Below the pieces are notes generated by a model. The model ran no database searches, had not been told where the DNA came from, and saw nothing but the letters and a program-made list of their open reading frames with translations. A program made the position numbers and the translations under genes. Below are positions 1-64,000 of a stretch of 64,000 nucleotides of DNA, one piece after another. The DNA is taken from assembly GCA_020630915.1 (NCBI GenBank), contig JAHDIF010000006.1:129241-193240 (forward strand), read 5' to 3'. Positions within the stretch are counted from its first letter, which is position 1. Every line of letters starts with the position of its first letter. This DNA comes from Dokdonia sp. GTDB lineage: Bacteria > Bacteroidota > Bacteroidia > Flavobacteriales > Flavobacteriaceae.

Positions 1-1
1 T

Positions 2-340
2 GTACAAGGTGGCAATAATGACACGCAAACAACTTCTATCAATCGTGCTCGTATGGGCAATTACTTACTACCTAACGAAGCCAAATCAAAATACAAACAC
101 ATACGAGGCGCCTTTTCTAGCGCGAAGTATACGGAACAAAATATAAGCAATGCCTCTGCTCCTTTTGAATTTTTTATTGTCCAACCGCAAAGAGGAGCAC
201 ATCATTTAAACGGTGATCATACTGTCTTTGGACGCGTCACTCGAGGAATGAATGTGATAGACAAAATTAACCAGCTGGAAGTAGATGGTAGTGAGTGGCC
301 GCTGGAAAACGTATATATGAAGGTGGAGATTATTGAGTAG
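2..340 (+). CDS. Cyclophilin-type peptidyl-prolyl cis-trans isomerase, 3' part
   Basis: This is the C-terminal part of a cyclophilin-type prolyl isomerase, which catalyses cis-trans isomerisation of peptide bonds before proline and assists folding. The frame is already open at base 2 and begins VQGGN, the cyclophilin core motif that follows the catalytic Arg/Phe region. Further on, FFIVQ and HLNGDHTVFGRV match the family blocks FFI and LDGxHTVFGxV. The protein ends VEIIE with a TAG stop at 338-340. The 5' part lies outside the window, so export or any extra domain cannot be judged. An internal ATG at 53 is not the real start, because VQGGN lies upstream of it in frame. Confidence 0.9.
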   Translation, partial: VQGGNNDTQTTSINRARMGNYLLPNEAKSKYKHIRGAFSSAKYTEQNISNASAPFEFFIVQPQRGAHHLNGDHTVFGRVTRGMNVIDKINQLEVDGSEWPLENVYMKVEIIE

Positions 341-521
341 ATTGGTAGTTGGTAGGTTAGTATGTTTGTACTTTAGTAGGTTGGTGCTTTGATAGTTGGG
401 GGGAGTCGATTAGTCGAGAAGAAGAGGAGTTTAATAGTACTATATTCATAAAGTGTTTAGGTTTCTCTCTTGTCTCTTGTCTATTATAATGCTCTTGGTT
501 TAAATTCAATACCCAATTTCT

Positions 522-565
522 CAATCTCCAATCAAAAATCTCCAATAAGCAATCTCCAATCAAAA
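522..565. repeat. Short direct repeat downstream of the RNA methyltransferase
   Basis: The 16-mer CAATCTCCAATCAAAA occurs at 522-537 and again at 550-565, 28 bp apart, and the second copy runs over the stop of the methyltransferase gene. The flanking 341-520 is low-complexity sequence rich in TTGGTAGTTGG-like runs and holds no gene that I can see. Confidence 0.6.
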
Positions 566-1348
566 CCCTCGTTGTCTGCGGGCCTCAAAAATTAAAATTC
601 CTGCTGCTACAGATACATTCATAGAGTCTATAGCGCCTTGCATTGGGATAATAATATTTTGCTTGCTGGCGATACGCCATTTTTCTGAGAGGCCTGTTGC
701 CTCTGTACCTACTACAATTGCTGAGGGACCTGTAAAGTTCTGAGTGTCGTATGCTACCGCTTCCTGTAGGATAGCACTGTAAATTGCAATATGGTGATTT
801 TGTAAAAATGAGATAATTTCGGAAGTTGTTCCAGTAGCAATTTGATTGGTAAATACACATCCAACGCTAGATCGTATAATGTTGGGATTATAGAGATCTG
901 TTTTAGGATTGGCTAGAATAAACGCATCTACACCCGCGGCATCTGCAGTGCGCAAGAGCGCCCCTATATTTCCAGGTTTTTCTGGAGCTTCGGCGATTAG
1001 GATTAATGGGTTTTTAGGTAAATCGAGGTCTGACAATAGTGTTTGTTTTGCTTTCGCGAAAGCAATAACACCTTCAGTACTACCTCTATAGGCTATTTTT
1101 TGGTATACTTCTTCACTTACTTCTACAATAACAGTATCTAGTGATAAATCTTGTATCTGAGATAGAGAACAAAGTGTACTACAATACAGTATTTTATGCA
1201 TTTCAAAACCACCACTAATAGCTAATTGTATCTCTCTATAACCTTCTATGATAAAAGCATTTTCTTTTTTCCTAGCACGGGATTTATCCTGTAGCAGGAG
1301 AATTTGCTTTATCAACGGGTTTTGAAGACTAGAAATAAAATTTGCCAT
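560..1348 (-). CDS. TrmH/SpoU family RNA 2'-O-methyltransferase
   Basis: This 262-residue protein is a SPOUT-fold RNA ribose 2'-O-methyltransferase that uses S-adenosylmethionine; the target (tRNA or 23S rRNA) cannot be fixed from sequence. Motif 1 is seen as PGNIGALLRTADAAG with the catalytic Arg, motif 2 as IVVGTEATGLSE and motif 3 as IPMQGAIDSMNVSVAAG. The N-terminal NPLIKQILLLQDKSRARKK resembles the SpoU substrate-binding domain. The frame is open 36 codons further upstream, but I chose the ATG at 1346-1348 (MANFISSLQ) because it starts the conserved fold and leaves room for the divergent lipoprotein gene at 1404. A TAnnTTTG-like element lies just upstream. The palindrome GCTTTCGCGAAAGC is read here as AFAKA. 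Confidence 0.9.
   Translation of the reverse strand: MANFISSLQNPLIKQILLLQDKSRARKKENAFIIEGYREIQLAISGGFEMHKILYCSTLCSLSQIQDLSLDTVIVEVSEEVYQKIAYRGSTEGVIAFAKAKQTLLSDLDLPKNPLILIAEAPEKPGNIGALLRTADAAGVDAFILANPKTDLYNPNIIRSSVGCVFTNQIATGTTSEIISFLQNHHIAIYSAILQEAVAYDTQNFTGPSAIVVGTEATGLSEKWRIASKQNIIIPMQGAIDSMNVSVAAGILIFEARRQRGF
1050..1063. repeat. GCTTTCGCGAAAGC palindrome, perfect copy 1
   Basis: Exact 14-bp palindrome inside the RNA methyltransferase gene, read there as Ala-Phe-Ala-Lys-Ala in the linker between the N-terminal domain and the SPOUT domain. Confidence 0.9.
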
Positions 1349-1352
1349 ATTA

Positions 1353-1360
1353 CAAAAGTA
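1353..1360 (-). promoter_or_regulatory. Putative -7 element (TAnnTTTG) for the RNA methyltransferase
   Basis: On the minus strand the sequence TACTTTTG ends five bases before the ATG, and TTG (plus-strand CAA at 1382-1384) lies 21 bases further upstream. This fits the Bacteroidota -33/-7 promoter pattern and would give a very short leader. It is a motif match only. Confidence 0.4.
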
Positions 1361-1403
1361 AGTCTTTTTAGTACCTTGCGACAAAGACACAAAACCATCA
1401 TTT

Positions 1404-2192
1404 ATGAAATCTATTCTGACCTCATTTATCCTCGTGATACTTTTGATAAGCTGCAAAGAAAATACGGTAACCTCTAAAGAAACTATACCACCTCCACCAC
1501 CACCTATTAAAGAATATCCAGCTGCGATTGCTAGTGTTTTTGAGGCACATGGGAGTTATCAAAAATGGGATGCGATGAATAACCTTTGCTTTACCATGGA
1601 AAAGGAAGGCGGAAATGAAACCCACACCATAGACCTAAAAAGCCGAAAAGTGCGAATAGAAACAGACAAGTTTACACTGGGTTTTGACGGTGAAAAGGTG
1701 TGGCTAGATCAAGACTCCACCTATTTTTCTCCTCAAAGAGCTCGTTTTTATCATAACCTAATGTTTTACTTCTATGCTATGCCATTTGTACTAGGTGATG
1801 ATGGCATCACCTATTCTGAAACAGAAGCCTTAGAATTTGAAGGTACTTCTTATCCCGGTACCAAAATCTCTTTTGGAGATGGTGTAGGTGATGCTCCAGA
1901 TGATGAGTATATTTTATACCGCGACCCAAGGACCAACGAAATGGCTTGGCTAGCTTATACCGTCACGTATGGCAAAAATGAAAAAAGTGACCGTTTTAGC
2001 TTTATTAAATACGATCAATGGACGGATGTAAATGGCATTAAGTTACCCTCAAAACTCCATTGGTATGCTGTAGAAGATGGCGCACCTACAACAATGCGTA
2101 ATGAGCGCTCGTTTATAAAACCTACCGCTACCGCCACGCAACTAGATGCGGCTATTTTTGAAAAACCAGAAAACGGGAATTTTGCAGAATAA
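1404..2192 (+). CDS. DUF6503-like lipoprotein
   Basis: This 262-residue protein begins with a lipoprotein signal peptide (hydrophobic run, then LLISC with Cys17), followed by a proline-rich linker PPPPPPP. The body has the pattern I associate with DUF6503 proteins of Flavobacteriia: AHGSYQKWDAMNNL, HTIDLKSRK, FDGEKVWLDQDSTY and FYHNLMFYFYAMPFVLGDDG. The function of the family is not established. The protein should be anchored in the outer membrane or face the periplasm. The gene is divergent from the RNA methyltransferase, only 55 bp away, and ends before a strong inverted repeat. The family assignment is from memory of the motif pattern; the lipoprotein call is seen directly. Confidence 0.8.
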   Translation: MKSILTSFILVILLISCKENTVTSKETIPPPPPPIKEYPAAIASVFEAHGSYQKWDAMNNLCFTMEKEGGNETHTIDLKSRKVRIETDKFTLGFDGEKVWLDQDSTYFSPQRARFYHNLMFYFYAMPFVLGDDGITYSETEALEFEGTSYPGTKISFGDGVGDAPDDEYILYRDPRTNEMAWLAYTVTYGKNEKSDRFSFIKYDQWTDVNGIKLPSKLHWYAVEDGAPTTMRNERSFIKPTATATQLDAAIFEKPENGNFAE

Positions 2193-2210
2193 CATAGATC
2201 TTTCAACATA

Positions 2211-2351
2211 AAAAAGAGGCTGTCTAAAAAGTAATTGTTTTCGTCAAACTGAACTTGTTTCAGTTTCACATAGTTGTGGTAAACAGTGTGATGGGATTCC
2301 GAAATAAATTCGGAATGACGAGTTTTCTAACTTTTTAGACAGCCTCTTTTT
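2211..2351. terminator. 22-bp inverted repeat, probable bidirectional terminator with a repeat in its loop
   Basis: A perfect 22-bp inverted repeat (arms 2211-2232 and 2330-2351, core GAGGCTGTCTAAAAAG and its complement) lies between convergent genes. The outer ends are A-runs and T-runs, so either transcript would get a stem followed by U residues. The loop is unusually long (97 nt) and is almost filled by the 79-bp repeat at 2242-2320. Confidence 0.75.
2242..2320. repeat. 79-bp two-hairpin intergenic repeat, copy 1
   Basis: The element has CGTCA/TGACG ends, a left hairpin (AAACTGAA, loop, TTTCAGTTT) and a right hairpin (ATTCCGAA, loop, TTCGGAAT). A second copy of exactly the same length lies at 18877-18955. 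The left 26 bases differ by one base and the right end is identical, but the middle ~27 bases are unrelated. Confidence 0.8.
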
Positions 2352-2416
2352 TATGATAGCCTTTATGAGTTAAAGTTTTGAAAAAATCAAACTTCTTCTA
2401 TTCCAATCTCTATACA

Positions 2417-3715
2417 CTACTGACCGTTTTGAGCCTTTGTATTATATCGCTTGTATAATTTGGTTTGATGTGTTTCGAGACTCACGTCCCTGCCTTGAAT
2501 AAAGGCTCTAGTGACATTATTAGTTCTCATATCAAGCGCATTTCCATCAGATATAAATAGTGTGGCGTCTTTGCCAGATTCTAATGTCCCTGTAGTTTTA
2601 TCAATACCCAAAATCTTTGCTGGGTTGATCGTTATCAATTTTAATGCTTCTTCATCACTCATCCCTTGTCCTGTGATCTGTCCCGCATAGAAAGGAAGGT
2701 TACGTACTTGCCAATACTCACCATCATATCCTAAAGCTACGGTTACCCCAGCATTTACAAGATCTATTGCAAACTTGTAATTATAATCATAGTCGTGATC
2801 TGAAATTGATGGTGTTTCTTGCACTCGCTGTAAAATGACAGATATATTTGCAGCCGCTAGCTCTTTTGCGACTTTAGGCGCTTCGTAGGCACCCACAAGC
2901 ACCAAATTTTTGATATTCATATCTCGTTTAAAATTGAGAATATCACGTATCTCTCTTTCACCATTTGCCGCTACGTATAAATTTTGAGCGCCAGAAACGA
3001 CACCTTTCATTGCCTCAAAGGCAAGGTTCTGGTCTGTATTGCCTTTCGCGTAAGCGGTCGCATTTTCCATAAAATTCTTTACCTCATCAATATCTTTTAC
3101 GTAGTTCTTATTAGGTTTAAAGCCAGGTTCTTCTCCTAGCCACCATCTACCACGCGTCATACTGCTAGGCCAGTTAAGCCATACTCCATCGTCTGCACGA
3201 TACGCTGCATCTTCCCAGTTCCAAGCATCTAGTTGCACCACAGAAGATGTTCCAGAAATACGCCCGCCCAAAGGTCTGGTTTGTGCCATAAGCACCCCAT
3301 TAGGACGCATACTTTCAACCACTTTAGACTCTGCATTATATGCTATTAACGCTCTCACGTGAGGAATCATATCTCCTATCTCATCATCATCATTAGAAGG
3401 TCTTACTGCACCTACTTCTACAAGGCCTAGGGTCGTATTTGTAGCTATAAAACCAGGGTATATGTGTTTTCCTTGTGCGTCAATAACGGTTCCTTTAGGA
3501 GCCATTTTAATCACTTTACCATCTGCAACAGTGGTTAATTTTCCATCTTCCATTACGATCACTGCATTTTCAATGATCTCCCCATTGCCTACGTGAGCTG
3601 TCGCTCCAGTTATGGTAATCGCTCCAGACTGTTCTGGTGCCGGTGTTTGCTGTGCTAGTGCCACTACAGAAAATAAGGCTACTAGACTTGTAATTATGTA
3701 TTGTCGTGTTTTCAT
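2417..3715 (-). CDS. Amidohydrolase-fold protein lacking the usual metal ligands
   Basis: This 432-residue exported protein (signal peptide ending VVALA|QQ) has the amidohydrolase layout: an N-terminal beta-sandwich (ATAHVGNGEIIENAVIVMEDGKL), a barrel, and the C-terminal ITINPAKILGIDKTTGTLESGKDATLFI typical of imidazolonepropionase-like enzymes. After the usual PGF, where HxH metal ligands should sit, it reads ATNTT, so no HxH is present. It may therefore be a non-catalytic partner of the larger amidohydrolase, which lies one base upstream in the same operon. The start ATG at 3713-3715 gives a good signal peptide. A near-copy of the 14-bp palindrome lies at 3043. Confidence 0.85.
   Translation of the reverse strand: MKTRQYIITSLVALFSVVALAQQTPAPEQSGAITITGATAHVGNGEIIENAVIVMEDGKLTTVADGKVIKMAPKGTVIDAQGKHIYPGFIATNTTLGLVEVGAVRPSNDDDEIGDMIPHVRALIAYNAESKVVESMRPNGVLMAQTRPLGGRISGTSSVVQLDAWNWEDAAYRADDGVWLNWPSSMTRGRWWLGEEPGFKPNKNYVKDIDEVKNFMENATAYAKGNTDQNLAFEAMKGVVSGAQNLYVAANGEREIRDILNFKRDMNIKNLVLVGAYEAPKVAKELAAANISVILQRVQETPSISDHDYDYNYKFAIDLVNAGVTVALGYDGEYWQVRNLPFYAGQITGQGMSDEEALKLITINPAKILGIDKTTGTLESGKDATLFISDGNALDMRTNNVTRAFIQGRDVSLETHQTKLYKRYNTKAQNGQ
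3043..3055. repeat. Near-copy of the 14-bp palindrome
   Basis: CTTTCGCGTAAGC, with one substitution and one edge base missing, lies in the smaller amidohydrolase gene and reads AYAKG on the coding strand. Confidence 0.5.
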
Positions 3716-3716
3716 C

Positions 3717-6692
3717 TTATTCTTGTGTTTCTATTGTGTCACAATGCATACGTTGTTTGTCTTTCCAAGTAGGAGGTTTTTTACCTCCTTTTCCAGCGCC
3801 GCCAGATCCTTCTGAGAGTAACATAGACGTAAGCTTACTTTTCTCTTCTTGTACTTTTGCTCGCAATTGTGTGTCACGATCTTTATCAAAGTATACCGTG
3901 CCTTCGATAATAGTTTGCTCTGCTCTAGCTTTTACAGAAAGTGGGTGGTGAGACCATACTACAACATCTGCATCTTTGCCTACTTTAAGACTTCCAGTAC
4001 GGTCGTCCATATGAAGCAATTTGGCTGGATTGAGTGTGACCATTTTAAGAGCATCTTCTTCTGAGACTCCTCCATATTTGACAATTTTTGCGGCCTCTTG
4101 GTTTAAACGTCTAGACATTTCGGCATCGTCACTATTGATGGCAACTACGACTCCTGCATCGTGCATAATAGCTGCATTATAAGGGATCGCGTCATTAACT
4201 TCGTATTTATACGCCCACCAGTCTGAAAAAGTAGATCCTCCTACACCGTGCTCTTTCATCTTATTTGCTACTTTATATCCTTCGAGTATATGGGTAAACG
4301 TATTTACCTTAAAGCCCATACGGTCTGCTACTTTCATTAACATATTGATCTCACTCTGCACATAGCTATGGCAAGAAATATATCGCTTCCCATCTAGAAT
4401 TTCTACAATGGTTTCCATCTCTTCATCCATTCTATAAGGACGACCACTATTTTTACGCGCTTTATATTCCTTTGCTCGTTGAAAATAATCTACAAAAACC
4501 TGCTCTACTCCCATACGTGTTTGTGGGAAACGAGAAAAACTCTGCCAGTTAGACTGTTTTACGTTTTCGCCTAGAGCGAATTTGATAAACTTTTTATCTT
4601 TCAGCACCATTTCGTCTACTGGAGCTCCCCATTTCATTTTTAGAACAGCACTCTGCCCTCCTATTGGATTTGCAGAACCGTGTAATAATTGTGCGGAGGT
4701 AACACCGCCAGCAAGATTCCAGTAAATATCTATATCATCTGGGTTTACAACATCTGCCATTCGAACCTCTGCAGTAGAATTATGACCACTCTCATTAATA
4801 GAAAATGCTCCTATATGTGTATGCTCGTCAATAATACCTGGAGTTACATGTTTTCCTTGTGCATCTATCACTCTAGCTCCTCGTTCATTTAGATCTTTAC
4901 CTATAGCACTAATTTTACCTTCTTTAAGAAGGATATCGGTATTGGTAAGTATACCATCTGCCTCATTGGTCCATATGGTAGCATTTTTAATAAGAATTGT
5001 CTCTTGAGAGGGCTGCGCTGCAAATCCAAACGCTTGATTTGGAAAGGTAAGTGGCATTACTTCTGGAGAAGATACATCTTCCTTTTTATCTTTCTTTTTA
5101 CTATCTCCTTCTGCAAGTACATTACGAACTGCCGAGACAGCTTGCTCGGTGCCATTTGCTAATATAGCTTTACCTCTAAGTTTATTGCCGTCAGGACTTG
5201 TGGAGAGTCGTATGTATTTATTATCGCTTGGCGCGAAAGATACTGTAACCCATCCGTCCTTGTATGAAAACTTACTGTCTACCTTTTCTCCTCCTTTCTT
5301 AAGGGTCCCTGAAGCCTTATCTGTAGAGTTTTTAACTTCCAGATCATAAGAGCTACCTTCTAAAGAGAAAGTATATGACCCGTCAATATCTACCGCAGTC
5401 ATATCCTTTAATACTGTTTTAGATCCCTGAATCCAGTGTTCATATAACTTTGTGTCTTTTTCAAATACGTCTCCAGAGGTAATCATAAAGTTAGCCCAAG
5501 AACCTGCTTTTAGTGATCCCACTTCATTAGACTTACCGATCATCGCTGCTGGGATAGTGGTGAGTGCTGCAAGTGCTTTTTCTTTAGAAAGACCTCGCTC
5601 TATAGCTTTTATTAGATTTGTCTTAAAATCCTTAGGTGATTTTAGGGAAAAGGTTGTTAATGCAAAATTAATCCCATTATCTGCCATCCATTTTGGATTA
5701 GAAGGTGCTTGATTCCAATGTTTCATATCTTCTAGGGCAACATAACTCGCTGCATAAGGATCTGTCATATCCATGGCCGCAGGAAACTTTATAGGAAGTA
5801 CAAAACTTCTATTGAGCGCTTTTATCTCATTGATACGCTTGTACTCATCTCCTCCTCCTACAATGACATAGTCTTTATTAAACTGATCTCCTAGCTTGTC
5901 TATGCGAAGTGCATCGTACAATCCATCTCCTTCAAAGAATTTAGGCAGTCCTTCGTTTTTTATAATTGCTTCGATCGCTAGGTCTTTCGTGGATATATTT
6001 CCCTTTTTATACCAGTCAATATCGTGATGCAACTGTCTCAATAAAGCTGTTGCTCCCATTTTTGACGTAGGATACGACTGTCTAGAAAGTCTACTCTTAT
6101 CAAAAGAATAATGCTCTGCACTTCGAGACTCTAGAATACGATGGGCGTCTGTACCTGCTTGATTTAAAGCGACTAGAAAACCTGTTCCTCGAGCGATACC
6201 ATCGTGATGATGCGTTTGTACAACACCAAAACCAGCCTCTAGAAACTGCTTTGCTTTCTTACTATCGTATTCAAATTTTGTAATTGCCTCGGTTTCTGGG
6301 CGAATGTGATCATTCCAGTAAAAACCATCTCTGGTATTGTCGTACTGAGATCCTCTTCCGCCACCTCGCGGGCGTTCTGGTTTTTCTACACCAAAATCTG
6401 TGTAGATATCTATAAAAGAAGGGTAGATAGATTTTCCAGCAAGATCTACTACTATAGCATTTGCTGGTGCATTACTAGACTTCCCTACACTTACTACTTT
6501 ACCGTCTTGAATCACTAGGGTTCCCTTCTTAATGGTTTCTGAAGGCGAAACATGAATCGTGGCATTTTTAAACACTGTGTAGTTGCTATTCTTGTCTGCA
6601 CGTACACCGTCATTTTTAGGAAAATAGTCTTGTGCATAAAATGTAAAAGAGCACAAGAGCAATCCTAAAAAGGATAACTTTTTAATGAACAT
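3717..6692 (-). CDS. Tandem two-domain amidohydrolase, exported
   Basis: This 991-residue exported protein (signal peptide ending TFYAQ) carries two amidohydrolase modules. Module 1 (about residues 40-430) starts FKNATIHVSPSETIKKG, but at the metal site it reads PSFIDIYTDFG, without HxH. A beta-rich insert (about 440-540) and a Lys/Asp-rich linker follow. Module 2 (about 570-960) is complete: PGIIDEHTHIG (HxH near 624-626), SCHSYVQSE, FTHILEGYKVA and AINSDDAEMSRR supply the expected His and Asp ligands. Module 2 is thus the likely catalytic unit, probably a metal-dependent hydrolase or peptidase of the imidazolonepropionase-like group; the substrate is unknown. It is the first gene of a two-gene operon, with one base between it and the smaller amidohydrolase. 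Confidence 0.87.
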   Translation of the reverse strand: MFIKKLSFLGLLLCSFTFYAQDYFPKNDGVRADKNSNYTVFKNATIHVSPSETIKKGTLVIQDGKVVSVGKSSNAPANAIVVDLAGKSIYPSFIDIYTDFGVEKPERPRGGGRGSQYDNTRDGFYWNDHIRPETEAITKFEYDSKKAKQFLEAGFGVVQTHHHDGIARGTGFLVALNQAGTDAHRILESRSAEHYSFDKSRLSRQSYPTSKMGATALLRQLHHDIDWYKKGNISTKDLAIEAIIKNEGLPKFFEGDGLYDALRIDKLGDQFNKDYVIVGGGDEYKRINEIKALNRSFVLPIKFPAAMDMTDPYAASYVALEDMKHWNQAPSNPKWMADNGINFALTTFSLKSPKDFKTNLIKAIERGLSKEKALAALTTIPAAMIGKSNEVGSLKAGSWANFMITSGDVFEKDTKLYEHWIQGSKTVLKDMTAVDIDGSYTFSLEGSSYDLEVKNSTDKASGTLKKGGEKVDSKFSYKDGWVTVSFAPSDNKYIRLSTSPDGNKLRGKAILANGTEQAVSAVRNVLAEGDSKKKDKKEDVSSPEVMPLTFPNQAFGFAAQPSQETILIKNATIWTNEADGILTNTDILLKEGKISAIGKDLNERGARVIDAQGKHVTPGIIDEHTHIGAFSINESGHNSTAEVRMADVVNPDDIDIYWNLAGGVTSAQLLHGSANPIGGQSAVLKMKWGAPVDEMVLKDKKFIKFALGENVKQSNWQSFSRFPQTRMGVEQVFVDYFQRAKEYKARKNSGRPYRMDEEMETIVEILDGKRYISCHSYVQSEINMLMKVADRMGFKVNTFTHILEGYKVANKMKEHGVGGSTFSDWWAYKYEVNDAIPYNAAIMHDAGVVVAINSDDAEMSRRLNQEAAKIVKYGGVSEEDALKMVTLNPAKLLHMDDRTGSLKVGKDADVVVWSHHPLSVKARAEQTIIEGTVYFDKDRDTQLRAKVQEEKSKLTSMLLSEGSGGAGKGGKKPPTWKDKQRMHCDTIETQE

Positions 6693-6771
6693 ATTTTTTG
6701 GTTGAATTATTTACTGCATTAAAGATAGAAGATGTAGGCCCTAATGGGGAGGCATTAAGAGTATTTTAACA

Positions 6772-7878
6772 TCACAAAGCTTCAGGAAAGTTTTTATTAT
6801 AGTTTACTAATAAAGCCACCATGTAGCTGTAGGTCCTCAAACCTTCTGGCTGATTGTTTGCCTTGAGATAACCCGTATAAAAGTATTTAAATAACGGTTC
6901 TAATGGATTGTCCATTTCATCCCAAAAAGCTCTAGATAATGCATAGTTTTCTAAAATTCCAGGGGTGATTTTATCTCTTAATAAAGCTCCCAGCTCTTTA
7001 TCTCTTCTATACAAATCGTTCAAGCAATACCTGAGTGCAAAGATACTTCCCGAATATTGAAAATAGGGATCGTCATTATTAAGCGTGGCTAGCACGGCTA
7101 TAAAATTTGCTTCATTTTCTTTAGCAAAACCAAGTTGATGTGCCTGCTCGTGACAACTTATCACAGGCCACCTATGATGCGGTACTAATCCATTTATCTG
7201 GGCTTCATTTGTAATTGGGTTTAAATATCCACTGTAGCCCATCACAGATAAAGGATAGCTCAATAATGATGTTTTTATACTCTTGGGAGGATAGTGCAAT
7301 TTTGGAAATTGAAGGGTAAGATTTTCATACCCATTAAGCGTAGTTTTAAATAAGTCCGCTTTCGCGAAAGCGATATACTTCCCATCCTCACCCTTGGTCA
7401 TCACCACCACCGCAGTCGAATCATTTATAGCAAGTTGCTCGTGCAAGGCATTACTTTTATCAATGAGTTTTTGCGTAAGCGTTATTAAATCTTCTGTCGT
7501 ATACTCTTTATCAATCTCAAGAGATTGATGTAATGGAAGTCTGTAATAATTGAGTCCCCACAAGAGGTGAAAAGCAAAATAAACAATAGATGCTATAGCG
7601 AGAATATTTATCAAAAAATCTTTCCAAAACCTCCTCTTATTTTTAAAAAATACAAAAAGGCTCTTTAAAATGAGAAAGACCAAAACGCTGTACATAATGT
7701 CTCCAAAAGAAAATGGCAACCACCCAAATGTGTATCGAAAGGCTTTTGAAATTATTGGATAAAACCTAGTGCTATAATACCTTTCTATAGTTTCGGGAAA
7801 ACGGCTCAATATACGCACAATGATCATTTGAACGAATAGCATTAACCCAACTATTAAGGTAATTTTCTTTTGATTCAT
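6772..7878 (-). CDS. DUF3810 membrane protein with HExxH motif
   Basis: This 368-residue protein has three N-terminal hydrophobic segments (about residues 7-25, 55-75 and 85-110) and a C-terminal soluble domain. The motif CHEQAHQLGFAKENEANF gives H243-E244 and H247 of an HExxH zinc site, with E256 as a likely third ligand, so it resembles a gluzincin peptidase. The overall pattern matches DUF3810, a family of unknown function found in Bacteroidota and Firmicutes. It stands alone between the amidohydrolase operon and the divergent rel gene. The palindrome at 7358 encodes AFAKA. The peptidase role is inference from the motif only. Confidence 0.85.
   Translation of the reverse strand: MNQKKITLIVGLMLFVQMIIVRILSRFPETIERYYSTRFYPIISKAFRYTFGWLPFSFGDIMYSVLVFLILKSLFVFFKNKRRFWKDFLINILAIASIVYFAFHLLWGLNYYRLPLHQSLEIDKEYTTEDLITLTQKLIDKSNALHEQLAINDSTAVVVMTKGEDGKYIAFAKADLFKTTLNGYENLTLQFPKLHYPPKSIKTSLLSYPLSVMGYSGYLNPITNEAQINGLVPHHRWPVISCHEQAHQLGFAKENEANFIAVLATLNNDDPYFQYSGSIFALRYCLNDLYRRDKELGALLRDKITPGILENYALSRAFWDEMDNPLEPLFKYFYTGYLKANNQPEGLRTYSYMVALLVNYNKNFPEAL
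7358..7371. repeat. GCTTTCGCGAAAGC palindrome, perfect copy 2
   Basis: Exact copy, extended to a 16-bp palindrome by flanking C and G (7357-7372). It lies within the DUF3810 gene and is read as AFAKA. Confidence 0.9.
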
Positions 7879-7999
7879 AGATCCTAAAATTAAGTAAAAA
7901 CTACACCACTTTTTCTATTGAGCACATAAAAAATAGACATTATTTTTAGGTAAGGTTTTTGAACATAATACGTGAGAAAGTGCTACATTAGTAACATAT

Positions 8000-10210
8000 A
8001 TGGAACTTACACAAGAGTACATAGAAGCAGAGAATAAAGAACTTACAAGACAGTACAAAAAGCTGCTACGGATAAGTTATCAAACCCTTACCAAAGAGGA
8101 TAAGAAGATGATACGTAAAGCTTTTGAGATTGCTGTAGATGCCCATAAAGAGCAACGCAGAAAATCTGGAGAGGCATATATATTTCACCCGCTTGCAGTC
8201 GCTCAAATCGTGGCTAGTGAGATTGGACTGGACGCCACTTCTATTGCTGCCGCTTTATTACACGACGTTGTAGAAGACACAAGTTATACACTAGCAGATC
8301 TGGATCAATTATTTGGTGAAACAGTGGCTCGCATTGTGGATGGACTTACCAAAATTTCGAACCTAAAGAAAGACCGTGATGTATCCTTACAGGCAGAGAA
8401 TTTTAGAAAAATGCTTCTCACACTCAATGATGATCCTCGTGTAATTATCATTAAGATTGCAGACCGCTTGCACAATATGCAAACGATGGATGCTATGCGT
8501 CCAGACAAACAGCGTAAAATTTCTAGTGAAACTTTATATATATACGCTCCGCTGGCCCATAGAATGGGGCTATACAATATAAAAACTGAACTAGAAGATC
8601 TCAGTCTTAAATATACAGAACCAGAAGTATACAAAGACATTAAAAATAAAATAAAAGACAGCAAAGAGCAACAAGACAAATATATACGAGATTTTAAAAA
8701 GGTAATTCAAGATTCTTTGGATGCAGAAAGCTTGAACTATACCATACAAGGAAGACCCAAGTCTATTTATAGCATAAGAAGAAAGATACTAGCACAAGGA
8801 GTCACCTTTGACGAAGTTTATGACAAATTTGCTATTAGAATTATATATAAAAGTGACACTGCGAATGAGAAGTTTCTTGCTTGGAAAATTTATTCTATAG
8901 TTACAGATCACTTTAGACCTAATCCTACAAGGCTTAGAGATTGGATATCTTCTCCTAAGTCTACAGGTTACGAAGCATTACACATTACAGTAATGGGATT
9001 AAAAGGACGCTGGGTAGAAGTGCAAATACGATCAGAACGTATGCACGAGATTGCAGAAAAAGGGTATGCTGCACACTTTAAATATAAACAAGGTGACGAT
9101 GGAGATCGCGGCCTCGACGAATGGATTAACCGCTTACAAGAAGCTCTTGACAATCCAGATACCAGCGCTGTAGATTTCGTTGAAAATTTCAAGCTTAATC
9201 TTTACAATAAAGAAATTTTTGTATTCACACCACAAGGAGACCTAAAGTCATTACCTAAAGGGGCAACGCCGCTGGATTTTGCCTTTGGCGTACATACAGA
9301 AGTTGGTATGCGCACAAGAGGTGCTCGTGTAAACGGCAAGTTAGTCCCACTTAGCCAAGAACTCAAAAGTGGTGATCAAGTAGAGATAATGACCTCAGAA
9401 CACGCAAGACCTACCAATAACTGGTTGGATTATGCCACCACAGCAAGAGCAAGGGCAAAAATAAAATCGAGCCTTAAGGAAGAAAAAAAGACAATAGCAT
9501 CAGATGGAAAGATCACGCTTACGCGAAAGCTAAAATCTCAAAAAATACCATTTAATGAAAAGACCATTAATGAGCTCGTTTCTTTTTTCAAACTAAAAAC
9601 TAGTTTAGATTTATTTTACCGCGTAGGTATAGGAACCATAGACAATAAAATGATAAAGGAATTTGCTGCGCAACGCAGTAATGCTTTTATGAGTTTTATT
9701 AAAAATAAAATAAGAAAGCCCACCTCAACAGAAAATATAGACCGAGATGAAATTACTAACAAATACGATGATCTTGTTTTTGGAAGTGATGAGCAAAAAT
9801 TAGATTTTACCATGTCTAAATGCTGCAACCCAATACCCGGTGATCCAGTATTCGGGTTTACCACTATTAACGATGGCATAAAAGTTCATAAAAGCAACTG
9901 CCCCAATGCAATAGACCTAAGAAGTAAATATGCATATCGCATCATAAGTGCTAAATGGATAGATTCCAGCACTCAAGGACATACGGTAGAAATAAAGCTT
10001 ACAGGGATTGACAATCTAGGTCTTGTAAATCAAGTGACTCAAGAGATTTCTAATCATATGCACGTTAATATCAAGGGTATTAATTTTACAACTAATGGAG
10101 GTGTTTTTAATGGTAACATAACGGTAGTTGTGCAAAGTAAAACACATCTTAATAAGTTAATGGATAACCTTAAAAAAATCAATGGAATTGATAAAGTTAC
10201 GCGCGTATAA
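8000..10210 (+). CDS. rel: Bifunctional (p)ppGpp synthetase/hydrolase, RelA/SpoT family
   Basis: This 736-residue protein makes and degrades the alarmone (p)ppGpp in the stringent response. The HD hydrolase domain is intact: H63 (FHPLAVA), H88-D89 (LLHDVVEDT) and E92-D93. The synthetase domain follows (about 235-350; GRPKSIYSIRRK, FAIRIIY, STGYEALH), then TGS (about 400-465; FVFTPQGDLKSLPKGATPLDFAF), a Cys/His zinc-finger-like segment (SKCCNPIPGDPV near 606) and a C-terminal ACT domain. Length and order are standard for a long Rsh protein, and both activities look present. ATG 8000 is the first start in frame. It is followed after 29 bp by a Fur-family gene and then purA. A near-copy palindrome at 9517 falls between TGS and the helical region. 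Confidence 0.95.
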   Translation: MELTQEYIEAENKELTRQYKKLLRISYQTLTKEDKKMIRKAFEIAVDAHKEQRRKSGEAYIFHPLAVAQIVASEIGLDATSIAAALLHDVVEDTSYTLADLDQLFGETVARIVDGLTKISNLKKDRDVSLQAENFRKMLLTLNDDPRVIIIKIADRLHNMQTMDAMRPDKQRKISSETLYIYAPLAHRMGLYNIKTELEDLSLKYTEPEVYKDIKNKIKDSKEQQDKYIRDFKKVIQDSLDAESLNYTIQGRPKSIYSIRRKILAQGVTFDEVYDKFAIRIIYKSDTANEKFLAWKIYSIVTDHFRPNPTRLRDWISSPKSTGYEALHITVMGLKGRWVEVQIRSERMHEIAEKGYAAHFKYKQGDDGDRGLDEWINRLQEALDNPDTSAVDFVENFKLNLYNKEIFVFTPQGDLKSLPKGATPLDFAFGVHTEVGMRTRGARVNGKLVPLSQELKSGDQVEIMTSEHARPTNNWLDYATTARARAKIKSSLKEEKKTIASDGKITLTRKLKSQKIPFNEKTINELVSFFKLKTSLDLFYRVGIGTIDNKMIKEFAAQRSNAFMSFIKNKIRKPTSTENIDRDEITNKYDDLVFGSDEQKLDFTMSKCCNPIPGDPVFGFTTINDGIKVHKSNCPNAIDLRSKYAYRIISAKWIDSSTQGHTVEIKLTGIDNLGLVNQVTQEISNHMHVNIKGINFTTNGGVFNGNITVVVQSKTHLNKLMDNLKKINGIDKVTRV
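9517..9530. repeat. Near-copy of the 14-bp palindrome
   Basis: GCTTACGCGAAAGC, one substitution from the consensus, lies in the rel gene in a lysine-rich linker and is read as LTRKL. Confidence 0.55.
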
Positions 10211-10239
10211 TTATGTAACTTTGTTTCTTTAAGAGCGAT

Positions 10240-10695
10240 ATGAGTTTAAAAGGTACCATCAATAAAGATCAAGAGGTTGTAAAAAATGTTTTTACAACGT
10301 ATCTAGAAGGAAAAGGACATCGCAAGACCCCTGAGCGTTATGCTATTTTACAGGAAATTTATACTCACGAAGATCATTTTGATATTGAGTCCTTGTACAT
10401 AAATATGAAAAATAAGAACTATCGTGTGAGCCGTGCAACGCTTTACAATACGATAGAACTTTTACTAGAGTGCGGTCTTGTGCGCAAACATCAGTTTGGA
10501 CAAAGCCAGGCACAGTATGAAAAATCATATTTTGATAAACAGCATGATCACGTGATTCTTACAGACACTGGAGAAGTAATAGAGTTTTGTGATCCAAGAA
10601 TACAATCAATAAAGAGAACTATAGAAGAAGTGTTTGATATTACTATTGACAAGCACTCTCTTTACTTTTACGGAAAAAAGAACACCACTAACTAA
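10240..10695 (+). CDS. Fur family transcriptional regulator
   Basis: This 151-residue winged-helix regulator is of the Fur/PerR/Zur superfamily. The N-terminal DNA-binding domain is recognisable: [16 protein letters not shown], then HFDIESLY and [21 protein letters not shown]. The C-terminal part has [19 protein letters not shown], the family's metal-binding region with His residues. The two CxxC structural-zinc motifs seen in many Fur proteins are missing; only single cysteines remain. Which metal or peroxide signal it senses cannot be told. It sits between rel and purA, 8 bp before purA, so the three may be co-transcribed. Confidence 0.92.
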
Positions 10696-10703
10696 CTTTA
10701 CGA

Positions 10704-11978
10704 ATGGCAGTAGATTTACTACTAGGTCTCCAATGGGGAGATGAGGGAAAAGGTAAAATTGTAGACGTCCTTACCAAAGACTACGATATTATCGCACGTT
10801 TTCAAGGAGGGCCCAATGCGGGGCATACTTTAGAATTTGACGGCATTAAGCACGTGTTACATACAATTCCTTCTGGAATATTTCACGACAATGCAATGAA
10901 TGTGATAGGAAATGGTGTGGTAATAGACCCTGTTATCTTTAAGCGTGAGTTGGACAATCTTAAAAAATTTGAAGGTTTAGATTATAAAAGTAAACTTATT
11001 ATTTCGCGTAAAGCGCACTTAATATTACCTACTCATAGATTGCTTGATGCCGCTTCCGAAGCTTCAAAAGGCAAGGCAAAAATAGGGTCTACCCTCAAAG
11101 GAATAGGCCCTACATATATGGATAAAACAGGGCGTAACGGTATTCGCGTGGGAGACCTTGAGCTTGCAGACTGGAAAGAACGGTATACGACTTTGCGTGA
11201 TAAGCATCTCACTATGATCGATTATTACGATGCAAAAATAGAGTTCGATCTAGCAGAATTAGAAACTGAATTCTTTGCAGCGATTACAGTCCTTAAATCA
11301 CTCACTTTTATAGACTCTGAGGAATATTTATACCAAGCGCAGAAATCTGGTAAAACTATTCTTGCAGAAGGTGCTCAGGGCTCTTTACTAGATATTGATT
11401 TCGGAACCTACCCATACGTTACCTCATCTAACACTACTGCTGCTGGAGCATGTACAGGATTAGGTGTAGCTCCAAATCAAATAGGAGAAGTTTTTGGGAT
11501 CTTTAAGGCATACACAACTCGTGTAGGTTCTGGGCCTTTCCCTACAGAACTTTTTGATGAAGATGGGGAGACAATGGGACGCGTAGGAAATGAGTTTGGA
11601 GCTACTACAGGACGTCCTAGACGTTGTGGATGGCTAGACCTAGTCGCTCTTAAATATGCCGTAAGAGTAAACGGTGTCACACAGCTTATGATGATGAAGG
11701 GAGACGTACTTTCTGGATTTAAATCCTTAAAAATATGTACGGCTTACAAGTATAAAGGACAAGAAATAGATCACTTACCTTACAATATCGAGCCAGAAAA
11801 TGTAGAAGTAGTCTACACCGAAATGGCAGGATGGAGTGAAGATCTTACTGGGATGACAGAAGCATCACAACTTCCTAAAGAGTTAAATGATTATATAGAC
11901 TATTTAGAAAAAGAATTAGAAACTCCTATTAAAATTGTATCTGTAGGGCCAGACCGCACACAAACAATACATAGATAG
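10704..11978 (+). CDS. purA: Adenylosuccinate synthetase
   Basis: This 424-residue enzyme joins IMP and aspartate using GTP to give adenylosuccinate, the first committed step from IMP to AMP. The P-loop-like signature WGDEGKGK is at residues 11-18 with the catalytic Asp13. GNGVVIDP, GSTLKGIGPTYMDKTGR, AEGAQGSLLDIDFGTYPYVTSSNTTA and TTGRPRRCGW are the standard family blocks, and the length is normal. It follows the Fur-family gene by 8 bp and is followed by a hairpin. Confidence 0.98.
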   Translation: MAVDLLLGLQWGDEGKGKIVDVLTKDYDIIARFQGGPNAGHTLEFDGIKHVLHTIPSGIFHDNAMNVIGNGVVIDPVIFKRELDNLKKFEGLDYKSKLIISRKAHLILPTHRLLDAASEASKGKAKIGSTLKGIGPTYMDKTGRNGIRVGDLELADWKERYTTLRDKHLTMIDYYDAKIEFDLAELETEFFAAITVLKSLTFIDSEEYLYQAQKSGKTILAEGAQGSLLDIDFGTYPYVTSSNTTAAGACTGLGVAPNQIGEVFGIFKAYTTRVGSGPFPTELFDEDGETMGRVGNEFGATTGRPRRCGWLDLVALKYAVRVNGVTQLMMMKGDVLSGFKSLKICTAYKYKGQEIDHLPYNIEPENVEVVYTEMAGWSEDLTGMTEASQLPKELNDYIDYLEKELETPIKIVSVGPDRTQTIHR

Positions 11979-12000
11979 GTTTTCACATATGTTTAATAGA

Positions 12001-12045
12001 AACGGCATCCCTTTTGAGATACTCTTAACGGTTGCCGTTTTCTTT
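12001..12045 (+). terminator. Hairpin terminator after purA
   Basis: Stem AACGGCA (12001-12007) pairs with TGCCGTT (12033-12039) across a 25-nt loop and is followed by TTTCTTTTT. The loop is long, so strength is uncertain. Confidence 0.5.
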
Positions 12046-12063
12046 TTGGCTATTTTTGTTTAG

Positions 12064-13908
12064 ATGACCTACGTAAAATCAACATTGTATTGTGGTGGTA
12101 ATGCTTTCGCAAAAGCGGGCTCCCTCCTACTCCTACTTTTAATCACATACTCAACCTACGCTCAAGAACGCAAAGAGATAGACATTATCTCAGATGTCTC
12201 TCGGATAGACGAAGAAAAATACCCTGGTGCTTTTATTATGAATAAAACTACCAATCAAGTTTTTATTGAGCACGAAGGAATCGAAATGTGGTGTGATCTT
12301 GCCTTTCACTACAAAGAAGAAAATTTTGTAAAAGCCATTGGTAACGTGCGTATTAAGCAAGGAGATTCTGTCTCTATGCGCAGTCGATATGCAGAGTATA
12401 ATGGCAATACAAAGTTTGCATTTGCTCGAGGTAATGTCTGGCTCAAGAAAGATACAACTACAGTTACGACAGACACCCTGTACTTTGATCGTGTAAAGCA
12501 ACAAGCCTACTATCGGTCTGGAGGAACCGTAACATCACCCAATAGTAAAATTACCAGTCGCGTAGGGCGTTATTATATGGAAACAGACAAGATCTCTTTT
12601 GTCAGTAATGTAGAAGTAACAAATCCAGAATATGTAATAAATAGTGAGCAGCTGGACTTTTATAGCGCGAATGAGCACGCCTACCTTTATGGACCAACTA
12701 CCATTGTAAGTGACAGTTCTAAAGTGTATTGTGAACGGGGTTTTTATGACACAAAAAGGGATTATGGCTATTTTGTAAAAAACTCAAGGATTGACTATAA
12801 TAACAGGCAGGTTTTTGGTGATAGCCTGTTTTTTAATCGGGTTACAAATTTTGCCAGCGCCACAAATAATATTAGAGTTGTAGACACGCTCAACAATAGT
12901 GTAATTAAAGGTCATTATGCAGAGGTGTATCGCGATAAAGACTCTGTATTTATAACAAAGCGAGCTATCGCTATTACCGTTGAACAGCAAGACTCAGTTT
13001 ATATACACGGGGACAAACTTATAGTAACCGGTAAACCTGAAAACCGAATTGTGAGAGGATATTACAACGTAAAATTGTACAAAAGTGACCTTAGCGGAAA
13101 ATGCGACTCCATACACGTCAATCAAAAAACCGGCCTTACACAAATGATACGTCGCCCTATCTTATGGAGTGATAAAAGTCAGATTACAGGTGATAGCATT
13201 CATTTAATAAGTAATAACGAAACAGAAAAGCTAGACTCTTTAAAGGTATTTGACAACTCTTTTATCATACAAAAAGATAGTATCTCCGGATATAATCAGA
13301 TCAAAGGGCAAAAGCTTTTTGGTTTTTTTGATGATGAAAATCAACTGGAAAAAGTAGACATCGTAAACAATGCTGAGAGTATCATTTACATTCGCGAGGA
13401 TACAGGAGCATTGCAAGGAATTGACAAAAGCAAAAGCGCCACAATTACAATTACCTTTTTTGAAAAAGCTATTGATGAAGTCATTAAATACAAAAATCCT
13501 GGAGGAGATATCTGGCCAGAATCTCAATGGCTCGATCAACCTCAGGAACTCAAAGATTTTGAATGGCGTGGTGACGAACAACTCCTAAGCAAAGAAGATA
13601 TTTTTAAGGGAGAAGCCCCTTTTGAACTCACAAAAATAAAAGGAATCCCACTTCCAGAAATTGATGAGGATTTCTTTGCCCCTTCTGAGGAGGGCGTAAA
13701 CGCCTTGATACCAAGCACCTCTGAACTCACCATTGATGATCTCTCTCCCAGAAAAGAAGATGAACAACCTGTAGGAACTACTTCCAAGGATGAAGAACTT
13801 CTTAATGAACGAGAATCCGTACTTAATCGCAATAATGCCTCTGCCCAACAGCAAGAATACCAAAAGAAGTATGGTACTGGAACGATTAAAAAGAAAAAGA
13901 ATAACTAG
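12064..13908 (+). CDS. OstA/LptA-like exported protein
   Basis: This 614-residue exported protein has repeated OstA-type beta strands (for example VFIEHEGIEMWCDLAFHY, AIGNVRIKQGDSVSMRS, ARGNVWLKKDTTTVTTDTL), the fold of LptA/LptD N-terminal domains that form a slide for lipopolysaccharide. In Bacteroidota such long proteins are annotated as OstA-like and probably help LPS transport in the periplasm. The C-terminal ~120 residues are acidic and low-complexity, ending with a Lys-rich tail. The signal peptide is unusual: the n-region MTYVKSTLYCGGNAFAKAG contains AFAKA encoded by a near-copy of the palindrome (12103), followed by SLLLLLLITYSTYAQ. Nine bases separate it from the downstream aminotransferase. 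Confidence 0.85.
   Translation: MTYVKSTLYCGGNAFAKAGSLLLLLLITYSTYAQERKEIDIISDVSRIDEEKYPGAFIMNKTTNQVFIEHEGIEMWCDLAFHYKEENFVKAIGNVRIKQGDSVSMRSRYAEYNGNTKFAFARGNVWLKKDTTTVTTDTLYFDRVKQQAYYRSGGTVTSPNSKITSRVGRYYMETDKISFVSNVEVTNPEYVINSEQLDFYSANEHAYLYGPTTIVSDSSKVYCERGFYDTKRDYGYFVKNSRIDYNNRQVFGDSLFFNRVTNFASATNNIRVVDTLNNSVIKGHYAEVYRDKDSVFITKRAIAITVEQQDSVYIHGDKLIVTGKPENRIVRGYYNVKLYKSDLSGKCDSIHVNQKTGLTQMIRRPILWSDKSQITGDSIHLISNNETEKLDSLKVFDNSFIIQKDSISGYNQIKGQKLFGFFDDENQLEKVDIVNNAESIIYIREDTGALQGIDKSKSATITITFFEKAIDEVIKYKNPGGDIWPESQWLDQPQELKDFEWRGDEQLLSKEDIFKGEAPFELTKIKGIPLPEIDEDFFAPSEEGVNALIPSTSELTIDDLSPRKEDEQPVGTTSKDEELLNERESVLNRNNASAQQQEYQKKYGTGTIKKKKNN
12103..12116. repeat. Near-copy of the 14-bp palindrome
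   Basis: GCTTTCGCAAAAGC, one substitution, in the n-region of the OstA-like signal peptide (residues 14-18, AFAKA). Confidence 0.6.
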
Positions 13909-13917
13909 ATCACTTAC

Positions 13918-15093
13918 GTGAAAGAAGACTTCCTCACATACCAAGCACAGACAACACCGCATCCACTAGCGATGGAAATATCTCACGCTTGTGGATCTTA
14001 CATTTATGACACCACCGGAAAACAATATTTAGACTTTGTCGCGGGTGTCTCTGCCTGTAGTTTGGGACATCAACACCCAAAGGTAAAACAGGCCGTTAAA
14101 GAGCAATTAGACTCCTATATGCACGTGATGGTATATGGAGAATACGCACAAGAAAAACCCGTAGCCCTTACCAAACTATTAGCACAACATTTACCAGAAG
14201 GTCTCGACAGTACCTATCTAGTAAATTCAGGAACCGAAGCTATAGACGGCGCTATCAAACTAGCTAGAAGAGTTACGGGTCGTACTGAAATTATTGCAGC
14301 GCTAGACGCATACCACGGCAATAGCTACGGCGCATTAAGTCTTATGACTCCTGGAAAGCGCAAAGAACCTTTTATGCCCGGCATAGGAGACGTTTCTTTC
14401 ATACGATTTAACTGTGAACACACCTTACGACATATCACTACCAAAACAGCCGGTATAGTCTTAGAAACCATACAAGGCGGTGCTGGGTTTATAGAGCCTA
14501 CCCACAATTTTCTAGCAAAAGTAAAAGCTCGTTGTGAAGAAGTTGGAGCACTATTAATACTCGATGAGATTCAGCCAGGAGTTGGACGTACGGGTAAATT
14601 ATTTGGCTTTGAACATTACAATGTCGTTCCAGACATACTGGTCACCGGAAAAGGATTGGGTGGCGGAATGCCTATAGGTGCTTTTACCGCTTCACGCGAA
14701 AGAATGACACTCCTCTCAGACAACCCAAAATTGGGACATATAACCACCTTTGGAGGACACCCAGTGATCGCAGCTGCGGCACTTGCCACACTTAAAGAAA
14801 TTACCGAAAGTTCTTTAATGCAAGAGGCTATAGAAAAAGAAGCACTGATACGCTCCTTATTAGTACACCCTCTTATTTCTGAAATACGCGGCCGTGGATT
14901 AATGCTAGCCGCGATAGTGCCTACTGCAGAGATTGCTTCTCAAGTCATACTTGCCTGTCAGGACAAAGGCTTGATCTTATTCTGGCTACTGTTTGAGTCT
15001 CGTGCGATTAGAATTACACCTCCACTAACTATTTCTAAAGAGGAAATTCGTGAAGGGTGTGAGGTTTTATTAGAAGTACTTCATACCGTTTAA
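13918..15093 (+). CDS. Class III PLP-dependent aminotransferase
   Basis: This 391-residue fold-type I, class III pyridoxal-phosphate aminotransferase resembles acetylornithine or 4-aminobutyrate aminotransferases. Visible blocks are YLDFVAGVSACSLGHQHPKV, YLVNSGTEAIDGAIKLAR, LILDEIQPGVGRTGKLF and DILVTGKGLGGGMPIGAF, the last with the PLP lysine in TGKGLGGG. Length is normal. Translation starts with GTG at 13918; no better ATG precedes the conserved N-terminus (KEDFLTYQAQTTPHPLAMEI). It follows the OstA-like gene closely. The amino donor and acceptor cannot be named from sequence. Confidence 0.9.
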   Translation: MKEDFLTYQAQTTPHPLAMEISHACGSYIYDTTGKQYLDFVAGVSACSLGHQHPKVKQAVKEQLDSYMHVMVYGEYAQEKPVALTKLLAQHLPEGLDSTYLVNSGTEAIDGAIKLARRVTGRTEIIAALDAYHGNSYGALSLMTPGKRKEPFMPGIGDVSFIRFNCEHTLRHITTKTAGIVLETIQGGAGFIEPTHNFLAKVKARCEEVGALLILDEIQPGVGRTGKLFGFEHYNVVPDILVTGKGLGGGMPIGAFTASRERMTLLSDNPKLGHITTFGGHPVIAAAALATLKEITESSLMQEAIEKEALIRSLLVHPLISEIRGRGLMLAAIVPTAEIASQVILACQDKGLILFWLLFESRAIRITPPLTISKEEIREGCEVLLEVLHTV

Positions 15094-15216
15094 CTTTCTT
15101 GCAATTTAAATCAAACACTATAAAAAAAGCTGTGTATTTCATCGAAAACCTCACACAAAAAAACATATAAATAGATTATTTACAGTACTTTATGTTGCAA
15201 ATAATTAAAACTGGAC

Positions 15217-15274
15217 ATGGATAAACAACCAAACAACCAAACAATTTAAGAAGTATTTTCTTTTAACATTTCTT
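15217..15274 (+). promoter_or_regulatory. Likely true start and signal-peptide 5' end of the subtilisin gene, out of frame here
   Basis: ATG at 15217 reads MDKQPNNQTI and then stops. It crosses a tandem repeat of AAACAACC (15223-15230 and 15231-15238, with a 6-base partial copy after). The frame of the downstream protease is open from 15209 and reads KQFKKYFLLTFL before the in-frame ATG at 15275, which is the missing basic and hydrophobic part of a signal peptide. One more 8-bp unit would put ATG 15217 in frame with the protease. Confidence 0.6.
15223..15244. repeat. 8-bp tandem repeat AAACAACC in the protease signal peptide
   Basis: Two full units and six bases of a third lie inside the 5' coding part of the subtilisin gene. 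The unit length is not a multiple of three, so copy-number change would shift the reading frame. Confidence 0.8.
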
Positions 15275-18106
15275 ATGGGTATTGTGTTTTCTTTCAACTC
15301 CCAAGCACAAGTAGATTTCTGGTTAGAATTTAATGAAGGCTACGATATAGGTGATATTACACAAACCACTCGTGCTAATCAAACCATAGAAGTTGATATT
15401 GATAACAATAGTTTTGAGAGTTTCCTAAATAGCCAACTGGTATACAAAATTAGAAAAGCTTTTCCTACATCAAACACGCCTAGATTACAACGTACATACC
15501 TTATTACATTAAATCCATTTGATGGAAGTATGACAGCTTTCCTTAATAGACCAGAAGTAGCAAATTTTGATCTTGTTGGTCAACAAAGCATATTGGCCGA
15601 AACCGCAGCATTTAATATCACTCTGCCAAACGACTATGAAGATATCATTACAGGAGGTCGAAATACTGCTTTGGATTTAATTAAAGCTCCCTTGGCTTGG
15701 AAATATACAACAGGAGAAAATACTCTCGTAGGCGTTGCAGATTCTAAGTTTGACGAAAATCATCCTGACCTCAATAATAAATTTATTGAAAATATTGAAA
15801 TTTTCCCTTCTACAATAGAACATGGAACTGGTGTTGCAGGAATTATTTCTGCCAATACTAATAACAATGATGGAATTGCGAGTATTTCTTACGGTTCTAA
15901 TTTAGTAGGTGCCAGTTGTGGGGGTGCCCCAAGTAATCTTATAAATGGTTTGTTAGTACTATCCCAATACCCTGGAGTAAGAGTTATAAATTGTAGTTGG
16001 GGAATAAGTGATAATACGACTAGTTTTACTTATTTAGAAGAAGTCTATCAAGAAGTTACTCAAAATGGAGTACTAGTTGTCGCCGCAGGAGGAAATGGTA
16101 ATCACTGTGGAGGAGGAATATGTTATCCTGGTGCTTTTGAAAACGCCATTTTGGTTACTGCGGTGGGGCAACGTTATGCCATAAATGAATTTCATAATCT
16201 TATTGACCCATCAGATGGTAACATATTTTGGGAGCGGTCTTGGAAAGATTGTTTTAATGGACGACCAGATTTTAATGAAGGTGAGCGTAATTATAATGAC
16301 AGTATAAATGTAGCAGCTCCTGGGCATCTAGTCGTTGGTATTACTGATAACTATCAAGACTTTCCCAGTGGTTATAAGTTAAATTCGGCGACATCAATTG
16401 CAACTCCGTTTGTTAGTGGTTTAGCTTCTTTAATTTTCTCTGCTAATCCGAACTTAAGTCCTTTTGAAGTCAAAAATATTATTGAAAGTACCACAGACGA
16501 TATTTATCATATTCCTTATAATGAACCTTATATCGGGAAGTTGGGTACAGGTCGTATTAACGCCTATCGTGCCGTATTAACGGCCCATTGCACCACGAAC
16601 CCCGGAGGCGGTTTAGACCTTGCGATGCAAAACTCCTTAGATGATGATTTTTCTGAGCCAGATGTCACCACAGAGCATCCTTGGTGGAGTGAAGATATAT
16701 GGGTACGTAATCAAGATGATGGAGACCTTATAGACGATCACGAAAATCCAGAATACCACCCCACCATTCCAAAATATGTATATATACGTGTCACTAACGA
16801 CAGTTGTGTAACGAGTGATGGAACTGACGAATTACAGGTCTCTTGGGCAAAAGCAAGTACCTCCCTTTCGTGGCCCACCAACTGGGATGGTTCGCTCACA
16901 ATGCAAGACCCCACAAATGGAGCCAATATCTTAATGGGAGATGAAATTGATACGGTACCTATTCCCTCACTAGAACCAGGAGAAACGAACCTTATAAAAG
17001 TGCCTTGGCTTATGCCCAATCCAGCAGATTACACCAATATTAATGACCAACCCTGGCATTTTTGTTTACTCGCACGTATAGAATCTAGTAATGACCCGAT
17101 GAGCGTGGTAGAGGATAGTCATATCACCTCTAATGTTCTTAACAATAACAATATTGCTTGGAAAAATCTCACTATTGTAGATTATGATCCCAATCGATCG
17201 ACAAACCCTACAGGGGCGGTGGTACGTGTGAGTAACCCCAATCCTACAACAACCGCATTTGATTTAGTCTTGCAAAAAGAAGTACAAGAACCTGGAAAAA
17301 GTATTTATGACGAAGCAGAGGTAAGCATTACAATGGATGATGTCATTTATAATGCTTGGAATACGAGTGGAAAACAATCTACTAACCTTACCCATTCTAA
17401 ATTTCCAAATACAAAAATAGTGACTGCTAATAATGCTTTTTTAGAGGACATTCCATTATCAGGAAATGAGCACGGTACAGTCTATGTATCTTTTAATTTT
17501 CTTACCGATGAATTAACTGATAAACGCAAATTCATTTACCACCTTATTCAGAAAGATGCCACAACAGGTGAAGTGATAGGAGGAGAAACCTTTGAAATAC
17601 GAAAAAAAGCAAACCATCTTTTTCAAGCAATAGCAACAGGTCCAGCAACAGCCATTAGAAATACACCTATATCACTTAGTGCAACCACCATCAATGAAGA
17701 AGCCATTTATAATTGGTATGATAGTGAAGGGACTCTTATCCATCAAGGAGAAAATTTTGATCTCGTACCCATTGCATCGCAAACCTATAAACTAGAAGTA
17801 ATCGCTACAGGGGATGGCTTTAAAGATTATGACCAAGTCACGGTAAGCGTACCCCCACACGAAATAATAAGCCTTTCTCCTAATCCATCTAGCAATCAAA
17901 TAGACGTTACTTATTTTATACAAGGTGCGACCACAGCACATCTATCTATTGTAAATACCAATACAGCAGCGACCTATAATTATGTGCTAGATCTCAACGA
18001 AGAAAATATTACCCTAGATATCTCCTCCTTGACAAATGGGTATTATGAGGTTGCTCTATTTACAGATAATGAGGTACAAGATTCTGAAACGCTACTTAAA
18101 AACTAA
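15275..18106 (+). CDS. S8 family serine protease with T9SS type A sorting domain
   Basis: This 943-residue subtilisin-like protease should be exported and then passed through the type IX system. The catalytic triad is complete, counted from ATG 15275: D156 (VGVADSKFD), H183 (EHGTGVAGI) and S374 (ATSIATPFVSG). A long beta-rich region with CARDB-like segments follows. The last ~75 residues are a type A sorting domain (ISLSPNPSSNQI, then LDISSLTNGYYEVALF). From ATG 15275 the signal peptide is only MGIVFSFNSQA and lacks a basic n-region, while the open frame just upstream supplies it. The true start is therefore probably ATG 15217, which is out of frame in this sequence because of the 8-bp repeat. 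The gene is followed after 4 bp by another T9SS gene. Confidence 0.88.
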   Translation: MGIVFSFNSQAQVDFWLEFNEGYDIGDITQTTRANQTIEVDIDNNSFESFLNSQLVYKIRKAFPTSNTPRLQRTYLITLNPFDGSMTAFLNRPEVANFDLVGQQSILAETAAFNITLPNDYEDIITGGRNTALDLIKAPLAWKYTTGENTLVGVADSKFDENHPDLNNKFIENIEIFPSTIEHGTGVAGIISANTNNNDGIASISYGSNLVGASCGGAPSNLINGLLVLSQYPGVRVINCSWGISDNTTSFTYLEEVYQEVTQNGVLVVAAGGNGNHCGGGICYPGAFENAILVTAVGQRYAINEFHNLIDPSDGNIFWERSWKDCFNGRPDFNEGERNYNDSINVAAPGHLVVGITDNYQDFPSGYKLNSATSIATPFVSGLASLIFSANPNLSPFEVKNIIESTTDDIYHIPYNEPYIGKLGTGRINAYRAVLTAHCTTNPGGGLDLAMQNSLDDDFSEPDVTTEHPWWSEDIWVRNQDDGDLIDDHENPEYHPTIPKYVYIRVTNDSCVTSDGTDELQVSWAKASTSLSWPTNWDGSLTMQDPTNGANILMGDEIDTVPIPSLEPGETNLIKVPWLMPNPADYTNINDQPWHFCLLARIESSNDPMSVVEDSHITSNVLNNNNIAWKNLTIVDYDPNRSTNPTGAVVRVSNPNPTTTAFDLVLQKEVQEPGKSIYDEAEVSITMDDVIYNAWNTSGKQSTNLTHSKFPNTKIVTANNAFLEDIPLSGNEHGTVYVSFNFLTDELTDKRKFIYHLIQKDATTGEVIGGETFEIRKKANHLFQAIATGPATAIRNTPISLSATTINEEAIYNWYDSEGTLIHQGENFDLVPIASQTYKLEVIATGDGFKDYDQVTVSVPPHEIISLSPNPSSNQIDVTYFIQGATTAHLSIVNTNTAATYNYVLDLNEENITLDISSLTNGYYEVALFTDNEVQDSETLLKN

Positions 18107-18110
18107 AACT

Positions 18111-18836
18111 ATGAAAAATGTACTATATTTTGTTGTGCTTACACTTAGTTGCAAATTAGTAGCGCAAGATCCGCTACTTTTCGATACGACGTGGGTTTTA
18201 CACGAATTGAATATCAATAATACTATTGTGACACCCCCAAATTCACAAGTTTTATCTGAACTTACTTTTTTAACAGATGGAATTAATAATGCAATTGAAG
18301 TGAATCAAAATTCTTGTGTAGGATATGCAGGAGAAATATTAGAATTTAACGATAATGATTCGTTTTTTAACTTACTTGAATTTGCAGATCCTTTTGGAGC
18401 AAATTGTTCAGGTGATGATAGTCTTTTCACTTTCTTACAAAACCATGCAAGCGTATATATAGATTTACCCAGTTCCCCTCCCCTTAACCCTTTCAACTAT
18501 GAAATCACAGAAGATAATGACGTACTTACATTAACCATCACAAATGGTAATAATGATATTGCTACCTATCGTAATGTTCCTCTAGGCCTAGAAGAGACAA
18601 GTATTGATACTCTTAAAATAGTTTACGATGTACAAAACGAACTCTTAACACTAGAAGGGTCTTTAATACCGCAAACAAAGGCTACCATTTATACTCTAGC
18701 AGGTCAAAAACAGCAAGAAAACGTACTCAAACCCAACACGCCCTTAGACGTAAAGACCCTTTCTATAGGGGTCTATTTAATAACCCTCGAAAATGATGTA
18801 GGACAGCAGATTACTCAAAAATTTGTGAAATATTAA
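18111..18836 (+). CDS. META-like T9SS-sorted secreted protein
   Basis: This 241-residue secreted protein has a signal peptide (MKNVLYFVVLTLSCKLVAQ), a beta-rich domain opening FDTTWVLHELNINN and containing NSCVGYAGE, which resembles META/HslJ-like domains, and a C-terminal type A sorting domain (LEGSLIPQTKATIYTLAGQ, then LSIGVYLITLEND). The frame is open further upstream into the protease gene, but ATG 18111 gives the signal peptide and a 4-bp spacing. Co-transcription with the protease suggests joint surface secretion; I cannot say whether it inhibits or assists the protease. Confidence 0.85.
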   Translation: MKNVLYFVVLTLSCKLVAQDPLLFDTTWVLHELNINNTIVTPPNSQVLSELTFLTDGINNAIEVNQNSCVGYAGEILEFNDNDSFFNLLEFADPFGANCSGDDSLFTFLQNHASVYIDLPSSPPLNPFNYEITEDNDVLTLTITNGNNDIATYRNVPLGLEETSIDTLKIVYDVQNELLTLEGSLIPQTKATIYTLAGQKQQENVLKPNTPLDVKTLSIGVYLITLENDVGQQITQKFVKY

Positions 18837-18876
18837 TCAATAGTTTTACTATTATAATCCGCAAAATTTGAGTTTG

Positions 18877-18955
18877 CGTCAAACTGAATTTGTTTCAGTT
18901 TCTTACATTAGTCCCACCCACTCTTATGCGATTCCGAAATAAATTCGGAATGACG
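18877..18955. repeat. 79-bp two-hairpin intergenic repeat, copy 2
   Basis: Same length and ends as the copy at 2242-2320. The left 26 bases differ by one base, the right hairpin ATTCCGAA/TTCGGAAT is identical and the middle ~27 bases are unrelated. It sits between convergent genes just before a terminator hairpin. Confidence 0.8.
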
Positions 18956-18974
18956 ATTCCACTATTTAAAAGGG

Positions 18975-19003
18975 AAAGCCACGCAAAAAACGTGGCTTTT
19001 TAA
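18975..19003. terminator. Bidirectional terminator between the T9SS gene and the DPP III-like gene
   Basis: Stem AAAGCCACG (18975-18983) pairs with CGTGGCTTT (18991-18999) around loop CAAAAAA and is followed by a short T-run. Confidence 0.75.
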
Positions 19004-19004
19004 A

Positions 19005-19017
19005 TTTTCGCGAAAGC
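19005..19017. repeat. Near-copy of the 14-bp palindrome
   Basis: TTTTCGCGAAAGC, with the left end altered, in the intergenic region just after the terminator and 17 bp from the DPP III-like stop codon. Confidence 0.55.
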
Positions 19018-19033
19018 AAACTTTTAATAGTTT

Positions 19034-21064
19034 TTACAACACCCCATATCGCTTAGCATAGTCAAGCATCTGCCCTTCAAAGGTGGCGGGTTGCTGTACT
19101 TTGAATCCTGTAATCTTCTCACCTTCCATCACAGGAACGATTTCTGGGTTTACAAAACCACTATACGGCGCGCTTTTAAATTTGCTGTTACGCTCCAATA
19201 CTTCGGCATGTATTTTCTGATCTACTTTCACACCGTAGTTCTCTACAAGATCACGTGCTGCTTCATAATCTCCTTCTGAAGTGATGCGCTGTGTCTCACG
19301 TAATAACTGCCCAAAAATGTCTCGAAGCTTGGTGTAATCGTTAATGTTATAATACGTCTTTCCGTCTTTAGTAACCTTTTCTATCACATTCTCTGCCTGC
19401 CCTTTTTCAAAAGCCCAAGCACTCACCCACTGGCGGTTTACCATATGCGCTTCTTCTACATCATCACCCAATTCCAAACGAATTAACTGAGTTATCAGAC
19501 CGTTACGGATATACCCGTCGTAGGCCGCTTTTCCTGTCTTTTTCCAATCTGTTACCAGACCTAAGTCTTGTAGTTTTGGATCCATTAAATAGTAAAGTCC
19601 AAAAAGGTCTGCACGCCCTTCTTCTATGGTAGACTTGTATCTTTTAAGTGTTTCCTTAGGAGTGCCTACGCCTTCATTAATCTGTCCAGAAGCGTGTCCC
19701 ACCACTTCGTGAAGCGCTGTATGCAACTTATCTCCTAACTGTCCATACTCTTTTTCTAGAGCTACTTCTTCCTCATCGTGAGCAAATTCTTGTAGACGTC
19801 CAGATCCTCCAGCATTGTTATACGCATTGATGATGTTTCCTAGAGAAACAGACTTACTCCCGTGTGCCTGGCGTATCCAGTTGTTATTAGGTAGGTTTAC
19901 CCCTATAGGTGTACTTGGCGAAGCATCTCCTGCTTCTCCTGCGACGATTACCGTTTTGTAGGATACTCCTTTTACTTCTTTCTTTTTGTGTTCTGGCATA
20001 AGCGGCGAGTTATCTTCAAACCACTGCGCCTCATCAGAAAGGACTGCCATCTTTTTAGACATATCAAAGTCCTTTATTTGCACAATCGTTTCATAAGATC
20101 CTTTATAGCCCTTAGGGTCGTTGTACACCTCGATAAAACCATTTATCCAATCTATATTTCCTTCTGTAGAGGTAGCCCACGCGATACAGTAATCATCCCA
20201 TGTATCTAGACTTCCCGTTTTGTAGTACTCTATTAATAAACCAAGAGTTTCGGCTTGCTTTTCATTTTCGGCAACGCCCTTGGCTTTTTCTAACCAACCA
20301 ATGATATTATCTATAGCGGCTCCATACAGACCGCCACTCTTATATACTTGCTCTACAAGTTTTCCGTTTTCTTTTACTAGACGTGTATTAAGCCCTTTTT
20401 CTATAGGCTCTTTATCATCTACTTTAATAGCATCATAAAATGACTCTGCCTCTGCCGTTGTTACATCGGGCCCGTAAAAGTTAATGGCAGATTCTAATAC
20501 GATATCGGCATCTTTAGAAAGGTTTACTTTCTTTGCATCCTTGTCATTAAAGATGACGTCAAAAGGTTCTCCTGTAAGGTCAGTTTCTGTTGCTGCAAGC
20601 AAAGATTTTAAATAGTCTGGTGAGAAATCAGGCTTGAGCTTCGCATTACTATAGTGGTGATGAATCCCATTTGAGAACCAAACGCGCTTAAGGTACACCT
20701 CAAAGTTCTTCCAATCTTCTGAGGTTTTATCTCCTGTATAGTTTGCGTATACATTTTCTAGGGCCTTACGTATCGTTAGATTGTGACGATAGTTTTGCGC
20801 CCACATAATATCTCTCCCTGCAAGTCCTGCTTGCGTCATATAGTACACAAGCTTTTGTTCCTTAAGCGTAAGATCTTCAAATCCTGGGATTTGATAACGT
20901 AGGATTTTTAAATCTGCAAACTGCCCTACGGTGTAATCAAAATCTCCAGATGTTTTTTCTGTTTCTGCTTTCGCGAAAGCGTTCTCATCCTTCTTATTGT
21001 CTTCTCCACAGCTAAGTGCTATTAGCGCAGTAAGTCCTAAGGTGTATATAATCTTGCGTGTCAT
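19034..21064 (-). CDS. Dipeptidyl-peptidase III-like (M49) lipoprotein
   Basis: This 676-residue lipoprotein (LIALSC, Cys19) is of the M49 zinc metallopeptidase family, which removes dipeptides from peptide N-termini. The unusual M49 zinc motif HExxxH is present as HEVVGH (H452, E453, H457), and the second motif EEGRAD follows at about 481-486. Length matches bacterial DPP III proteins. It probably works in the periplasm or on the outer membrane in peptide utilisation. The palindrome at 20967 encodes AFAKA (residues 29-33) in the linker right after the lipid-anchored cysteine. Confidence 0.92.
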   Translation of the reverse strand: MTRKIIYTLGLTALIALSCGEDNKKDENAFAKAETEKTSGDFDYTVGQFADLKILRYQIPGFEDLTLKEQKLVYYMTQAGLAGRDIMWAQNYRHNLTIRKALENVYANYTGDKTSEDWKNFEVYLKRVWFSNGIHHHYSNAKLKPDFSPDYLKSLLAATETDLTGEPFDVIFNDKDAKKVNLSKDADIVLESAINFYGPDVTTAEAESFYDAIKVDDKEPIEKGLNTRLVKENGKLVEQVYKSGGLYGAAIDNIIGWLEKAKGVAENEKQAETLGLLIEYYKTGSLDTWDDYCIAWATSTEGNIDWINGFIEVYNDPKGYKGSYETIVQIKDFDMSKKMAVLSDEAQWFEDNSPLMPEHKKKEVKGVSYKTVIVAGEAGDASPSTPIGVNLPNNNWIRQAHGSKSVSLGNIINAYNNAGGSGRLQEFAHDEEEVALEKEYGQLGDKLHTALHEVVGHASGQINEGVGTPKETLKRYKSTIEEGRADLFGLYYLMDPKLQDLGLVTDWKKTGKAAYDGYIRNGLITQLIRLELGDDVEEAHMVNRQWVSAWAFEKGQAENVIEKVTKDGKTYYNINDYTKLRDIFGQLLRETQRITSEGDYEAARDLVENYGVKVDQKIHAEVLERNSKFKSAPYSGFVNPEIVPVMEGEKITGFKVQQPATFEGQMLDYAKRYGVL
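20967..20980. repeat. GCTTTCGCGAAAGC palindrome, perfect copy 3
   Basis: Exact copy in the 5' end of the DPP III-like gene, read as AFAKA in the post-lipobox linker. Confidence 0.9.
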
Positions 21065-21152
21065 ATCGTACGATTTAATTTGTTCGAAAATACACCAAAA
21101 ATCTCAACTCCAAAAATTGCTATCTTAGCCTTATAATCAATCCCCTAATAAA

Positions 21153-22172
21153 ATGAAAGTATTAAAATTTATTCTTTTCCTAGTTTTGATTGTAGTCATA
21201 GGTGGTGCTATTTACTTTGGAGCCAAGGATGGCAATTATGATCTAAGCCAAACAAAAACGATTAAAGCACCTTCTAGCTTGATTTTTGACACGGTTAATG
21301 AATACAAAACCTGGGAAGATTGGGGCCCTTGGAAAGAGGAAGATCCTACAATGACTTTTTCATACCCAGAACAGACCTCCGGAATTGGGGGCAGCTATTC
21401 TTGGACAGGTGAATTTTCTGGCACTATGGAAACTACGGATCTTGTAGAAAACAAATCTATAGAACAGGATCTTACCTTGGTCACTCCAGGAGGTGAGCGC
21501 TATCCAAAAGTGTATTGGTCTTTTGAGTCTACTGAAAGTGGTGAGACTGAGGTTACTTGGGGAATGAGAGGAGAGCATACGTTTATGGATAAAGTATATT
21601 ATGCCCTAAGCGGTATGGACTTTGACGCAGATATGAAAGAAATGCATCAAAAAGGATTGGAGGGTATAGAAACATACGTTTTTAATGAAATGAATAAGCA
21701 CAGTATTTCAGAAAGTACCATTACTGAATATGGCGGTGGTTTTTACTTATACAAAACTAGCTCTGCTTCTTCTAAGAATATTAGTACCATTATGGGGCAA
21801 AACTATGGTGAGATTATGAGCTTTGCCGCTCAAAACAATATCGCAATAGCCGGGATGCCATTTACTATTTACAATGAAATGTCGCCCAATGGTGTAGTCA
21901 TGTCTAATGCAATTCCTGTGAGAGAGAAAGTTGCTATTGCAGGAGATACTAATATTTTAAGTGGTTACTTACCAACTACAAAAGCTGTAAAAACTACTCT
22001 AAAAGGTGATTATACCTATTTAAGTCAAGCTTGGGAAAAGGCAACGAATTATGTACAACAGTATAACTTAGAGCAAAGTGTTCTTAAACCTTTTGAAATC
22101 TATACGAATGATCCTGGCAACTATCCGAATCCTGCAGATTGGACTACGGACCTTTATATTCCTATCAAATAA
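21153..22172 (+). CDS. SRPBCC domain protein with C-terminal GyrI-like domain
   Basis: This 339-residue protein has one N-terminal membrane anchor (residues 4-23), then an SRPBCC/polyketide-cyclase-like domain (IKAPSSLIFDTVNEYKTWEDW, MTFSYPEQTSGIGGSYSW, VTWGMRGEH) and a C-terminal GyrI-like/AraC effector-binding domain (GMPFTIYNEM, then WEIYTNDP-like KPFEIYTNDP). Both domains bind small hydrophobic or cationic ligands in known families; the ligand here is unknown. Its TAA stop is immediately followed by the ATG of crcB, so the two are translationally linked. Confidence 0.82.
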   Translation: MKVLKFILFLVLIVVIGGAIYFGAKDGNYDLSQTKTIKAPSSLIFDTVNEYKTWEDWGPWKEEDPTMTFSYPEQTSGIGGSYSWTGEFSGTMETTDLVENKSIEQDLTLVTPGGERYPKVYWSFESTESGETEVTWGMRGEHTFMDKVYYALSGMDFDADMKEMHQKGLEGIETYVFNEMNKHSISESTITEYGGGFYLYKTSSASSKNISTIMGQNYGEIMSFAAQNNIAIAGMPFTIYNEMSPNGVVMSNAIPVREKVAIAGDTNILSGYLPTTKAVKTTLKGDYTYLSQAWEKATNYVQQYNLEQSVLKPFEIYTNDPGNYPNPADWTTDLYIPIK

Positions 22173-22544
22173 ATGAAACAGGTATTTTTTGTTTTTATAG
22201 GTGGAGGGTTAGGGAGTGCTGCCAGATATGCTGTAGGACGATGGTTTAATAGTACAGAAGTTTCTATACCCTACGGTACACTTACAGCAAACATCGTGGG
22301 AAGCCTACTTATAGGCTTTATAATGGGATATGCGCTCAAGAGTAATCTCTTATCACAACAAATGACATTATTACTGGCTACTGGTTTTTGTGGTGGTTTT
22401 ACGACCTTCTCTACATTTGCCTATGAAAATCAAGTATTCCTAAAAAATGGAGACTTTTTTCATTTTGGGCTTTACACTTTTGGAAGTATGACTCTTGCAA
22501 TTGTGGCAGTCTTCTTAGGACTCTGGATTGCAAAAAGTCTATAA
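22173..22544 (+). CDS. crcB: Fluoride efflux channel CrcB/Fluc
   Basis: This 123-residue, four-helix inner-membrane protein forms the dual-topology fluoride channel that protects against fluoride. Family marks are GGGLGSAARYAVGRW, PYGTLTANIVGSLLIGF with the conserved Asn, and GFCGGFTTFSTFAYE with the Phe-box Ser/Thr/Phe residues. It begins at the base after the stop of the SRPBCC gene and ends at a terminator. I saw no fluoride riboswitch upstream of either gene. Confidence 0.95.
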   Translation: MKQVFFVFIGGGLGSAARYAVGRWFNSTEVSIPYGTLTANIVGSLLIGFIMGYALKSNLLSQQMTLLLATGFCGGFTTFSTFAYENQVFLKNGDFFHFGLYTFGSMTLAIVAVFLGLWIAKSL

Positions 22545-22548
22545 AAAA

Positions 22549-22576
22549 GCCTCTTACAATTAAGTAAGAGGCTCTT
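22549..22576 (+). terminator. Terminator after crcB
   Basis: Stem GCCTCTTAC (22549-22557) pairs with GTAAGAGGC (22564-22572), with A6 before it and TCTTTCT after it. It could act on both strands, also ending the convergent T9SS gene. Confidence 0.8.
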
Positions 22577-22616
22577 TCTATAAAAAGAATACAAACTACT
22601 TTAAAAACATTCTTAT

Positions 22617-23474
22617 TTAGCTCTTGATTAATTTTACAGATGTTGTTCCTGTGTTACTTGTAACAGAAGCAATATAAACTCCTGCAGTTAATTTTGAAGC
22701 ATCTATAATAGTACTACTTGTGTTTGGTTCTAGTGAAATCACTTTCTTACCAACTACGTCAAATATTTCAATTGCCGTAATTACTTGAGCATTTGTATTA
22801 ATCGTCCACTGATTATTTGAAGGATTAGGGAATACATTTAACTGGATTGCATTTGCGTCATCAACACTTAATGCGGCCTCACCAATTTCTATACTTCCTA
22901 AAGCTCCTTCATTTGCAGGATCTGCATTCAATCCAGTTACTTTAAAACCATATTGAACAACTGTATCTGCAGCCTCCACATTTGTATAAGACACTGTAAA
23001 CACCTCTCCTTCTACTAGAGGTTGCGTTTCTTCTTTTAGTACAGAAAAATCTGCATTAAAAACTTTAATAAAAGCAACAGCAACATAACCTGCATCTAAA
23101 GTATTACTGTTAACAGTACCTCTAAAAAAAAGCTCATCTCCTGCAAGAGCATTATTCTCAATAAATGTATTTGCCTCAAATACTTTATTTCCTTCTCCAG
23201 TAGTTTGATCTACCCAAAAAGGATCTGTACCATCACCCCAAGTATTGAAGTTAGGTTGAACGACAACTGTGTTAGCACCAGCGTCTACAGTAGACTTTAG
23301 GTCTGGAATTGCCCAACCTGAACCAAAGGCAAAGCCTCCTCCATTTGCATCCGTTTCAAAAACGTTTGCATAACCATTCCAAGTTGCAGTTCCATCTACA
23401 GTAACAATTTGTTGAGCACTTGTTGTAAATGCCATACTTAATGCTAAAGCGCATACAATGTAAATTTGTTTCAT
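22617..23474 (-). CDS. T9SS-sorted secreted protein, probable glycan-binding
   Basis: This 285-residue secreted protein has a signal peptide (MKQIYIVCALALSMAFTTSAQ), a beta-sandwich-like body (residues ~22-200; TATWNGYANVFETDANGG, FAFGSGWAIPDL, NKVFEANTFIENNALAGDELFF) and a C-terminal type A sorting domain (LNVFPNPSNNQWTI, then DASKLTAGVYIASVTS). The body has the look of surface carbohydrate-binding proteins found beside flavobacterial glucan loci, but I do not recognise a named family. It lies 67 bp downstream of the related T9SS gene and next to the beta-glucan locus regulator, so a role in glucan capture is plausible, not shown. Confidence 0.82.
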   Translation of the reverse strand: MKQIYIVCALALSMAFTTSAQQIVTVDGTATWNGYANVFETDANGGGFAFGSGWAIPDLKSTVDAGANTVVVQPNFNTWGDGTDPFWVDQTTGEGNKVFEANTFIENNALAGDELFFRGTVNSNTLDAGYVAVAFIKVFNADFSVLKEETQPLVEGEVFTVSYTNVEAADTVVQYGFKVTGLNADPANEGALGSIEIGEAALSVDDANAIQLNVFPNPSNNQWTINTNAQVITAIEIFDVVGKKVISLEPNTSSTIIDASKLTAGVYIASVTSNTGTTSVKLIKS

Positions 23475-23541
23475 AATGTAAAAATTTAATTTAGGTTAAA
23501 GAATTATTTTTATTGATCTAATTAATTAAATCGTTTTAGTT

Positions 23542-24354
23542 TTATTTTTTAATTAATTTTAATACTTCCGTATCAGAATTAGCTATAATCTCAACAAAAA
23601 ATATACCATTCTTAAGATCTGAAAGATCAATAGCAAAATTCGTGCTATTCATGTTTTGTTTTAAGACTTGCCTTCCAAGAATGTCTATTACCTTGACTTC
23701 AGTTATTATTTTATAAGCACTTTGAATATTAAGAATATCAACTACTGGATTGGGAAAGGCTTTCACAACAAGCTTATCAGTACTTTCAAAACTTAAAGTT
23801 TGGTTTCCAAATATGATTTCGTCAAATAGATTAACTGTTGTTGTATTTCTAGCATTAAAATCTGGAAATATAATTAATTGATCTATACCGTTTGATGATG
23901 GCTCTCCTATAATAGAGGTGAAGTCGAATGTTAATTCTTCCCACTCATTAACAACAGTATTAGGTACTAATAACTCACCCGTCGAGGCTCCTTCTGGCGT
24001 AGCAAATTTTATACCTACATTACTAATAACGGATTTGTAAACTTTCATTTTTACAATTGCATTTTCTGAATCCAATGTAAAAGTACCAATATCACTACCG
24101 TGCATTGTTTCGACTCCTGCAAAAGGTTGACCCGAAACCAACGCGGTAAATTGAGCCACCGTATTCGAACTATTAATACCAGAGGTATCAGGATTAGCAA
24201 CGAACTCCAAAGGAGGATTAGAATCATTTTCAAAAGTAGTCCAAGTCCAATCTTGCCCAACACTACCTGCCTCAAAATCTACCGGGCCGTTCTGTGCAAT
24301 TGTAACATAATGAACTAGTACCAGTAAGATAATTTGTAATTTGAATTTTTTCAT
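23542..24354 (-). CDS. T9SS-sorted secreted protein with carbohydrate-binding-like module
   Basis: This 270-residue secreted protein has a signal peptide (ending VTIAQ), a beta-sandwich module (about 22-185) and a type A sorting domain (VKAFPNPVVDILNI, then DLSDLKNGIFFVEII). The module reads NPDTSGINSSNTVAQF, FAGVETM and NEWEELTFDF. This closely parallels NPDQSGVNPTATVMR, FAGTLIN and STWEELLFNF in the lipoprotein at 31089, so the two share a domain. This ties the gene to the beta-1,3-glucan locus across the regulator gene. Binding of laminarin is inference. A run of ten T on the plus strand (24377-24386) lies in its presumed 5' leader. Confidence 0.84.
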   Translation of the reverse strand: MKKFKLQIILLVLVHYVTIAQNGPVDFEAGSVGQDWTWTTFENDSNPPLEFVANPDTSGINSSNTVAQFTALVSGQPFAGVETMHGSDIGTFTLDSENAIVKMKVYKSVISNVGIKFATPEGASTGELLVPNTVVNEWEELTFDFTSIIGEPSSNGIDQLIIFPDFNARNTTTVNLFDEIIFGNQTLSFESTDKLVVKAFPNPVVDILNIQSAYKIITEVKVIDILGRQVLKQNMNSTNFAIDLSDLKNGIFFVEIIANSDTEVLKLIKK

Positions 24355-24722
24355 AACTCGACTATTTTTTTAAATGTTTTTTTTTTCAGAATAAGTATTT
24401 ATCTGATATCCAAAATAAATCACAAATCCTTTTTTTAACATTCTTTCATAATCGTTAAATAATGATCAAAAAACTTATACCAATTTGTAATTCTTAAATT
24501 TAAGACCAATTATTCAACAATTCTCTAAAATTACCCTATACAAAAAACATACATCGCAATTTTTAACTTTAATATATCCGATATTCGCAAAGAATTGAAA
24601 GGAATTGCTTTAAAAGTGCCTAGTAAGAACTCATACTAGTTCTTAGGCCAAGAAGTAAACATTAAACAAATAATAACCATGTTGTATTCATGTTGTGTTT
24701 ATTTTTACTAATGATGTAACGG
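24355..24722. other. Intergenic region between the T9SS pair and the regulator
   Basis: 368 bp of very AT-rich DNA between the start of the T9SS pair and the stop of the regulator gene; both flanking genes are on the minus strand, so it should hold the promoter of the T9SS pair. I see a T10 tract at 24377-24386 and no convincing hairpin, small gene or clear -33/-7 pair. Confidence 0.6.
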
Positions 24723-27530
24723 CTAAAGATCAATGAAGTAGTCATTTAAGTTAATTTCTCTTGATAAGTCTAACTTCTTACGCAACCTGTAGCGTTTTAT
24801 CTCTACACTTCGAGGAGATATATTTAATAAAGGTGCTATCTCTTTTGAGGACATATTCAACCTTAAGTAAACACATAATTTCAAATCGTTTGCCGTTAGT
24901 GAAGGATGTTTCTCTTTTACTTTTCTAAAGAAATCTTTATCCGCATGATTAAATGCTTCTTCAAAAAAGTTCCAGTCCTCTTCATTCTCAATAGTGCTAT
25001 CTACTATTTCAATTATAGATGTAACATCTTCTATCTTCTTTGCCTTTAGCAAAGCGGTTTTAATGGTATTAAGAGTCTTACTCTTATTAAGCATATTCAT
25101 TGTAGATACAGCAAGCTCTCTATTTCTTGCATCAATATCTTGCTTAAGATTAGCATTATTTAATTCGACGATTTGTTTCTCGCTCTCTAGTGCTTTTAGT
25201 TGTAGGTCTCGTTGGGACCTTTCTAATAGTTGTTCTTGCTGTCTTCTATAGTATCTTTTATAGAACCAATTTAAACCAGTAAATAGCAAGATGGTCAAAA
25301 TAACATAAGTTCCTATAGCAAGATTAGACAAAAACCAAGGTCGTGCTATAGAAAATGAATACGTCTCTATATTGCTGCTTTCCAATCCTCCTACTCGTGA
25401 CTTTACTTTAAAAGTGTAGGAGCCATAAGATAAATTCTCAAAACTAACATTAGATACCGTATTCCAATCACTCCATTCATCGTAAAAACCATCAAGACTA
25501 GTCTTATACTCGGGAATCAAAAACTTATTATACATAGGAACACTATAAGCAAATCGAATATTATTAGACTTCGATTTAAAACTACCATCCTCATCCAGGG
25601 ACACTAATTCAGAAAGTCCCCCTAAATCATGAATAGTGACTTTATTGAGCAGTACTTGATATTGCTGGGTAGATTGGTTTTCTATGTCTGCCAGGATATA
25701 ACCATTAGATGTTCCTAGTAAATATTCGCTTTCGCGAAAGCGCACAAAGCTTTCATATCCATCTACTGTCTTACGCAAACTCGAGGGTATTAAAAACTTT
25801 TTTGTCCCATATGAACCATCTAATTTATCCTTAGTAATAGCTATAACAGCATCTGAGACAAACGCCCAAAGCCTCTCTTGATCTGAAATAAGTTTACCTG
25901 TTATAAAATTATCTTTTGTAAAAATAGTACTGAGTTTCTCATCTTTTTTAAAAGCACCTTGCCCTCTATCGTACGTATATACACCATCTTTTTTTGCATA
26001 AAATATCTCTTCTCCTAACTTAGATAAACTAGAGTGTTCACCTATACCCACGTCTTTATGTTTAAAAACCTCAATAGCCCTGGTGTGGTCAAGATCTGTT
26101 TTTATCTGGAACACTCCTTTGTACTCATGATTAACTAAAATGGTCGTGGCATCAATAAATTCAAAATGCTTAGAAGAATTCACGAAGTCATCTATTTTAT
26201 TTCGTATTTGCCAGCTATTTCCAGATTTTTCAAGTACATACAGGCCATCGTAGTTTCCTTGTAATAAAAGGTGTTCATTTCCTGGAATTTCTCTTATACC
26301 CCAGGTACCTTCCCTTTTGCCAATTAATTCCTGTGTTACTCCTTTAATCAGATAGGTTCCATTATTGTGACCGCAGAATAATTGACCATTTATAATTGTT
26401 AAATCCCATACTTGCCCCTGAGTACCCTTCATTCTATTAAAAGCAGCAGTGCTATTTTCTTCCTTATAAAACAATCCTTGATTTGTACCTAGATATAGAT
26501 ACCCATCAAATACCGCAGAAGTATAAATTGTTCCTAAATCACCACTTAAATCTACAAACTGCTTAAAAGGGCTTTGGGTGTTTACGCAGTCGATTCCTGC
26601 GTCCAATCCTACCCACAAATTTTGATCATGATCTTCAAGCAATGATAACGCAGTGTTATTACCTAACCCACTTCCTTTTTTGATCTTATATTCTAACTCT
26701 CCATTTTTAGATATTTGGATAATACCATTCTCAATAGTCCCAAGGACAATTGAACCATTCTTGCGAATTATAGAACTATAGACATTTATATTAGTACTAA
26801 TTGCGGCATCTATAGTATCCCAAATGCTTATTCCAGATGTATCGATTACATAAAAACCCTTTGTAGCTGTAACACCTACTAACTGGTCATCTATTCTGTA
26901 CAGATTAATTAAGCGTGTATCATTCAACATTGCGTCTTTTATAAACAATGTAGCTTCACCATTCTCTATTCTAAATAGACTCCCTCCTTTAACTTGAAAA
27001 AACAACTCATCATCGACCATAAACAAACGCATTACTTTTTGATTAGGTGTGATAATTTGTAATTGTTCACTCTCAGAATTGTAGATATATATTCTATCAA
27101 GAGACTGAAACAATACATATCGTTTATACTCAACAATATTCCAGATATGCTCATCCTCAATCATAGGCACACCCTTCTGTTGAGAAAGGGAAGTGTATTC
27201 TAACCCCCCTGTTGCTTTCTTTTCCCAAACACCAAAATCCATGTAGGCACCCGTATACACTTTCTCACCTATCACTTTTACACCACGTAAAATAGTCTCA
27301 TTGGGTGATGGGTATAAATCCCATTGAGCACCATTAAAAGATAAAAGTCCAATATTGTTAGCAACATAAATAGTTCTATCAGGAGCTTGAGAAATCATCC
27401 AATTTTGATTATCTGCACTATAAATATTAGGAGAGTAATTAATCACAGGTGGTTGTTCTTGAGCTTGAACAATGGGAAACACAAAGAAGTAAAAGAAAAC
27501 TGTAAATCCTTTATAAATATTAATGCTCAT
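24723..27530 (-). CDS. Membrane-spanning beta-propeller/triple-Tyr sensor with LuxR-type HTH
   Basis: This 935-residue one-component regulator has a signal peptide, two-component-regulator-type beta-propeller repeats in the periplasm (about 30-620; for example LGLLSFNGAQWDLYPS, NTALSLLEDHDQNLWVGLDAGI), a triple-tyrosine (Y_Y_Y) domain (EYKTSLDGFYDEWSDWN), one transmembrane helix near 725-750, a coiled coil (about 755-800) and a C-terminal LuxR-type HTH (LTANDLKLCVYLRLNMSSKEI, then SPRSVEIKRYRLRKKL). There is no kinase or receiver domain, so it differs from hybrid two-component systems. It probably senses glucan oligosaccharides in the periplasm and controls the divergent locus starting at 27966. 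The palindrome at 25728 reads FRES. Confidence 0.9.
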   Translation of the reverse strand: MSINIYKGFTVFFYFFVFPIVQAQEQPPVINYSPNIYSADNQNWMISQAPDRTIYVANNIGLLSFNGAQWDLYPSPNETILRGVKVIGEKVYTGAYMDFGVWEKKATGGLEYTSLSQQKGVPMIEDEHIWNIVEYKRYVLFQSLDRIYIYNSESEQLQIITPNQKVMRLFMVDDELFFQVKGGSLFRIENGEATLFIKDAMLNDTRLINLYRIDDQLVGVTATKGFYVIDTSGISIWDTIDAAISTNINVYSSIIRKNGSIVLGTIENGIIQISKNGELEYKIKKGSGLGNNTALSLLEDHDQNLWVGLDAGIDCVNTQSPFKQFVDLSGDLGTIYTSAVFDGYLYLGTNQGLFYKEENSTAAFNRMKGTQGQVWDLTIINGQLFCGHNNGTYLIKGVTQELIGKREGTWGIREIPGNEHLLLQGNYDGLYVLEKSGNSWQIRNKIDDFVNSSKHFEFIDATTILVNHEYKGVFQIKTDLDHTRAIEVFKHKDVGIGEHSSLSKLGEEIFYAKKDGVYTYDRGQGAFKKDEKLSTIFTKDNFITGKLISDQERLWAFVSDAVIAITKDKLDGSYGTKKFLIPSSLRKTVDGYESFVRFRESEYLLGTSNGYILADIENQSTQQYQVLLNKVTIHDLGGLSELVSLDEDGSFKSKSNNIRFAYSVPMYNKFLIPEYKTSLDGFYDEWSDWNTVSNVSFENLSYGSYTFKVKSRVGGLESSNIETYSFSIARPWFLSNLAIGTYVILTILLFTGLNWFYKRYYRRQQEQLLERSQRDLQLKALESEKQIVELNNANLKQDIDARNRELAVSTMNMLNKSKTLNTIKTALLKAKKIEDVTSIIEIVDSTIENEEDWNFFEEAFNHADKDFFRKVKEKHPSLTANDLKLCVYLRLNMSSKEIAPLLNISPRSVEIKRYRLRKKLDLSREINLNDYFIDL
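25728..25741. repeat. GCTTTCGCGAAAGC palindrome, perfect copy 4
   Basis: Exact copy within the regulator gene (flanked by C and G, giving 16 bp), read in the FRES frame (VRFRESEYLLG). Confidence 0.9.
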
Positions 27531-27965
27531 AAACGTTCGTTTTATAAAATGTCATCCCCATATATATCCCTTAATACTTTGTTTGTAGAAAAAACATTAA
27601 ATAGGAAGTTATAAAACTCCTTTTACTATTAATTTTATTCCCTTCTTGTATCAAATTGAGTTTTAGGCCCCTCTCAAAGATTCAAATTACCTATACAGAT
27701 CAAAATATCACTACAACATATATACATCATTAGGCTAAAAATACCATTTAAAAACTTAATCTCCACATATATTTTGTCTAAACAAATGAAGCATACACCT
27801 CCATATTCGCAATAATTGCACAACAAAATTCACAAATTCTTAAAATCAGCCCATTTATAAAATAAAATGTATAGTTTAAATAGATGAGAATTAACAAAAT
27901 AAACTACTTCAATCTTTTACTTTTAAGTGGTTTAATTATAAGATCAGAACTAAAATCAACAAAAT
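27531..27965. other. Divergent control region of the beta-glucan locus
   Basis: 435 bp of AT-rich DNA between the regulator and the glycosidase-barrel gene, so it should carry both promoters and the regulator's binding sites. CATATAT-containing words recur three times (around 27558, 27716 and 27765), possible but unproven operator material. No small gene or strong hairpin is visible. Confidence 0.55.
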
Positions 27966-30900
27966 ATGAAATATGTAATCCTTTTGTTTTGTATGGCAAT
28001 GTTCCCAGCTCGTTTTCTAGCGCAAGGAAATAAAGTTACAATCCAAAACGACGAAACTGGTATGCGTTTAATTGTAGACGGAGAACAACTGATGATAAAT
28101 GGTATGAATTGGGATTACATTCCTATAGGTCAAACGGTGGCCACTACCTCTTATCAATTTTGGAATCAATCAGACGCTATTATAAAAGAAGCTTTGGACG
28201 CTGAGATGTCCTTACTTAAAAATATGGGTGTCAATGCCATTAGACAATACGTAGGTGTGCAACCTAAATGGGTACAATACATTTATGAGAATTACGGGAT
28301 ATATACAATGATTAATCACTCCTTCGGGAGATATGGTCTAACCATAGATGGTACCTGGGAGCCTATTACTGATTATTCAGACCCTAGAGTTAAAGAACTG
28401 CTTTTAAAGGAAACAACTACCATGGCGAGACAGTTCAAAGACACTCCTGGAATACTTATGTTCTTATTAGGTAATGAAAACAATTATGGACTTTTCTGGG
28501 ATGGTGCAGAAACTGAAGATCTCCCTGAAGAAGATAGTAGAGTTAAGCCAAGAGCAAGGGCAATGTATAAACTCTTTAATGAAGCTACGATAGAGATGAA
28601 AAAAATTCTTACGAATCATCCAGTAGCAATTTGTAATGGAGATCTTTTATTTATAGACATTGTAGCTGAAGAGTGTCCGGATATTGATATTTACGGAACA
28701 AATATGTATAGAGGAGTTTCTTTTGGAGACGCATTCCAAAAATTAAAGGAGGTTTATAACAAACCCTTTATGTTTACAGAATTTGGTGCAGATGCTTTCA
28801 ACGCAGTTCAAAATCAGGAAGACCAAAAGTCACAAGCCTATTATATGGTGGGCAACTGGAAAGACATTTATGCTAACGCCGCTGGTTTAGGAAAAGCAGA
28901 AAACTCCATTGGAGGATTCACCTTTCAATTTAGTGACGGCTGGTGGAAATTTGGACAGACAAAAAACCTAGACTTACACGACAATAATGCTTCTTGGCCC
29001 AATGGTGGTTATCAAAGTGACTTTGTAGAAGGAGAGAATAATATGAATGAAGAGTGGTTTGGAATTTGTGCTAAAGGTCCCACGAATGCAAAAGGCCTAT
29101 ACACACTCTATCCAAGAGCCGCCTATTACGCTTTAAAAGAAGTGCACCAATTAAACCCTTACCAGTTAGGAACAACCTCTCAAACAGTAGAAAACCATTT
29201 TAACAATATCTCTCTTATAGACGCTGTTCTTAAGGCAAGAGGAGATAAAGCTGCGTTTGGAGGAGGGTCTGCAGGAGGTAAAGTAAGTGTGAGCTCTTTG
29301 AGAGCTGAGTTTACTACTTTTAATACAGGAGGTACGCGAATAACAACACCAGAGAGCCCTGACCCTAACAGCCCAACATATCCCAATCAATTAGGCTTTG
29401 ATAATATGCAGTCTTACTACGTAGGAATAGAAGCAAATCCTACACCTGGAATGCGAGCAAATGTAATAACGAATATTCTTGGTAATGTAGCAGGAAACCC
29501 TATAGATGAAATTTTCTTTGAAAATAGAGGACGTCCAGTGACTGTAAATTCAGACAATGGAGATGTAACACTCATAGATAATAATAGAGTGCAAATTTAC
29601 CAAGCAGAATTCGATTGGAATACAAAGTATACAGATATGAAAGGTTTCTATCGGACCGGTCATTATCACTGGGGGTATGAAGGAGATTTTTTTGGTCTGT
29701 ATCCAGAAGCAAATTATGGGCCTAATATAGACCTCTATAACGGTCTAGCTCCTTTTGGTTTTGAATTTACCGGAAAGAAAGAATTCAATGGATTAAAAGT
29801 TGCATTTGGACCAGAATTATGGTGGGGAGCAAACCCAGCTGTTTTGGTGAAATATGAAAAACAAGTTGGGAAATATAAAGTAGCAGGGATTTTTCACGAG
29901 GATATTGCAGATCCTGGTGTAGGCGTAAGTTCAGTAGCTATTCCTCAACCTAGAACTAGAAGAGCCACAGCTTACGTACAAAGAAAATTTGGAAAAATCG
30001 ATGTTGAAGTTGGAGGAATATGGGGGGGACAACCTCTTAATGGTAGAGACTATCAGGTCGTGAGAACAGATGCATCAGGAAATACGAATGTCTTTGAAAA
30101 CAAGGTAGATGCAGCAGATAACTGGGGAGGTAAATTAAAAATTAAATATACGGGAGGTAAGTTTAATTGGTACGCTCAGGGAGCTGCTCAGGGCCTAGTA
30201 GCTTTTGGTGGAGCAGATGCAACAAAAACCTTCACTGGGTGGAGATTAAAAGATAGTGGAAGTGGAAATCAATATAACTTCCTTACTGGTTTTACATATA
30301 CTATAGGAAACCTTCAGATTGCACCTAATTTCTTATGGCAAGAGCCACTAGTAGATCCTATCCCTTTAGGGTCTCCCGCACCTGCAAGGGCGAGAAATAT
30401 TATTACAGATCCTTTTGTTGTTAGGGCAAATAGAAAAACCACTGCTGGGGAGTTATTATTAACCTACGACCCAACACCGGGGTCTTGGTTTTATGAATGG
30501 GACAATGACCGCGCAGAAGATGCACCGTTTGCTGCCAACTTAGGATTTGTATACAGAGCGCAACCTACTACTCAAGACGCCGCCATAGGCTTCTTTGGTA
30601 ATAGTCGTGTACCCGTTGCTTTTAATGCAGCGCCTCAAGCTCAAGACTTATGGGAAGTGCACGGAAGAATTGTGTCGAAGATGAGTCCAGATTTCGGAAT
30701 CATTGCAAATTTTTATGGAGGAAATGGACAAGCAAATGGAGACGACCAAAGAGTAATAAATCGTTATGGGACAGATGTTCGTATTATTTATAACAAAATA
30801 AAATTTATGTCTGAAGTTAAAGTTGATGATTGGGGGCCTTTTGATTTTCACAGAGACTTTAACCTAACTTTTCCATTACAATTTAAGGCAGATATATCTA

Positions 30901-31082
30901 CTACTTTAGGGAAGCCTGATTGGTTTATACTCCCTAACACTACCCTTGGAATAAGATATACATGGAGATCATTAGATAATTTTTCTCCTAGGTATCAATT
31001 TCAAAACCCGATCAATCAAGGGTTCCCTAATGGAAATGAATGGGAAATTAGAACATACTTACACATAAACATCGGAAAATAA
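27966..31082 (+). CDS. Clan-A glycoside hydrolase fused to an outer-membrane beta-barrel
   Basis: This 1038-residue exported protein (signal peptide ending ARFLAQ) has two parts. Residues ~20-410 form a TIM-barrel glycosidase of the GH2/GH5-like clan A: MNWDYIPIGQ, NAIRQYV, LGNENNYG with probable acid/base E171 and FTEFGADAF with a probable nucleophile near 272. Residues ~445-1038 are a run of alternating amphipathic strands rich in aromatic residues and Gly turns (YYVGIEANPTPGMRANV, LKVAFGPELWWGA, FGKIDVEVGGIWGG) ending WEIRTYLHINIGK, typical of outer-membrane porins. The first gene of the beta-glucan operon is thus a catalytic domain joined to a probable porin. GH family and substrate are inferred from neighbours; the barrel call is from strand pattern only. 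Confidence 0.85.
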   Translation: MKYVILLFCMAMFPARFLAQGNKVTIQNDETGMRLIVDGEQLMINGMNWDYIPIGQTVATTSYQFWNQSDAIIKEALDAEMSLLKNMGVNAIRQYVGVQPKWVQYIYENYGIYTMINHSFGRYGLTIDGTWEPITDYSDPRVKELLLKETTTMARQFKDTPGILMFLLGNENNYGLFWDGAETEDLPEEDSRVKPRARAMYKLFNEATIEMKKILTNHPVAICNGDLLFIDIVAEECPDIDIYGTNMYRGVSFGDAFQKLKEVYNKPFMFTEFGADAFNAVQNQEDQKSQAYYMVGNWKDIYANAAGLGKAENSIGGFTFQFSDGWWKFGQTKNLDLHDNNASWPNGGYQSDFVEGENNMNEEWFGICAKGPTNAKGLYTLYPRAAYYALKEVHQLNPYQLGTTSQTVENHFNNISLIDAVLKARGDKAAFGGGSAGGKVSVSSLRAEFTTFNTGGTRITTPESPDPNSPTYPNQLGFDNMQSYYVGIEANPTPGMRANVITNILGNVAGNPIDEIFFENRGRPVTVNSDNGDVTLIDNNRVQIYQAEFDWNTKYTDMKGFYRTGHYHWGYEGDFFGLYPEANYGPNIDLYNGLAPFGFEFTGKKEFNGLKVAFGPELWWGANPAVLVKYEKQVGKYKVAGIFHEDIADPGVGVSSVAIPQPRTRRATAYVQRKFGKIDVEVGGIWGGQPLNGRDYQVVRTDASGNTNVFENKVDAADNWGGKLKIKYTGGKFNWYAQGAAQGLVAFGGADATKTFTGWRLKDSGSGNQYNFLTGFTYTIGNLQIAPNFLWQEPLVDPIPLGSPAPARARNIITDPFVVRANRKTTAGELLLTYDPTPGSWFYEWDNDRAEDAPFAANLGFVYRAQPTTQDAAIGFFGNSRVPVAFNAAPQAQDLWEVHGRIVSKMSPDFGIIANFYGGNGQANGDDQRVINRYGTDVRIIYNKIKFMSEVKVDDWGPFDFHRDFNLTFPLQFKADISTTLGKPDWFILPNTTLGIRYTWRSLDNFSPRYQFQNPINQGFPNGNEWEIRTYLHINIGK

Positions 31083-31088
31083 TTAGTC

Positions 31089-33368
31089 ATGAGAAATATA
31101 TTCACATTTAGAAAAATTAGTTACATCCTAGCGACCTTCCTGCTAGTGATAAATTATGGCTGTCAACCAGACGACGAGGATTTAGTAGAAGCAACTTTCC
31201 CTAATATAGCAGAAGTGTTTATAGATACTTTTAGTCCTGGTTTGCAATATGATGCATTTGGTAATTCTAAAGTTACTGCTTTTGATGTAGACACAGATAT
31301 TACCTTCCAAGGAGATGCTGCTATGCGATTTGACATACCTAACACTTCCGATCCAGAAGGCGGTTATGCAGGAGGAGTATTTTCTACAGCCGTAGGAAGA
31401 GACTTAACAAATTATAATGTCCTAAGCTTTTATGCAAGGGCATCAAAAGGAGAAACTATTAATGAAATAGGATTTGGTCTTACTTTTCAAGGCGAGGTCT
31501 ACAGAACTCAGGTAAGCGGTTTACAAGTAGGAACAGACTGGCAACAATATTTTATCCCCATCCCTGATGCTGCAAAACTTACTGAAGAAAGTGGTATGCT
31601 TTGGATCGCCGAAGCTGCAGATGATGGAAGTTCTTATCAGCTTTGGATAGATGAAGTAAAGTTTGAAAATCTCGATGTAATAATTCAAGATAGTGCTGGT
31701 ATTTTAGAAGGGCAAGACCAAGTTTTCCCTGCTAATGAAGGTGCTCAAACAACTATTTCCGGGGCTTACGTAGACTACAACCTACCTAACGGTTTATTGC
31801 AAAGAGTAAATGCTGGACCCGCATATTTTGATTTTACCTCGTCTAATGAAAACGTAGCGACAGTAGATAACCTAGGCGTAGTTACAGTACTATCTTCTGA
31901 TGGATTTGCAACCATTACCGCAACTCTATCGGGTACAACGGCAGCTGGATCGTTGAGTGTTGGTATGGAAGATATTCCTCCTTCTCCTAACGTAGATGAC
32001 TCTCAAGCGACACAAGTTTCTGTACCAATAGGTTTTGAATCTACTGCCCTTACATACGATTTTGAAGGTTTTGAAGGGGCTGCATCGGCTATAGAAGGGA
32101 ATCCTGATCAATCTGGTGTAAATCCTACTGCTACAGTAATGCGAACAACTAAAACAAACGGATCGCAGTTTTTTGCAGGAACTTTAATAAACCTAGATGC
32201 CCCTATAGATTTCTCTACTTCTGAGATTCTAAGTTTAAAAACTTGGTCTCCTAAAGCGGGGATTCCTGTACGATTAGCCATAGAGAATCAAGGAATTGGC
32301 GCAGATTCTCAAATTGTTTTAGACGTAAATACCACGGTAGAAAGTACGTGGGAAGAATTACTATTTAACTTTAGTGGACAAATCAATCCAGGTATTAATT
32401 ATGATAGAATTGTCATATTCTTCGAATTTGTAGTAGACCTTCCTGGAGATGGCTCTACCTACTACTTTGATGATATTTATGTAATAGGATCAGACCCAGT
32501 TAATGGCGGTAACGGCGGTGGCGGAGAAAATCTTCTTGAGAATGGTGATTTTGAACAAGGTATGGTCGCCTGGGAAGGTAATGCCTTTAATGTCCAAACA
32601 GACGGAGGTAACAGTTTTAACTTTGCAAATGTTATGACTGCAGGAAATGCATTTGATGTAAATCTAAGTCAGCAGGTTGAAATTGTTCAAGGACAAACTT
32701 ATACTCTAACATTTGACGCTTCTTCAGACGGAGATCGTACTATGATCGCAGGAATTGGACTATTTGAAGCACCATTTACATCTGTTACACAAACGGTTAA
32801 TCTTACCTCAACCACACAGTCCTACGAACTTACGCTCACAGCAGATTCATTTGGGATTGTTAATAGCCGCGTATTATTTGATATGGGCGCAGAGACAGGT
32901 GTAGTTGTTATAGATAATGTTGTCCTTACTACCGACGGTGGTGGCGGTGGCGGTGGCGACACACTACTTGCAAACGGAGATTTTGAAAGCGGCATGGTAG
33001 ACTGGTTTGGAAATGCCTTTAATGTACAAACAGATGGAGGAAACAGCTTTAACTTTGCAAATGTAATGACAGCTGGTAATGCATTTGATGTAAATCTAAG
33101 TCAAAGTGTTGAGATAGTCCAAGGTGCTTCTTACACACTCACTTTTGATGCATCCTCAGACGGAAACAGGTCAATTATAGTAGGCATAGGACTGAACGAG
33201 GCACCGTTTACAGCAGATACTGAGACGGCCAATCTCACTACTTCAACGCAAACATTTGAGTTTACCTATACCGCAACTTTTGGGGCAACCAATAGCCGCG
33301 TATTATTTGATATGGGCGCAGAGACTGGTGTGGTAGTGATAGATAATGTAACACTTGTACAGAATTAA
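31089..33368 (+). CDS. Multi-module carbohydrate-binding lipoprotein
   Basis: This 759-residue lipoprotein (NYGC, Cys25) has no recognisable catalytic domain. In order it has an N-terminal beta-sandwich (~35-200), a BIG2-like Ig domain (~205-295; SSNENVATVDNLGVVTVLS), a second beta-sandwich (~310-465) shared with the T9SS protein at 23542, a Gly-rich linker, and two CBM4/9-like modules (LLENGDFEQGM and LLANGDFESGM) exactly 144 residues apart and nearly identical in stretches such as FNVQTDGGNSFNFANVMTAG. It likely holds beta-glucan on the cell surface for the enzymes encoded beside it. It begins 6 bp after the glycosidase-barrel stop codon, in the same operon. Confidence 0.87.
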   Translation: MRNIFTFRKISYILATFLLVINYGCQPDDEDLVEATFPNIAEVFIDTFSPGLQYDAFGNSKVTAFDVDTDITFQGDAAMRFDIPNTSDPEGGYAGGVFSTAVGRDLTNYNVLSFYARASKGETINEIGFGLTFQGEVYRTQVSGLQVGTDWQQYFIPIPDAAKLTEESGMLWIAEAADDGSSYQLWIDEVKFENLDVIIQDSAGILEGQDQVFPANEGAQTTISGAYVDYNLPNGLLQRVNAGPAYFDFTSSNENVATVDNLGVVTVLSSDGFATITATLSGTTAAGSLSVGMEDIPPSPNVDDSQATQVSVPIGFESTALTYDFEGFEGAASAIEGNPDQSGVNPTATVMRTTKTNGSQFFAGTLINLDAPIDFSTSEILSLKTWSPKAGIPVRLAIENQGIGADSQIVLDVNTTVESTWEELLFNFSGQINPGINYDRIVIFFEFVVDLPGDGSTYYFDDIYVIGSDPVNGGNGGGGENLLENGDFEQGMVAWEGNAFNVQTDGGNSFNFANVMTAGNAFDVNLSQQVEIVQGQTYTLTFDASSDGDRTMIAGIGLFEAPFTSVTQTVNLTSTTQSYELTLTADSFGIVNSRVLFDMGAETGVVVIDNVVLTTDGGGGGGGDTLLANGDFESGMVDWFGNAFNVQTDGGNSFNFANVMTAGNAFDVNLSQSVEIVQGASYTLTFDASSDGNRSIIVGIGLNEAPFTADTETANLTTSTQTFEFTYTATFGATNSRVLFDMGAETGVVVIDNVTLVQN
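32529..33365 (+). repeat. Tandem duplication of a CBM-like module
   Basis: Two in-frame copies, starting near 32529 and 32961 and offset by 432 bp, encode near-identical CBM4/9-like modules separated by a seven-Gly linker. Shared segments include the closing NSRVLFDMGAETGVVVIDNV. Confidence 0.85.
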
Positions 33369-33419
33369 TTATTAATCTTTGTGAATGATTCATAAATAGT
33401 TAGAAGTTATGTTAAGGAC

Positions 33420-33433
33420 GCTTTCGCGAAAGC
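33420..33433. repeat. GCTTTCGCGAAAGC palindrome, perfect copy 5
   Basis: Exact copy in the short intergenic region upstream of the GH16 gene. Confidence 0.9.
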
Positions 33434-33447
33434 AAATAAAAAAAGAA

Positions 33448-34284
33448 ATGAAAAAGAATATAGTAGAGAGTATTGCGGTAATATGTGCTTGTTTATGTTT
33501 ATTAGGGTGCACGAATGATGAAAGCACTCCGGTAGGGGCTCAAAACTTAAATTTAGTCTTTGAAGACGAATTTAATGGAGAAGCTGGTGCCACGATTAAT
33601 ACTGATAATTGGAATTTTGAGATTGGAAATGGTCAAAATGGTTGGGGCAATAATGAGCTACAATACTATACAAACAGACCAGAAAATGTAGCGCTAGATG
33701 GTGAAGGAAATATGGTAATTACTGCAATAAGAGAGCAGTTCCAAGGTTTTCCCTTTACCTCTGCACGAATTACCACAAAAGATAAAGTAGAGCAACAATA
33801 CGGACGCTTTGAAGCTCGTATTAAAATGCCCGGAGGGAGAGGTGTTTGGCCAGCTTTTTGGATGTTAGGCAGCGATATTGATGAGATTCCCTGGCCTACA
33901 GTAGGAGAAATAGATATTACAGAATTAAGAGGACAAGAACCCAATATTACCATAGGCAGTGTACATGGGCCAGGGTATTCTGGAGGAAATGCTATTTCTG
34001 GATCATATGTGATAGAAAACGATAGGTTTGATGCAGATTTTCACGAGTATGCCATAGAATGGACAGAAGATACCATTGAGTATTACTTAGACGGAATCCG
34101 CTTTAATATTATAACTAAAGATGATGTCCCGCAAGGTGCTGAATGGGTTTTTAACGAACGTCCGTTTTTTATGATTCTCAATATTGCCGTGGGCGGAAAC
34201 TTTGTTGGATTCCCAGTAGATAGCACTCCTCTACCTCAAACAATGGTGGTTGATTATGTTAGAATTTATTCTATAGAAGATTAA
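33448..34284 (+). CDS. GH16 beta-glucanase lipoprotein (laminarinase-like)
   Basis: This 278-residue lipoprotein (LLGC, Cys22) is of glycoside hydrolase family 16. The active-site block GEIDITELRG gives E154, D156 and E159 as nucleophile, helper and acid/base. Other blocks are FEDEFNGE, WNFEIGNGQNGWGNNELQYYT and FFMILNIAVGGNFVG, typical of beta-1,3-glucanases. It should sit on the cell surface and cut laminarin. The frame is open 13 codons further upstream across the palindrome at 33420, but ATG 33448 gives a normal lipoprotein signal, so the palindrome is taken as intergenic. Confidence 0.92.
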   Translation: MKKNIVESIAVICACLCLLGCTNDESTPVGAQNLNLVFEDEFNGEAGATINTDNWNFEIGNGQNGWGNNELQYYTNRPENVALDGEGNMVITAIREQFQGFPFTSARITTKDKVEQQYGRFEARIKMPGGRGVWPAFWMLGSDIDEIPWPTVGEIDITELRGQEPNITIGSVHGPGYSGGNAISGSYVIENDRFDADFHEYAIEWTEDTIEYYLDGIRFNIITKDDVPQGAEWVFNERPFFMILNIAVGGNFVGFPVDSTPLPQTMVVDYVRIYSIED

Positions 34285-34424
34285 TCGCACGTCCAAATAT
34301 CCAAAAATACAGTATTTGCGTTAAGAACGCCATTCAAATAAAAATGGTGTGGTAAAATATCATCTCCCTAACATAAGTAACACCAAGCCAAAGTTTTAAC
34401 TAAGGGGCTATTGCTAAAAAAATC

Positions 34425-37400
34425 ATGACTAAACATACTACGTATATAGGAAATACTCCTGCGATTTTTAATGAAGGTACCGTAAAAGGAACCCTTTTGG
34501 AATTTGATAATGAAATTTATTATAAGATCTCCAATAGTGACTTAATGCGTCCTTTTTTTATGAGTCTTATAAGTGACTCTAACCACTGGATGTTTATCTC
34601 TAGTAATGGAGGATTATCTGCTGGTAGGAAAAACTCAGACAATGCACTTTTCCCATATTACACAGATGATAAAATAACAGAATCTTCAGACAATACAGGA
34701 AGTAAAACCATTTTGAGAGTTACGCATTCTGGACGTACTTTTTTATGGGAACCTTTTTCTAAAAAATATGAAGGTGCCTATGCGATTGTTAGAAATCTTT
34801 ATAAAAACAAGTATGGTAACAAAGTCGTTTTTGAAGAAATTAATAAAGATCTAAAATTAACATATAGATACCATTGGAATACAAGTGATGCCTATGGTTT
34901 TGTGAAGAAAGTTACATTGTCGAGCGAGCATCAAGACGACCTTGAGATTAGTATTTTAGATGGCTTACAAAATATCATACCATACAGCGTAGGAGAAGAT
35001 TTACAGAAAGCTAGTAGTAATCTTGTAGACGCTTATAAAAGAAATGAACTCATAAGCCCTGCAGGTATTGGAATATATGCATTAAGTGCTATTATTGTAG
35101 ATAAGGCAGAACCTAGTGAAGCGCTTAAGAGTAATATTGTATGGTCTTCAGGTATAGAAAACCCGACCTATCTTGTCTCATCTCTTCAGCTAGATAACTT
35201 TAGACAAGGCAAACCAATTACACAAGAATCTGATGTAAAAGCAGAACGTGGAGCTTATTTTATAAGTGCAAAAATTGAGTTAAATTCTGGAGCCACGAGC
35301 GACTGGATGTTTGTAGCAGATGTAAATCAAAATGCGAGTGCTATCACCCATCTATCACAAACCATAAAGGAAACAAAGAATATTAGAGAGGTTGTACAAA
35401 ACGATATAGATAAAGGCACAGAGCGCTTACTAAAACTTGCTGGAGCATCTGATGCGATGCAATTAGGCAATGATCCTTTAAGAGACACTCGTCATTTTGC
35501 AAATACTCTTTTTAATATAATGAGAGGGGGCATTTTTGATCATAATTATCAGATTGAAAAATGGGACTTTAAGGCATATTTAGAAAAAGCTAATTTAACT
35601 GTCTATAAAACACAAGAAAAGAGTATCAATGCATTACCTGAAACCTTTACCCTTCTAGAATTAAAGGCATTAGTAAACCAAAAAGACAATCCGCATTTTA
35701 AAAGATTGTGTTTAGAATATATGCCACTTAAGTTTAGTAGAAGACACGGAGATCCTAGTAGGCCTTGGAATAAATTTTCTATTAACACAAGAAATGAGAT
35801 TGATGGATCTAAAGTACTAGATTACGAAGGTAACTGGAGAGATATTTTTCAGAATTGGGAAGCACTTGCCATTTCTTATCCAGATTTTATAGAGAGTATG
35901 GTCCATAAATTCTTAAATGCTACCACCTTTGATGGATATAACCCTTACCGAGTTACGAAAGATGGTTTTGATTGGGAAACTATAGAAGAAGATGACCCTT
36001 GGTCGTATATAGGCTATTGGGGAGACCACCAGATCATTTACTTACAAAAGTTTTTAGAGATCATAGAAAGTAGAGAGCCTGGAAAACTAGCGACATATTT
36101 TAATCAAGATGTCTTTGTATATGCAAACGTTCCTTATAAAATAAAAGGGTATCAAGAGATTCTAAAAAACCCTAAAGATACTATAGACTTTGATTTTGAG
36201 CTTGATCATCAAATTAATGAAAGAAGAAGTCAACTTGGTGCAGATGGTGCATTAATTCAGAATCAGGAAGGAGAGATTTATACCGTTAATTTTATAGAAA
36301 AGATGCTTGCAACGCTACTGGCTAAAGTATCTAACTTTATACCAGAAGCGGGAATATGGCTTAATACACAACGCCCAGAATGGAATGATGCAAACAACGC
36401 GCTTGTAGGCAATGGTGTATCCATGGTTACACTCTACTACCTTAGAAGATTCTTAAGTTCTTTTAAAAATATGCTTGCTAGTAGTGATCTTAAAGAAACT
36501 AACATATCACAGGAGCTCTATGATTTTTACTTAAAAGTAACCCTCACCTTAAGCACTCATAAAAACAAGCTTAACGGCGCGGTTTCCAATACAGCAAGAA
36601 AGACCATACTGGATGGTTTGGGAACTGCCGCAAGTACGTATAGAAAAAACATTTATAAAAATCATTTTTCTGGAAAAAAGAAAACACTTTCCGCCCAGAA
36701 CATTGTAGACTTTATAACTACGACATTAGACTATATAGACCATACAATAGACGCAAATAAGCGAAAAGATAATTTGTACCATGCATATAATCTAATGACG
36801 ATAGAAAGTGACTCAGAGGTATCTGTAAGTTATCTATCAGAAATGTTAGAAGGTCAAGTAAGTGTTTTGAGTTCTGGTTATTTAAGTTCAGAAGAAAACC
36901 TGGCGGTATTGGATAGTTTAAAAAAGAGTGCCTTATTTAGAGAAGATCAATACAGTTATATACTATATCCTAACAAAGAGCTACCTAAATTTCTAGAGAA
37001 AAATCATATCCCTAAAGAAGTAATAGAGCAATCTAGACTATTGCAAAAATTACTGGAAGATGGTACTAAAGAGATCATTGAAAAAGACATTAAAGGCAAC
37101 TATCATTTTAATGGGAATTTTAATAATGCAAAAAGGCTTAATGAAGCTCTAAATAGGCTAGAAGAAAGCCATCCCACACTCGTCAATGATGAACGTGCAT
37201 TTTTATTAGAGGCCTATGAAGACGTTTTTAACCATAAGGCATTTACAGGTCGTTCTGGCACTTTCTTTGGTTATGAAGGACTTGGCTCTATATACTGGCA
37301 TATGGTTTCAAAACTATTACTTGCCGTACAAGAATGCTGTCTAAAAGCCATCAATGAAAATGAGAGTGACCAAATCATTGGGCGCTTATTAGAACACTTT

Positions 37401-37895
37401 TATGAGATTCAAGAAGGAATAGGCGTGCACAAGTCACCAGAATTGTATGGAGCATTCCCTACAGACCCTTACAGCCATACCCCAGGAGGAAAAGGAGCGC
37501 AACAACCGGGGATGACAGGACAAGTAAAAGAAGACATCCTAGCTCGTTTTGGAGAATTAGGTGCATTTATAACAAATGGCTGTCTCTATTTTAGCCCAGA
37601 TATGCTTCGCTCTTCTGAGTTTTTAAGTAAACCACAGACTTTCGAATATGTTGATGTTTTAGGTAAAAAACAAAAGCTAGAACTACAACCAAATGAACTG
37701 TGCTACACTTATTGTCAAGTACCTATTGTCTATACAGCATCTCAAAGCGAAGAGATAACTGTACAGTACACTGATGGCTCAACCAATAAGTTCAAGGGAC
37801 AATATTTAGATAAAGCAACTAGCGACCAATTATTTAAACGCACAGGAGAAATACGTGCGATTTTGGTTTCGGTAGATAGTAAAAGATTAAAATGA
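34425..37895 (+). CDS. Probable GH149-type beta-1,3-glucan phosphorylase
   Basis: This 1156-residue protein has no signal peptide, so it should be cytoplasmic. Its C-terminal half has (alpha/alpha)6-barrel phosphorylase features: NWRDIFQNWEAL (a likely catalytic Asp region as in GH94-type enzymes), AFTGRSGTFFGYEGLGSIYWHM and GGKGAQQPGMTGQVKEDIL, the last resembling the phosphate-site region of GH94/GH149. Size and setting among GH16, GH17 and GH30 genes fit GH149, which splits beta-1,3-gluco-oligosaccharides with phosphate to give glucose 1-phosphate. The N-terminal ~300 residues look beta-rich. I call it GH149 with moderate confidence; GH161 or an unassigned relative is possible. Confidence 0.72.
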   Translation: MTKHTTYIGNTPAIFNEGTVKGTLLEFDNEIYYKISNSDLMRPFFMSLISDSNHWMFISSNGGLSAGRKNSDNALFPYYTDDKITESSDNTGSKTILRVTHSGRTFLWEPFSKKYEGAYAIVRNLYKNKYGNKVVFEEINKDLKLTYRYHWNTSDAYGFVKKVTLSSEHQDDLEISILDGLQNIIPYSVGEDLQKASSNLVDAYKRNELISPAGIGIYALSAIIVDKAEPSEALKSNIVWSSGIENPTYLVSSLQLDNFRQGKPITQESDVKAERGAYFISAKIELNSGATSDWMFVADVNQNASAITHLSQTIKETKNIREVVQNDIDKGTERLLKLAGASDAMQLGNDPLRDTRHFANTLFNIMRGGIFDHNYQIEKWDFKAYLEKANLTVYKTQEKSINALPETFTLLELKALVNQKDNPHFKRLCLEYMPLKFSRRHGDPSRPWNKFSINTRNEIDGSKVLDYEGNWRDIFQNWEALAISYPDFIESMVHKFLNATTFDGYNPYRVTKDGFDWETIEEDDPWSYIGYWGDHQIIYLQKFLEIIESREPGKLATYFNQDVFVYANVPYKIKGYQEILKNPKDTIDFDFELDHQINERRSQLGADGALIQNQEGEIYTVNFIEKMLATLLAKVSNFIPEAGIWLNTQRPEWNDANNALVGNGVSMVTLYYLRRFLSSFKNMLASSDLKETNISQELYDFYLKVTLTLSTHKNKLNGAVSNTARKTILDGLGTAASTYRKNIYKNHFSGKKKTLSAQNIVDFITTTLDYIDHTIDANKRKDNLYHAYNLMTIESDSEVSVSYLSEMLEGQVSVLSSGYLSSEENLAVLDSLKKSALFREDQYSYILYPNKELPKFLEKNHIPKEVIEQSRLLQKLLEDGTKEIIEKDIKGNYHFNGNFNNAKRLNEALNRLEESHPTLVNDERAFLLEAYEDVFNHKAFTGRSGTFFGYEGLGSIYWHMVSKLLLAVQECCLKAINENESDQIIGRLLEHFYEIQEGIGVHKSPELYGAFPTDPYSHTPGGKGAQQPGMTGQVKEDILARFGELGAFITNGCLYFSPDMLRSSEFLSKPQTFEYVDVLGKKQKLELQPNELCYTYCQVPIVYTASQSEEITVQYTDGSTNKFKGQYLDKATSDQLFKRTGEIRAILVSVDSKRLK

Positions 37896-37899
37896 GTAC

Positions 37900-37913
37900 G
37901 CTTTCGCGAAAGC
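37900..37913. repeat. GCTTTCGCGAAAGC palindrome, perfect copy 6
   Basis: Exact copy starting four bases after the TGA of the phosphorylase gene, in the gap before the GH17 lipoprotein. Confidence 0.9.
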
Positions 37914-37962
37914 CTACCAAACACAAATAAAACCAGTAATCTGAGATAGAAATAACAGTCGT

Positions 37963-39246
37963 ATGAAAAAGTTACAGCATCTATTCGTTCTGATCGCTAG
38001 TTTACTCTTTACACTTTCATGTAAAGAGACATCGACTCATACCTCATCTCAACAACCTATAAATTACGTGACTGCTCAAGATATATTAGGAAACCCAGAA
38101 TACCTAGCTATTTCCTACGGAGGATACCGCAAAACTTCCCGTGACATACAACCTACCATTGCAGAGTTAAAAGAAGACCTCAGAATATTGCACGCGATGG
38201 ACATACGTATTTTAAGAACGTACAATGTCCAGCTTGCGCAGGCTTCTAATCTTCTTAAAGCCATAAGCGAGCTCAAAAACGAAGACAAAACATTTGAAAT
38301 GTATGTGATGCTAGGCGCTTGGATAGATTGTCACAATGCTTGGACGGGTAATGAACCAGATCACAATCGAGAAAGTGATCAAAACAAAGAAGAAATTGCC
38401 AGAGCCGTAAGCCTTGCAAAGCAATATCCAGATATTGTGAAGGTAATTGCCGTAGGTAATGAGGCGATGGTAAAGTGGGCAGCAGCTTACTATGTGCAAC
38501 CGGATGTTATATTAAAATGGGTAAACCATTTACAAGGACTCAAAAAGACAGGGGAACTTAATCCAGATGTTTGGATCACCAGCTCAGATAACTTTGCCTC
38601 TTGGGGTGGTGGCGAAGACCAATACCATGTACCTGCACTTAATGAACTCATTAAAGCAGTAGATTATCTATCTGTGCACACCTACCCTATGCACGATACT
38701 CATTACAACCCTGCCTTCTGGGGCGTTTTTGGACAAGAAAATGACCTAACAAAACTCCAGCAAATAGAAGTTGCTATGGAACGAGCTTCTCACTATGCCC
38801 AAAGACAAACGGATAGTGTTCGAAGTTATATGAAACGTCAGGGAGTGAACAAACCAATTCATATAGGTGAAACTGGATGGGCAAGCGCTTCTAATGGTTT
38901 TTATGGAGCCAATGGCTCTAATGCTACAGATGAGTACAAAGAAGCTTTGTACTACAATCATATGCGTGCGTGGACCAAAGAAAAAGGAATGGCTTGCTTT
39001 TATTTTGAAGCCTTTGATGAACCATGGAAAGATGCTGCAAATCAAGGAGGATCAGAAAATCATTTTGGATTATTTACAGTAGATGGCAAAGCTAAATACG
39101 CCCTATGGGATCTAGTAGATAAAGAAATTTTTAAAGGATTATCCCGTGGAGGAAATCCTATTACTAAAACATATAACGGTAATAAAGAAGCATTGATGCA
39201 AGAAGTCTCGCTTCCTCCTTCTAAAGGAAGAGTACCTGTAAATTAA
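37963..39246 (+). CDS. GH17 beta-1,3-glucanase lipoprotein
   Basis: This 427-residue lipoprotein (LSC, Cys20) is of glycoside hydrolase family 17. Probable catalytic residues are E167 in VGNEAM (acid/base) and E303 in GETGWAS (nucleophile). AISYGGYRKTSRD and MDIRILRTYNV are the first barrel strands and VHTYPMHD the later one. It should act outside the cytoplasm on laminarin or its fragments. It is unlike the two shorter cytoplasmic GH17 proteins downstream, so the locus covers both sides of the membrane with this fold. Eight bases separate it from the GH30 gene. Confidence 0.9.
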   Translation: MKKLQHLFVLIASLLFTLSCKETSTHTSSQQPINYVTAQDILGNPEYLAISYGGYRKTSRDIQPTIAELKEDLRILHAMDIRILRTYNVQLAQASNLLKAISELKNEDKTFEMYVMLGAWIDCHNAWTGNEPDHNRESDQNKEEIARAVSLAKQYPDIVKVIAVGNEAMVKWAAAYYVQPDVILKWVNHLQGLKKTGELNPDVWITSSDNFASWGGGEDQYHVPALNELIKAVDYLSVHTYPMHDTHYNPAFWGVFGQENDLTKLQQIEVAMERASHYAQRQTDSVRSYMKRQGVNKPIHIGETGWASASNGFYGANGSNATDEYKEALYYNHMRAWTKEKGMACFYFEAFDEPWKDAANQGGSENHFGLFTVDGKAKYALWDLVDKEIFKGLSRGGNPITKTYNGNKEALMQEVSLPPSKGRVPVN

Positions 39247-39253
39247 AAATGAT

Positions 39254-40750
39254 ATGAGTTCGCACAAACATTACTTGGTTCTATTACTAATGATATGTCT
39301 TATGGCTTGTAAAACAGAACAACAAATGAAGCTGGAAGTATATGAAACATCTGCAAGCGGAAATAACTTGACTGCAATAGATGCATCGTCAGACGCAACA
39401 GACTTCATCTCCATTGAGTTATCTCCAGAAAAAGAATTACAAACCATCACTGGTTTTGGGGGCGCTTTTACAGAATCTTCTGCCTATTTACTCAATCGTT
39501 TGAGCAAGAAAAATAGAGATACCATACTGCAAGCATACTTTAGTAAAGATGGAGCAAACTACTCGCTCAATAGAACACACATGAACTCCTGTGACTTCTC
39601 GTTGAGTAACTACTCCTATGCTCCTGTGGCAGACGACACACTGCTCGAACATTTCTCGATTAAAGAAGATCAAGACGACCTCATCCCGATGATAAAAGAT
39701 GCTATGGCTGTATCTGAAGATGGCTTTAAACTTTTTGCCTCCCCTTGGACAGCATCGCCTTGGATGAAAGATAATAATGCATATGTGGGCGGTAAACTAC
39801 TCCCAAAATATTACGATACTTGGGCACTTTTCTTCTCAAAATATGCAGATGCCTATGCAAAAGAAGGTATAGACCTATGGGGATTTACTGTAGAAAATGA
39901 ACCGTTGGGCAATGGCAATAATTGGGAAAGTATGCATTTTACCGCAGAAGAGATGACCAATTTTGTGACAAAGCATTTAGGGCCAAAACTTGAAGCAGAT
40001 GGTAAAGGGGATCTAAAAATACTTGGATATGATCAAAATAGAGATCACCTTAAAGAATGGATAGACAGTCAATATCAAAATGAAGAAACTTCTAAATACT
40101 TTGATGGTACCGCCATTCACTGGTATGCCAGTACGGTAGACTACTTTCCAGAAGTACTGCAATATGCACACAACAAAGCCCCCAATAAATACCTGATTGA
40201 AACTGAAGGCTGTATAGACTCACAAGTACCTGTCTGGAATGATGACACCTGGTACTGGAAAAAAGAATCTACAGATTGGGGATGGGATTGGGCACCTGCA
40301 GAAGAAAAGCACCTGCATCCTAAATATGCCCCAGTTAATAGATACGCACGTGACATTATTGGATGTCTCAATAATTGGGTAGATGGCTGGGTAGACTGGA
40401 ATATGGTGTTAGACACACAAGGAGGACCTAACTGGTTTAAAAACTGGTGTGTCGCACCGGTAATTGTAGATCCAGATAAAGACCAAGTCTACTTTACACC
40501 TCTCTACTATACGATGGCGCATTTTAGCAAGTACATCAGACCTGGTGCAAAGGTTATTGAGACCACACGACCAGACAATCAGAAATTTATGATCACTGCC
40601 GCAAAAAATCCTGATGGATCTATTGCTGTAGTATTATTTAATGAAGAAGCTATACCTATAGACTACAGTCTAACGCTTAATGAACAAACAGTAAACCTTC
40701 ATATCCAAGGACAAGCCCTACAAACTATTGTAATACCTAAGAAAAACTAA
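39254..40750 (+). CDS. GH30 glycosidase lipoprotein
   Basis: This 498-residue lipoprotein (LMAC) is of glycoside hydrolase family 30, in the glucosylceramidase-like group that includes beta-1,6-glucanases. It shows ITGFGGAFTESSAYLL, FASPWTASPWMKDN, TVENEPLGNG with the acid/base Glu, IETEGCI with the nucleophile Glu, and the C-terminal beta-sandwich (NPDGSIAVVLFNE, then LQTIVIP). In laminarin loci this enzyme typically removes beta-1,6-linked side glucose; that specificity is inference here. It is followed by a 124-bp gap with a near-copy palindrome before the symporter fusion. Confidence 0.92.
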   Translation: MSSHKHYLVLLLMICLMACKTEQQMKLEVYETSASGNNLTAIDASSDATDFISIELSPEKELQTITGFGGAFTESSAYLLNRLSKKNRDTILQAYFSKDGANYSLNRTHMNSCDFSLSNYSYAPVADDTLLEHFSIKEDQDDLIPMIKDAMAVSEDGFKLFASPWTASPWMKDNNAYVGGKLLPKYYDTWALFFSKYADAYAKEGIDLWGFTVENEPLGNGNNWESMHFTAEEMTNFVTKHLGPKLEADGKGDLKILGYDQNRDHLKEWIDSQYQNEETSKYFDGTAIHWYASTVDYFPEVLQYAHNKAPNKYLIETEGCIDSQVPVWNDDTWYWKKESTDWGWDWAPAEEKHLHPKYAPVNRYARDIIGCLNNWVDGWVDWNMVLDTQGGPNWFKNWCVAPVIVDPDKDQVYFTPLYYTMAHFSKYIRPGAKVIETTRPDNQKFMITAAKNPDGSIAVVLFNEEAIPIDYSLTLNEQTVNLHIQGQALQTIVIPKKN

Positions 40751-40818
40751 GAATCAAATAACCAAACTATGAGAGAGGTTAAGAGTACTAACAATAACCT
40801 ATAAAAGTGCTTAGTAAT

Positions 40819-40832
40819 GCTTTCGCCAAAGC
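40819..40832. repeat. Near-copy of the 14-bp palindrome
   Basis: GCTTTCGCCAAAGC, one substitution in the centre, between the GH30 and symporter-GH17 genes. Confidence 0.6.
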
Positions 40833-40874
40833 GTAAAACCACATCTCAAAATAATCAACTAAAAATTTAAAATT

Positions 40875-43202
40875 ATGTCTTCACAAACACAGAAAGTACA
40901 TTTTGGACAAAAAGTAGCCTTTGGCATTGGAATGTTTGCAAATCAAATGTTTCCTGCCATTCTAGGAATATTTATGGTCGTATTAGTAGAAGATCTAAAA
41001 TTTACAGGGTTGATGTGGGGAATGATTTACCTATTCCCAAGATTATTTGATGCAATTACAGACCCTATTATGGGCTTCATTTCCGACAATACTAAATCTA
41101 GATGGGGTCGTAGAAGAATCTACGTACTAATTGGTGGTCTTGTAATGGGGACTGCCTACATCTTTATGTGGCAATTATTTAAAGACAACACCGTGCAATA
41201 TAATTTTTGGTATTTCTTTTTATGGTCTGTTGTTTTTTACTTGGGTCTCACACTATTTAGCGTCCCTTACGTGGCGATGGGTTATGAAATGAGTGATGAT
41301 TTTCACGAGCGTACGAGCATTATGGCAGTTGCTCAATGGATTGGTCAATGGGCTTGGGTAATCGCACCATTATTCTGGATAATAATGTATGACCCAGAAT
41401 GGTTTCCTTCAGCAGATGTTGCTGCTAGGGAATTGGCAATATGGGTGGCTATTCCTTGTGCTGTATGTGCAATTGTACCAGCACTTTTTATTAAGAGTGA
41501 GTCTACGCTAGACAAAGATTACGAGCAACTTAGCCTTTCTAATATAGGAGGTAGTCTTAAAAAAATATTTCAAAGTTTTTCTGAAGCCTTTAAAATTAAA
41601 GAATTTAGACAACTATGCTTTTCTACATTTTTTATTTACAACGCCTTTATGGCCGTTTCTTCTCTAACCTTTTTTGTAATTGTTTATAAATTATTTAATG
41701 GAGACGCTGCGGCTACGGGCGCTTGGGTATCCTTATTTGGTTGCTTTGGTGCATTAGGAACAACGTTCTTTGTTATACCTGCTGTAACTAAATTGTCCAA
41801 AATGTTCGGAAAGAAAAAGGCCTTTATGATTTGCCAGAGTATTTCTATAGTAGGGTATATAATGCTGTATTTCTTATTTGTACCTGGTAAACCTTGGATG
41901 TACATATTTGCATTACCCTTCTTCTCGTTTGGTATAGGTAGTTTGTTTACCGTTATGATGTCTATGACTGCAGATGTGATAGATATTGACGAATTAAATT
42001 CTGGCAAACGAAGAGAAGGAATATTTGGTGCCATCTATTGGTGGATGGTAAAAGTAGGCTTTGCTATCGCAGGAGCGTTAAGTGGAGTAATCATCTGGTT
42101 AGTTGGATTTAATGCAGATTTACCCACCACAGCTCAGGAAGGAGCGGTAGAAGGCTTACACGCATTCTTTTGCTTTTTCCCAACTATAGGAACTTTTGCA
42201 GCGATGTACGTAATGCGCAACTATAGCTTAACAGAAGAACGTGCAAATGAGGTTCGTGCAGAATTAGATAGACGCAAAAACACCACACCTTACGATCAGA
42301 AAGGAAGACTCGCAGGAATACTAGGTTCTGCGATTCCTTCTAGTTCTACATATGATATTGACTTTAGTACAATGTCTTCTAAAGAGCTTTCTTCCTTATT
42401 TACAAAAACTTTAGACAATGGCGTACACGGTATCTGTTTTAGTCCGTATACAGAAGGGCAAAATATAGGAGATCAATTATCCAGAGAACAGATACAACGC
42501 CGTATGGAAGTTGTGACTCCATATACAAAATGGATACGTTCCTTTTCTTGTACAGAAGGCAACGAACTCATTCCAGAAGTTGCAAAAGAAAAAGGATTAC
42601 AGACTATGGTAGGTGCTTGGATAGGAGCCGATAAAACCCAGAATGAAAAGGAACTGCATAATCTAATTACTTTAGGCAAAAAGGGGCTCATAGACATCGC
42701 CGTTGTAGGTAACGAAGCCCTTATGAGAAATGATGTCACATTGCAACAAATCATATCATATATGAATAAGGTCAAAGAAGCGCTGCCTGGTATCCCTGTG
42801 GGATATGTAGATGCCTACTATAAATTTCATGAGCAACCAGAACTTATAGAAATCTGTGATGTTATTCTTATTAACTGTTATCCATTCTGGGAAGGAAGCT
42901 CGATAAATAATGCCGCAAGGTACTTACATCACATGTATACTGTTACCCAAAATATAGCTAATGGAAAGCCGGTCATTATTACAGAAACTGGATGGCCTAA
43001 TCAAGGAAAAGGTGTTGAGGGTGCATCACCTACAAAAGAGAATGCTATGAAGTATTTTATAAGTGCCAGCACGATCTCTACACAAGAAAATATTCCGTTA
43101 TTCTATTTTTCGTCTTTTGATGAATCTTGGAAAGTACACCACGAAGGAGACGTAGGAGCTAGATGGGGAATTTGGGATGCAAATGAACAATTAAAATACT
43201 AG
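40875..43202 (+). CDS. GPH-type sugar:cation symporter fused to a GH17 domain
   Basis: This 775-residue fusion has two parts. Residues 1-~465 are a 12-helix major-facilitator transporter of the glycoside-pentoside-hexuronide:cation group (FDAITDPIMGFISDNTKSRWGRRR, later TADVIDIDELNSGKRREGIFGA). A short linker (RRKNTTPYDQKGRLAG) leads to a GH17 domain from ~490 to the end, with E614 (VGNEALM) and E704 (TETGWPNQG) as probable catalytic pair. Both ends of such transporters are normally cytoplasmic, so the glucanase would act on sugars as they enter. The next gene, 3 bp away, is a free-standing GH17 closely related to this C-terminal domain, so the fusion probably arose from a tandem duplicate. 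No stop or frame break lies at the junction. Confidence 0.93.
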   Translation: MSSQTQKVHFGQKVAFGIGMFANQMFPAILGIFMVVLVEDLKFTGLMWGMIYLFPRLFDAITDPIMGFISDNTKSRWGRRRIYVLIGGLVMGTAYIFMWQLFKDNTVQYNFWYFFLWSVVFYLGLTLFSVPYVAMGYEMSDDFHERTSIMAVAQWIGQWAWVIAPLFWIIMYDPEWFPSADVAARELAIWVAIPCAVCAIVPALFIKSESTLDKDYEQLSLSNIGGSLKKIFQSFSEAFKIKEFRQLCFSTFFIYNAFMAVSSLTFFVIVYKLFNGDAAATGAWVSLFGCFGALGTTFFVIPAVTKLSKMFGKKKAFMICQSISIVGYIMLYFLFVPGKPWMYIFALPFFSFGIGSLFTVMMSMTADVIDIDELNSGKRREGIFGAIYWWMVKVGFAIAGALSGVIIWLVGFNADLPTTAQEGAVEGLHAFFCFFPTIGTFAAMYVMRNYSLTEERANEVRAELDRRKNTTPYDQKGRLAGILGSAIPSSSTYDIDFSTMSSKELSSLFTKTLDNGVHGICFSPYTEGQNIGDQLSREQIQRRMEVVTPYTKWIRSFSCTEGNELIPEVAKEKGLQTMVGAWIGADKTQNEKELHNLITLGKKGLIDIAVVGNEALMRNDVTLQQIISYMNKVKEALPGIPVGYVDAYYKFHEQPELIEICDVILINCYPFWEGSSINNAARYLHHMYTVTQNIANGKPVIITETGWPNQGKGVEGASPTKENAMKYFISASTISTQENIPLFYFSSFDESWKVHHEGDVGARWGIWDANEQLKY

Positions 43203-43205
43203 CCT

Positions 43206-44114
43206 ATGTCTTACAGAGGGGAACACGACTTTTTACTTAAAAACACAGATTTTACTGACTATAAAGGTGTAAATTTTGACAAATACGATACGAATGATCT
43301 CAAAAAATTATGGCGAGAAACTTTAGAAAGTGGCATGTCGGGATTATGTTTTAGTATGTATGAAGACGGTCAAGAACCTGGCGATCATATTACAGAAGAA
43401 CAAGTAGAACGCAGGATAAAAATCATAAAGCCATATACAAAGTGGGTACGGTCATTCTCGTGTATCGAAGGTAATGAACATGTCCCGCGCATTGCCAAGA
43501 AACACGGTCTAAAAACGATGGTAGGTGCTTGGTTAGGAGATGATCTAGATAAAAACGAAGATGAGATAGAAGCACTTATCGCCTTAGCCAAAGAAGGCTA
43601 TGTAGATATAGCGGCCGTAGGTAATGAGGTGATGTATAGAGGAGATCTTACTGAAGAACAATTGCTAGATTATATCTACCTAGTAAAAGAAGCACTGCCC
43701 GATATAACCGTAGGATATGTAGATGCATATTACGAGTTTTCTATAAAACCAAAAATTACAGAAGCCTGTGATGTTATCCTTTCTAACTGTTATCCTTTTT
43801 GGGAAGGTTGTGATCTTGAGAATTCCCTTACTCATATGCAACAAATGTTTGGACAAGCCTCTCATGCAGCAAATGGTAAAAAGGTTATTATAACAGAAAC
43901 TGGATGGCCCAGTAAGGGTACTAATCTCAAAGGTGCTTTCCCTTCAGAAGAGGCTGCGATGAAATACTTTATAAACGCCCAACTATGGAGTAAAAAAGAA
44001 GGAATTGATCTCTTTTATTTCTCATCCTTTGACGAATCTTGGAAAGTGGGGCCAGAAGGCGATGTAGGCGCTTATTGGGGGTTATGGGACAAAAATGAAA
44101 AGCTCAAGTTTTAG
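43206..44114 (+). CDS. Cytoplasmic GH17 glucanase
   Basis: This 302-residue protein has no signal peptide and is a compact GH17 barrel with E141 (VGNEVMY) and E231 (TETGWPSKG) as probable acid/base and nucleophile. It shares long blocks with the C-terminal half of the symporter fusion: VGYVDAYY, NCYPFWEG, FYFSSFDESWKV and GDVGAYWGLWD against GDVGARWGIWD. It probably trims or transfers beta-1,3-linked oligosaccharides in the cytoplasm next to the phosphorylase. It is the last gene of the locus and converges with a DUF1684 gene 10 bp away, without a visible terminator. Confidence 0.92.
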   Translation: MSYRGEHDFLLKNTDFTDYKGVNFDKYDTNDLKKLWRETLESGMSGLCFSMYEDGQEPGDHITEEQVERRIKIIKPYTKWVRSFSCIEGNEHVPRIAKKHGLKTMVGAWLGDDLDKNEDEIEALIALAKEGYVDIAAVGNEVMYRGDLTEEQLLDYIYLVKEALPDITVGYVDAYYEFSIKPKITEACDVILSNCYPFWEGCDLENSLTHMQQMFGQASHAANGKKVIITETGWPSKGTNLKGAFPSEEAAMKYFINAQLWSKKEGIDLFYFSSFDESWKVGPEGDVGAYWGLWDKNEKLKF

Positions 44115-44124
44115 AACCCTTAGT

Positions 44125-44787
44125 TTAATACGTTTTTTGATAATCCTTTACTCCTGCTTCAATGCGCACCTTTAGATCATTTTCATCTGGTGGAATTGCA
44201 CAGGAATACCCCGTTGTATAAGCGCAATATGGATTATAGGCTTTATTAAAGTCTATCCATACAGTATTATCTTCAGCAATTTCGGTTACTAAAAGATCTA
44301 CATAACGACCACCACCATACGAACCGTCACCACTAGTGTAGTCCGTAAATCCTAGCAACAAATGGTCTTTGTATTTATGATTAGGTGTTGCAACAAACAT
44401 TGGATTTTGAAAAATTGTAAGTTCTTGCTCCTTCCCCTCAATTTGAAAAAACACTTTCCCATAGGTAGTATATACTCTTGGCACTCCTGTAGAGGTGGCC
44501 ATATCTACAGGTACTGGAGATGCTACCAGTTCAAATCTAGCCTTCACCCTAAACTCTTCGCTTATAGGCCAGAATTTTAGACCTTTAAATTTACGTAACT
44601 GCTTTTTGGACAAAATGGTACTATCTGGATTGGAATAGGTAGCGTTCAATTGTTCTTGATACAATTTTGCTTGAAGGCTTTGTTCTCCTAATGGCTGTGA
44701 ATTCACTTTCGCGAAAGCGGAATCACCCATCTCCTGCGCAAGTAATCCAGTTGTAAATATCAATAATAGAATGACTAGTTTTTTCAT
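44125..44787 (-). CDS. DUF1684 exported protein
   Basis: This 220-residue exported protein has the DUF1684 signature: FWPISEEFRVKARFEL, GKVFFQIEGKEQELTIF, LLGFTDYTSGDGSYGGGRYVD, then FNKAYNPYCAYTTGYSCAIPP. The family function is unknown. The frame is open seven codons upstream of the chosen start; ATG at 44785-44787 gives the clean signal peptide MKKLVILLLIFTTGLLAQ. The palindrome at 44706 encodes AFAK (residues 24-27) right after the cleavage site. Confidence 0.88.
   Translation of the reverse strand: MKKLVILLLIFTTGLLAQEMGDSAFAKVNSQPLGEQSLQAKLYQEQLNATYSNPDSTILSKKQLRKFKGLKFWPISEEFRVKARFELVASPVPVDMATSTGVPRVYTTYGKVFFQIEGKEQELTIFQNPMFVATPNHKYKDHLLLGFTDYTSGDGSYGGGRYVDLLVTEIAEDNTVWIDFNKAYNPYCAYTTGYSCAIPPDENDLKVRIEAGVKDYQKTY
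44705..44718. repeat. Near-copy of the 14-bp palindrome
   Basis: ACTTTCGCGAAAGC (first base differs) in the DUF1684 gene, read AFAKV just after the signal peptide. Confidence 0.7.
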
Positions 44788-44954
44788 ATTTATAGGTATT
44801 GGAACCACAAGTTTAAAATAATTTATTTAGTTTTAGGACTGTAAACAAGAAAAATGAAAACAGTCATCTCATATACTACCCAGAATATTTGTGTACGCAC
44901 AAGTCGGGCGATTTATGGTTGATGGCTATTTAAGAATAAATAGAAACAATACTA

Positions 44955-44986
44955 AAAGTCCGGCAATTACGTCGGACTTTTTATTT
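44955..44986. terminator. Hairpin with T-tail before the MFS gene
   Basis: Stem AAAGTCCG (44955-44962) pairs with CGGACTTT (44973-44980) and is followed by TTATTTTT. It lies between the divergent DUF1684 and MFS genes, where a terminator is not expected, so it may instead be an attenuator or mark a lost gene. Confidence 0.6.
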
Positions 44987-45030
44987 TTAGAAAGCTGGCG
45001 TAGTACCCAAGACTAGCAAATAATCATACT

Positions 45031-46260
45031 ATGAAACAACTACTACGCAATTATCTTAAAACCTTTAAGGGATTATCACCAGAAGTATGGTGGTTGTCAC
45101 TCATTACCTTTGTCAACCGTTTTGGAGCTATGGTAATTCCTTTCTTGTCTATCTATCTTAATGAAAGTCTGGGTATCACAGAAGAAAAAATTGCTTGGAT
45201 TATGACGGCTTATGGTCTAGGATCGGTAGTAGGATCTTATTTAGGCGGTAAGTTAACTGACAAAATGGGATATTATAAAGTTATTTTGTTGAGTCTATTT
45301 TTTACAGGAATTAATTTTCTTTGGGTAATGCATGTACAAGAATTTTGGTTCATTTGTTTGTCATTTTTTATACTCATCACTCTGGCAGATATGGGAAGAC
45401 CAGGATTTTATGTCGCCCTAAGTGCCTATTCTAAGCCAGAAAATAAAACACGATCACTCACTTTATTACGATTAGCCATAAACCTTGGTATGGGAGCTGG
45501 TCCCATGATTGGTGGATTTATGATAGGTACGTTAGGATACAAATCGCTCTTTTATGCAGATGGCATAACCTGCTTGCTAGCAGCGTTGCTTATGGTCTAT
45601 GTATTGCATCCCAAAAAAACCCAAGAGGCAGACAAGGAAGTGATTATAGATAATCCAGTCTCACCAGAAAAGGACCGACCATACGTATACTTTATTATAG
45701 GGCTCTGCCTTTTTGCAATGGCTTTCCTACCTATTTTTACAGTGGTGCCTCTTTATTATCGAGCCATTTATTCTATTAGTGAGTTTAATATAGGTGCCAT
45801 TATAGGAGTAAACGCATTCTTAATAGTTATACTAGAAATGCCTATGATTGCCTGGTTACAAAAGAAAAGTTTAAACAATATTCAGCTTACAATTACAGGC
45901 GTTGTATTTACTGGCTTAAGCTACCTAGCGCTACTTTGGGAAACATGGGTAGGTGTCGTAGGTATAGCAATCGTACTTCTTACATTTGGAGAAATGATAG
46001 GATTCCCGTTTAGTAATAAATTTGCATACAACAGATCAAAAATAGGTAGACAGGGAGCGTTCATGGGGTTATACACCATGGCGTTTGCCATAGCCAATAT
46101 TTTTGCACACAATATAAGTTTGCAAATTGTAGCAAATTATGGATTCAAAATGGTCTGGTTATTTCTCTCTAGCCTTACTTTAGTTGCTTGTTATTTTATG
46201 TATTTATCACTCAAAGAACTATCTAAACAACCCGATGCAAATAGCTATCTTTCAAATTAA
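45031..46260 (+). CDS. MFS transporter (drug-exporter-like)
   Basis: This 409-residue, 12-helix major-facilitator protein is of the drug:proton antiporter type. The loop 2-3 motif is present as GGKLTDKMGYYKVIL, and a motif-C-like segment reads INLGMGAGPMIGGF. It sits in the inner membrane and probably exports a small molecule; the substrate is not inferable. It is followed after 13 bp by a DJ-1/PfpI-type lipoprotein gene, with which it may form an operon. Confidence 0.88.
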   Translation: MKQLLRNYLKTFKGLSPEVWWLSLITFVNRFGAMVIPFLSIYLNESLGITEEKIAWIMTAYGLGSVVGSYLGGKLTDKMGYYKVILLSLFFTGINFLWVMHVQEFWFICLSFFILITLADMGRPGFYVALSAYSKPENKTRSLTLLRLAINLGMGAGPMIGGFMIGTLGYKSLFYADGITCLLAALLMVYVLHPKKTQEADKEVIIDNPVSPEKDRPYVYFIIGLCLFAMAFLPIFTVVPLYYRAIYSISEFNIGAIIGVNAFLIVILEMPMIAWLQKKSLNNIQLTITGVVFTGLSYLALLWETWVGVVGIAIVLLTFGEMIGFPFSNKFAYNRSKIGRQGAFMGLYTMAFAIANIFAHNISLQIVANYGFKMVWLFLSSLTLVACYFMYLSLKELSKQPDANSYLSN

Positions 46261-46273
46261 AACCAGTAAGTAG

Positions 46274-47002
46274 ATGAGAACTATACTTTTTATTATTTTA
46301 ATCTTGGGACTTGCCTCCTGTGCAGACAATGCTAGTGAGAAAAATACCGCTTTCGCGAAAGCGCATCCAGCACTCCAGCCAGATCGTTATAACGTAGCGT
46401 TTTTGATTATGGATGGCACCTATAATACAGAGCTTACGGCGCCTTTTGATATTTTCCAGCACACCCAATATCGTGAGAATATTAAGCAAATGAACGTCTT
46501 TACAGTAGCAAATACCTTAAAACCTATTCGCACGTTCGAAGGTATGTACCTCCTACCCGATTTTGATTATACTACTACTGACCTTCCTAAAATTGATATT
46601 CTTGTCGTTCCCAGTGCAGAGCATCACCTAGATACGGACTTAGAAGATACCGTAATGATAAATTTTGTAAAACAAGTAGACAAAACAGCACTATTTATGA
46701 CCTCTCACTGCGACGGTGCTTTTGTTCTCGCAAAAGCGGGCTTGTTAGATGATAAAGTATCTACTACATTCCCTAGTGACATTGACAAGATGCGTGAGAC
46801 TTTCCCAGAATTAGATATTAAAAAAGAGGTGCTTTTTGTACACGATGGAAAATATATCACATCTGCTGGAGGCGCAAAAAGTTTTGAAGCTGCATTATAC
46901 CTTGCAGAACATTTATATGGGGCAGAAATTGCTAGAAGCCTAGCTGGAGGACTCGTTATAGATTGGAAGTTAGATGAAGTGCCACACTTAATTGTAAATT
47001 AA
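46274..47002 (+). CDS. DJ-1/PfpI family lipoprotein
   Basis: This 242-residue lipoprotein (LASC, Cys16) has a glutamine-amidotransferase-like DJ-1/PfpI domain. YNVAFLIMDGTYNTELTAPFDIFQ matches the start of GlxA-type domains, and TSHCDGAFVLAKAGLLDDK is the nucleophile elbow with the conserved Cys. Function is unknown; relatives include isonitrile hydratase-like and chaperone-like proteins. Secretion is unusual for the family. The palindrome at 46349 encodes AFAKA (residues 26-30) in the post-lipobox linker. It ends one base before the stop of the convergent polyprenyl synthetase gene. Confidence 0.88.
   Translation: MRTILFIILILGLASCADNASEKNTAFAKAHPALQPDRYNVAFLIMDGTYNTELTAPFDIFQHTQYRENIKQMNVFTVANTLKPIRTFEGMYLLPDFDYTTTDLPKIDILVVPSAEHHLDTDLEDTVMINFVKQVDKTALFMTSHCDGAFVLAKAGLLDDKVSTTFPSDIDKMRETFPELDIKKEVLFVHDGKYITSAGGAKSFEAALYLAEHLYGAEIARSLAGGLVIDWKLDEVPHLIVN
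46349..46362. repeat. GCTTTCGCGAAAGC palindrome, perfect copy 7
   Basis: Exact copy, flanked by C and G (16-bp palindrome), near the 5' end of the DJ-1/PfpI lipoprotein gene. Confidence 0.9.
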
Positions 47003-47980
47003 TTACTTCTTGCGCTCTATTACGTAATTAACCATAAGTTCGAGAGAAGCTTTATACGTACTCTCTGGATATGTATTTAACAAACTAAGCGCCTCTTGCT
47101 GGAATTCTTTCATTTTAGCAACGGCATATTCTAATCCCCCATTATCCTTTACAAATTGGATAACCTGCTTCACTCGCTTCTTATCCTTATTATGGTTCTT
47201 TATGCTATTAATCAACCAGTTTTTATCTTTTGTAGTTGCATTATTCAAGACATAGATTAAAGGCAATGTCATTTTTTGTTCTTTAATATCAATACCCGTA
47301 GGTTTTCCTATTGCCGCACTTCCATAATCAAATAAGTCATCTTTAATTTGGAAAGCCTGACCTATGAGTTCTCCAAATTTATGCATACGCTTTACATCCT
47401 CCTCACTTGCATGTACAGCCCTTGCTCCTATGGCGCAACAAGCAGCGATAAGAGTTGCTGTTTTTTGCCTTATAATCTCATAATATAAATCCTCTGTAAT
47501 GTCTAGTTTACGGGCTTTTTCTATCTGAAGGAGTTCGCCCTCACTTATTTCTCTCACAGCAACAGAAATAATTTGCAGTAAGTCTGTATCTCCATTATCT
47601 ATAGATAATAGCAATCCTTTTGAGAATAAAAAATCGCCTACTAAAACTGCAATTTTATTTTTCCATAAAGCGTTGAGAGAAAAGAAACCACGTCGCTGGT
47701 TACTATCATCTACGACATCATCGTGTACAAGACTTGCTGTATGAATTAATTCTATAACGGAAGCACCACGATAGGTACGATCATTAACTTCTCCATTACC
47801 CAACATTTTTGCAGATAAGAAAACAAACATAGGACGCATTTGTTTTCCTTTTCTATTTACAATATAGTGTGTTATACGATTAAGGAGCGCCACCTTAGAA
47901 CGCATAGAAAGTGCAAACTTTTCTTCGAAAAGTTCCATTTCGTAAGCGATAGGCTCTTTGATCTGTGCAACAACTTTCAT
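47003..47980 (-). CDS. Polyprenyl diphosphate synthase
   Basis: This 325-residue all-trans polyprenyl diphosphate synthase extends allylic diphosphates with isopentenyl diphosphate, probably for the menaquinone side chain. Both Asp-rich motifs are present: HDDVVDD (D87, D88, D91, D92) and KDDLFDYG. GKQMRP near residue 47 binds diphosphate. It lies 27 bp downstream of rlmN in the same direction. Chain length cannot be stated from sequence. Confidence 0.94.
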   Translation of the reverse strand: MKVVAQIKEPIAYEMELFEEKFALSMRSKVALLNRITHYIVNRKGKQMRPMFVFLSAKMLGNGEVNDRTYRGASVIELIHTASLVHDDVVDDSNQRRGFFSLNALWKNKIAVLVGDFLFSKGLLLSIDNGDTDLLQIISVAVREISEGELLQIEKARKLDITEDLYYEIIRQKTATLIAACCAIGARAVHASEEDVKRMHKFGELIGQAFQIKDDLFDYGSAAIGKPTGIDIKEQKMTLPLIYVLNNATTKDKNWLINSIKNHNKDKKRVKQVIQFVKDNGGLEYAVAKMKEFQQEALSLLNTYPESTYKASLELMVNYVIERKK

Positions 47981-48007
47981 AGCAGTTCAAAGATAGTTAA
48001 ATGAGGA

Positions 48008-49048
48008 TTAAGATTTATTGGCAAGTTGCCCACAAGCGGCGTCTATATCCTTACCACGAGAACGTCTTACGGTAACAGTAACACCATTTTTCTCTAAAAT
48101 TCTCACATACTCGTCTATAGCCTCTGGAGAGGCTTGTTGAAACTGCCCATCATCAATAGGATTGTATTCTATGATATTTACTTTGCTAGGTACTGCCTTA
48201 CAAAAAGAAAGAAGTGCTTGAATATCTTCCTTACGATCATTAATACCATCCCACACCACGTATTCATACGTGATGCGTTTTTTAGTCTTTGCGTACCAAT
48301 AGATCAACGCTTCTTTAAGTTCTTTGAGTGGCATTTGCTCGTTAAACGGCATAATCTCCGTGCGCACTTCATCTAGCGCAGCGTGTAAGGATACCGCAAG
48401 ATTAAACTTTACTTGTTCATCTGCCATTTTCTTAATGATCTTAGGCACACCTGAGGTAGAAACAGTAATTCTCTTGGGTGACATGCCCAGACCTTCTGGA
48501 GAGGTAATTTTATCAATAGCTTTAAGCACATTATTGTAATTCATAAGCGGTTCTCCCATACCCATAAATACAATATTTGAGAGCGGTCTGTTGTGATATA
48601 GCTTGCTTTGTTGGTCTATTACAACCACCTGATCTACAATCTCATCGGGGTTAAGATTGCGCATTCTTTTAAGACGTGCCGTTGCACAAAACTTGCAATT
48701 AAGGCTACACCCTACTTGTGACGAGACACAGGCCGTCGTCCTTGTATGGGTAGGAATAAGAACAGATTCAACTGTAAGACCATCGTGCAATTTTACTGCA
48801 TTTTTAATAGTACCATCAGAACTGCGTTGCATCTGGTCTACCTTAATATGGTTGATCACAAAATGCTCATCGAGTGCCGCTCTCGTGGTTTTTGAAAGGT
48901 TCGTCATGTCTTCAAAAACGTGTGCTCCCTTTTGCCATAACCATTCATACACTTGATTTCCCCGAAAGGCTTTATCGCCCTGATCTTTAAAAAACTGGCG
49001 TAGCGCTTCCTTGGTAAGTTTTCGAATGTCTTTTTTTACGGTTTTCAC
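48008..49048 (-). CDS. rlmN: 23S rRNA (A2503-C2)/tRNA methyltransferase RlmN
   Basis: This 346-residue radical-SAM enzyme methylates C2 of A2503 in 23S rRNA and A37 of some tRNAs. The iron-sulfur ligands are C114, C118 and C121 (GCSLNCKFCATARLK). MGMGEPLMNY, ITVSTSGVPKII and FNLAVSLHA are family blocks, and GKDIDAACGQL at the end carries the second catalytic Cys. Translation starts with GTG at 49046-49048, and a TAnnTTTG element lies five bases upstream of it. Confidence 0.97.
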   Translation of the reverse strand: MKTVKKDIRKLTKEALRQFFKDQGDKAFRGNQVYEWLWQKGAHVFEDMTNLSKTTRAALDEHFVINHIKVDQMQRSSDGTIKNAVKLHDGLTVESVLIPTHTRTTACVSSQVGCSLNCKFCATARLKRMRNLNPDEIVDQVVVIDQQSKLYHNRPLSNIVFMGMGEPLMNYNNVLKAIDKITSPEGLGMSPKRITVSTSGVPKIIKKMADEQVKFNLAVSLHAALDEVRTEIMPFNEQMPLKELKEALIYWYAKTKKRITYEYVVWDGINDRKEDIQALLSFCKAVPSKVNIIEYNPIDDGQFQQASPEAIDEYVRILEKNGVTVTVRRSRGKDIDAACGQLANKS

Positions 49049-49052
49049 GATG

Positions 49053-49060
49053 CAAAGTTA
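49053..49060 (-). promoter_or_regulatory. Putative -7 element (TAnnTTTG) of rlmN
   Basis: TAACTTTG on the minus strand ends five bases before the GTG start. The region where the -33 box should lie (about 49077-49090) is occupied by a perfect copy of the 14-bp palindrome. Motif match only. Confidence 0.45.
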
Positions 49061-49076
49061 GGGTTTTAAGAGGTAT

Positions 49077-49090
49077 GCTTTCGCGAAAGC
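49077..49090. repeat. GCTTTCGCGAAAGC palindrome, perfect copy 8
   Basis: Exact copy in the intergenic region upstream of rlmN. Confidence 0.9.
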
Positions 49091-49145
49091 TACGCCTAAA
49101 AAATCAAGAATTGAGAGCAATATTGGTTACTTCTCTAAACAACAC

Positions 49146-49415
49146 CTACTTTTCCTCTTGCATATCAGTGTGCTTTTCTTTTTCAAACCCTTCAAAAAAC
49201 TCATCAAAAGAAACTTCCAGAGCCTTTATCACTTTACACAAACTACTAAAGCGTATATCCTGCCCTTTCTCATAACGACCATATTGTGATCGAGATATAC
49301 GATGCTCAAAAGCAAACTGCTCATAATTTTTGTAGCCTTTTGCTTTGCGCAATTCCTTAATGCGCATACCAAGTCTGGCAAGATTGTCTTCTATATATTC
49401 ATCATAAGATGTCAT
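49146..49415 (-). CDS. XRE-family HTH regulator
   Basis: This 89-residue Cro/CI-type helix-turn-helix protein reads ARLGMRIKELRKAKGY, FAFEHRISRSQYGRYEKGQ and LCKVIKALEVSFDEFFEGF. The frame is open 13 codons upstream (to 49454), but MTSYDEYIED at 49413-49415 begins the usual helix before the HTH. It is divergent from the polyglycine lipoprotein, with 199 bp between, and could control it; it could equally be a lone regulator of the island. Confidence 0.85.
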   Translation of the reverse strand: MTSYDEYIEDNLARLGMRIKELRKAKGYKNYEQFAFEHRISRSQYGRYEKGQDIRFSSLCKVIKALEVSFDEFFEGFEKEKHTDMQEEK

Positions 49416-49614
49416 ATAACAAATCTCTATGAGATGTATATGTACAGCAACCATTTATAAGGTGTATCTAAAAAGGTGTAATTAAATAATTATTTCTATT
49501 TTTGAGCTCAATCGAGTGGTGTTTACGCATCTAGAAGGTTTGTTTACTCAATATACATTGTATCGGATTGTAAAACGTACCTACTTTGTAAAGACACCAA
49601 TTACAAACCCAAAA

Positions 49615-51312
49615 ATGACATCTATGTTTAAAATCAAGTCAAAATTACTAAGGCATCTATTCTTTGCTGCAATCGGTCTGTTACTCTTTAATGCCTGTCA
49701 AAAAGACGACGCGCTGCTAGACAATGAATCTTCTAGTAATGAAGTAGGCCACTACACAAGTACCACTCGCAAAGTAAATGCCGAAGATATTCCAGAAGTA
49801 CTCGACTATCTTAATACCATGGCGAACAACAGAGGTAATTTTGAAATTAATCGTACTCAAAACTTTAATGAACGCTCTAGCGAACCAGATTTGGTGATCG
49901 GAGAATTACAAACAGACGAGATCATTTTGGTAACAAACAATTCATTGCAAATTAATTACACCTTTAGATTGCGATCCATAGAAAGTAGTCCCGATCATCC
50001 GAATGCATTTTTTAATCTAGTAGTTGAAGAAAGATCTGGTAGTTTATTTTCATATATAACAGAATATAGACCTACAAACGAGTGGGTTTTAAACTATAGT
50101 AGATTAGAAGATTTAACTGTTTATAGCGGTACCATTATATATTATAAACCTACTGGGCAGTACATAGGGAAAGTCACAATGCGAGATGGTAGATCTACTT
50201 CGGTAGAAAACGGTGATCCTTGTGATCCAGGAGATGGAGGAGATGGAAACGGCGGCGGTGGCGGCGGCGGCGGTGGCGGCGGTGGCGGTGGCGGCGGTGG
50301 CGGTGGCGGCGGTGGCGGTGGCGGCGGTGGTGGTGGCGGTGACGTCATTGAATGTGAATGGATAGTTCTAACCCCTCCACCTAATTGTGGTTGTGTGCCC
50401 AACCTAGTTATTATTTGCCCTGATGGAACATTTGACGATCAAGAGTTTACAAGTGTAGAAGGAGCTTTACGCAATCCCTGCGACCAATGTTTTCAAGATA
50501 ATACAGATCCTTGTCCTTATGGATGTAATGCCGCTGGAGATGGTTGTGCAGATGCGCCAGATGATAATGATGATCCAGTTGGTGTTGGTGTGTTGATGGA
50601 TTTTACTATTAGATTTGATGAAACTTGGGAAGAATTTCAATGTCAAAGAAGCATTGTAAACGGTTCATATCACGTGAGCTCACCTATAACTGATCTTTTC
50701 CAAGATATATTTGGTAACAACCCTATAAATGATGTTAATTTTTCCGCAGATTATAATTTCACAGATTATGGAAGTACTTTTACACCTGGAACTGGTAACT
50801 GGAATATAAAATTTGGACAACCCTTTTTAGATGGAACAGATCTATTAATGTCTACAATAGCTATACATGAAATGTTTCACGCAAATTTGCAATTCCTCTA
50901 TGAAAATCTTAACAACGATGGTGATCCTTCCAATGATATAGTAATAAACGGGAACCCTACTACTCCAAATTATGGACAATTAATAGATGCTTGGGCCAAT
51001 GGAGCAACTAATGGATCTCAAGAAGCTCAACATAATTATATTGCCAATTATAAAGACCAATTAGCTAACGCCGCTTATGACTGGGCGACAAATCAATCAG
51101 ACAATGGAGGAGGATACGATCCAAATGATCCCAATTTATTACCTTATCTAGAAAAATTATCTTGGATTGGTTTACAGGATACAGATTTATGGAACACTCT
51201 TAATAATGATCCTAGTAATTCTGAATTAATTCAAGAAATTAATGATATCATTGAAAATGAAACAAGACCATTCGATCCATCAAATAATCCTGTTGGAAAT
51301 GACTGCTATTAA
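49615..51312 (+). CDS. Polyglycine lipoprotein with zincin-like HExxH domain
   Basis: This 565-residue lipoprotein (FNAC) has an N-terminal beta-rich region (~30-210), exactly 30 consecutive glycines (213-242), a Cys-rich segment (~247-330; PPPNCGCVPN, PCDQCFQ, CPYGCNAAGDGC) and a C-terminal domain with HEMFH (H418, E419, H422), the HExxH zinc motif, followed by an Asn/Asp-rich helical part. The last part resembles zincin domains found at the ends of large exported toxins, but I do not recognise the family. The start could also be ATG 49624; frames open further upstream (49516) lack a signal. It overlaps the next gene by 14 bp, and the pairing with a small lipoprotein recalls toxin-immunity pairs; that is a guess. 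Confidence 0.78.
   Translation: MTSMFKIKSKLLRHLFFAAIGLLLFNACQKDDALLDNESSSNEVGHYTSTTRKVNAEDIPEVLDYLNTMANNRGNFEINRTQNFNERSSEPDLVIGELQTDEIILVTNNSLQINYTFRLRSIESSPDHPNAFFNLVVEERSGSLFSYITEYRPTNEWVLNYSRLEDLTVYSGTIIYYKPTGQYIGKVTMRDGRSTSVENGDPCDPGDGGDGNGGGGGGGGGGGGGGGGGGGGGGGGGGGGGGDVIECEWIVLTPPPNCGCVPNLVIICPDGTFDDQEFTSVEGALRNPCDQCFQDNTDPCPYGCNAAGDGCADAPDDNDDPVGVGVLMDFTIRFDETWEEFQCQRSIVNGSYHVSSPITDLFQDIFGNNPINDVNFSADYNFTDYGSTFTPGTGNWNIKFGQPFLDGTDLLMSTIAIHEMFHANLQFLYENLNNDGDPSNDIVINGNPTTPNYGQLIDAWANGATNGSQEAQHNYIANYKDQLANAAYDWATNQSDNGGGYDPNDPNLLPYLEKLSWIGLQDTDLWNTLNNDPSNSELIQEINDIIENETRPFDPSNNPVGNDCY
50251..50340 (+). repeat. GGN tandem repeat coding 30 glycines
   Basis: Ninety bases of only GGC and GGT codons, in part with a 15-bp period (GGTGGCGGTGGCGGC). 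It is extremely GC-rich against an AT-rich genome and likely to change length by slippage in 3-bp or 15-bp steps. Confidence 0.95.
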
Positions 51313-51976
51313 AATTACCTTTCTTGCCTTTTTACTTTTTATGACAACTTTAATTAGTTGTCATAAAAGGCAAGAAATGTCAAAGGAAAAAGAAGCCTAC
51401 AAAATTATTAATGTAGCTCTAGAGCATTATTACAAAGAAAAAGGTACAACTTTAGAAACCGAGTCAAGATTAAATCCATTTTTTACGGGATTTTATCCAG
51501 ACAAAAACAATATAGATAGCAGTCTAATAGTTATTTCTAGTTTAGACAATTATCAAAACGACAATCCAGACTGCAAGTGCTCTACGATTCCATCTTTTGA
51601 AGTAGGTTCTCATAAAGAGTATTATAAAAATCAATTATCATCTATAAACACCTCCATAGATTTTGACAAAATAACTAATGACATATATTCCTCTTATAAA
51701 AGTGAAATAGAAAATAAAGAGAACATAGAGGGTTTTAATTTCTACAAGAATGACTCGTTAAAATTTTCAAACAAATTTATTGCAGGTCAAAGGAGGTACT
51801 ATTTAAGCAAAGAGAATGGCTATTTTGAATTATCTTATCCTTTAATCTCCTATAACAAAAGAGAGGCGGTCATTCTAGTTTCTACTCTACAAATTGGATA
51901 CCAGCTATGGATTTTTGAAAAAACAAATGAAGAATGGATAAGAAAATGTTCGATAAGTAGAGGTTCCATTAATTGA
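51299..51976 (+). CDS. Small lipoprotein of unknown function in the accessory insert
   Basis: This 225-residue lipoprotein (TLISC, Cys21) has no family that I recognise. It starts with ATG 51299, inside the last codons of the polyglycine lipoprotein, a 14-bp overlap that suggests coupled translation. The body is Asn/Lys/Ser-rich with a pair CKC near residue 98 and a C-terminal stretch of likely beta strands (YFELSYPLISYNKREAVILVS). Base composition is even richer in A/T than its neighbours, as often seen in acquired genes. A long hairpin overlaps the codons of its signal peptide. It could be an immunity or accessory partner of the upstream protein. Confidence 0.75.
   Translation: MTAIKITFLAFLLFMTTLISCHKRQEMSKEKEAYKIINVALEHYYKEKGTTLETESRLNPFFTGFYPDKNNIDSSLIVISSLDNYQNDNPDCKCSTIPSFEVGSHKEYYKNQLSSINTSIDFDKITNDIYSSYKSEIENKENIEGFNFYKNDSLKFSNKFIAGQRRYYLSKENGYFELSYPLISYNKREAVILVSTLQIGYQLWIFEKTNEEWIRKCSISRGSIN
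51320..51377 (+). other. Long imperfect hairpin over signal-peptide codons
   Basis: Outer arms TTTCTTGCCTTTT (51320-51332) and AAAAGGCAAGAAA (51365-51377) and inner arms ATGACAACT (51341-51349) and AGTTGTCAT (51356-51364) pair perfectly, with an 8-nt bulge on the left and a 6-nt loop. No T-run follows, so it is not a standard terminator. Confidence 0.7.
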
Positions 51977-51996
51977 TAGTTTTTCGGAAAGAAATA

Positions 51997-52392
51997 ATGA
52001 AAAAATATATCACACTTTTAATCATATTATTAAGTATTAGCTGCAAAGCTCAAGAAATATTTCCATTAGGAACAACTGTGCTAGACTGGCCTAATGATAA
52101 TTACTATGTTAAGGACTTGAACTTCGAGTTAAATGAACTAGAAGGTTTATGGATATGGCAAGACGGAAATGAAATCTTTTCAATTGTATTAGAAAAATTC
52201 GAAATGACACACTACCCAGATAATTCCAATGAATACTACGATCGAATTTTAGGGAAATATACCTATTCTGTCAATGGTACAATTATATCTGAAACTACGG
52301 ATTTTGGTCAATGGCCACACTCAAAATTAGCCTTTTATTATAGAAACCCAAATGAGTATGATCTTATATGTAAGGATTATGCTAGTGATTAG
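51997..52392 (+). CDS. DUF6705-like small lipoprotein, shortened by an in-frame TAG
   Basis: This 131-residue exported lipoprotein (LSISC) has the pattern of DUF6705 proteins (YYVKDLNFELNELEGLWIWQDGNEIFSIVL, then RILGKYTYSVNGTII), a family of unknown function in Flavobacteriaceae. The frame ends at TAG 52390-52392, but the same frame continues without a break for 51 more codons to TAG at 52546. The extra part looks like the natural C-terminal strands of the family. The gene is therefore probably a recent nonsense mutant, or the stop is read through. The start chosen, ATG 51997, gives the signal peptide; an alternative at 51973 does not. It lies 20 bp after the preceding lipoprotein gene. Confidence 0.7.
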   Translation: MKKYITLLIILLSISCKAQEIFPLGTTVLDWPNDNYYVKDLNFELNELEGLWIWQDGNEIFSIVLEKFEMTHYPDNSNEYYDRILGKYTYSVNGTIISETTDFGQWPHSKLAFYYRNPNEYDLICKDYASD

Positions 52393-52548
52393 GTAAAAGT
52401 AGTCAAATTTATATTGACTTCGCCTACTACTGCTACTTTATCGTTTTATAATACAGATGGCATGAAGATTGGAACAGACAATGGATTAGAATGGACTTTA
52501 TTTACCTATCAACGCAAATTTAATCAAACAGTAACATTGTCAAAATAG
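52393..52548 (+). pseudogene. In-frame C-terminal remainder of the DUF6705-like gene
   Basis: Directly after TAG 52390-52392 the same frame reads VKVVKFILTSPTTATLSFYN, then MKIGTDNG and a closing QTVTLSK before TAG 52546-52548. Codon use and hydrophobic pattern look like real coding sequence, so this is the severed end of the gene before it. Confidence 0.6.
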
Positions 52549-52557
52549 TCAAAAAGG

Positions 52558-52580
52558 GGTTGTCCTTTATCTTGACAACC
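52558..52580. terminator. Hairpin after the DUF6705-like gene
   Basis: Stem GGTTGTC (52558-52564) pairs with GACAACC (52574-52580). The T-rich side lies on the minus strand (AAAAAGGGG on the plus strand), so orientation is unclear. Confidence 0.45.
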
Positions 52581-52661
52581 TCTGCTCTACGAGTATAAAT
52601 ATGATAAAAATAAAACTATTCCTTACAAACAATAGAATATCGGAATTGTATTCTAGTTTAT

Positions 52662-52674
52662 TTTTCGCGAAAGC
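52662..52674. repeat. Near-copy of the 14-bp palindrome
   Basis: TTTTCGCGAAAGC, left end altered, between two hairpins in the intergenic region before queA's 3' end. Confidence 0.55.
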
Positions 52675-52700
52675 GCACTCATAATTATCTTAATAAAAAA

Positions 52701-52741
52701 GCCTAGATAGTTATTATCTAGGCTTCATACTATTTTTTTTT
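52701..52741. terminator. Bidirectional terminator at the 3' end of queA
   Basis: Stem GCCTAGATA (52701-52709) pairs with TATCTAGGC (52715-52723), with A6 before it and a long T-run after it. On the minus strand it follows queA and on the plus strand it closes the accessory insert. Confidence 0.85.
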
Positions 52742-52792
52742 ATATATTAAACCTAAGGCGTACTCTTTATAAGATTTCCGCCTACGCGAAAA

Positions 52793-53842
52793 TTAGATGA
52801 TTAACATAGCATCTCCATAAGAGTAAAATTTATATTTTTCCTTTACGGCCTCTGCATATGCCTCTTTCATAAAATCGTGCCCAGCAAATGCCGATACCAT
52901 CATAAGCAACGTAGACTTAGGTGTATGAAAATTTGTTATCATACAATTTGCGATACTAAAATCGTATGGAGGGAAGATAAATTTATTAGTCCATCCTCCA
53001 AATTCATTGAGTGTATTAGAACTAGAAACTGCACTCTCCATAACTCTCATTACTGTTGTACCCACAGCACAAATGCGACGTTTTTCTGTAAGTGCATTGT
53101 TTATAATATCTGTGGCTGGCTGTCTAATGTATGCCTCTTCACTATCCATTTTATGCTTAGAAAGATCTTCTACCTCGACAGGACTAAACGTACCTAATCC
53201 TACGTGTAGGGTAACCTCTGCAAAATTTATTCCTTTAATCTCTAGACGTTTTAGCAAATGCTTAGAAAAGTGTAATCCAGCAGTAGGTGCTGCCACGGCT
53301 CCTTCTTCTTTTGCATATATGGTTTGGTAACGTTCTTCATCTTCTGGCTCTACCTCTCTCTGGATATATTTAGGAAGTGGTGTTTCTCCTAACTCTGTCA
53401 ATTTTTTTCTGAACTCCTCGTAAGATCCATCATATAAGAAACGTAGTGTACGCCCACGAGATGTAGTATTATCTATTACTTCTGCTACGAGGCTCTCATC
53501 ATCACCAAAGTATAATTTGTTTCCTATTCTAATTTTTCTTGCAGGATCTACTAGTACATCCCATAGTCGGGTTTCTGAGTTTAATTCTCTTAATAGAAAT
53601 ACCTCAATACGAGCTCCGGTTTTTTCTTTGTTACCAAAAAGCCTTGCAGGAAACACCTTTGTATTATTGAGTACCATAACATCTTCTGGTTCAAAATAAT
53701 CTATAAGATCCTTAAACATTTTATGCTCAATAGTTTGAGTTTTTCTATTAAGAACCATCAGACGAGATTCGTCACGATTTTCTGCAGGTCTTTCTGCTAG
53801 TAATTCATTAGGTAAGTCAAAATTAAAATGTGATAATTTCAT
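52793..53842 (-). CDS. queA: tRNA preQ1(34) S-adenosylmethionine ribosyltransferase-isomerase
   Basis: This 349-residue enzyme moves the ribosyl part of S-adenosylmethionine to preQ1 in tRNA to give epoxyqueuosine, the penultimate step of queuosine synthesis. Family blocks are [62 protein letters not shown] and [21 protein letters not shown]. Length and start are normal. It lies 112 bp downstream of aroA in the same direction. Confidence 0.97.
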
Positions 53843-53954
53843 TAACTGGAGAGGTTTGATGAGTGTTTAAGGCCTTCAACTGAATTTATTGAACAGGAAG
53901 GGTCATTTTACAAAGCTGCAAATATACAATCTGAGGATAGGGGTTGTCAAGGAT

Positions 53955-55202
53955 TTAGCCAATTATCTCCTGTTCAAAACCCAAAGTTTTTAAATCATTC
54001 CAAAAGTCTGGATATGATTTAGATACTACACCCGCATCTTCTATGTATAAAGAGGTGCATAAAGCAAGTGGCGCAAAGGCCATTGCCATCCGATGATCGT
54101 GGTAGGTAGCAATTGAAATATCTTTAGTTAGTGGACCTTTCTGAGGCTCTAGCGTGAGTGTATCATTTGTAACCATGATCGCGCCTCCTAGCTTAGAAAT
54201 TTCATTTTGAAGCGCTTTCAATCTATCTGTCTCTTTAATTTTAAGTGTATGTAAGCCGGTAAGCTTGCAACCCACTCCAAGTCCAAGACACGTAACTGCA
54301 ATCGTTTGTGCGATATCTGGTGCATTTGCCAGATCTATTTTAATGGATTCTGGTAATTGAAATTCTGGCATTAATGAAAGCCGTAATTCGTGATCATGAA
54401 AAGTGGTTTGTACTCCCAATTGTGTATACAAGTCTTGCAAGCAGGCATCGCCTTGCAAACTATCCTTTTTATAACTAGAAATATGTATTTGTATTCTGGA
54501 CCTATGCTTTTGCAATAGCGCAACAATACTATAAAAATACGATACACTACTCCAGTCTGACTCTACAATTACTGCAGCTACAGACACTTCTTTTTTAAGA
54601 GGTTTGATAGTTATTTCTTGTCCTTCAAAAGATGCCTCAACTCCTATCTGATGTAATAAGGCGAGTGTCATGTTTATATAGGGCATAGAGGTGATTTTTC
54701 CTTCTAAAGTAATGGTAAGTCCATGCTCTAATGATGGGCCAATAAGCATTAATGCAGAGATGTACTGACTACTTATATTTGCTTTCAGTGTTACTGTATT
54801 TTTCGTGAGCTTCTTTCCTTTTATTCTAATGGGTGGAAAGCCTTCTATTTTTTCATAGCTAATGACTGCCCCCATAGATCGTAAGGCATCTACCAGTATC
54901 CTAATAGGTCTTTCTTGCATTCTTGCGCTTCCTGTTAAGAGGGTCTCTCTGCCGGCTTGTACTGTAAAATACGCGGTAAGAAAACGCATGGCTGTTCCTG
55001 CATGATGAATATCTACAACTTCATCATTAGAGACCAAAGCCTTTTGCATAACGGCTCCATCATCACTATTAGACTTGTTTTGTATGTCAAAGCCACTAAA
55101 TAAAGCTTGTAGCATTAAAAGTCTATTGGTCTCACTTTTAGAACCTGTAATTTTTACAGATGAACTTTTGAGTGAATGTATATGGTGTAATTTAAGTAGC
55201 AT
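53955..55202 (-). CDS. aroA: 3-phosphoshikimate 1-carboxyvinyltransferase (EPSP synthase)
   Basis: This 415-residue enzyme condenses shikimate 3-phosphate with phosphoenolpyruvate in the shikimate pathway. It shows ITGSKSETNRLLMLQAL (substrate-binding Lys/Ser/Arg), DIHHAGTAMRFLTAYF, SARMQERPI, ISSQYISALMLIGP, LANAPDIAQTIAVTC and KETDRLKALQNEI, then HDHRMAMAFAPLAL. It is slightly short, with sequence typical of Bacteroidota AroA. It is probably the last gene of a run starting with the DUF3857 paralogues; gaps are 12 bp or less. Pathway partners lie at the window end (DAHP synthase/chorismate mutase). Confidence 0.95.
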   Translation of the reverse strand: MLLKLHHIHSLKSSSVKITGSKSETNRLLMLQALFSGFDIQNKSNSDDGAVMQKALVSNDEVVDIHHAGTAMRFLTAYFTVQAGRETLLTGSARMQERPIRILVDALRSMGAVISYEKIEGFPPIRIKGKKLTKNTVTLKANISSQYISALMLIGPSLEHGLTITLEGKITSMPYINMTLALLHQIGVEASFEGQEITIKPLKKEVSVAAVIVESDWSSVSYFYSIVALLQKHRSRIQIHISSYKKDSLQGDACLQDLYTQLGVQTTFHDHELRLSLMPEFQLPESIKIDLANAPDIAQTIAVTCLGLGVGCKLTGLHTLKIKETDRLKALQNEISKLGGAIMVTNDTLTLEPQKGPLTKDISIATYHDHRMAMAFAPLALCTSLYIEDAGVVSKSYPDFWNDLKTLGFEQEIIG

Positions 55203-55214
55203 AGAATCTAACGA

Positions 55215-55541
55215 CTATGATAGTTTTGGATTATTATGATGCCTATCGTGGTCTCGTTGAGTTTTAATGTCTAGCTTTTTATCAAAAGCCTCTTGTAGGT
55301 TAACTCCAGTTTGGTTTGCAAGGCACAATACTACAAACAATACATCTGCCAGCTCTTCTCCTAAGTCTTTATTTTTATCACTCTCCTTCTCACTTTGTTC
55401 ACCATATCTGCGAGCAATAATACGTGCTACCTCACCTACTTCTTCAGTGAGTTGAGCCATATTGGTAAGCTCGTTAAAATAGCGTACCCCATGTTCTTTA
55501 ATCCAATGATCTACGGCTTCTTGTGCATTTGAGATGTTCAT
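55215..55541 (-). CDS. MazG-like nucleotide pyrophosphohydrolase
   Basis: This 108-residue all-alpha NTP pyrophosphohydrolase is of the MazG-like superfamily. Metal-binding acidic residues are in LTEEVGEVARII (ExxE-type) and LGEELADVLFVVLCLAN (ExxD-type). Such small forms hydrolyse non-canonical or excess (d)NTPs to monophosphates. It sits between aroA and a DUF3857 gene with gaps of 12 and 2 bp, so it is co-transcribed with both. Confidence 0.92.
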   Translation of the reverse strand: MNISNAQEAVDHWIKEHGVRYFNELTNMAQLTEEVGEVARIIARRYGEQSEKESDKNKDLGEELADVLFVVLCLANQTGVNLQEAFDKKLDIKTQRDHDRHHNNPKLS

Positions 55542-55543
55542 AA

Positions 55544-57538
55544 TTATTTCTTTATTAGTACGAGTGGCGTTGTTTGTCTTTCTAGCATTTGCGTATAAAA
55601 AGATCTAATTGTTTCATACTCTGATGGTGGAAACAAGGTTCTATTTAATTTAAAGATACTCATTACTTGTATTACATTTTGGTTCTGAGATATCGTGAGG
55701 GAGTACTCGCCTAAATTATCTGTCATCAGAAGTTTAATAGGTTCTGGAATTTCTTGTAATGTATGTGTCTTAGGAACTTCAATATTAATAATTTTACGTT
55801 CTATAAAAGGGAATTTAAAATCTATAGGGGTTTCTCTAGTACTCGCCTTAAATGGGTTTTCATTTTCCTTTAAAAACAATAATGGTTGTATATACCACTT
55901 GTCATTTATGACTTCTAATAACTCTTGTGACTCAAATTTATAGGATATCTCTGCATTACTATCAAGATCACTTTTTAATGAAAAATCAGTTAGAGTTTCT
56001 AAATTATACTGATCCCTAAAGTAAGCTTCTTGAGTTGCCATAGGTTTATTACTAAATTTCTTTCTAAAGGCAATTTCATTATCACCTAGAAGTCGTTTCT
56101 TAAAAACACCTCGCGCTTTAGTATCTTCAGAAAAAGTAATATTTACTAGTGTCTGCTCTTGCACATGCTTTTTAGAAAAGAGATTGATTTTTTGGGAGCT
56201 TCCATCGGGACGTACCAATCTACCCTCCCAATTATGAACGTTTTCCGACAGCTGTCCAGGCTTTGCAAATCTTTCTGTTGCATCCAATAAAGTTAATCTA
56301 TCATTAAGCGCTACCGCCGCTAGGATATGATTAAAACCTTCCAAAGTAGGAAATATTGGCACTTTATAATTTTTTGTTGCAGAAAGTACGGGATGGGACG
56401 TAAGCCCTGCTTCTCTCAAAAGAGCGACGAGCAGTAAATTTACTTCTGCAGATGAGCCTGCCTTACTTTCGAACGCTTTTTTAAGAGATCTATCTACTCT
56501 ACTACGATATTTTCCATCCCAAGCGATGTTGTTTTTTACAAATTCATAAATGCTGTAAGCTCTATCTTTTTGGTTAGGATAGCTTTCGCGAAAGCGTTGT
56601 CCCTCTTCTTTTAGAAAGTTTGTTTTTAACAAAGGTTTTCCAAATCTATCCGATTCATTAAGCGTTTGTACCACTTCTTCCCAACTTGTAGCAAATCGTT
56701 TTTTCTTGCCTTGACTAAGCTCTGCAGAGGCAAGTTCAAAAATGATGGAAGATCTATAATTTTCTAAATTATTAGTGTAAATCTCTTCCTTAAGAGGTGG
56801 AATGTTCTGTTTTGAGTATGTATAAACCGCCTCTGTTATTGTCATATTTGCAATTCGAGTATTTTGAGTTTTTGTACCATAGGCTCCCTGCTGTCGAAAA
56901 GAAAAATTAAAGCTTTTTCTTTTGTTCTCTTGTTCCAAAGTACATCTGTACTTACCTTGATAATAGGTGTTAAATTCAAAAATCTCTGGGACTTTAACTT
57001 CTGCTTTATAGGATATTACGGGAACATCCTCTTGAAAAATAAGATCATCTATTTTCCAAAAGGGTGAAAAGACCTCATAACTATACTCGACGATGACACC
57101 TTCTTTTACATTGGGCATCGCAAAGCTTACTTGATCATACCGCTCACTGAGTGTAGTTTTAAAGATGCTTTTTTTATCAAGTTTAGTTTTCTTTAAAGCA
57201 CCATCTACTAACTCATAGGTGTAACCCTCTATATTATTCACCCTTTCTTCATCTGCACTTCTTTTATAGAGATTGATTGTTACGGTACCATAATCTAACC
57301 CGTTTGTTGTATTTATTTTTATAATATTATGGACTATTTTTTGAGCATACCAACCTTCTTCCCAATCGTTTAGTTTAAACTCCGAAAAGCGTTCTTTTTT
57401 TATAAAAAAAGCAGGGGTCTTTGCTTCAAAGTTAGAAGTTATATCAAATTGATCTGTTTTTAATTTTCCAATTTTAAAGTCTTGAGCGTCTACTAATACT
57501 GTAAAAAGGACTATAAGTGCCACTAAAATTTTACGCAT
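55544..57538 (-). CDS. DUF3857/transglutaminase-like exported protein, paralogue 3
   Basis: This 664-residue exported protein (signal peptide MRKILVALIVLFTVLVDAQ) has an N-terminal DUF3857 beta-sandwich, a transglutaminase-like core (about 330-440) and a C-terminal beta-rich domain. At the catalytic Cys position the core reads AGSSAEVNLLLVALLREAGL, so Cys is replaced by Ser, while FNHIL and LLDATE keep the His and Asp. This type of change is, as I recall, common in this branch, so it is probably a structural or binding protein. It is the third of three paralogues, one base after the second. The palindrome at 56582 reads FRES. Confidence 0.88.
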   Translation of the reverse strand: MRKILVALIVLFTVLVDAQDFKIGKLKTDQFDITSNFEAKTPAFFIKKERFSEFKLNDWEEGWYAQKIVHNIIKINTTNGLDYGTVTINLYKRSADEERVNNIEGYTYELVDGALKKTKLDKKSIFKTTLSERYDQVSFAMPNVKEGVIVEYSYEVFSPFWKIDDLIFQEDVPVISYKAEVKVPEIFEFNTYYQGKYRCTLEQENKRKSFNFSFRQQGAYGTKTQNTRIANMTITEAVYTYSKQNIPPLKEEIYTNNLENYRSSIIFELASAELSQGKKKRFATSWEEVVQTLNESDRFGKPLLKTNFLKEEGQRFRESYPNQKDRAYSIYEFVKNNIAWDGKYRSRVDRSLKKAFESKAGSSAEVNLLLVALLREAGLTSHPVLSATKNYKVPIFPTLEGFNHILAAVALNDRLTLLDATERFAKPGQLSENVHNWEGRLVRPDGSSQKINLFSKKHVQEQTLVNITFSEDTKARGVFKKRLLGDNEIAFRKKFSNKPMATQEAYFRDQYNLETLTDFSLKSDLDSNAEISYKFESQELLEVINDKWYIQPLLFLKENENPFKASTRETPIDFKFPFIERKIINIEVPKTHTLQEIPEPIKLLMTDNLGEYSLTISQNQNVIQVMSIFKLNRTLFPPSEYETIRSFYTQMLERQTTPLVLIKK
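56582..56595. repeat. GCTTTCGCGAAAGC palindrome, perfect copy 9
   Basis: Exact copy in the third DUF3857 gene, read in the FRES frame (QRFRESYPNQ). Confidence 0.9.
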
Positions 57539-57539
57539 A

Positions 57540-59393
57540 TTAGATCCTCTTTAAAACTATTTTCTCTGCCTCTTTTTCTATTCTAGTTTTATAAAAGGCC
57601 TTTAAATCCATATATCTATCAAAAGGAAAGACAATTTGAGATATTTCAAACTTCGAGGCAATTTGAATGTCGCTATTATTTTGGGATAAATTCAAAGAAA
57701 ATGACCCTAAATTATCTGGTAGCTTGACGCTTATAGGTGCTGGCAAGCTTTCAATTACATATCCTTCTGGAATCACTACTTTTATGATCCCTCTTTGTCT
57801 TTGCGGAAAACCAAAATCTACAGGATATTTTCTTTCATCTTTAAGAAACGGATTTTCATCTAATCCCAAAAAGAACATTGGAGAGACATAAAGCTTTTCG
57901 CCTATTTCGTCTACGACATTTTCCATTTCAAAATCGAAAGAAACGGTAGTTACACTGCTAACCTTATCATTATTTTTTACTGTAACTTCATCTACAAAAC
58001 AATTTTCAGATTCGTATGGAACTATATTTTTAACATTCTCTTCACTAAGATCTTCTAAGTAAGACTGTATGGCCATCGAATAGTGACCAGTAGATTTTTC
58101 AATTGCTTGTCCAGTGACTACAAAATCTTCGTCCAGCCTTACATTAATCATTACGTCTTTATAAGACATGTCTGTTTTTGTCAAGTCAATCCAGAAATAA
58201 TCATCTTCCCCTTTAAGAACTAATCCTTGCCAATTGAGCAGTTTTGCGGCAATCATTTTGTAATTAGAATCTTCCTGTGCTAAATCAAAAACCCTTCTTT
58301 CTCCATTTATAACAGCAGAAGCAAGAGTATAATTAAAAGCTTCAACACTAGGAGTTATAGGAATCCCATTACCCTTAGTTGAAGACAATACTATATGAGC
58401 ATCTATACCTATACTATTAAGCATTGAAACGTACAAACCATTTAAATCTAGGCAATCCCCTTTTTTCTTTTTATAGGTGTCTCTTGCACTATCATTGTCA
58501 GAAAAATAACCATATCCTTTGTTCCATTCCATTTCAGTTTTCAAATAGTCATAAATTATTTTGGCCTGTTTCTCTTTATTTGTTTCTCCATTTAAAAGTT
58601 CTGCCAGATCATCTTCATAAATTTTAGTTGTTTTAAAGGTTCTTGTAAAATCGTCTAAATCGAACAGAAACTTTCCAATATCATCAAACGAGCTAAGCTT
58701 TAAAAGACTCTGAAACCCAGAAAATTTAAACTGAATTTTGGACCTAAAAAGATCCATGTCATAAACAAAATTTTCTGATTCTAATGGATGGATATCTTGA
58801 GCTGTAATCGTAGTCGTCTTGCCTTGTTTATTTCTAGAAACATTTAAAAATGAACGAGGATTTTGAAGAATTTTATAATTCGTAGATGTATAATTACTTA
58901 TAACAAGCTTCAAATTTTTGATTGGGATATCATATTGCATAGGAATGTCCGAAACAGTTCCTCTAGTTGCAGTATATTGAAATTCTAGGATACTACCTGA
59001 TTTTACTTTTGGGAAAGTAAATTTCTTAAATTTTACATCTTCAATAACTTCATCTTCAAAAACTAAATTCTTATCTAATTTGGTTTTCTCTATTTTTCCA
59101 TCAACATTATTATATGTTGCTCCTTCTACCTTATTTACATTAACATACGGTATGGTAACAGTAGCATAATCGTATCCATTCTCTGTTATGATTTTGTAAC
59201 GCTCTTTAACTTTTACAAAGTCACCTACCTTTACTTCTACAGATCTGTAAATAACAATCGCGTCTGCGTCTGGAAACTTGTAATCTTTATACTCTCCAAC
59301 ATCTTCTATGTTTACTTCTCCAAAATTATAATTTTGAGATATAGTTATAAAGCTATTAGAAATTAGTACTACAAGTAGATATAGTGTACGCAT
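57540..59393 (-). CDS. DUF3857/transglutaminase-like exported protein, paralogue 2
   Basis: This 617-residue exported protein (signal peptide to about residue 20) has the same layout as its neighbours: DUF3857 (TVTIPYVNVNKVEGATYN, GSILEFQYTATRG), transglutaminase core and C-terminal beta domain. The nucleophile Cys is present in KKGDCLDLNGLYVSMLNSIG, but the His position reads FNYTLA, so His is replaced by Tyr; Asp is kept in VFDLAQ. Each of the three paralogues departs from the Cys-His-Asp triad in a different place. It lies 7 bp after paralogue 1 and 1 bp before paralogue 3. Role unknown, probably envelope-associated. Confidence 0.88.
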   Translation of the reverse strand: MRTLYLLVVLISNSFITISQNYNFGEVNIEDVGEYKDYKFPDADAIVIYRSVEVKVGDFVKVKERYKIITENGYDYATVTIPYVNVNKVEGATYNNVDGKIEKTKLDKNLVFEDEVIEDVKFKKFTFPKVKSGSILEFQYTATRGTVSDIPMQYDIPIKNLKLVISNYTSTNYKILQNPRSFLNVSRNKQGKTTTITAQDIHPLESENFVYDMDLFRSKIQFKFSGFQSLLKLSSFDDIGKFLFDLDDFTRTFKTTKIYEDDLAELLNGETNKEKQAKIIYDYLKTEMEWNKGYGYFSDNDSARDTYKKKKGDCLDLNGLYVSMLNSIGIDAHIVLSSTKGNGIPITPSVEAFNYTLASAVINGERRVFDLAQEDSNYKMIAAKLLNWQGLVLKGEDDYFWIDLTKTDMSYKDVMINVRLDEDFVVTGQAIEKSTGHYSMAIQSYLEDLSEENVKNIVPYESENCFVDEVTVKNNDKVSSVTTVSFDFEMENVVDEIGEKLYVSPMFFLGLDENPFLKDERKYPVDFGFPQRQRGIIKVVIPEGYVIESLPAPISVKLPDNLGSFSLNLSQNNSDIQIASKFEISQIVFPFDRYMDLKAFYKTRIEKEAEKIVLKRI

Positions 59394-59400
59394 ATATTAA

Positions 59401-61308
59401 TTATTTGGTTAGTATTATTTTTTGGTTATCACCTTTCGTGACCTTTCTTCTAAAAGATCGATAATTTTTATATTGTTCTCTGGGGTAAATACCTTCTCGT
59501 ATTTCGAGATATCTTGTGTATCTCAACTCTGTTTCATTAATTTTCTCAACTAAAAACTCATATTTCCCAAAGTCTTCTTCTATCCTAATGGCATCTGGAA
59601 TAAACTTTATACTATTAGACATTGGTATCTCTATAGTGACGATATCCTGGTAATTGTATCCTCTAGATATTACTAAAGGCTGTTTCCTTTCTTTATATCT
59701 TGATGGAACATAATTTGATCTATTAACAACATTAATAGGAACTATTATTTCTTCTCCAATCTCAGTCGCATAAGATTCTGCATCAAAAACCACACTCTCT
59801 GTAAAAAGCACTTGGTCTTTATTATTGTCTACCTCAATTGATTGAATTTCAATATTATCAATATAATCCCAATAATTTTTATAATACTTATTTCTATCTT
59901 TCTCATCTATTGATTCAAGACCATAATGTTGTCCATATAAAACTCCTGAAGATGTCATTTGCGCTTCTACTTTAATTCCGTGCTCTTCATTAAGCCTAAC
60001 TGTTCCTATTGTTGAAAATTTATTTTCATTAAGTTCATATTTTTTAGTCTTTATAATTTCTCCCCCTTCAGGTTTTATAACTAGTGCATTTCTATCATCT
60101 GTTGATGCTCCTATATAACCGAAAGGGACCTGCTGGTTTGTACATTCTAACCAAACTATACTTTCATCATTTTGAGGAAGGGCTAATATTACGTGATTAC
60201 CTTGAATAGCGGTAAAATTTTCTGTAATATCTTCTTTATCGTTGCTGGCATTTATAATGGTATAATAAGATTGAACACCTGCTACATCCATTAATGCTTT
60301 AGTATAATTTGTAAGTGCCTTACAATCACCATAACCTAACTCGTCTACTTCATTGGCCATCATTGGTTTCCAACCACCAATACCAACCTGAACACTAATA
60401 TATCTAGTTCTATCCTGCATATATTGATAAACTAGTTTTGCTTTCTCAACATCTGTTGGTACATCCTTTACAAGATCTATTATTTCTTGCTTTGTTGTTT
60501 CTGGTATATCATTAGTTCCTGCAAGCAAGCTTTCATTTATCCATTTTCCGAAAGTAGACCAATCTTTACCTTCTCCTTTGACTCCTTTTAGTGAGAAATA
60601 ATTCAACCCAAATAATACTTGTGTGAAAAATTTCTTTTTTGACAAACCCAAGTCTTCTGGAATAAGCGCCTTAACATTATTGGAAGAAATATTAATAACA
60701 TTTTCCGTTTGTGTTATTTGCAAAGAATTTTCGTCATTATTTATGGCTTTATATTTAATTTCCAAATCTGGTGCAGCTCCAATTGTATACTCACTATTTA
60801 TAATGGCCGAATAATAATCTGAAACCGGAAAATAAGGGCTAATAAAGGCCGTAGTATTAGACTCTACTTTAGATTCAAACACTGCTATATATGGGTAACT
60901 CTTAGGGGAGTAATCAGCCACGAGCACTCTAGACTCTGAATAAAGTGTTCCTCCAGCTACTGCACTGTAATCTTGAAAATCTCTTTTTTTATAATTTTTC
61001 AACTCCTCTCCAGATTTGTCATATATAGAGAGCCTCACTTCTTTAACCTTTATACTTTCATCATAAGCTTCGTAAGCATTAACAGCTTGATTACCATTTT
61101 TATTAAATACTACAACGGCACGATACTTTGTTATGATCTGTTTATCAATTTCGGGTATTTCAACTTTTATTTTCTCTTCTAGGACAACACTATTGGCATT
61201 CTCCATCAATGAAGGGTCAATATCTTCGATCCCTAGCGAGGGTATTTGACTCAAAAGATTAAATTGAATAAAAAGAAAGAAGGATAGAAAAGAAAAATAC
61301 TTAATCAT
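59401..61308 (-). CDS. DUF3857/transglutaminase-like exported protein, paralogue 1
   Basis: This 635-residue exported protein (signal peptide ending FNLLSQ) is the first of three DUF3857/transglutaminase-like paralogues. DUF3857 is seen in TKYRAVVVFNKNGNQAVNAYE. The core has GYGDCKALTNYTKALMDVAG with the Cys and GNHVILALP with the His; the Asp position reads WLECTNQ, with Glu. It is the most active-looking of the three. The upstream region is 52 bp, A/T-rich, before the dtd stop codon, so the set may have its own promoter or read through from rsgA-dtd. Confidence 0.88.
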   Translation of the reverse strand: MIKYFSFLSFFLFIQFNLLSQIPSLGIEDIDPSLMENANSVVLEEKIKVEIPEIDKQIITKYRAVVVFNKNGNQAVNAYEAYDESIKVKEVRLSIYDKSGEELKNYKKRDFQDYSAVAGGTLYSESRVLVADYSPKSYPYIAVFESKVESNTTAFISPYFPVSDYYSAIINSEYTIGAAPDLEIKYKAINNDENSLQITQTENVINISSNNVKALIPEDLGLSKKKFFTQVLFGLNYFSLKGVKGEGKDWSTFGKWINESLLAGTNDIPETTKQEIIDLVKDVPTDVEKAKLVYQYMQDRTRYISVQVGIGGWKPMMANEVDELGYGDCKALTNYTKALMDVAGVQSYYTIINASNDKEDITENFTAIQGNHVILALPQNDESIVWLECTNQQVPFGYIGASTDDRNALVIKPEGGEIIKTKKYELNENKFSTIGTVRLNEEHGIKVEAQMTSSGVLYGQHYGLESIDEKDRNKYYKNYWDYIDNIEIQSIEVDNNKDQVLFTESVVFDAESYATEIGEEIIVPINVVNRSNYVPSRYKERKQPLVISRGYNYQDIVTIEIPMSNSIKFIPDAIRIEEDFGKYEFLVEKINETELRYTRYLEIREGIYPREQYKNYRSFRRKVTKGDNQKIILTK

Positions 61309-61360
61309 TAAAAAAAATTAAGCATACAATGTACTCATAGTACTAAATAATACCAAATAT

Positions 61361-61813
61361 TTAATTACGATTTAATGAATCCATAACAATGGTCACAGGT
61401 CCATCATTTACTAGGGCTACCTTCATGTCTGCCCCAAAAATACCTGTTTGAATATTTTTGGCAAGCTTTCGCGAAAGCGTACTTACAAAATCCTCATACA
61501 ATGGAATGGCAATTTCTGGTCTGGCAGCCTCTAAGAAAGAAGGTCTATTTCCTTTTTTTGTACTGGCATATAAAGTAAACTGACTCACCACAAGAACTTC
61601 TCCCTCTATTTGCTCTAACGACCAATTCATTGCTCCTTGAGCATCATTAAAAACTCGCATTCCCTTTATCTTATTTGTAAGCCATTCTATATCTTCTTGA
61701 GTATCTGTAGTTGTGATACCTAGCAGTATCATAAAGCCCTTATTAATTTGAGCTACAACTTTATCATCAATCGTCACAGAAGCTTCAGAAACGCGTTGTA
61801 TAACTACTCTCAT
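61361..61813 (-). CDS. dtd: D-aminoacyl-tRNA deacylase
   Basis: This 150-residue proofreading enzyme removes D-amino acids (and glycine mis-charged on tRNA-Ala) from tRNA. Family motifs are SQFTLYAST with the catalytic-site Gln/Thr region, RPSFLEAA and the C-terminal NDGPVTIV. Length is standard. It begins 3 bp after rsgA in the same direction. The palindrome at 61465 is read LSRK here, in a helix near the C-terminus. Confidence 0.97.
61465..61478. repeat. GCTTTCGCGAAAGC palindrome, perfect copy 10
   Basis: Exact copy in dtd, read in the LSRK frame ([10 protein letters not shown]), showing that the word occurs in the third possible frame. Confidence 0.9.
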
Positions 61814-61816
61814 ACC

Positions 61817-62767
61817 TTACTCTTGTGCATAGTGATCTTTGCGGTAATGTTCTTGATCTCCTTCCATAATTTGCTGATAGCTTTTATAACGTGACCAATG
61901 GAGTTCATCGTTGTCCAAAGCGTTTTTTACGGCACATTTAGGCTCTTGTAAATGCAAGCAGTTGTTAAACTTGCATTCATTTTTTAGCTCGTAAAATTCT
62001 GGAAAATAATTACCTATTTCTTCCCGCTCCATATCTACAATCCCAAAGCCTTTAATACCTGGAGTATCTATAATCTTTGCATCAAAATGAAGATCATACA
62101 TCTCTGCAAATGTTGTGGTATGCTGGCCTTGCATATGCTGCTCACTAATTGCTTTAGTCTTAATGGTTAAAGAAGGTTCTATAGCGTTTACCAAGGTTGA
62201 CTTTCCCACCCCACTGTGGCCGGTAAACATATTTACTTTACCTATCATTTTTGCCTTGACCTCATCCAGATTATTTCCTTCTAGTGCAGAAATACCCATA
62301 CACTCATAACCTATGTCTCTATACATAGCAGCTAGATATTTTATCTCAAGAAGTTCATCTTGATTATACACATCTACCTTATTAAAAAGCAATATTGCCT
62401 TGATCCCATAAGCCTCTGCAGTCACCAGAAAACGATCTATAAATGCTGTAAACGTAGGCGGATTATTGAGCGTTACTAATAAAAATACCTGATCAATATT
62501 TGATGCGATAATATGCGTTTGTTTTGAGAGGTTTACAGATTTTCTGATAATGTAATTCTCTCGATCGTGAATGGTCGTTATCACGCCTGTCTCTACATCG
62601 CTTTTTTTGTCTAGATCAAAATCTACAACATCACCTACGGCAACAGGATTTGTACTTTTTATCCCTTGTATTCTAAACTTACCTTTTATCCTACACTCAT
62701 AGGAGGCACCTTCGTCCGTTTTTACGGTGTACCAACTTCCAGTAGATTTATATACAGTTCCTGTCAT
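61817..62767 (-). CDS. rsgA: Small ribosomal subunit maturation GTPase RsgA
   Basis: This 316-residue circularly permuted GTPase acts late in 30S subunit assembly. It has an N-terminal OB fold (TGTVYKSTGSWYTVKT), then G4 (LLFNKVD), G1 (GHSGVGKSTLVN) and G3 (DTPGIKGFG) in permuted order, and a C-terminal zinc site (CKFNNCLHLQEPKCAVK). Length is typical. It is the first gene of the rsgA-dtd pair. Confidence 0.97.
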   Translation of the reverse strand: MTGTVYKSTGSWYTVKTDEGASYECRIKGKFRIQGIKSTNPVAVGDVVDFDLDKKSDVETGVITTIHDRENYIIRKSVNLSKQTHIIASNIDQVFLLVTLNNPPTFTAFIDRFLVTAEAYGIKAILLFNKVDVYNQDELLEIKYLAAMYRDIGYECMGISALEGNNLDEVKAKMIGKVNMFTGHSGVGKSTLVNAIEPSLTIKTKAISEQHMQGQHTTTFAEMYDLHFDAKIIDTPGIKGFGIVDMEREEIGNYFPEFYELKNECKFNNCLHLQEPKCAVKNALDNDELHWSRYKSYQQIMEGDQEHYRKDHYAQE

Positions 62768-62885
62768 ACTCGTTAGATTAGGTAAAAGTAGTCACTTTAC
62801 CAGTATAGGGAAAGTCAAATAAGATATTTATGTGAAGAGAATGTATCTTTTTTAGTTATTTTCGTTGGAAATTAATGTTCACCTT

Positions 62886-63539
62886 ATGAAAAAATATCTT
62901 CTTACTTTAATCGTCGTTTTAGGCGTGTTTATTACTTCAAATGGCCAAACCAATTTATACGAAAATCCAGAGTTTGATGAAATTGCAAAAAGTCATAAAA
63001 TTATTGCAATAGTACCTTTTAAAACTCAGGTCACTTTGCGTCCTAGGCAGCGAGAAAAAATGACTACAGAAGAGTTTAAAGATCTTGAAAGAACAGAAGG
63101 GGAAGGGCTACAGAATGGAATGTTTACTTGGTTTCTTAAAAGAAAGAAAAGAGGTAAATTACTTAATCTTGACTTACAAGAACCGAAAAGAACGAATGCG
63201 CTGTTAGCCAAAGAAGGTATTACTTATGACAATGTATACGAATATACATCAGACGAACTGGCGGTTATTTTAGGGGTAGATGCTATTATCTCTGGAGATT
63301 TTGAAACAAATAAACCAATGAGCGAGGGTGCTAGCCTGGCTCTTGGACTTCTTGTTGGATTTGCAGGAGCCACGAATACAGCAGTTATTAATATGAGTGT
63401 AAATAATGGAGCAGATGGAGTCCTTTTATGGAATTACAATAAAAAAGTTAGAGGAGGGTTAGGTAGCACCCCTGATGATCTAGTGAACGTACTCATGAGG
63501 AAAGCCTCACGACGATTAAGTTATACTAAAAAAAGCTAA
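62886..63539 (+). CDS. Exported protein of unknown function
   Basis: This 217-residue exported protein has a signal peptide (MKKYLLTLIVVLGVFITSNGQ) and a body with KIIAIVPFKTQVTLRPRQ, LAKEGI, SDELAVILGVDAIISGDFETNK and a hydrophobic Gly-rich stretch (ASLALGLLVGFAGATNTAVI). The alternation of short strands with a final LLWNYNK resembles periplasmic lipoprotein folds such as GNA1162/LpoB-like proteins that bind outer-membrane partners, but I cannot assign a family. The start at 62886 was preferred over 62865 for the signal peptide. A strong terminator follows. Confidence 0.82.
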   Translation: MKKYLLTLIVVLGVFITSNGQTNLYENPEFDEIAKSHKIIAIVPFKTQVTLRPRQREKMTTEEFKDLERTEGEGLQNGMFTWFLKRKKRGKLLNLDLQEPKRTNALLAKEGITYDNVYEYTSDELAVILGVDAIISGDFETNKPMSEGASLALGLLVGFAGATNTAVINMSVNNGADGVLLWNYNKKVRGGLGSTPDDLVNVLMRKASRRLSYTKKS

Positions 63540-63541
63540 AT

Positions 63542-63571
63542 AAAAAGGGCTCCTTCCTGGAGCCCTTTTTA
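63542..63571. terminator. Bidirectional terminator between convergent genes
   Basis: AAAAAGGGCTCC (63542-63553) pairs with GGAGCCCTTTTT (63559-63570) around a 5-nt loop; A-runs and T-runs flank the stem on both sides. Confidence 0.9.
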
Positions 63572-63586
63572 TGTAATACCTTTAAA

Positions 63587-64000
63587 TTACTTAGCAGCAA
63601 TCTTTTGCTGGTGATTAATTGATTCTTGGTGTACGGCTTTAAATACACGAAGAATAAATTCTTCACTCAGGTTATTTTGCTCGCCTTCTAGAATCATCTT
63701 TCCTAAAATCTCATTCCAGCGCTTTGCTTGTAAGATAGATACGTTATTTTGCTTTTTAAGTAGCCCGATCTCATCTGCAATTTTCATACGTTTTCCTAGG
63801 CTTTCAATAAGTTGATGATCTACTACATCTATTTGTGTACGCAAGGTGTTAAGCTTGTTGTTATACTCAACTTCTTGACCTTCTTCTTCTCTAATTTTAA
63901 GATCTACCATCATCTGGATAAGTGTTGCCGGCGTAATTTGCTGTGCCGCATCACTCCACGCATTATCTGGATCGTAATGCGTCTCTACCATAAGGCCATC
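63587..64000 (-). CDS. Bifunctional DAHP synthase/chorismate mutase, C-terminal part
   Basis: This is the C-terminal part of a protein whose 5' end lies beyond the window. The visible N-terminal end reads DGLMVETHYDPDNAWSDAAQQI, the closing strand and helix of the class-I DAHP synthase barrel. It is followed by an AroQ-type chorismate mutase helical domain (NTLRTQIDVVDHQLIESLGKRMKIADEIGLLKKQNN, then ILQAKRWNEIL). Together the two make DAHP and convert chorismate to prephenate, tying the start of the shikimate pathway to phenylalanine/tyrosine synthesis. The ATG at 63989 is internal. A partner gene of the same pathway, aroA, is in this window. Confidence 0.93.
   Translation of the reverse strand, partial: DGLMVETHYDPDNAWSDAAQQITPATLIQMMVDLKIREEEGQEVEYNNKLNTLRTQIDVVDHQLIESLGKRMKIADEIGLLKKQNNVSILQAKRWNEILGKMILEGEQNNLSEEFILRVFKAVHQESINHQQKIAAK

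What the first reader, a model, noticed from the sequence alone, without database searches (positions are those of the whole stretch)
1050..61478. A 14-bp perfect palindrome, GCTTTCGCGAAAGC, is scattered across the window
Exact copies start at 1050, 7358, 20967, 25728, 33420, 37900, 46349, 49077, 56582 and 61465, about one per 6.4 kb. Near-copies lie at 3043, 9517, 12103, 19005, 40819, 44705 and 52662, with a weaker one near 46730. A given 14-mer is expected about 0.0002 times in 64 kb of random sequence. It occurs in genes of unrelated function, in all three coding frames (AFAKA, LSRK, FRES), and in intergenic DNA, so protein selection cannot explain it. It has no orientation, like the cyanobacterial HIP1 octamer, and could be a site for a chromosome-organising protein, a modification system or DNA uptake. 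I know of no described role in this group.
Basis: partly seen in the sequence, partly recalled or inferred. Interest (0 to 1): 0.78.

Follow-up and report, generated by a model that had tools for sequence, protein, structure and literature searches.

The report
Genome-wide 14-letter palindrome, probable uptake signal
Marine bacteria of the genera Dokdonia and Nonlabens and one unnamed relative carry the same exact 14-letter mirror-image DNA word hundreds of times, spaced a few thousand letters apart and kept in place as species diverge, with many of the statistical marks of the 'self' tags that some bacteria use to recognise DNA of their own kind.

Summary
GCTTTCGCGAAAGC occurs 10 times exactly in the window and 685 times in its 2.97-Mb Dokdonia genome; order-1 to order-3 Markov models expect under 0.001 in 296-400 kb samples holding 62 and 100. 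The 18 genomes searched in the genus have 369-905 copies. Three Nonlabens genomes and one of genus g206 have 408-664; 391 of the 397 family genomes searched have 0-19.

The word is strict (62 exact to 17 one-mismatch copies; 100 to 8), lies between C-poor left and G-poor right arms, is enriched outside genes, rarely repeats within 1 kb (0 of 188 spacings, 31 expected; 4 of 99, 23 expected), and is conserved while its flanks diverge. Two island-bearing stretches are poor in it. Three methyltransferase families or an extra ParB do not account for it.

Best reading: a palindromic DNA uptake sequence, by published marks of Haemophilus/Neisseria uptake sequences (PMC1626085), in a family with its own transformation machinery (PMC8459023). 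The reader protein is unknown; a chromosome-organising site is the main rival. Nothing was tested at the bench.

The parts
1050..1063 (.). exact copy, in an SpoU-family rRNA methylase gene (frame AFAKA)
   Evidence: the g206 ortholog has the exact word at the same place
7358..7371 (.). exact copy, in a DUF3810 gene (AFAKA)
20967..20980 (.). exact copy, near the start of a peptidase M49 gene, just after a lipoprotein-like signal (read by eye; AFAKA)
25728..25741 (.). exact copy, in a Y_Y_Y-domain protein gene (FRES)
33420..33433 (.). exact copy, at the start of a GH16 glycosidase ORF, possibly just upstream of its true start
37900..37913 (.). exact copy, intergenic, between a GH149 and a GH17 gene
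46349..46362 (.). exact copy, in the N-terminal linker of a DJ-1/PfpI gene with a lipoprotein-like signal (read by eye; AFAKA)
49077..49090 (.). exact copy, intergenic, upstream of rlmN (minus strand)
56582..56595 (.). exact copy, in a DUF3857/transglutaminase gene (FRES)
61465..61478 (.). exact copy, in a D-Tyr-tRNA deacylase gene (LSRK)
9517..9530 (.). one-mismatch copy in spoT/relA; the aligned place is exact in G012 and one base off in G011 and G015
12103..12116 (.). one-mismatch copy
40819..40832 (.). one-mismatch copy
44705..44718 (.). one-mismatch copy
3042..3055 (.). two-mismatch copy
19004..19017 (.). two-mismatch copy
52661..52674 (.). two-mismatch copy

Best explanation
The word is a palindromic DNA uptake sequence (a 'self' tag for natural transformation). 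SHOWN here: a strict 14-bp core; composition-biased arms on both sides; hundreds of copies per genome; copies kept at orthologous places while flanks diverge (one region examined); near-exclusion of a second copy within about 1 kb; few copies in the two island-bearing stretches examined. INFERRED: a receptor at the cell surface, probably two-fold symmetric, binds the core, and the G/T-rich, C-poor arm 5' of the core on each strand helps to bend or open the duplex. Fragments with the tag enter and recombine more often, so alleles that bear it spread (molecular drive). A second tag on the same few-kb fragment adds little, which would give the regular spacing. The reader protein was not identified.
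For: [quoted passage not shown] clade-specific variants (abstract passage). Here: exact to one-mismatch 62:17, 100:8, 43:5 and 65:13 in four samples although 42 one-mismatch words are possible; 0 of 188 spacings under 1 kb against 31.1 expected in nine sets, 4 of 99 against 22.9 in G017; 21 of 62 and 59 of 100 copies outside predicted genes although 92% and 87% of the DNA is coding by a crude ORF caller; all 14 bases kept in 84% of 155 orthologous site pairs at 75-85% pair identity against 7.3% of 1,086 control windows, while the site flanks are only 68% identical; substitution intermediates without gaps in spoT; presence in Dokdonia, g206 and Nonlabens. Stretches L155 and L156, with integrases and restriction-modification genes, have 1 and 2 copies per 20 kb against a mean of 5. 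Two cultured phages of a Nonlabens host have none (L438 whole, L439 30,000 of 35,652 bases), while two motif-bearing viral contigs carry lysogeny-type genes. Riemerella columbina prefers its own DNA (PMC7965970, section 16), and R. anatipestifer has a transformation machinery of its own (PMC8459023, section 19 and passages); its DUF5689 component is in 60 of 60 family genomes tested.
Against: No report of competence in Dokdonia or Nonlabens was found (one search lists one paper with 'Dokdonia' and 'DNA uptake', on another subject; no such search was made for Nonlabens). Uptake sequences in the source read are not palindromes and are denser, about 1 per kb, against 1 per 3.7-6.8 kb here. DUF5689 is also in motif-poor genomes, and its tree does not group the motif-bearing genera, so no reader gene is tied to the word. 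Arms on both sides are unlike Neisseria, which has none, and Haemophilus, which has them on one side. Leeuwenhoekiella, in the same SpoT clade, has only 6-9 copies although it has DUF5689.
Confidence: 0.5

Rival explanations
1. Chromosome-organising site: a dimeric DNA-binding protein binds the palindrome about every 4-7 kb and arranges or segregates the nucleoid.
For: Palindromic 14-bp core fits a dimer; regular spacing; no clear ori/ter bias in 20 stretches of G017, so it would act chromosome-wide; prophages may adopt it.
Against: One chromosomal ParB per motif-bearing genome tested (G011 also has a 616-aa relative, of a size that motif-poor genomes share); helix of Dokdonia and g206 unchanged, Nonlabens changed at two positions. 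The consensus is stricter than published for intracellular regulators (PMC1626085). Gaps of up to 23 kb without a site exist. No protein identified; families other than PF02195 were not searched.
Confidence: 0.23
2. Recombination or repair hotspot (Chi-like): read from either side, it switches a helicase-nuclease and loads RecA on the G/T-rich strand 5' of the core.
For: Arms 5' of the core are C-poor and G/T-rich on both strands; that RecA prefers G/T-rich DNA is recalled, not looked up. Density of 1 per 3.7-6.8 kb. AddB-type genes (PF12705) present.
Against: AddB-type genes are in all 7 genomes tested, motif-rich or not, and are only 46% identical between two Dokdonia genomes. Known Chi sites are short and not palindromic (recalled). 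Two phages of a Nonlabens host have no copy in the stretches held.
Confidence: 0.13
3. HIP1-type word created or kept by a DNA methyltransferase and a linked repair bias.
For: Palindrome with many copies, as HIP1 in cyanobacteria, where a matching methyltransferase is present (PMC4390886: abstract, part 1 of 3 of the discussion, passages).
Against: PF00145 is missing in 9 of 17, above-cutoff PF01555 in 15 of 18 and PF02086 in 8 of 18 motif-rich genomes; G009 and G273 have none of the three. [quoted passage not shown] here one-mismatch copies are few at every position. Other methyltransferase families untested.
Confidence: 0.05
4. Mobile repeat, transcription terminator or compositional artefact.
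For: The core can form a hairpin and is repeated.
Against: Copies share no fixed sequence beyond the core and a consensus of about 4 bp per side; they occur inside genes in all frames; substitution intermediates without gaps are seen in spoT; the right arm is A-rich, not a T-run; the reversed control word has 0 copies in all 39 genomes and 1 copy in 1 of 397 genomes.
Confidence: 0.03

Closest known systems
USS of Pasteurellaceae (AAGTGCGGT and ACAAGCGGT types)
   Same: strong consensus, regular spacing, non-coding preference, flanking composition motifs, clade-specific types, origin by substitution (PMC1626085: passages and sections 3 and 7)
   Different: not palindromic, 9-bp core, AT-rich motifs on one side, about 1 per kb, uptake function shown by experiment
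DUS of Neisseriaceae (GCCGTCTGAA)
   Same: similar genomic marks; integrative elements have atypical DUS distributions (PMC7371117, abstract only)
   Different: not palindromic, no flanking motifs, receptor ComP known (title of a reference cited in PMC7965970)
HIP1 of cyanobacteria (GCGATCGC)
   Same: highly iterated palindrome without orientation
   Different: 8 bp, one-off copies common in many strains, tied to methyltransferases (PMC4390886); here 14 bp, strict, none of three tested methyltransferase families required
Noc-binding sites and parS (recalled)
   Same: 14-16 bp palindromes
   Different: about ten-fold fewer copies (recalled), bound by ParB-family proteins; no extra Noc-like ParB seen here

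Membership tests
DNA uptake sequence (DUS/USS) | fragments with the word are taken up or transformed better | not testable with these tools
   needs a transformation or uptake assay
[quoted passage not shown]
   62:17, 100:8; 43:5; 65:13
DNA uptake sequence (DUS/USS) | more regular spacing than random | tested here: met
   CV below the random mean in all nine sets, g206 at the border (P 0.05); 0 of 188 spacings under 1 kb
DNA uptake sequence (DUS/USS) | enriched in non-coding DNA but frequent in genes | tested here: met
   21 of 62 and 59 of 100 outside predicted genes; crude ORF caller
DNA uptake sequence (DUS/USS) | arises by point substitution, not insertion | tested here: met
   intermediates without gaps in spoT; few cases examined
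DNA uptake sequence (DUS/USS) | host is naturally competent, with an identified receptor | tested here: inconclusive
   DUF5689 transformation protein in 60 of 60 genomes, motif-rich or not; its tree does not follow the motif
DNA uptake sequence (DUS/USS) | density about 1 per kb | tested here: not met
   1 per 3.7-6.8 kb; a described trait, not a defining one
HIP1-type palindrome | a cognate DNA methyltransferase in every genome with the word | tested here: not met
   for PF00145, PF01555, PF02086; other families not tested
ParB/Noc-type organiser site | extra Noc-like ParB-family protein in motif-bearing genomes | tested here: not met
Chi site | recognised by the AddAB or RecBCD of the host | not testable with these tools
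   AddB-type genes present in 7 of 7 genomes

The most novel reading that the evidence does not exclude
As far as I know the first DNA uptake sequence in the phylum Bacteroidota, and the first palindromic one: a 14-bp core with symmetric composition arms, read by an unknown receptor of the Flavobacteriaceae transformation machinery, shared by lineages that are not clearly sisters, nearly lost in Leeuwenhoekiella, and perhaps with other words in other genera of the family.
Probability: 0.42. Interest if true: 0.88.

Novelty: new variant of a known kind. Interest (0 to 1): 0.8.

Why it matters
Uptake sequences were described as not known outside Pasteurellaceae and Neisseriaceae (PMC1626085, dated 2006). 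A further, unrelated case with a palindromic, longer and stricter word would allow a test of whether such words arise by molecular drive, and would show how gene flow is gated in marine Flavobacteriaceae. If it is instead a chromosome-organising site, several hundred strict sites per genome would be an unusual architecture. In either case the word may help to tell resident from recently acquired DNA in Dokdonia and Nonlabens.

Tried and rejected
ParB/Noc paralog: none Noc-like. C5, N6/N4 and D12 methyltransferases: not required. AddB co-evolution: no signal in 7 sequences, each trimmed to its first Met. Hairpin extension of the arms: symmetric positions pair about as expected from composition alone, with a slight excess at the first four (for example 0.69 against 0.62). 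Ori/ter bias: none evident in 20 evenly spaced stretches of G017. DUF5689 as reader: present in all 60 genomes tested; tree uninformative, and in 4 of 35 rows the script picked a neighbouring ORF (G272, G287, G162, G266). Phage 'self-tag' against host defence: two phages of a Nonlabens host lack the word in what was fetched, and the 22 other loci fetched with a motif-bearing virus have none in the 13.6-23.3 kb held of each. A survey of the family for other iterated words covered 20 new stretches plus nine held ones instead of the 40 planned; only G044 stood out clearly, and the survey needs four copies, so it missed the known word in the Nonlabens stretch L136, which has three. Word searches in papers (listings only): GCTTTCGCGAAAGC 0 papers; TTTCGCGAAA with 'genom' 8, none on this by title; Dokdonia+palindrom 5; Dokdonia+'DNA uptake' 1; Nonlabens+palindrom 7; none describes it by title or abstract start. 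One search listed 20 of 9,252 papers, none with Nonlabens.

Labels recalled and from no call: Noc and parS details, Chi lengths, RecA preference. g206 is unnamed.

Full report
OBSERVATION. The ten exact copies and seven near-copies are in the window (three near-copies lie one base lower than stated, and the weak one near 46730 is not found with up to two mismatches). Shuffles expect 0.06 matches with up to two mismatches; 17 are seen. The window lies in a 2,967,236-base assembly with 685 exact copies; the word read backwards has none.

DISTRIBUTION. The 18 genomes searched in the genus (own included) have 369-905 copies and the 21 others of that search none. In 397 family genomes of 237 genera, six hold hundreds: two Dokdonia (685, 857), three Nonlabens (578, 664, 609) and one of genus g206 (408); the other 391 have 0-19. 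Among 20 genomes reached through matching loci, the five titled Nonlabens have 553-701 and 'Flavobacteria bacterium BBFL7' 551; one MAG (G439) has 89 and may be mixed, since it has two SpoT-like hits. A SpoT tree of 38 rows puts g206, Leeuwenhoekiella (G176, 9 copies) and five Dokdonia in one fully supported clade with g206 outermost (94/80 for Leeuwenhoekiella + Dokdonia). This means loss in Leeuwenhoekiella or parallel gain. Nonlabens falls elsewhere, but the deep forks are weak. Some sites are shared by g206 and Dokdonia, as in the window's SpoU-type gene and in a signal peptide beside parB, where 7 of 8 Dokdonia shown have it. This favours loss, though parallel gain at permissive places is possible. 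200 kb of Leeuwenhoekiella holds 1 exact and 1 one-mismatch copy, with a slight excess of three-mismatch copies over a rotated control (5.5 against 2.0 per 100 kb).

ANATOMY. The core is strict: exact to one-mismatch copies are 62:17 in 295,537 bases of G000 and 100:8 in 400,000 bases of G017, 43:5 in Nonlabens, 65:13 in g206. In G017, 100 of 106 TTCGCGAA octamers lie in the full word. The extended consensus is about TTAC-core-GTAA. In the left arm, C is 0.04-0.09 at 5-18 bp from the core and 0.12-0.14 at 19-30 bp, against about 0.2 far away, with G and T raised; the right arm mirrors it. This holds in coding and non-coding copies, in Nonlabens, more weakly in g206, and in 29 distinct viral copies. 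Symmetric arm positions pair about as composition predicts, so a longer stem is not indicated.

PLACE. 41 of 62 (G000) and 41 of 100 (G017) copies lie inside predicted genes, in all three frames, frame AFAKA most often; 92% and 87% of the samples are coding by a crude ORF caller. Some AFAKA copies form what look like signal-peptide ends (FFSAFAKAQE) or linkers after lipoprotein-like signals (read by eye). Spacing is over-regular: 4 of 99 spacings under 1 kb in G017 against 22.9 expected, and 0 of 188 against 31.1 in nine other sets from Dokdonia, Nonlabens and g206. G017 shows no ori/ter trend: 20 stretches hold 1-7 copies each.

CONSERVATION. In one region (SpoT) of 13 Dokdonia genomes, at 75-85% pair identity, all 14 bases are kept in 83.9% of 155 site pairs against 7.3% of 1,086 control windows; the 60 flanking bases at sites are 68% identical against 78% at controls. 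At 60-75% identity it is 38.1% of 134 against 1.6% of 1,075, and at 85% or more 90.6% of 64 against 38.0% of 355 (pairs are not independent). In spoT, aligned forms run from unrelated codons through two- and one-mismatch forms (G016; G000, G011, G015) to the exact word (G012), these without gaps.

FOREIGN DNA. The poorest of the 20 stretches, L155 and L156 (1 and 2 copies), hold integrases and restriction-modification genes; a further stretch, L302, with a 4,431-aa gene, has 2. A copper-efflux-type island (named by eye from its ORFs) appears to have carried copies into other Flavobacteriaceae: a pair 933 bp apart recurs in Altibacter, Aquimarina and others, compared by spacing only. One virus with 4 copies in 16 kb has an integrase, another a CI-like repressor and a transposase; other motif-bearing viruses were not checked for lysogeny genes. 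The 22 other loci fetched with the first have none. Two cultured phages of a Nonlabens host have none (L438 whole, L439 30,000 of 35,652 bases).

MECHANISM. The genomic marks largely match those published for uptake sequences (PMC1626085, Background and section 7 read), including the strong consensus described there as unlike sites of regulatory proteins; density and the palindrome do not. The family has its own transformation machinery (PMC8459023, section 19 and passages), and one member prefers its own DNA; the top words of up to 10 bp listed by its authors are AT-rich (PMC7965970, section 16). A machinery gene, DUF5689, is in 60 of 60 genomes, so it permits but does not discriminate. I therefore favour a palindromic uptake sequence at 0.5. 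A methylation-coupled HIP1-like origin is unlikely: PF00145 is missing in 9 of 17, above-cutoff PF01555 in 15 of 18 and PF02086 in 8 of 18 motif-rich genomes, and G009 and G273 lack all three.

OTHER WORDS. Genus g28 (G044) has a different iterated octamer, TTCCGAAG: 52 in 60 kb against 4.9 expected. GCTTCNGAAGC is enriched over its reversed control in several genera (100 against 9 and 71 against 8 in g28, 73 against 0 in g79, 57 against 1 in Altibacter, 52 against 3 in g55, 45 against 3 in g130) and is rare (1-4) in the five motif-bearing genomes of that search. Against reading these as dialects: TTCCGAAG is less strict (52 exact to 148 one-mismatch) and is not kept apart (many spacings under 500 bp), and codon effects were not excluded.

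Noticed in passing
L140, L478, L479 (genome G044): Another iterated word, TTCCGAAG, about 0.9 per kb, 52 against 4.9 expected in 60 kb, less strict and not regularly spaced; GCTTCNGAAGC is enriched genome-wide in g28, g79, g117 (Altibacter), g55, g130 and g23.
   Followed up: partly
L043:115-5478: Copper-efflux-type island (TolC-like protein, metal-binding regulator, multicopper oxidase; named by eye) in Aquimarina with two copies of the word 933 bp apart; the same spacing recurs in at least four other Flavobacteriaceae genomes, which suggests transfer from a motif-bearing donor.
   Followed up: partly
window 33409-39246: Glucan-related cluster: GH16, GH149 beta-1,3-glucan phosphorylase and GH17 genes in a row.
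   Followed up: no
L438, L439: Phages P12024S and P12024L of a Nonlabens host have no TCGCGA at all in the stretches held (35,700 and 30,000 bases).
   Followed up: no
L302:1426-14721: A 4,431-aa gene in G017 with no copy of the word inside; one of the longest gaps between sites seen in that genome.
   Followed up: no
L376:4, L377:44: In Leeuwenhoekiella, TAAAACGTTTTA occurs 5 times in 200 kb; two copies are at contig ends in the same context, so part of this is probably a repeat element.
   Followed up: no
L415:357-1373: A motif-bearing virus with a recombinase-type integrase; the 22 other loci fetched with it lack the word.
   Followed up: partly
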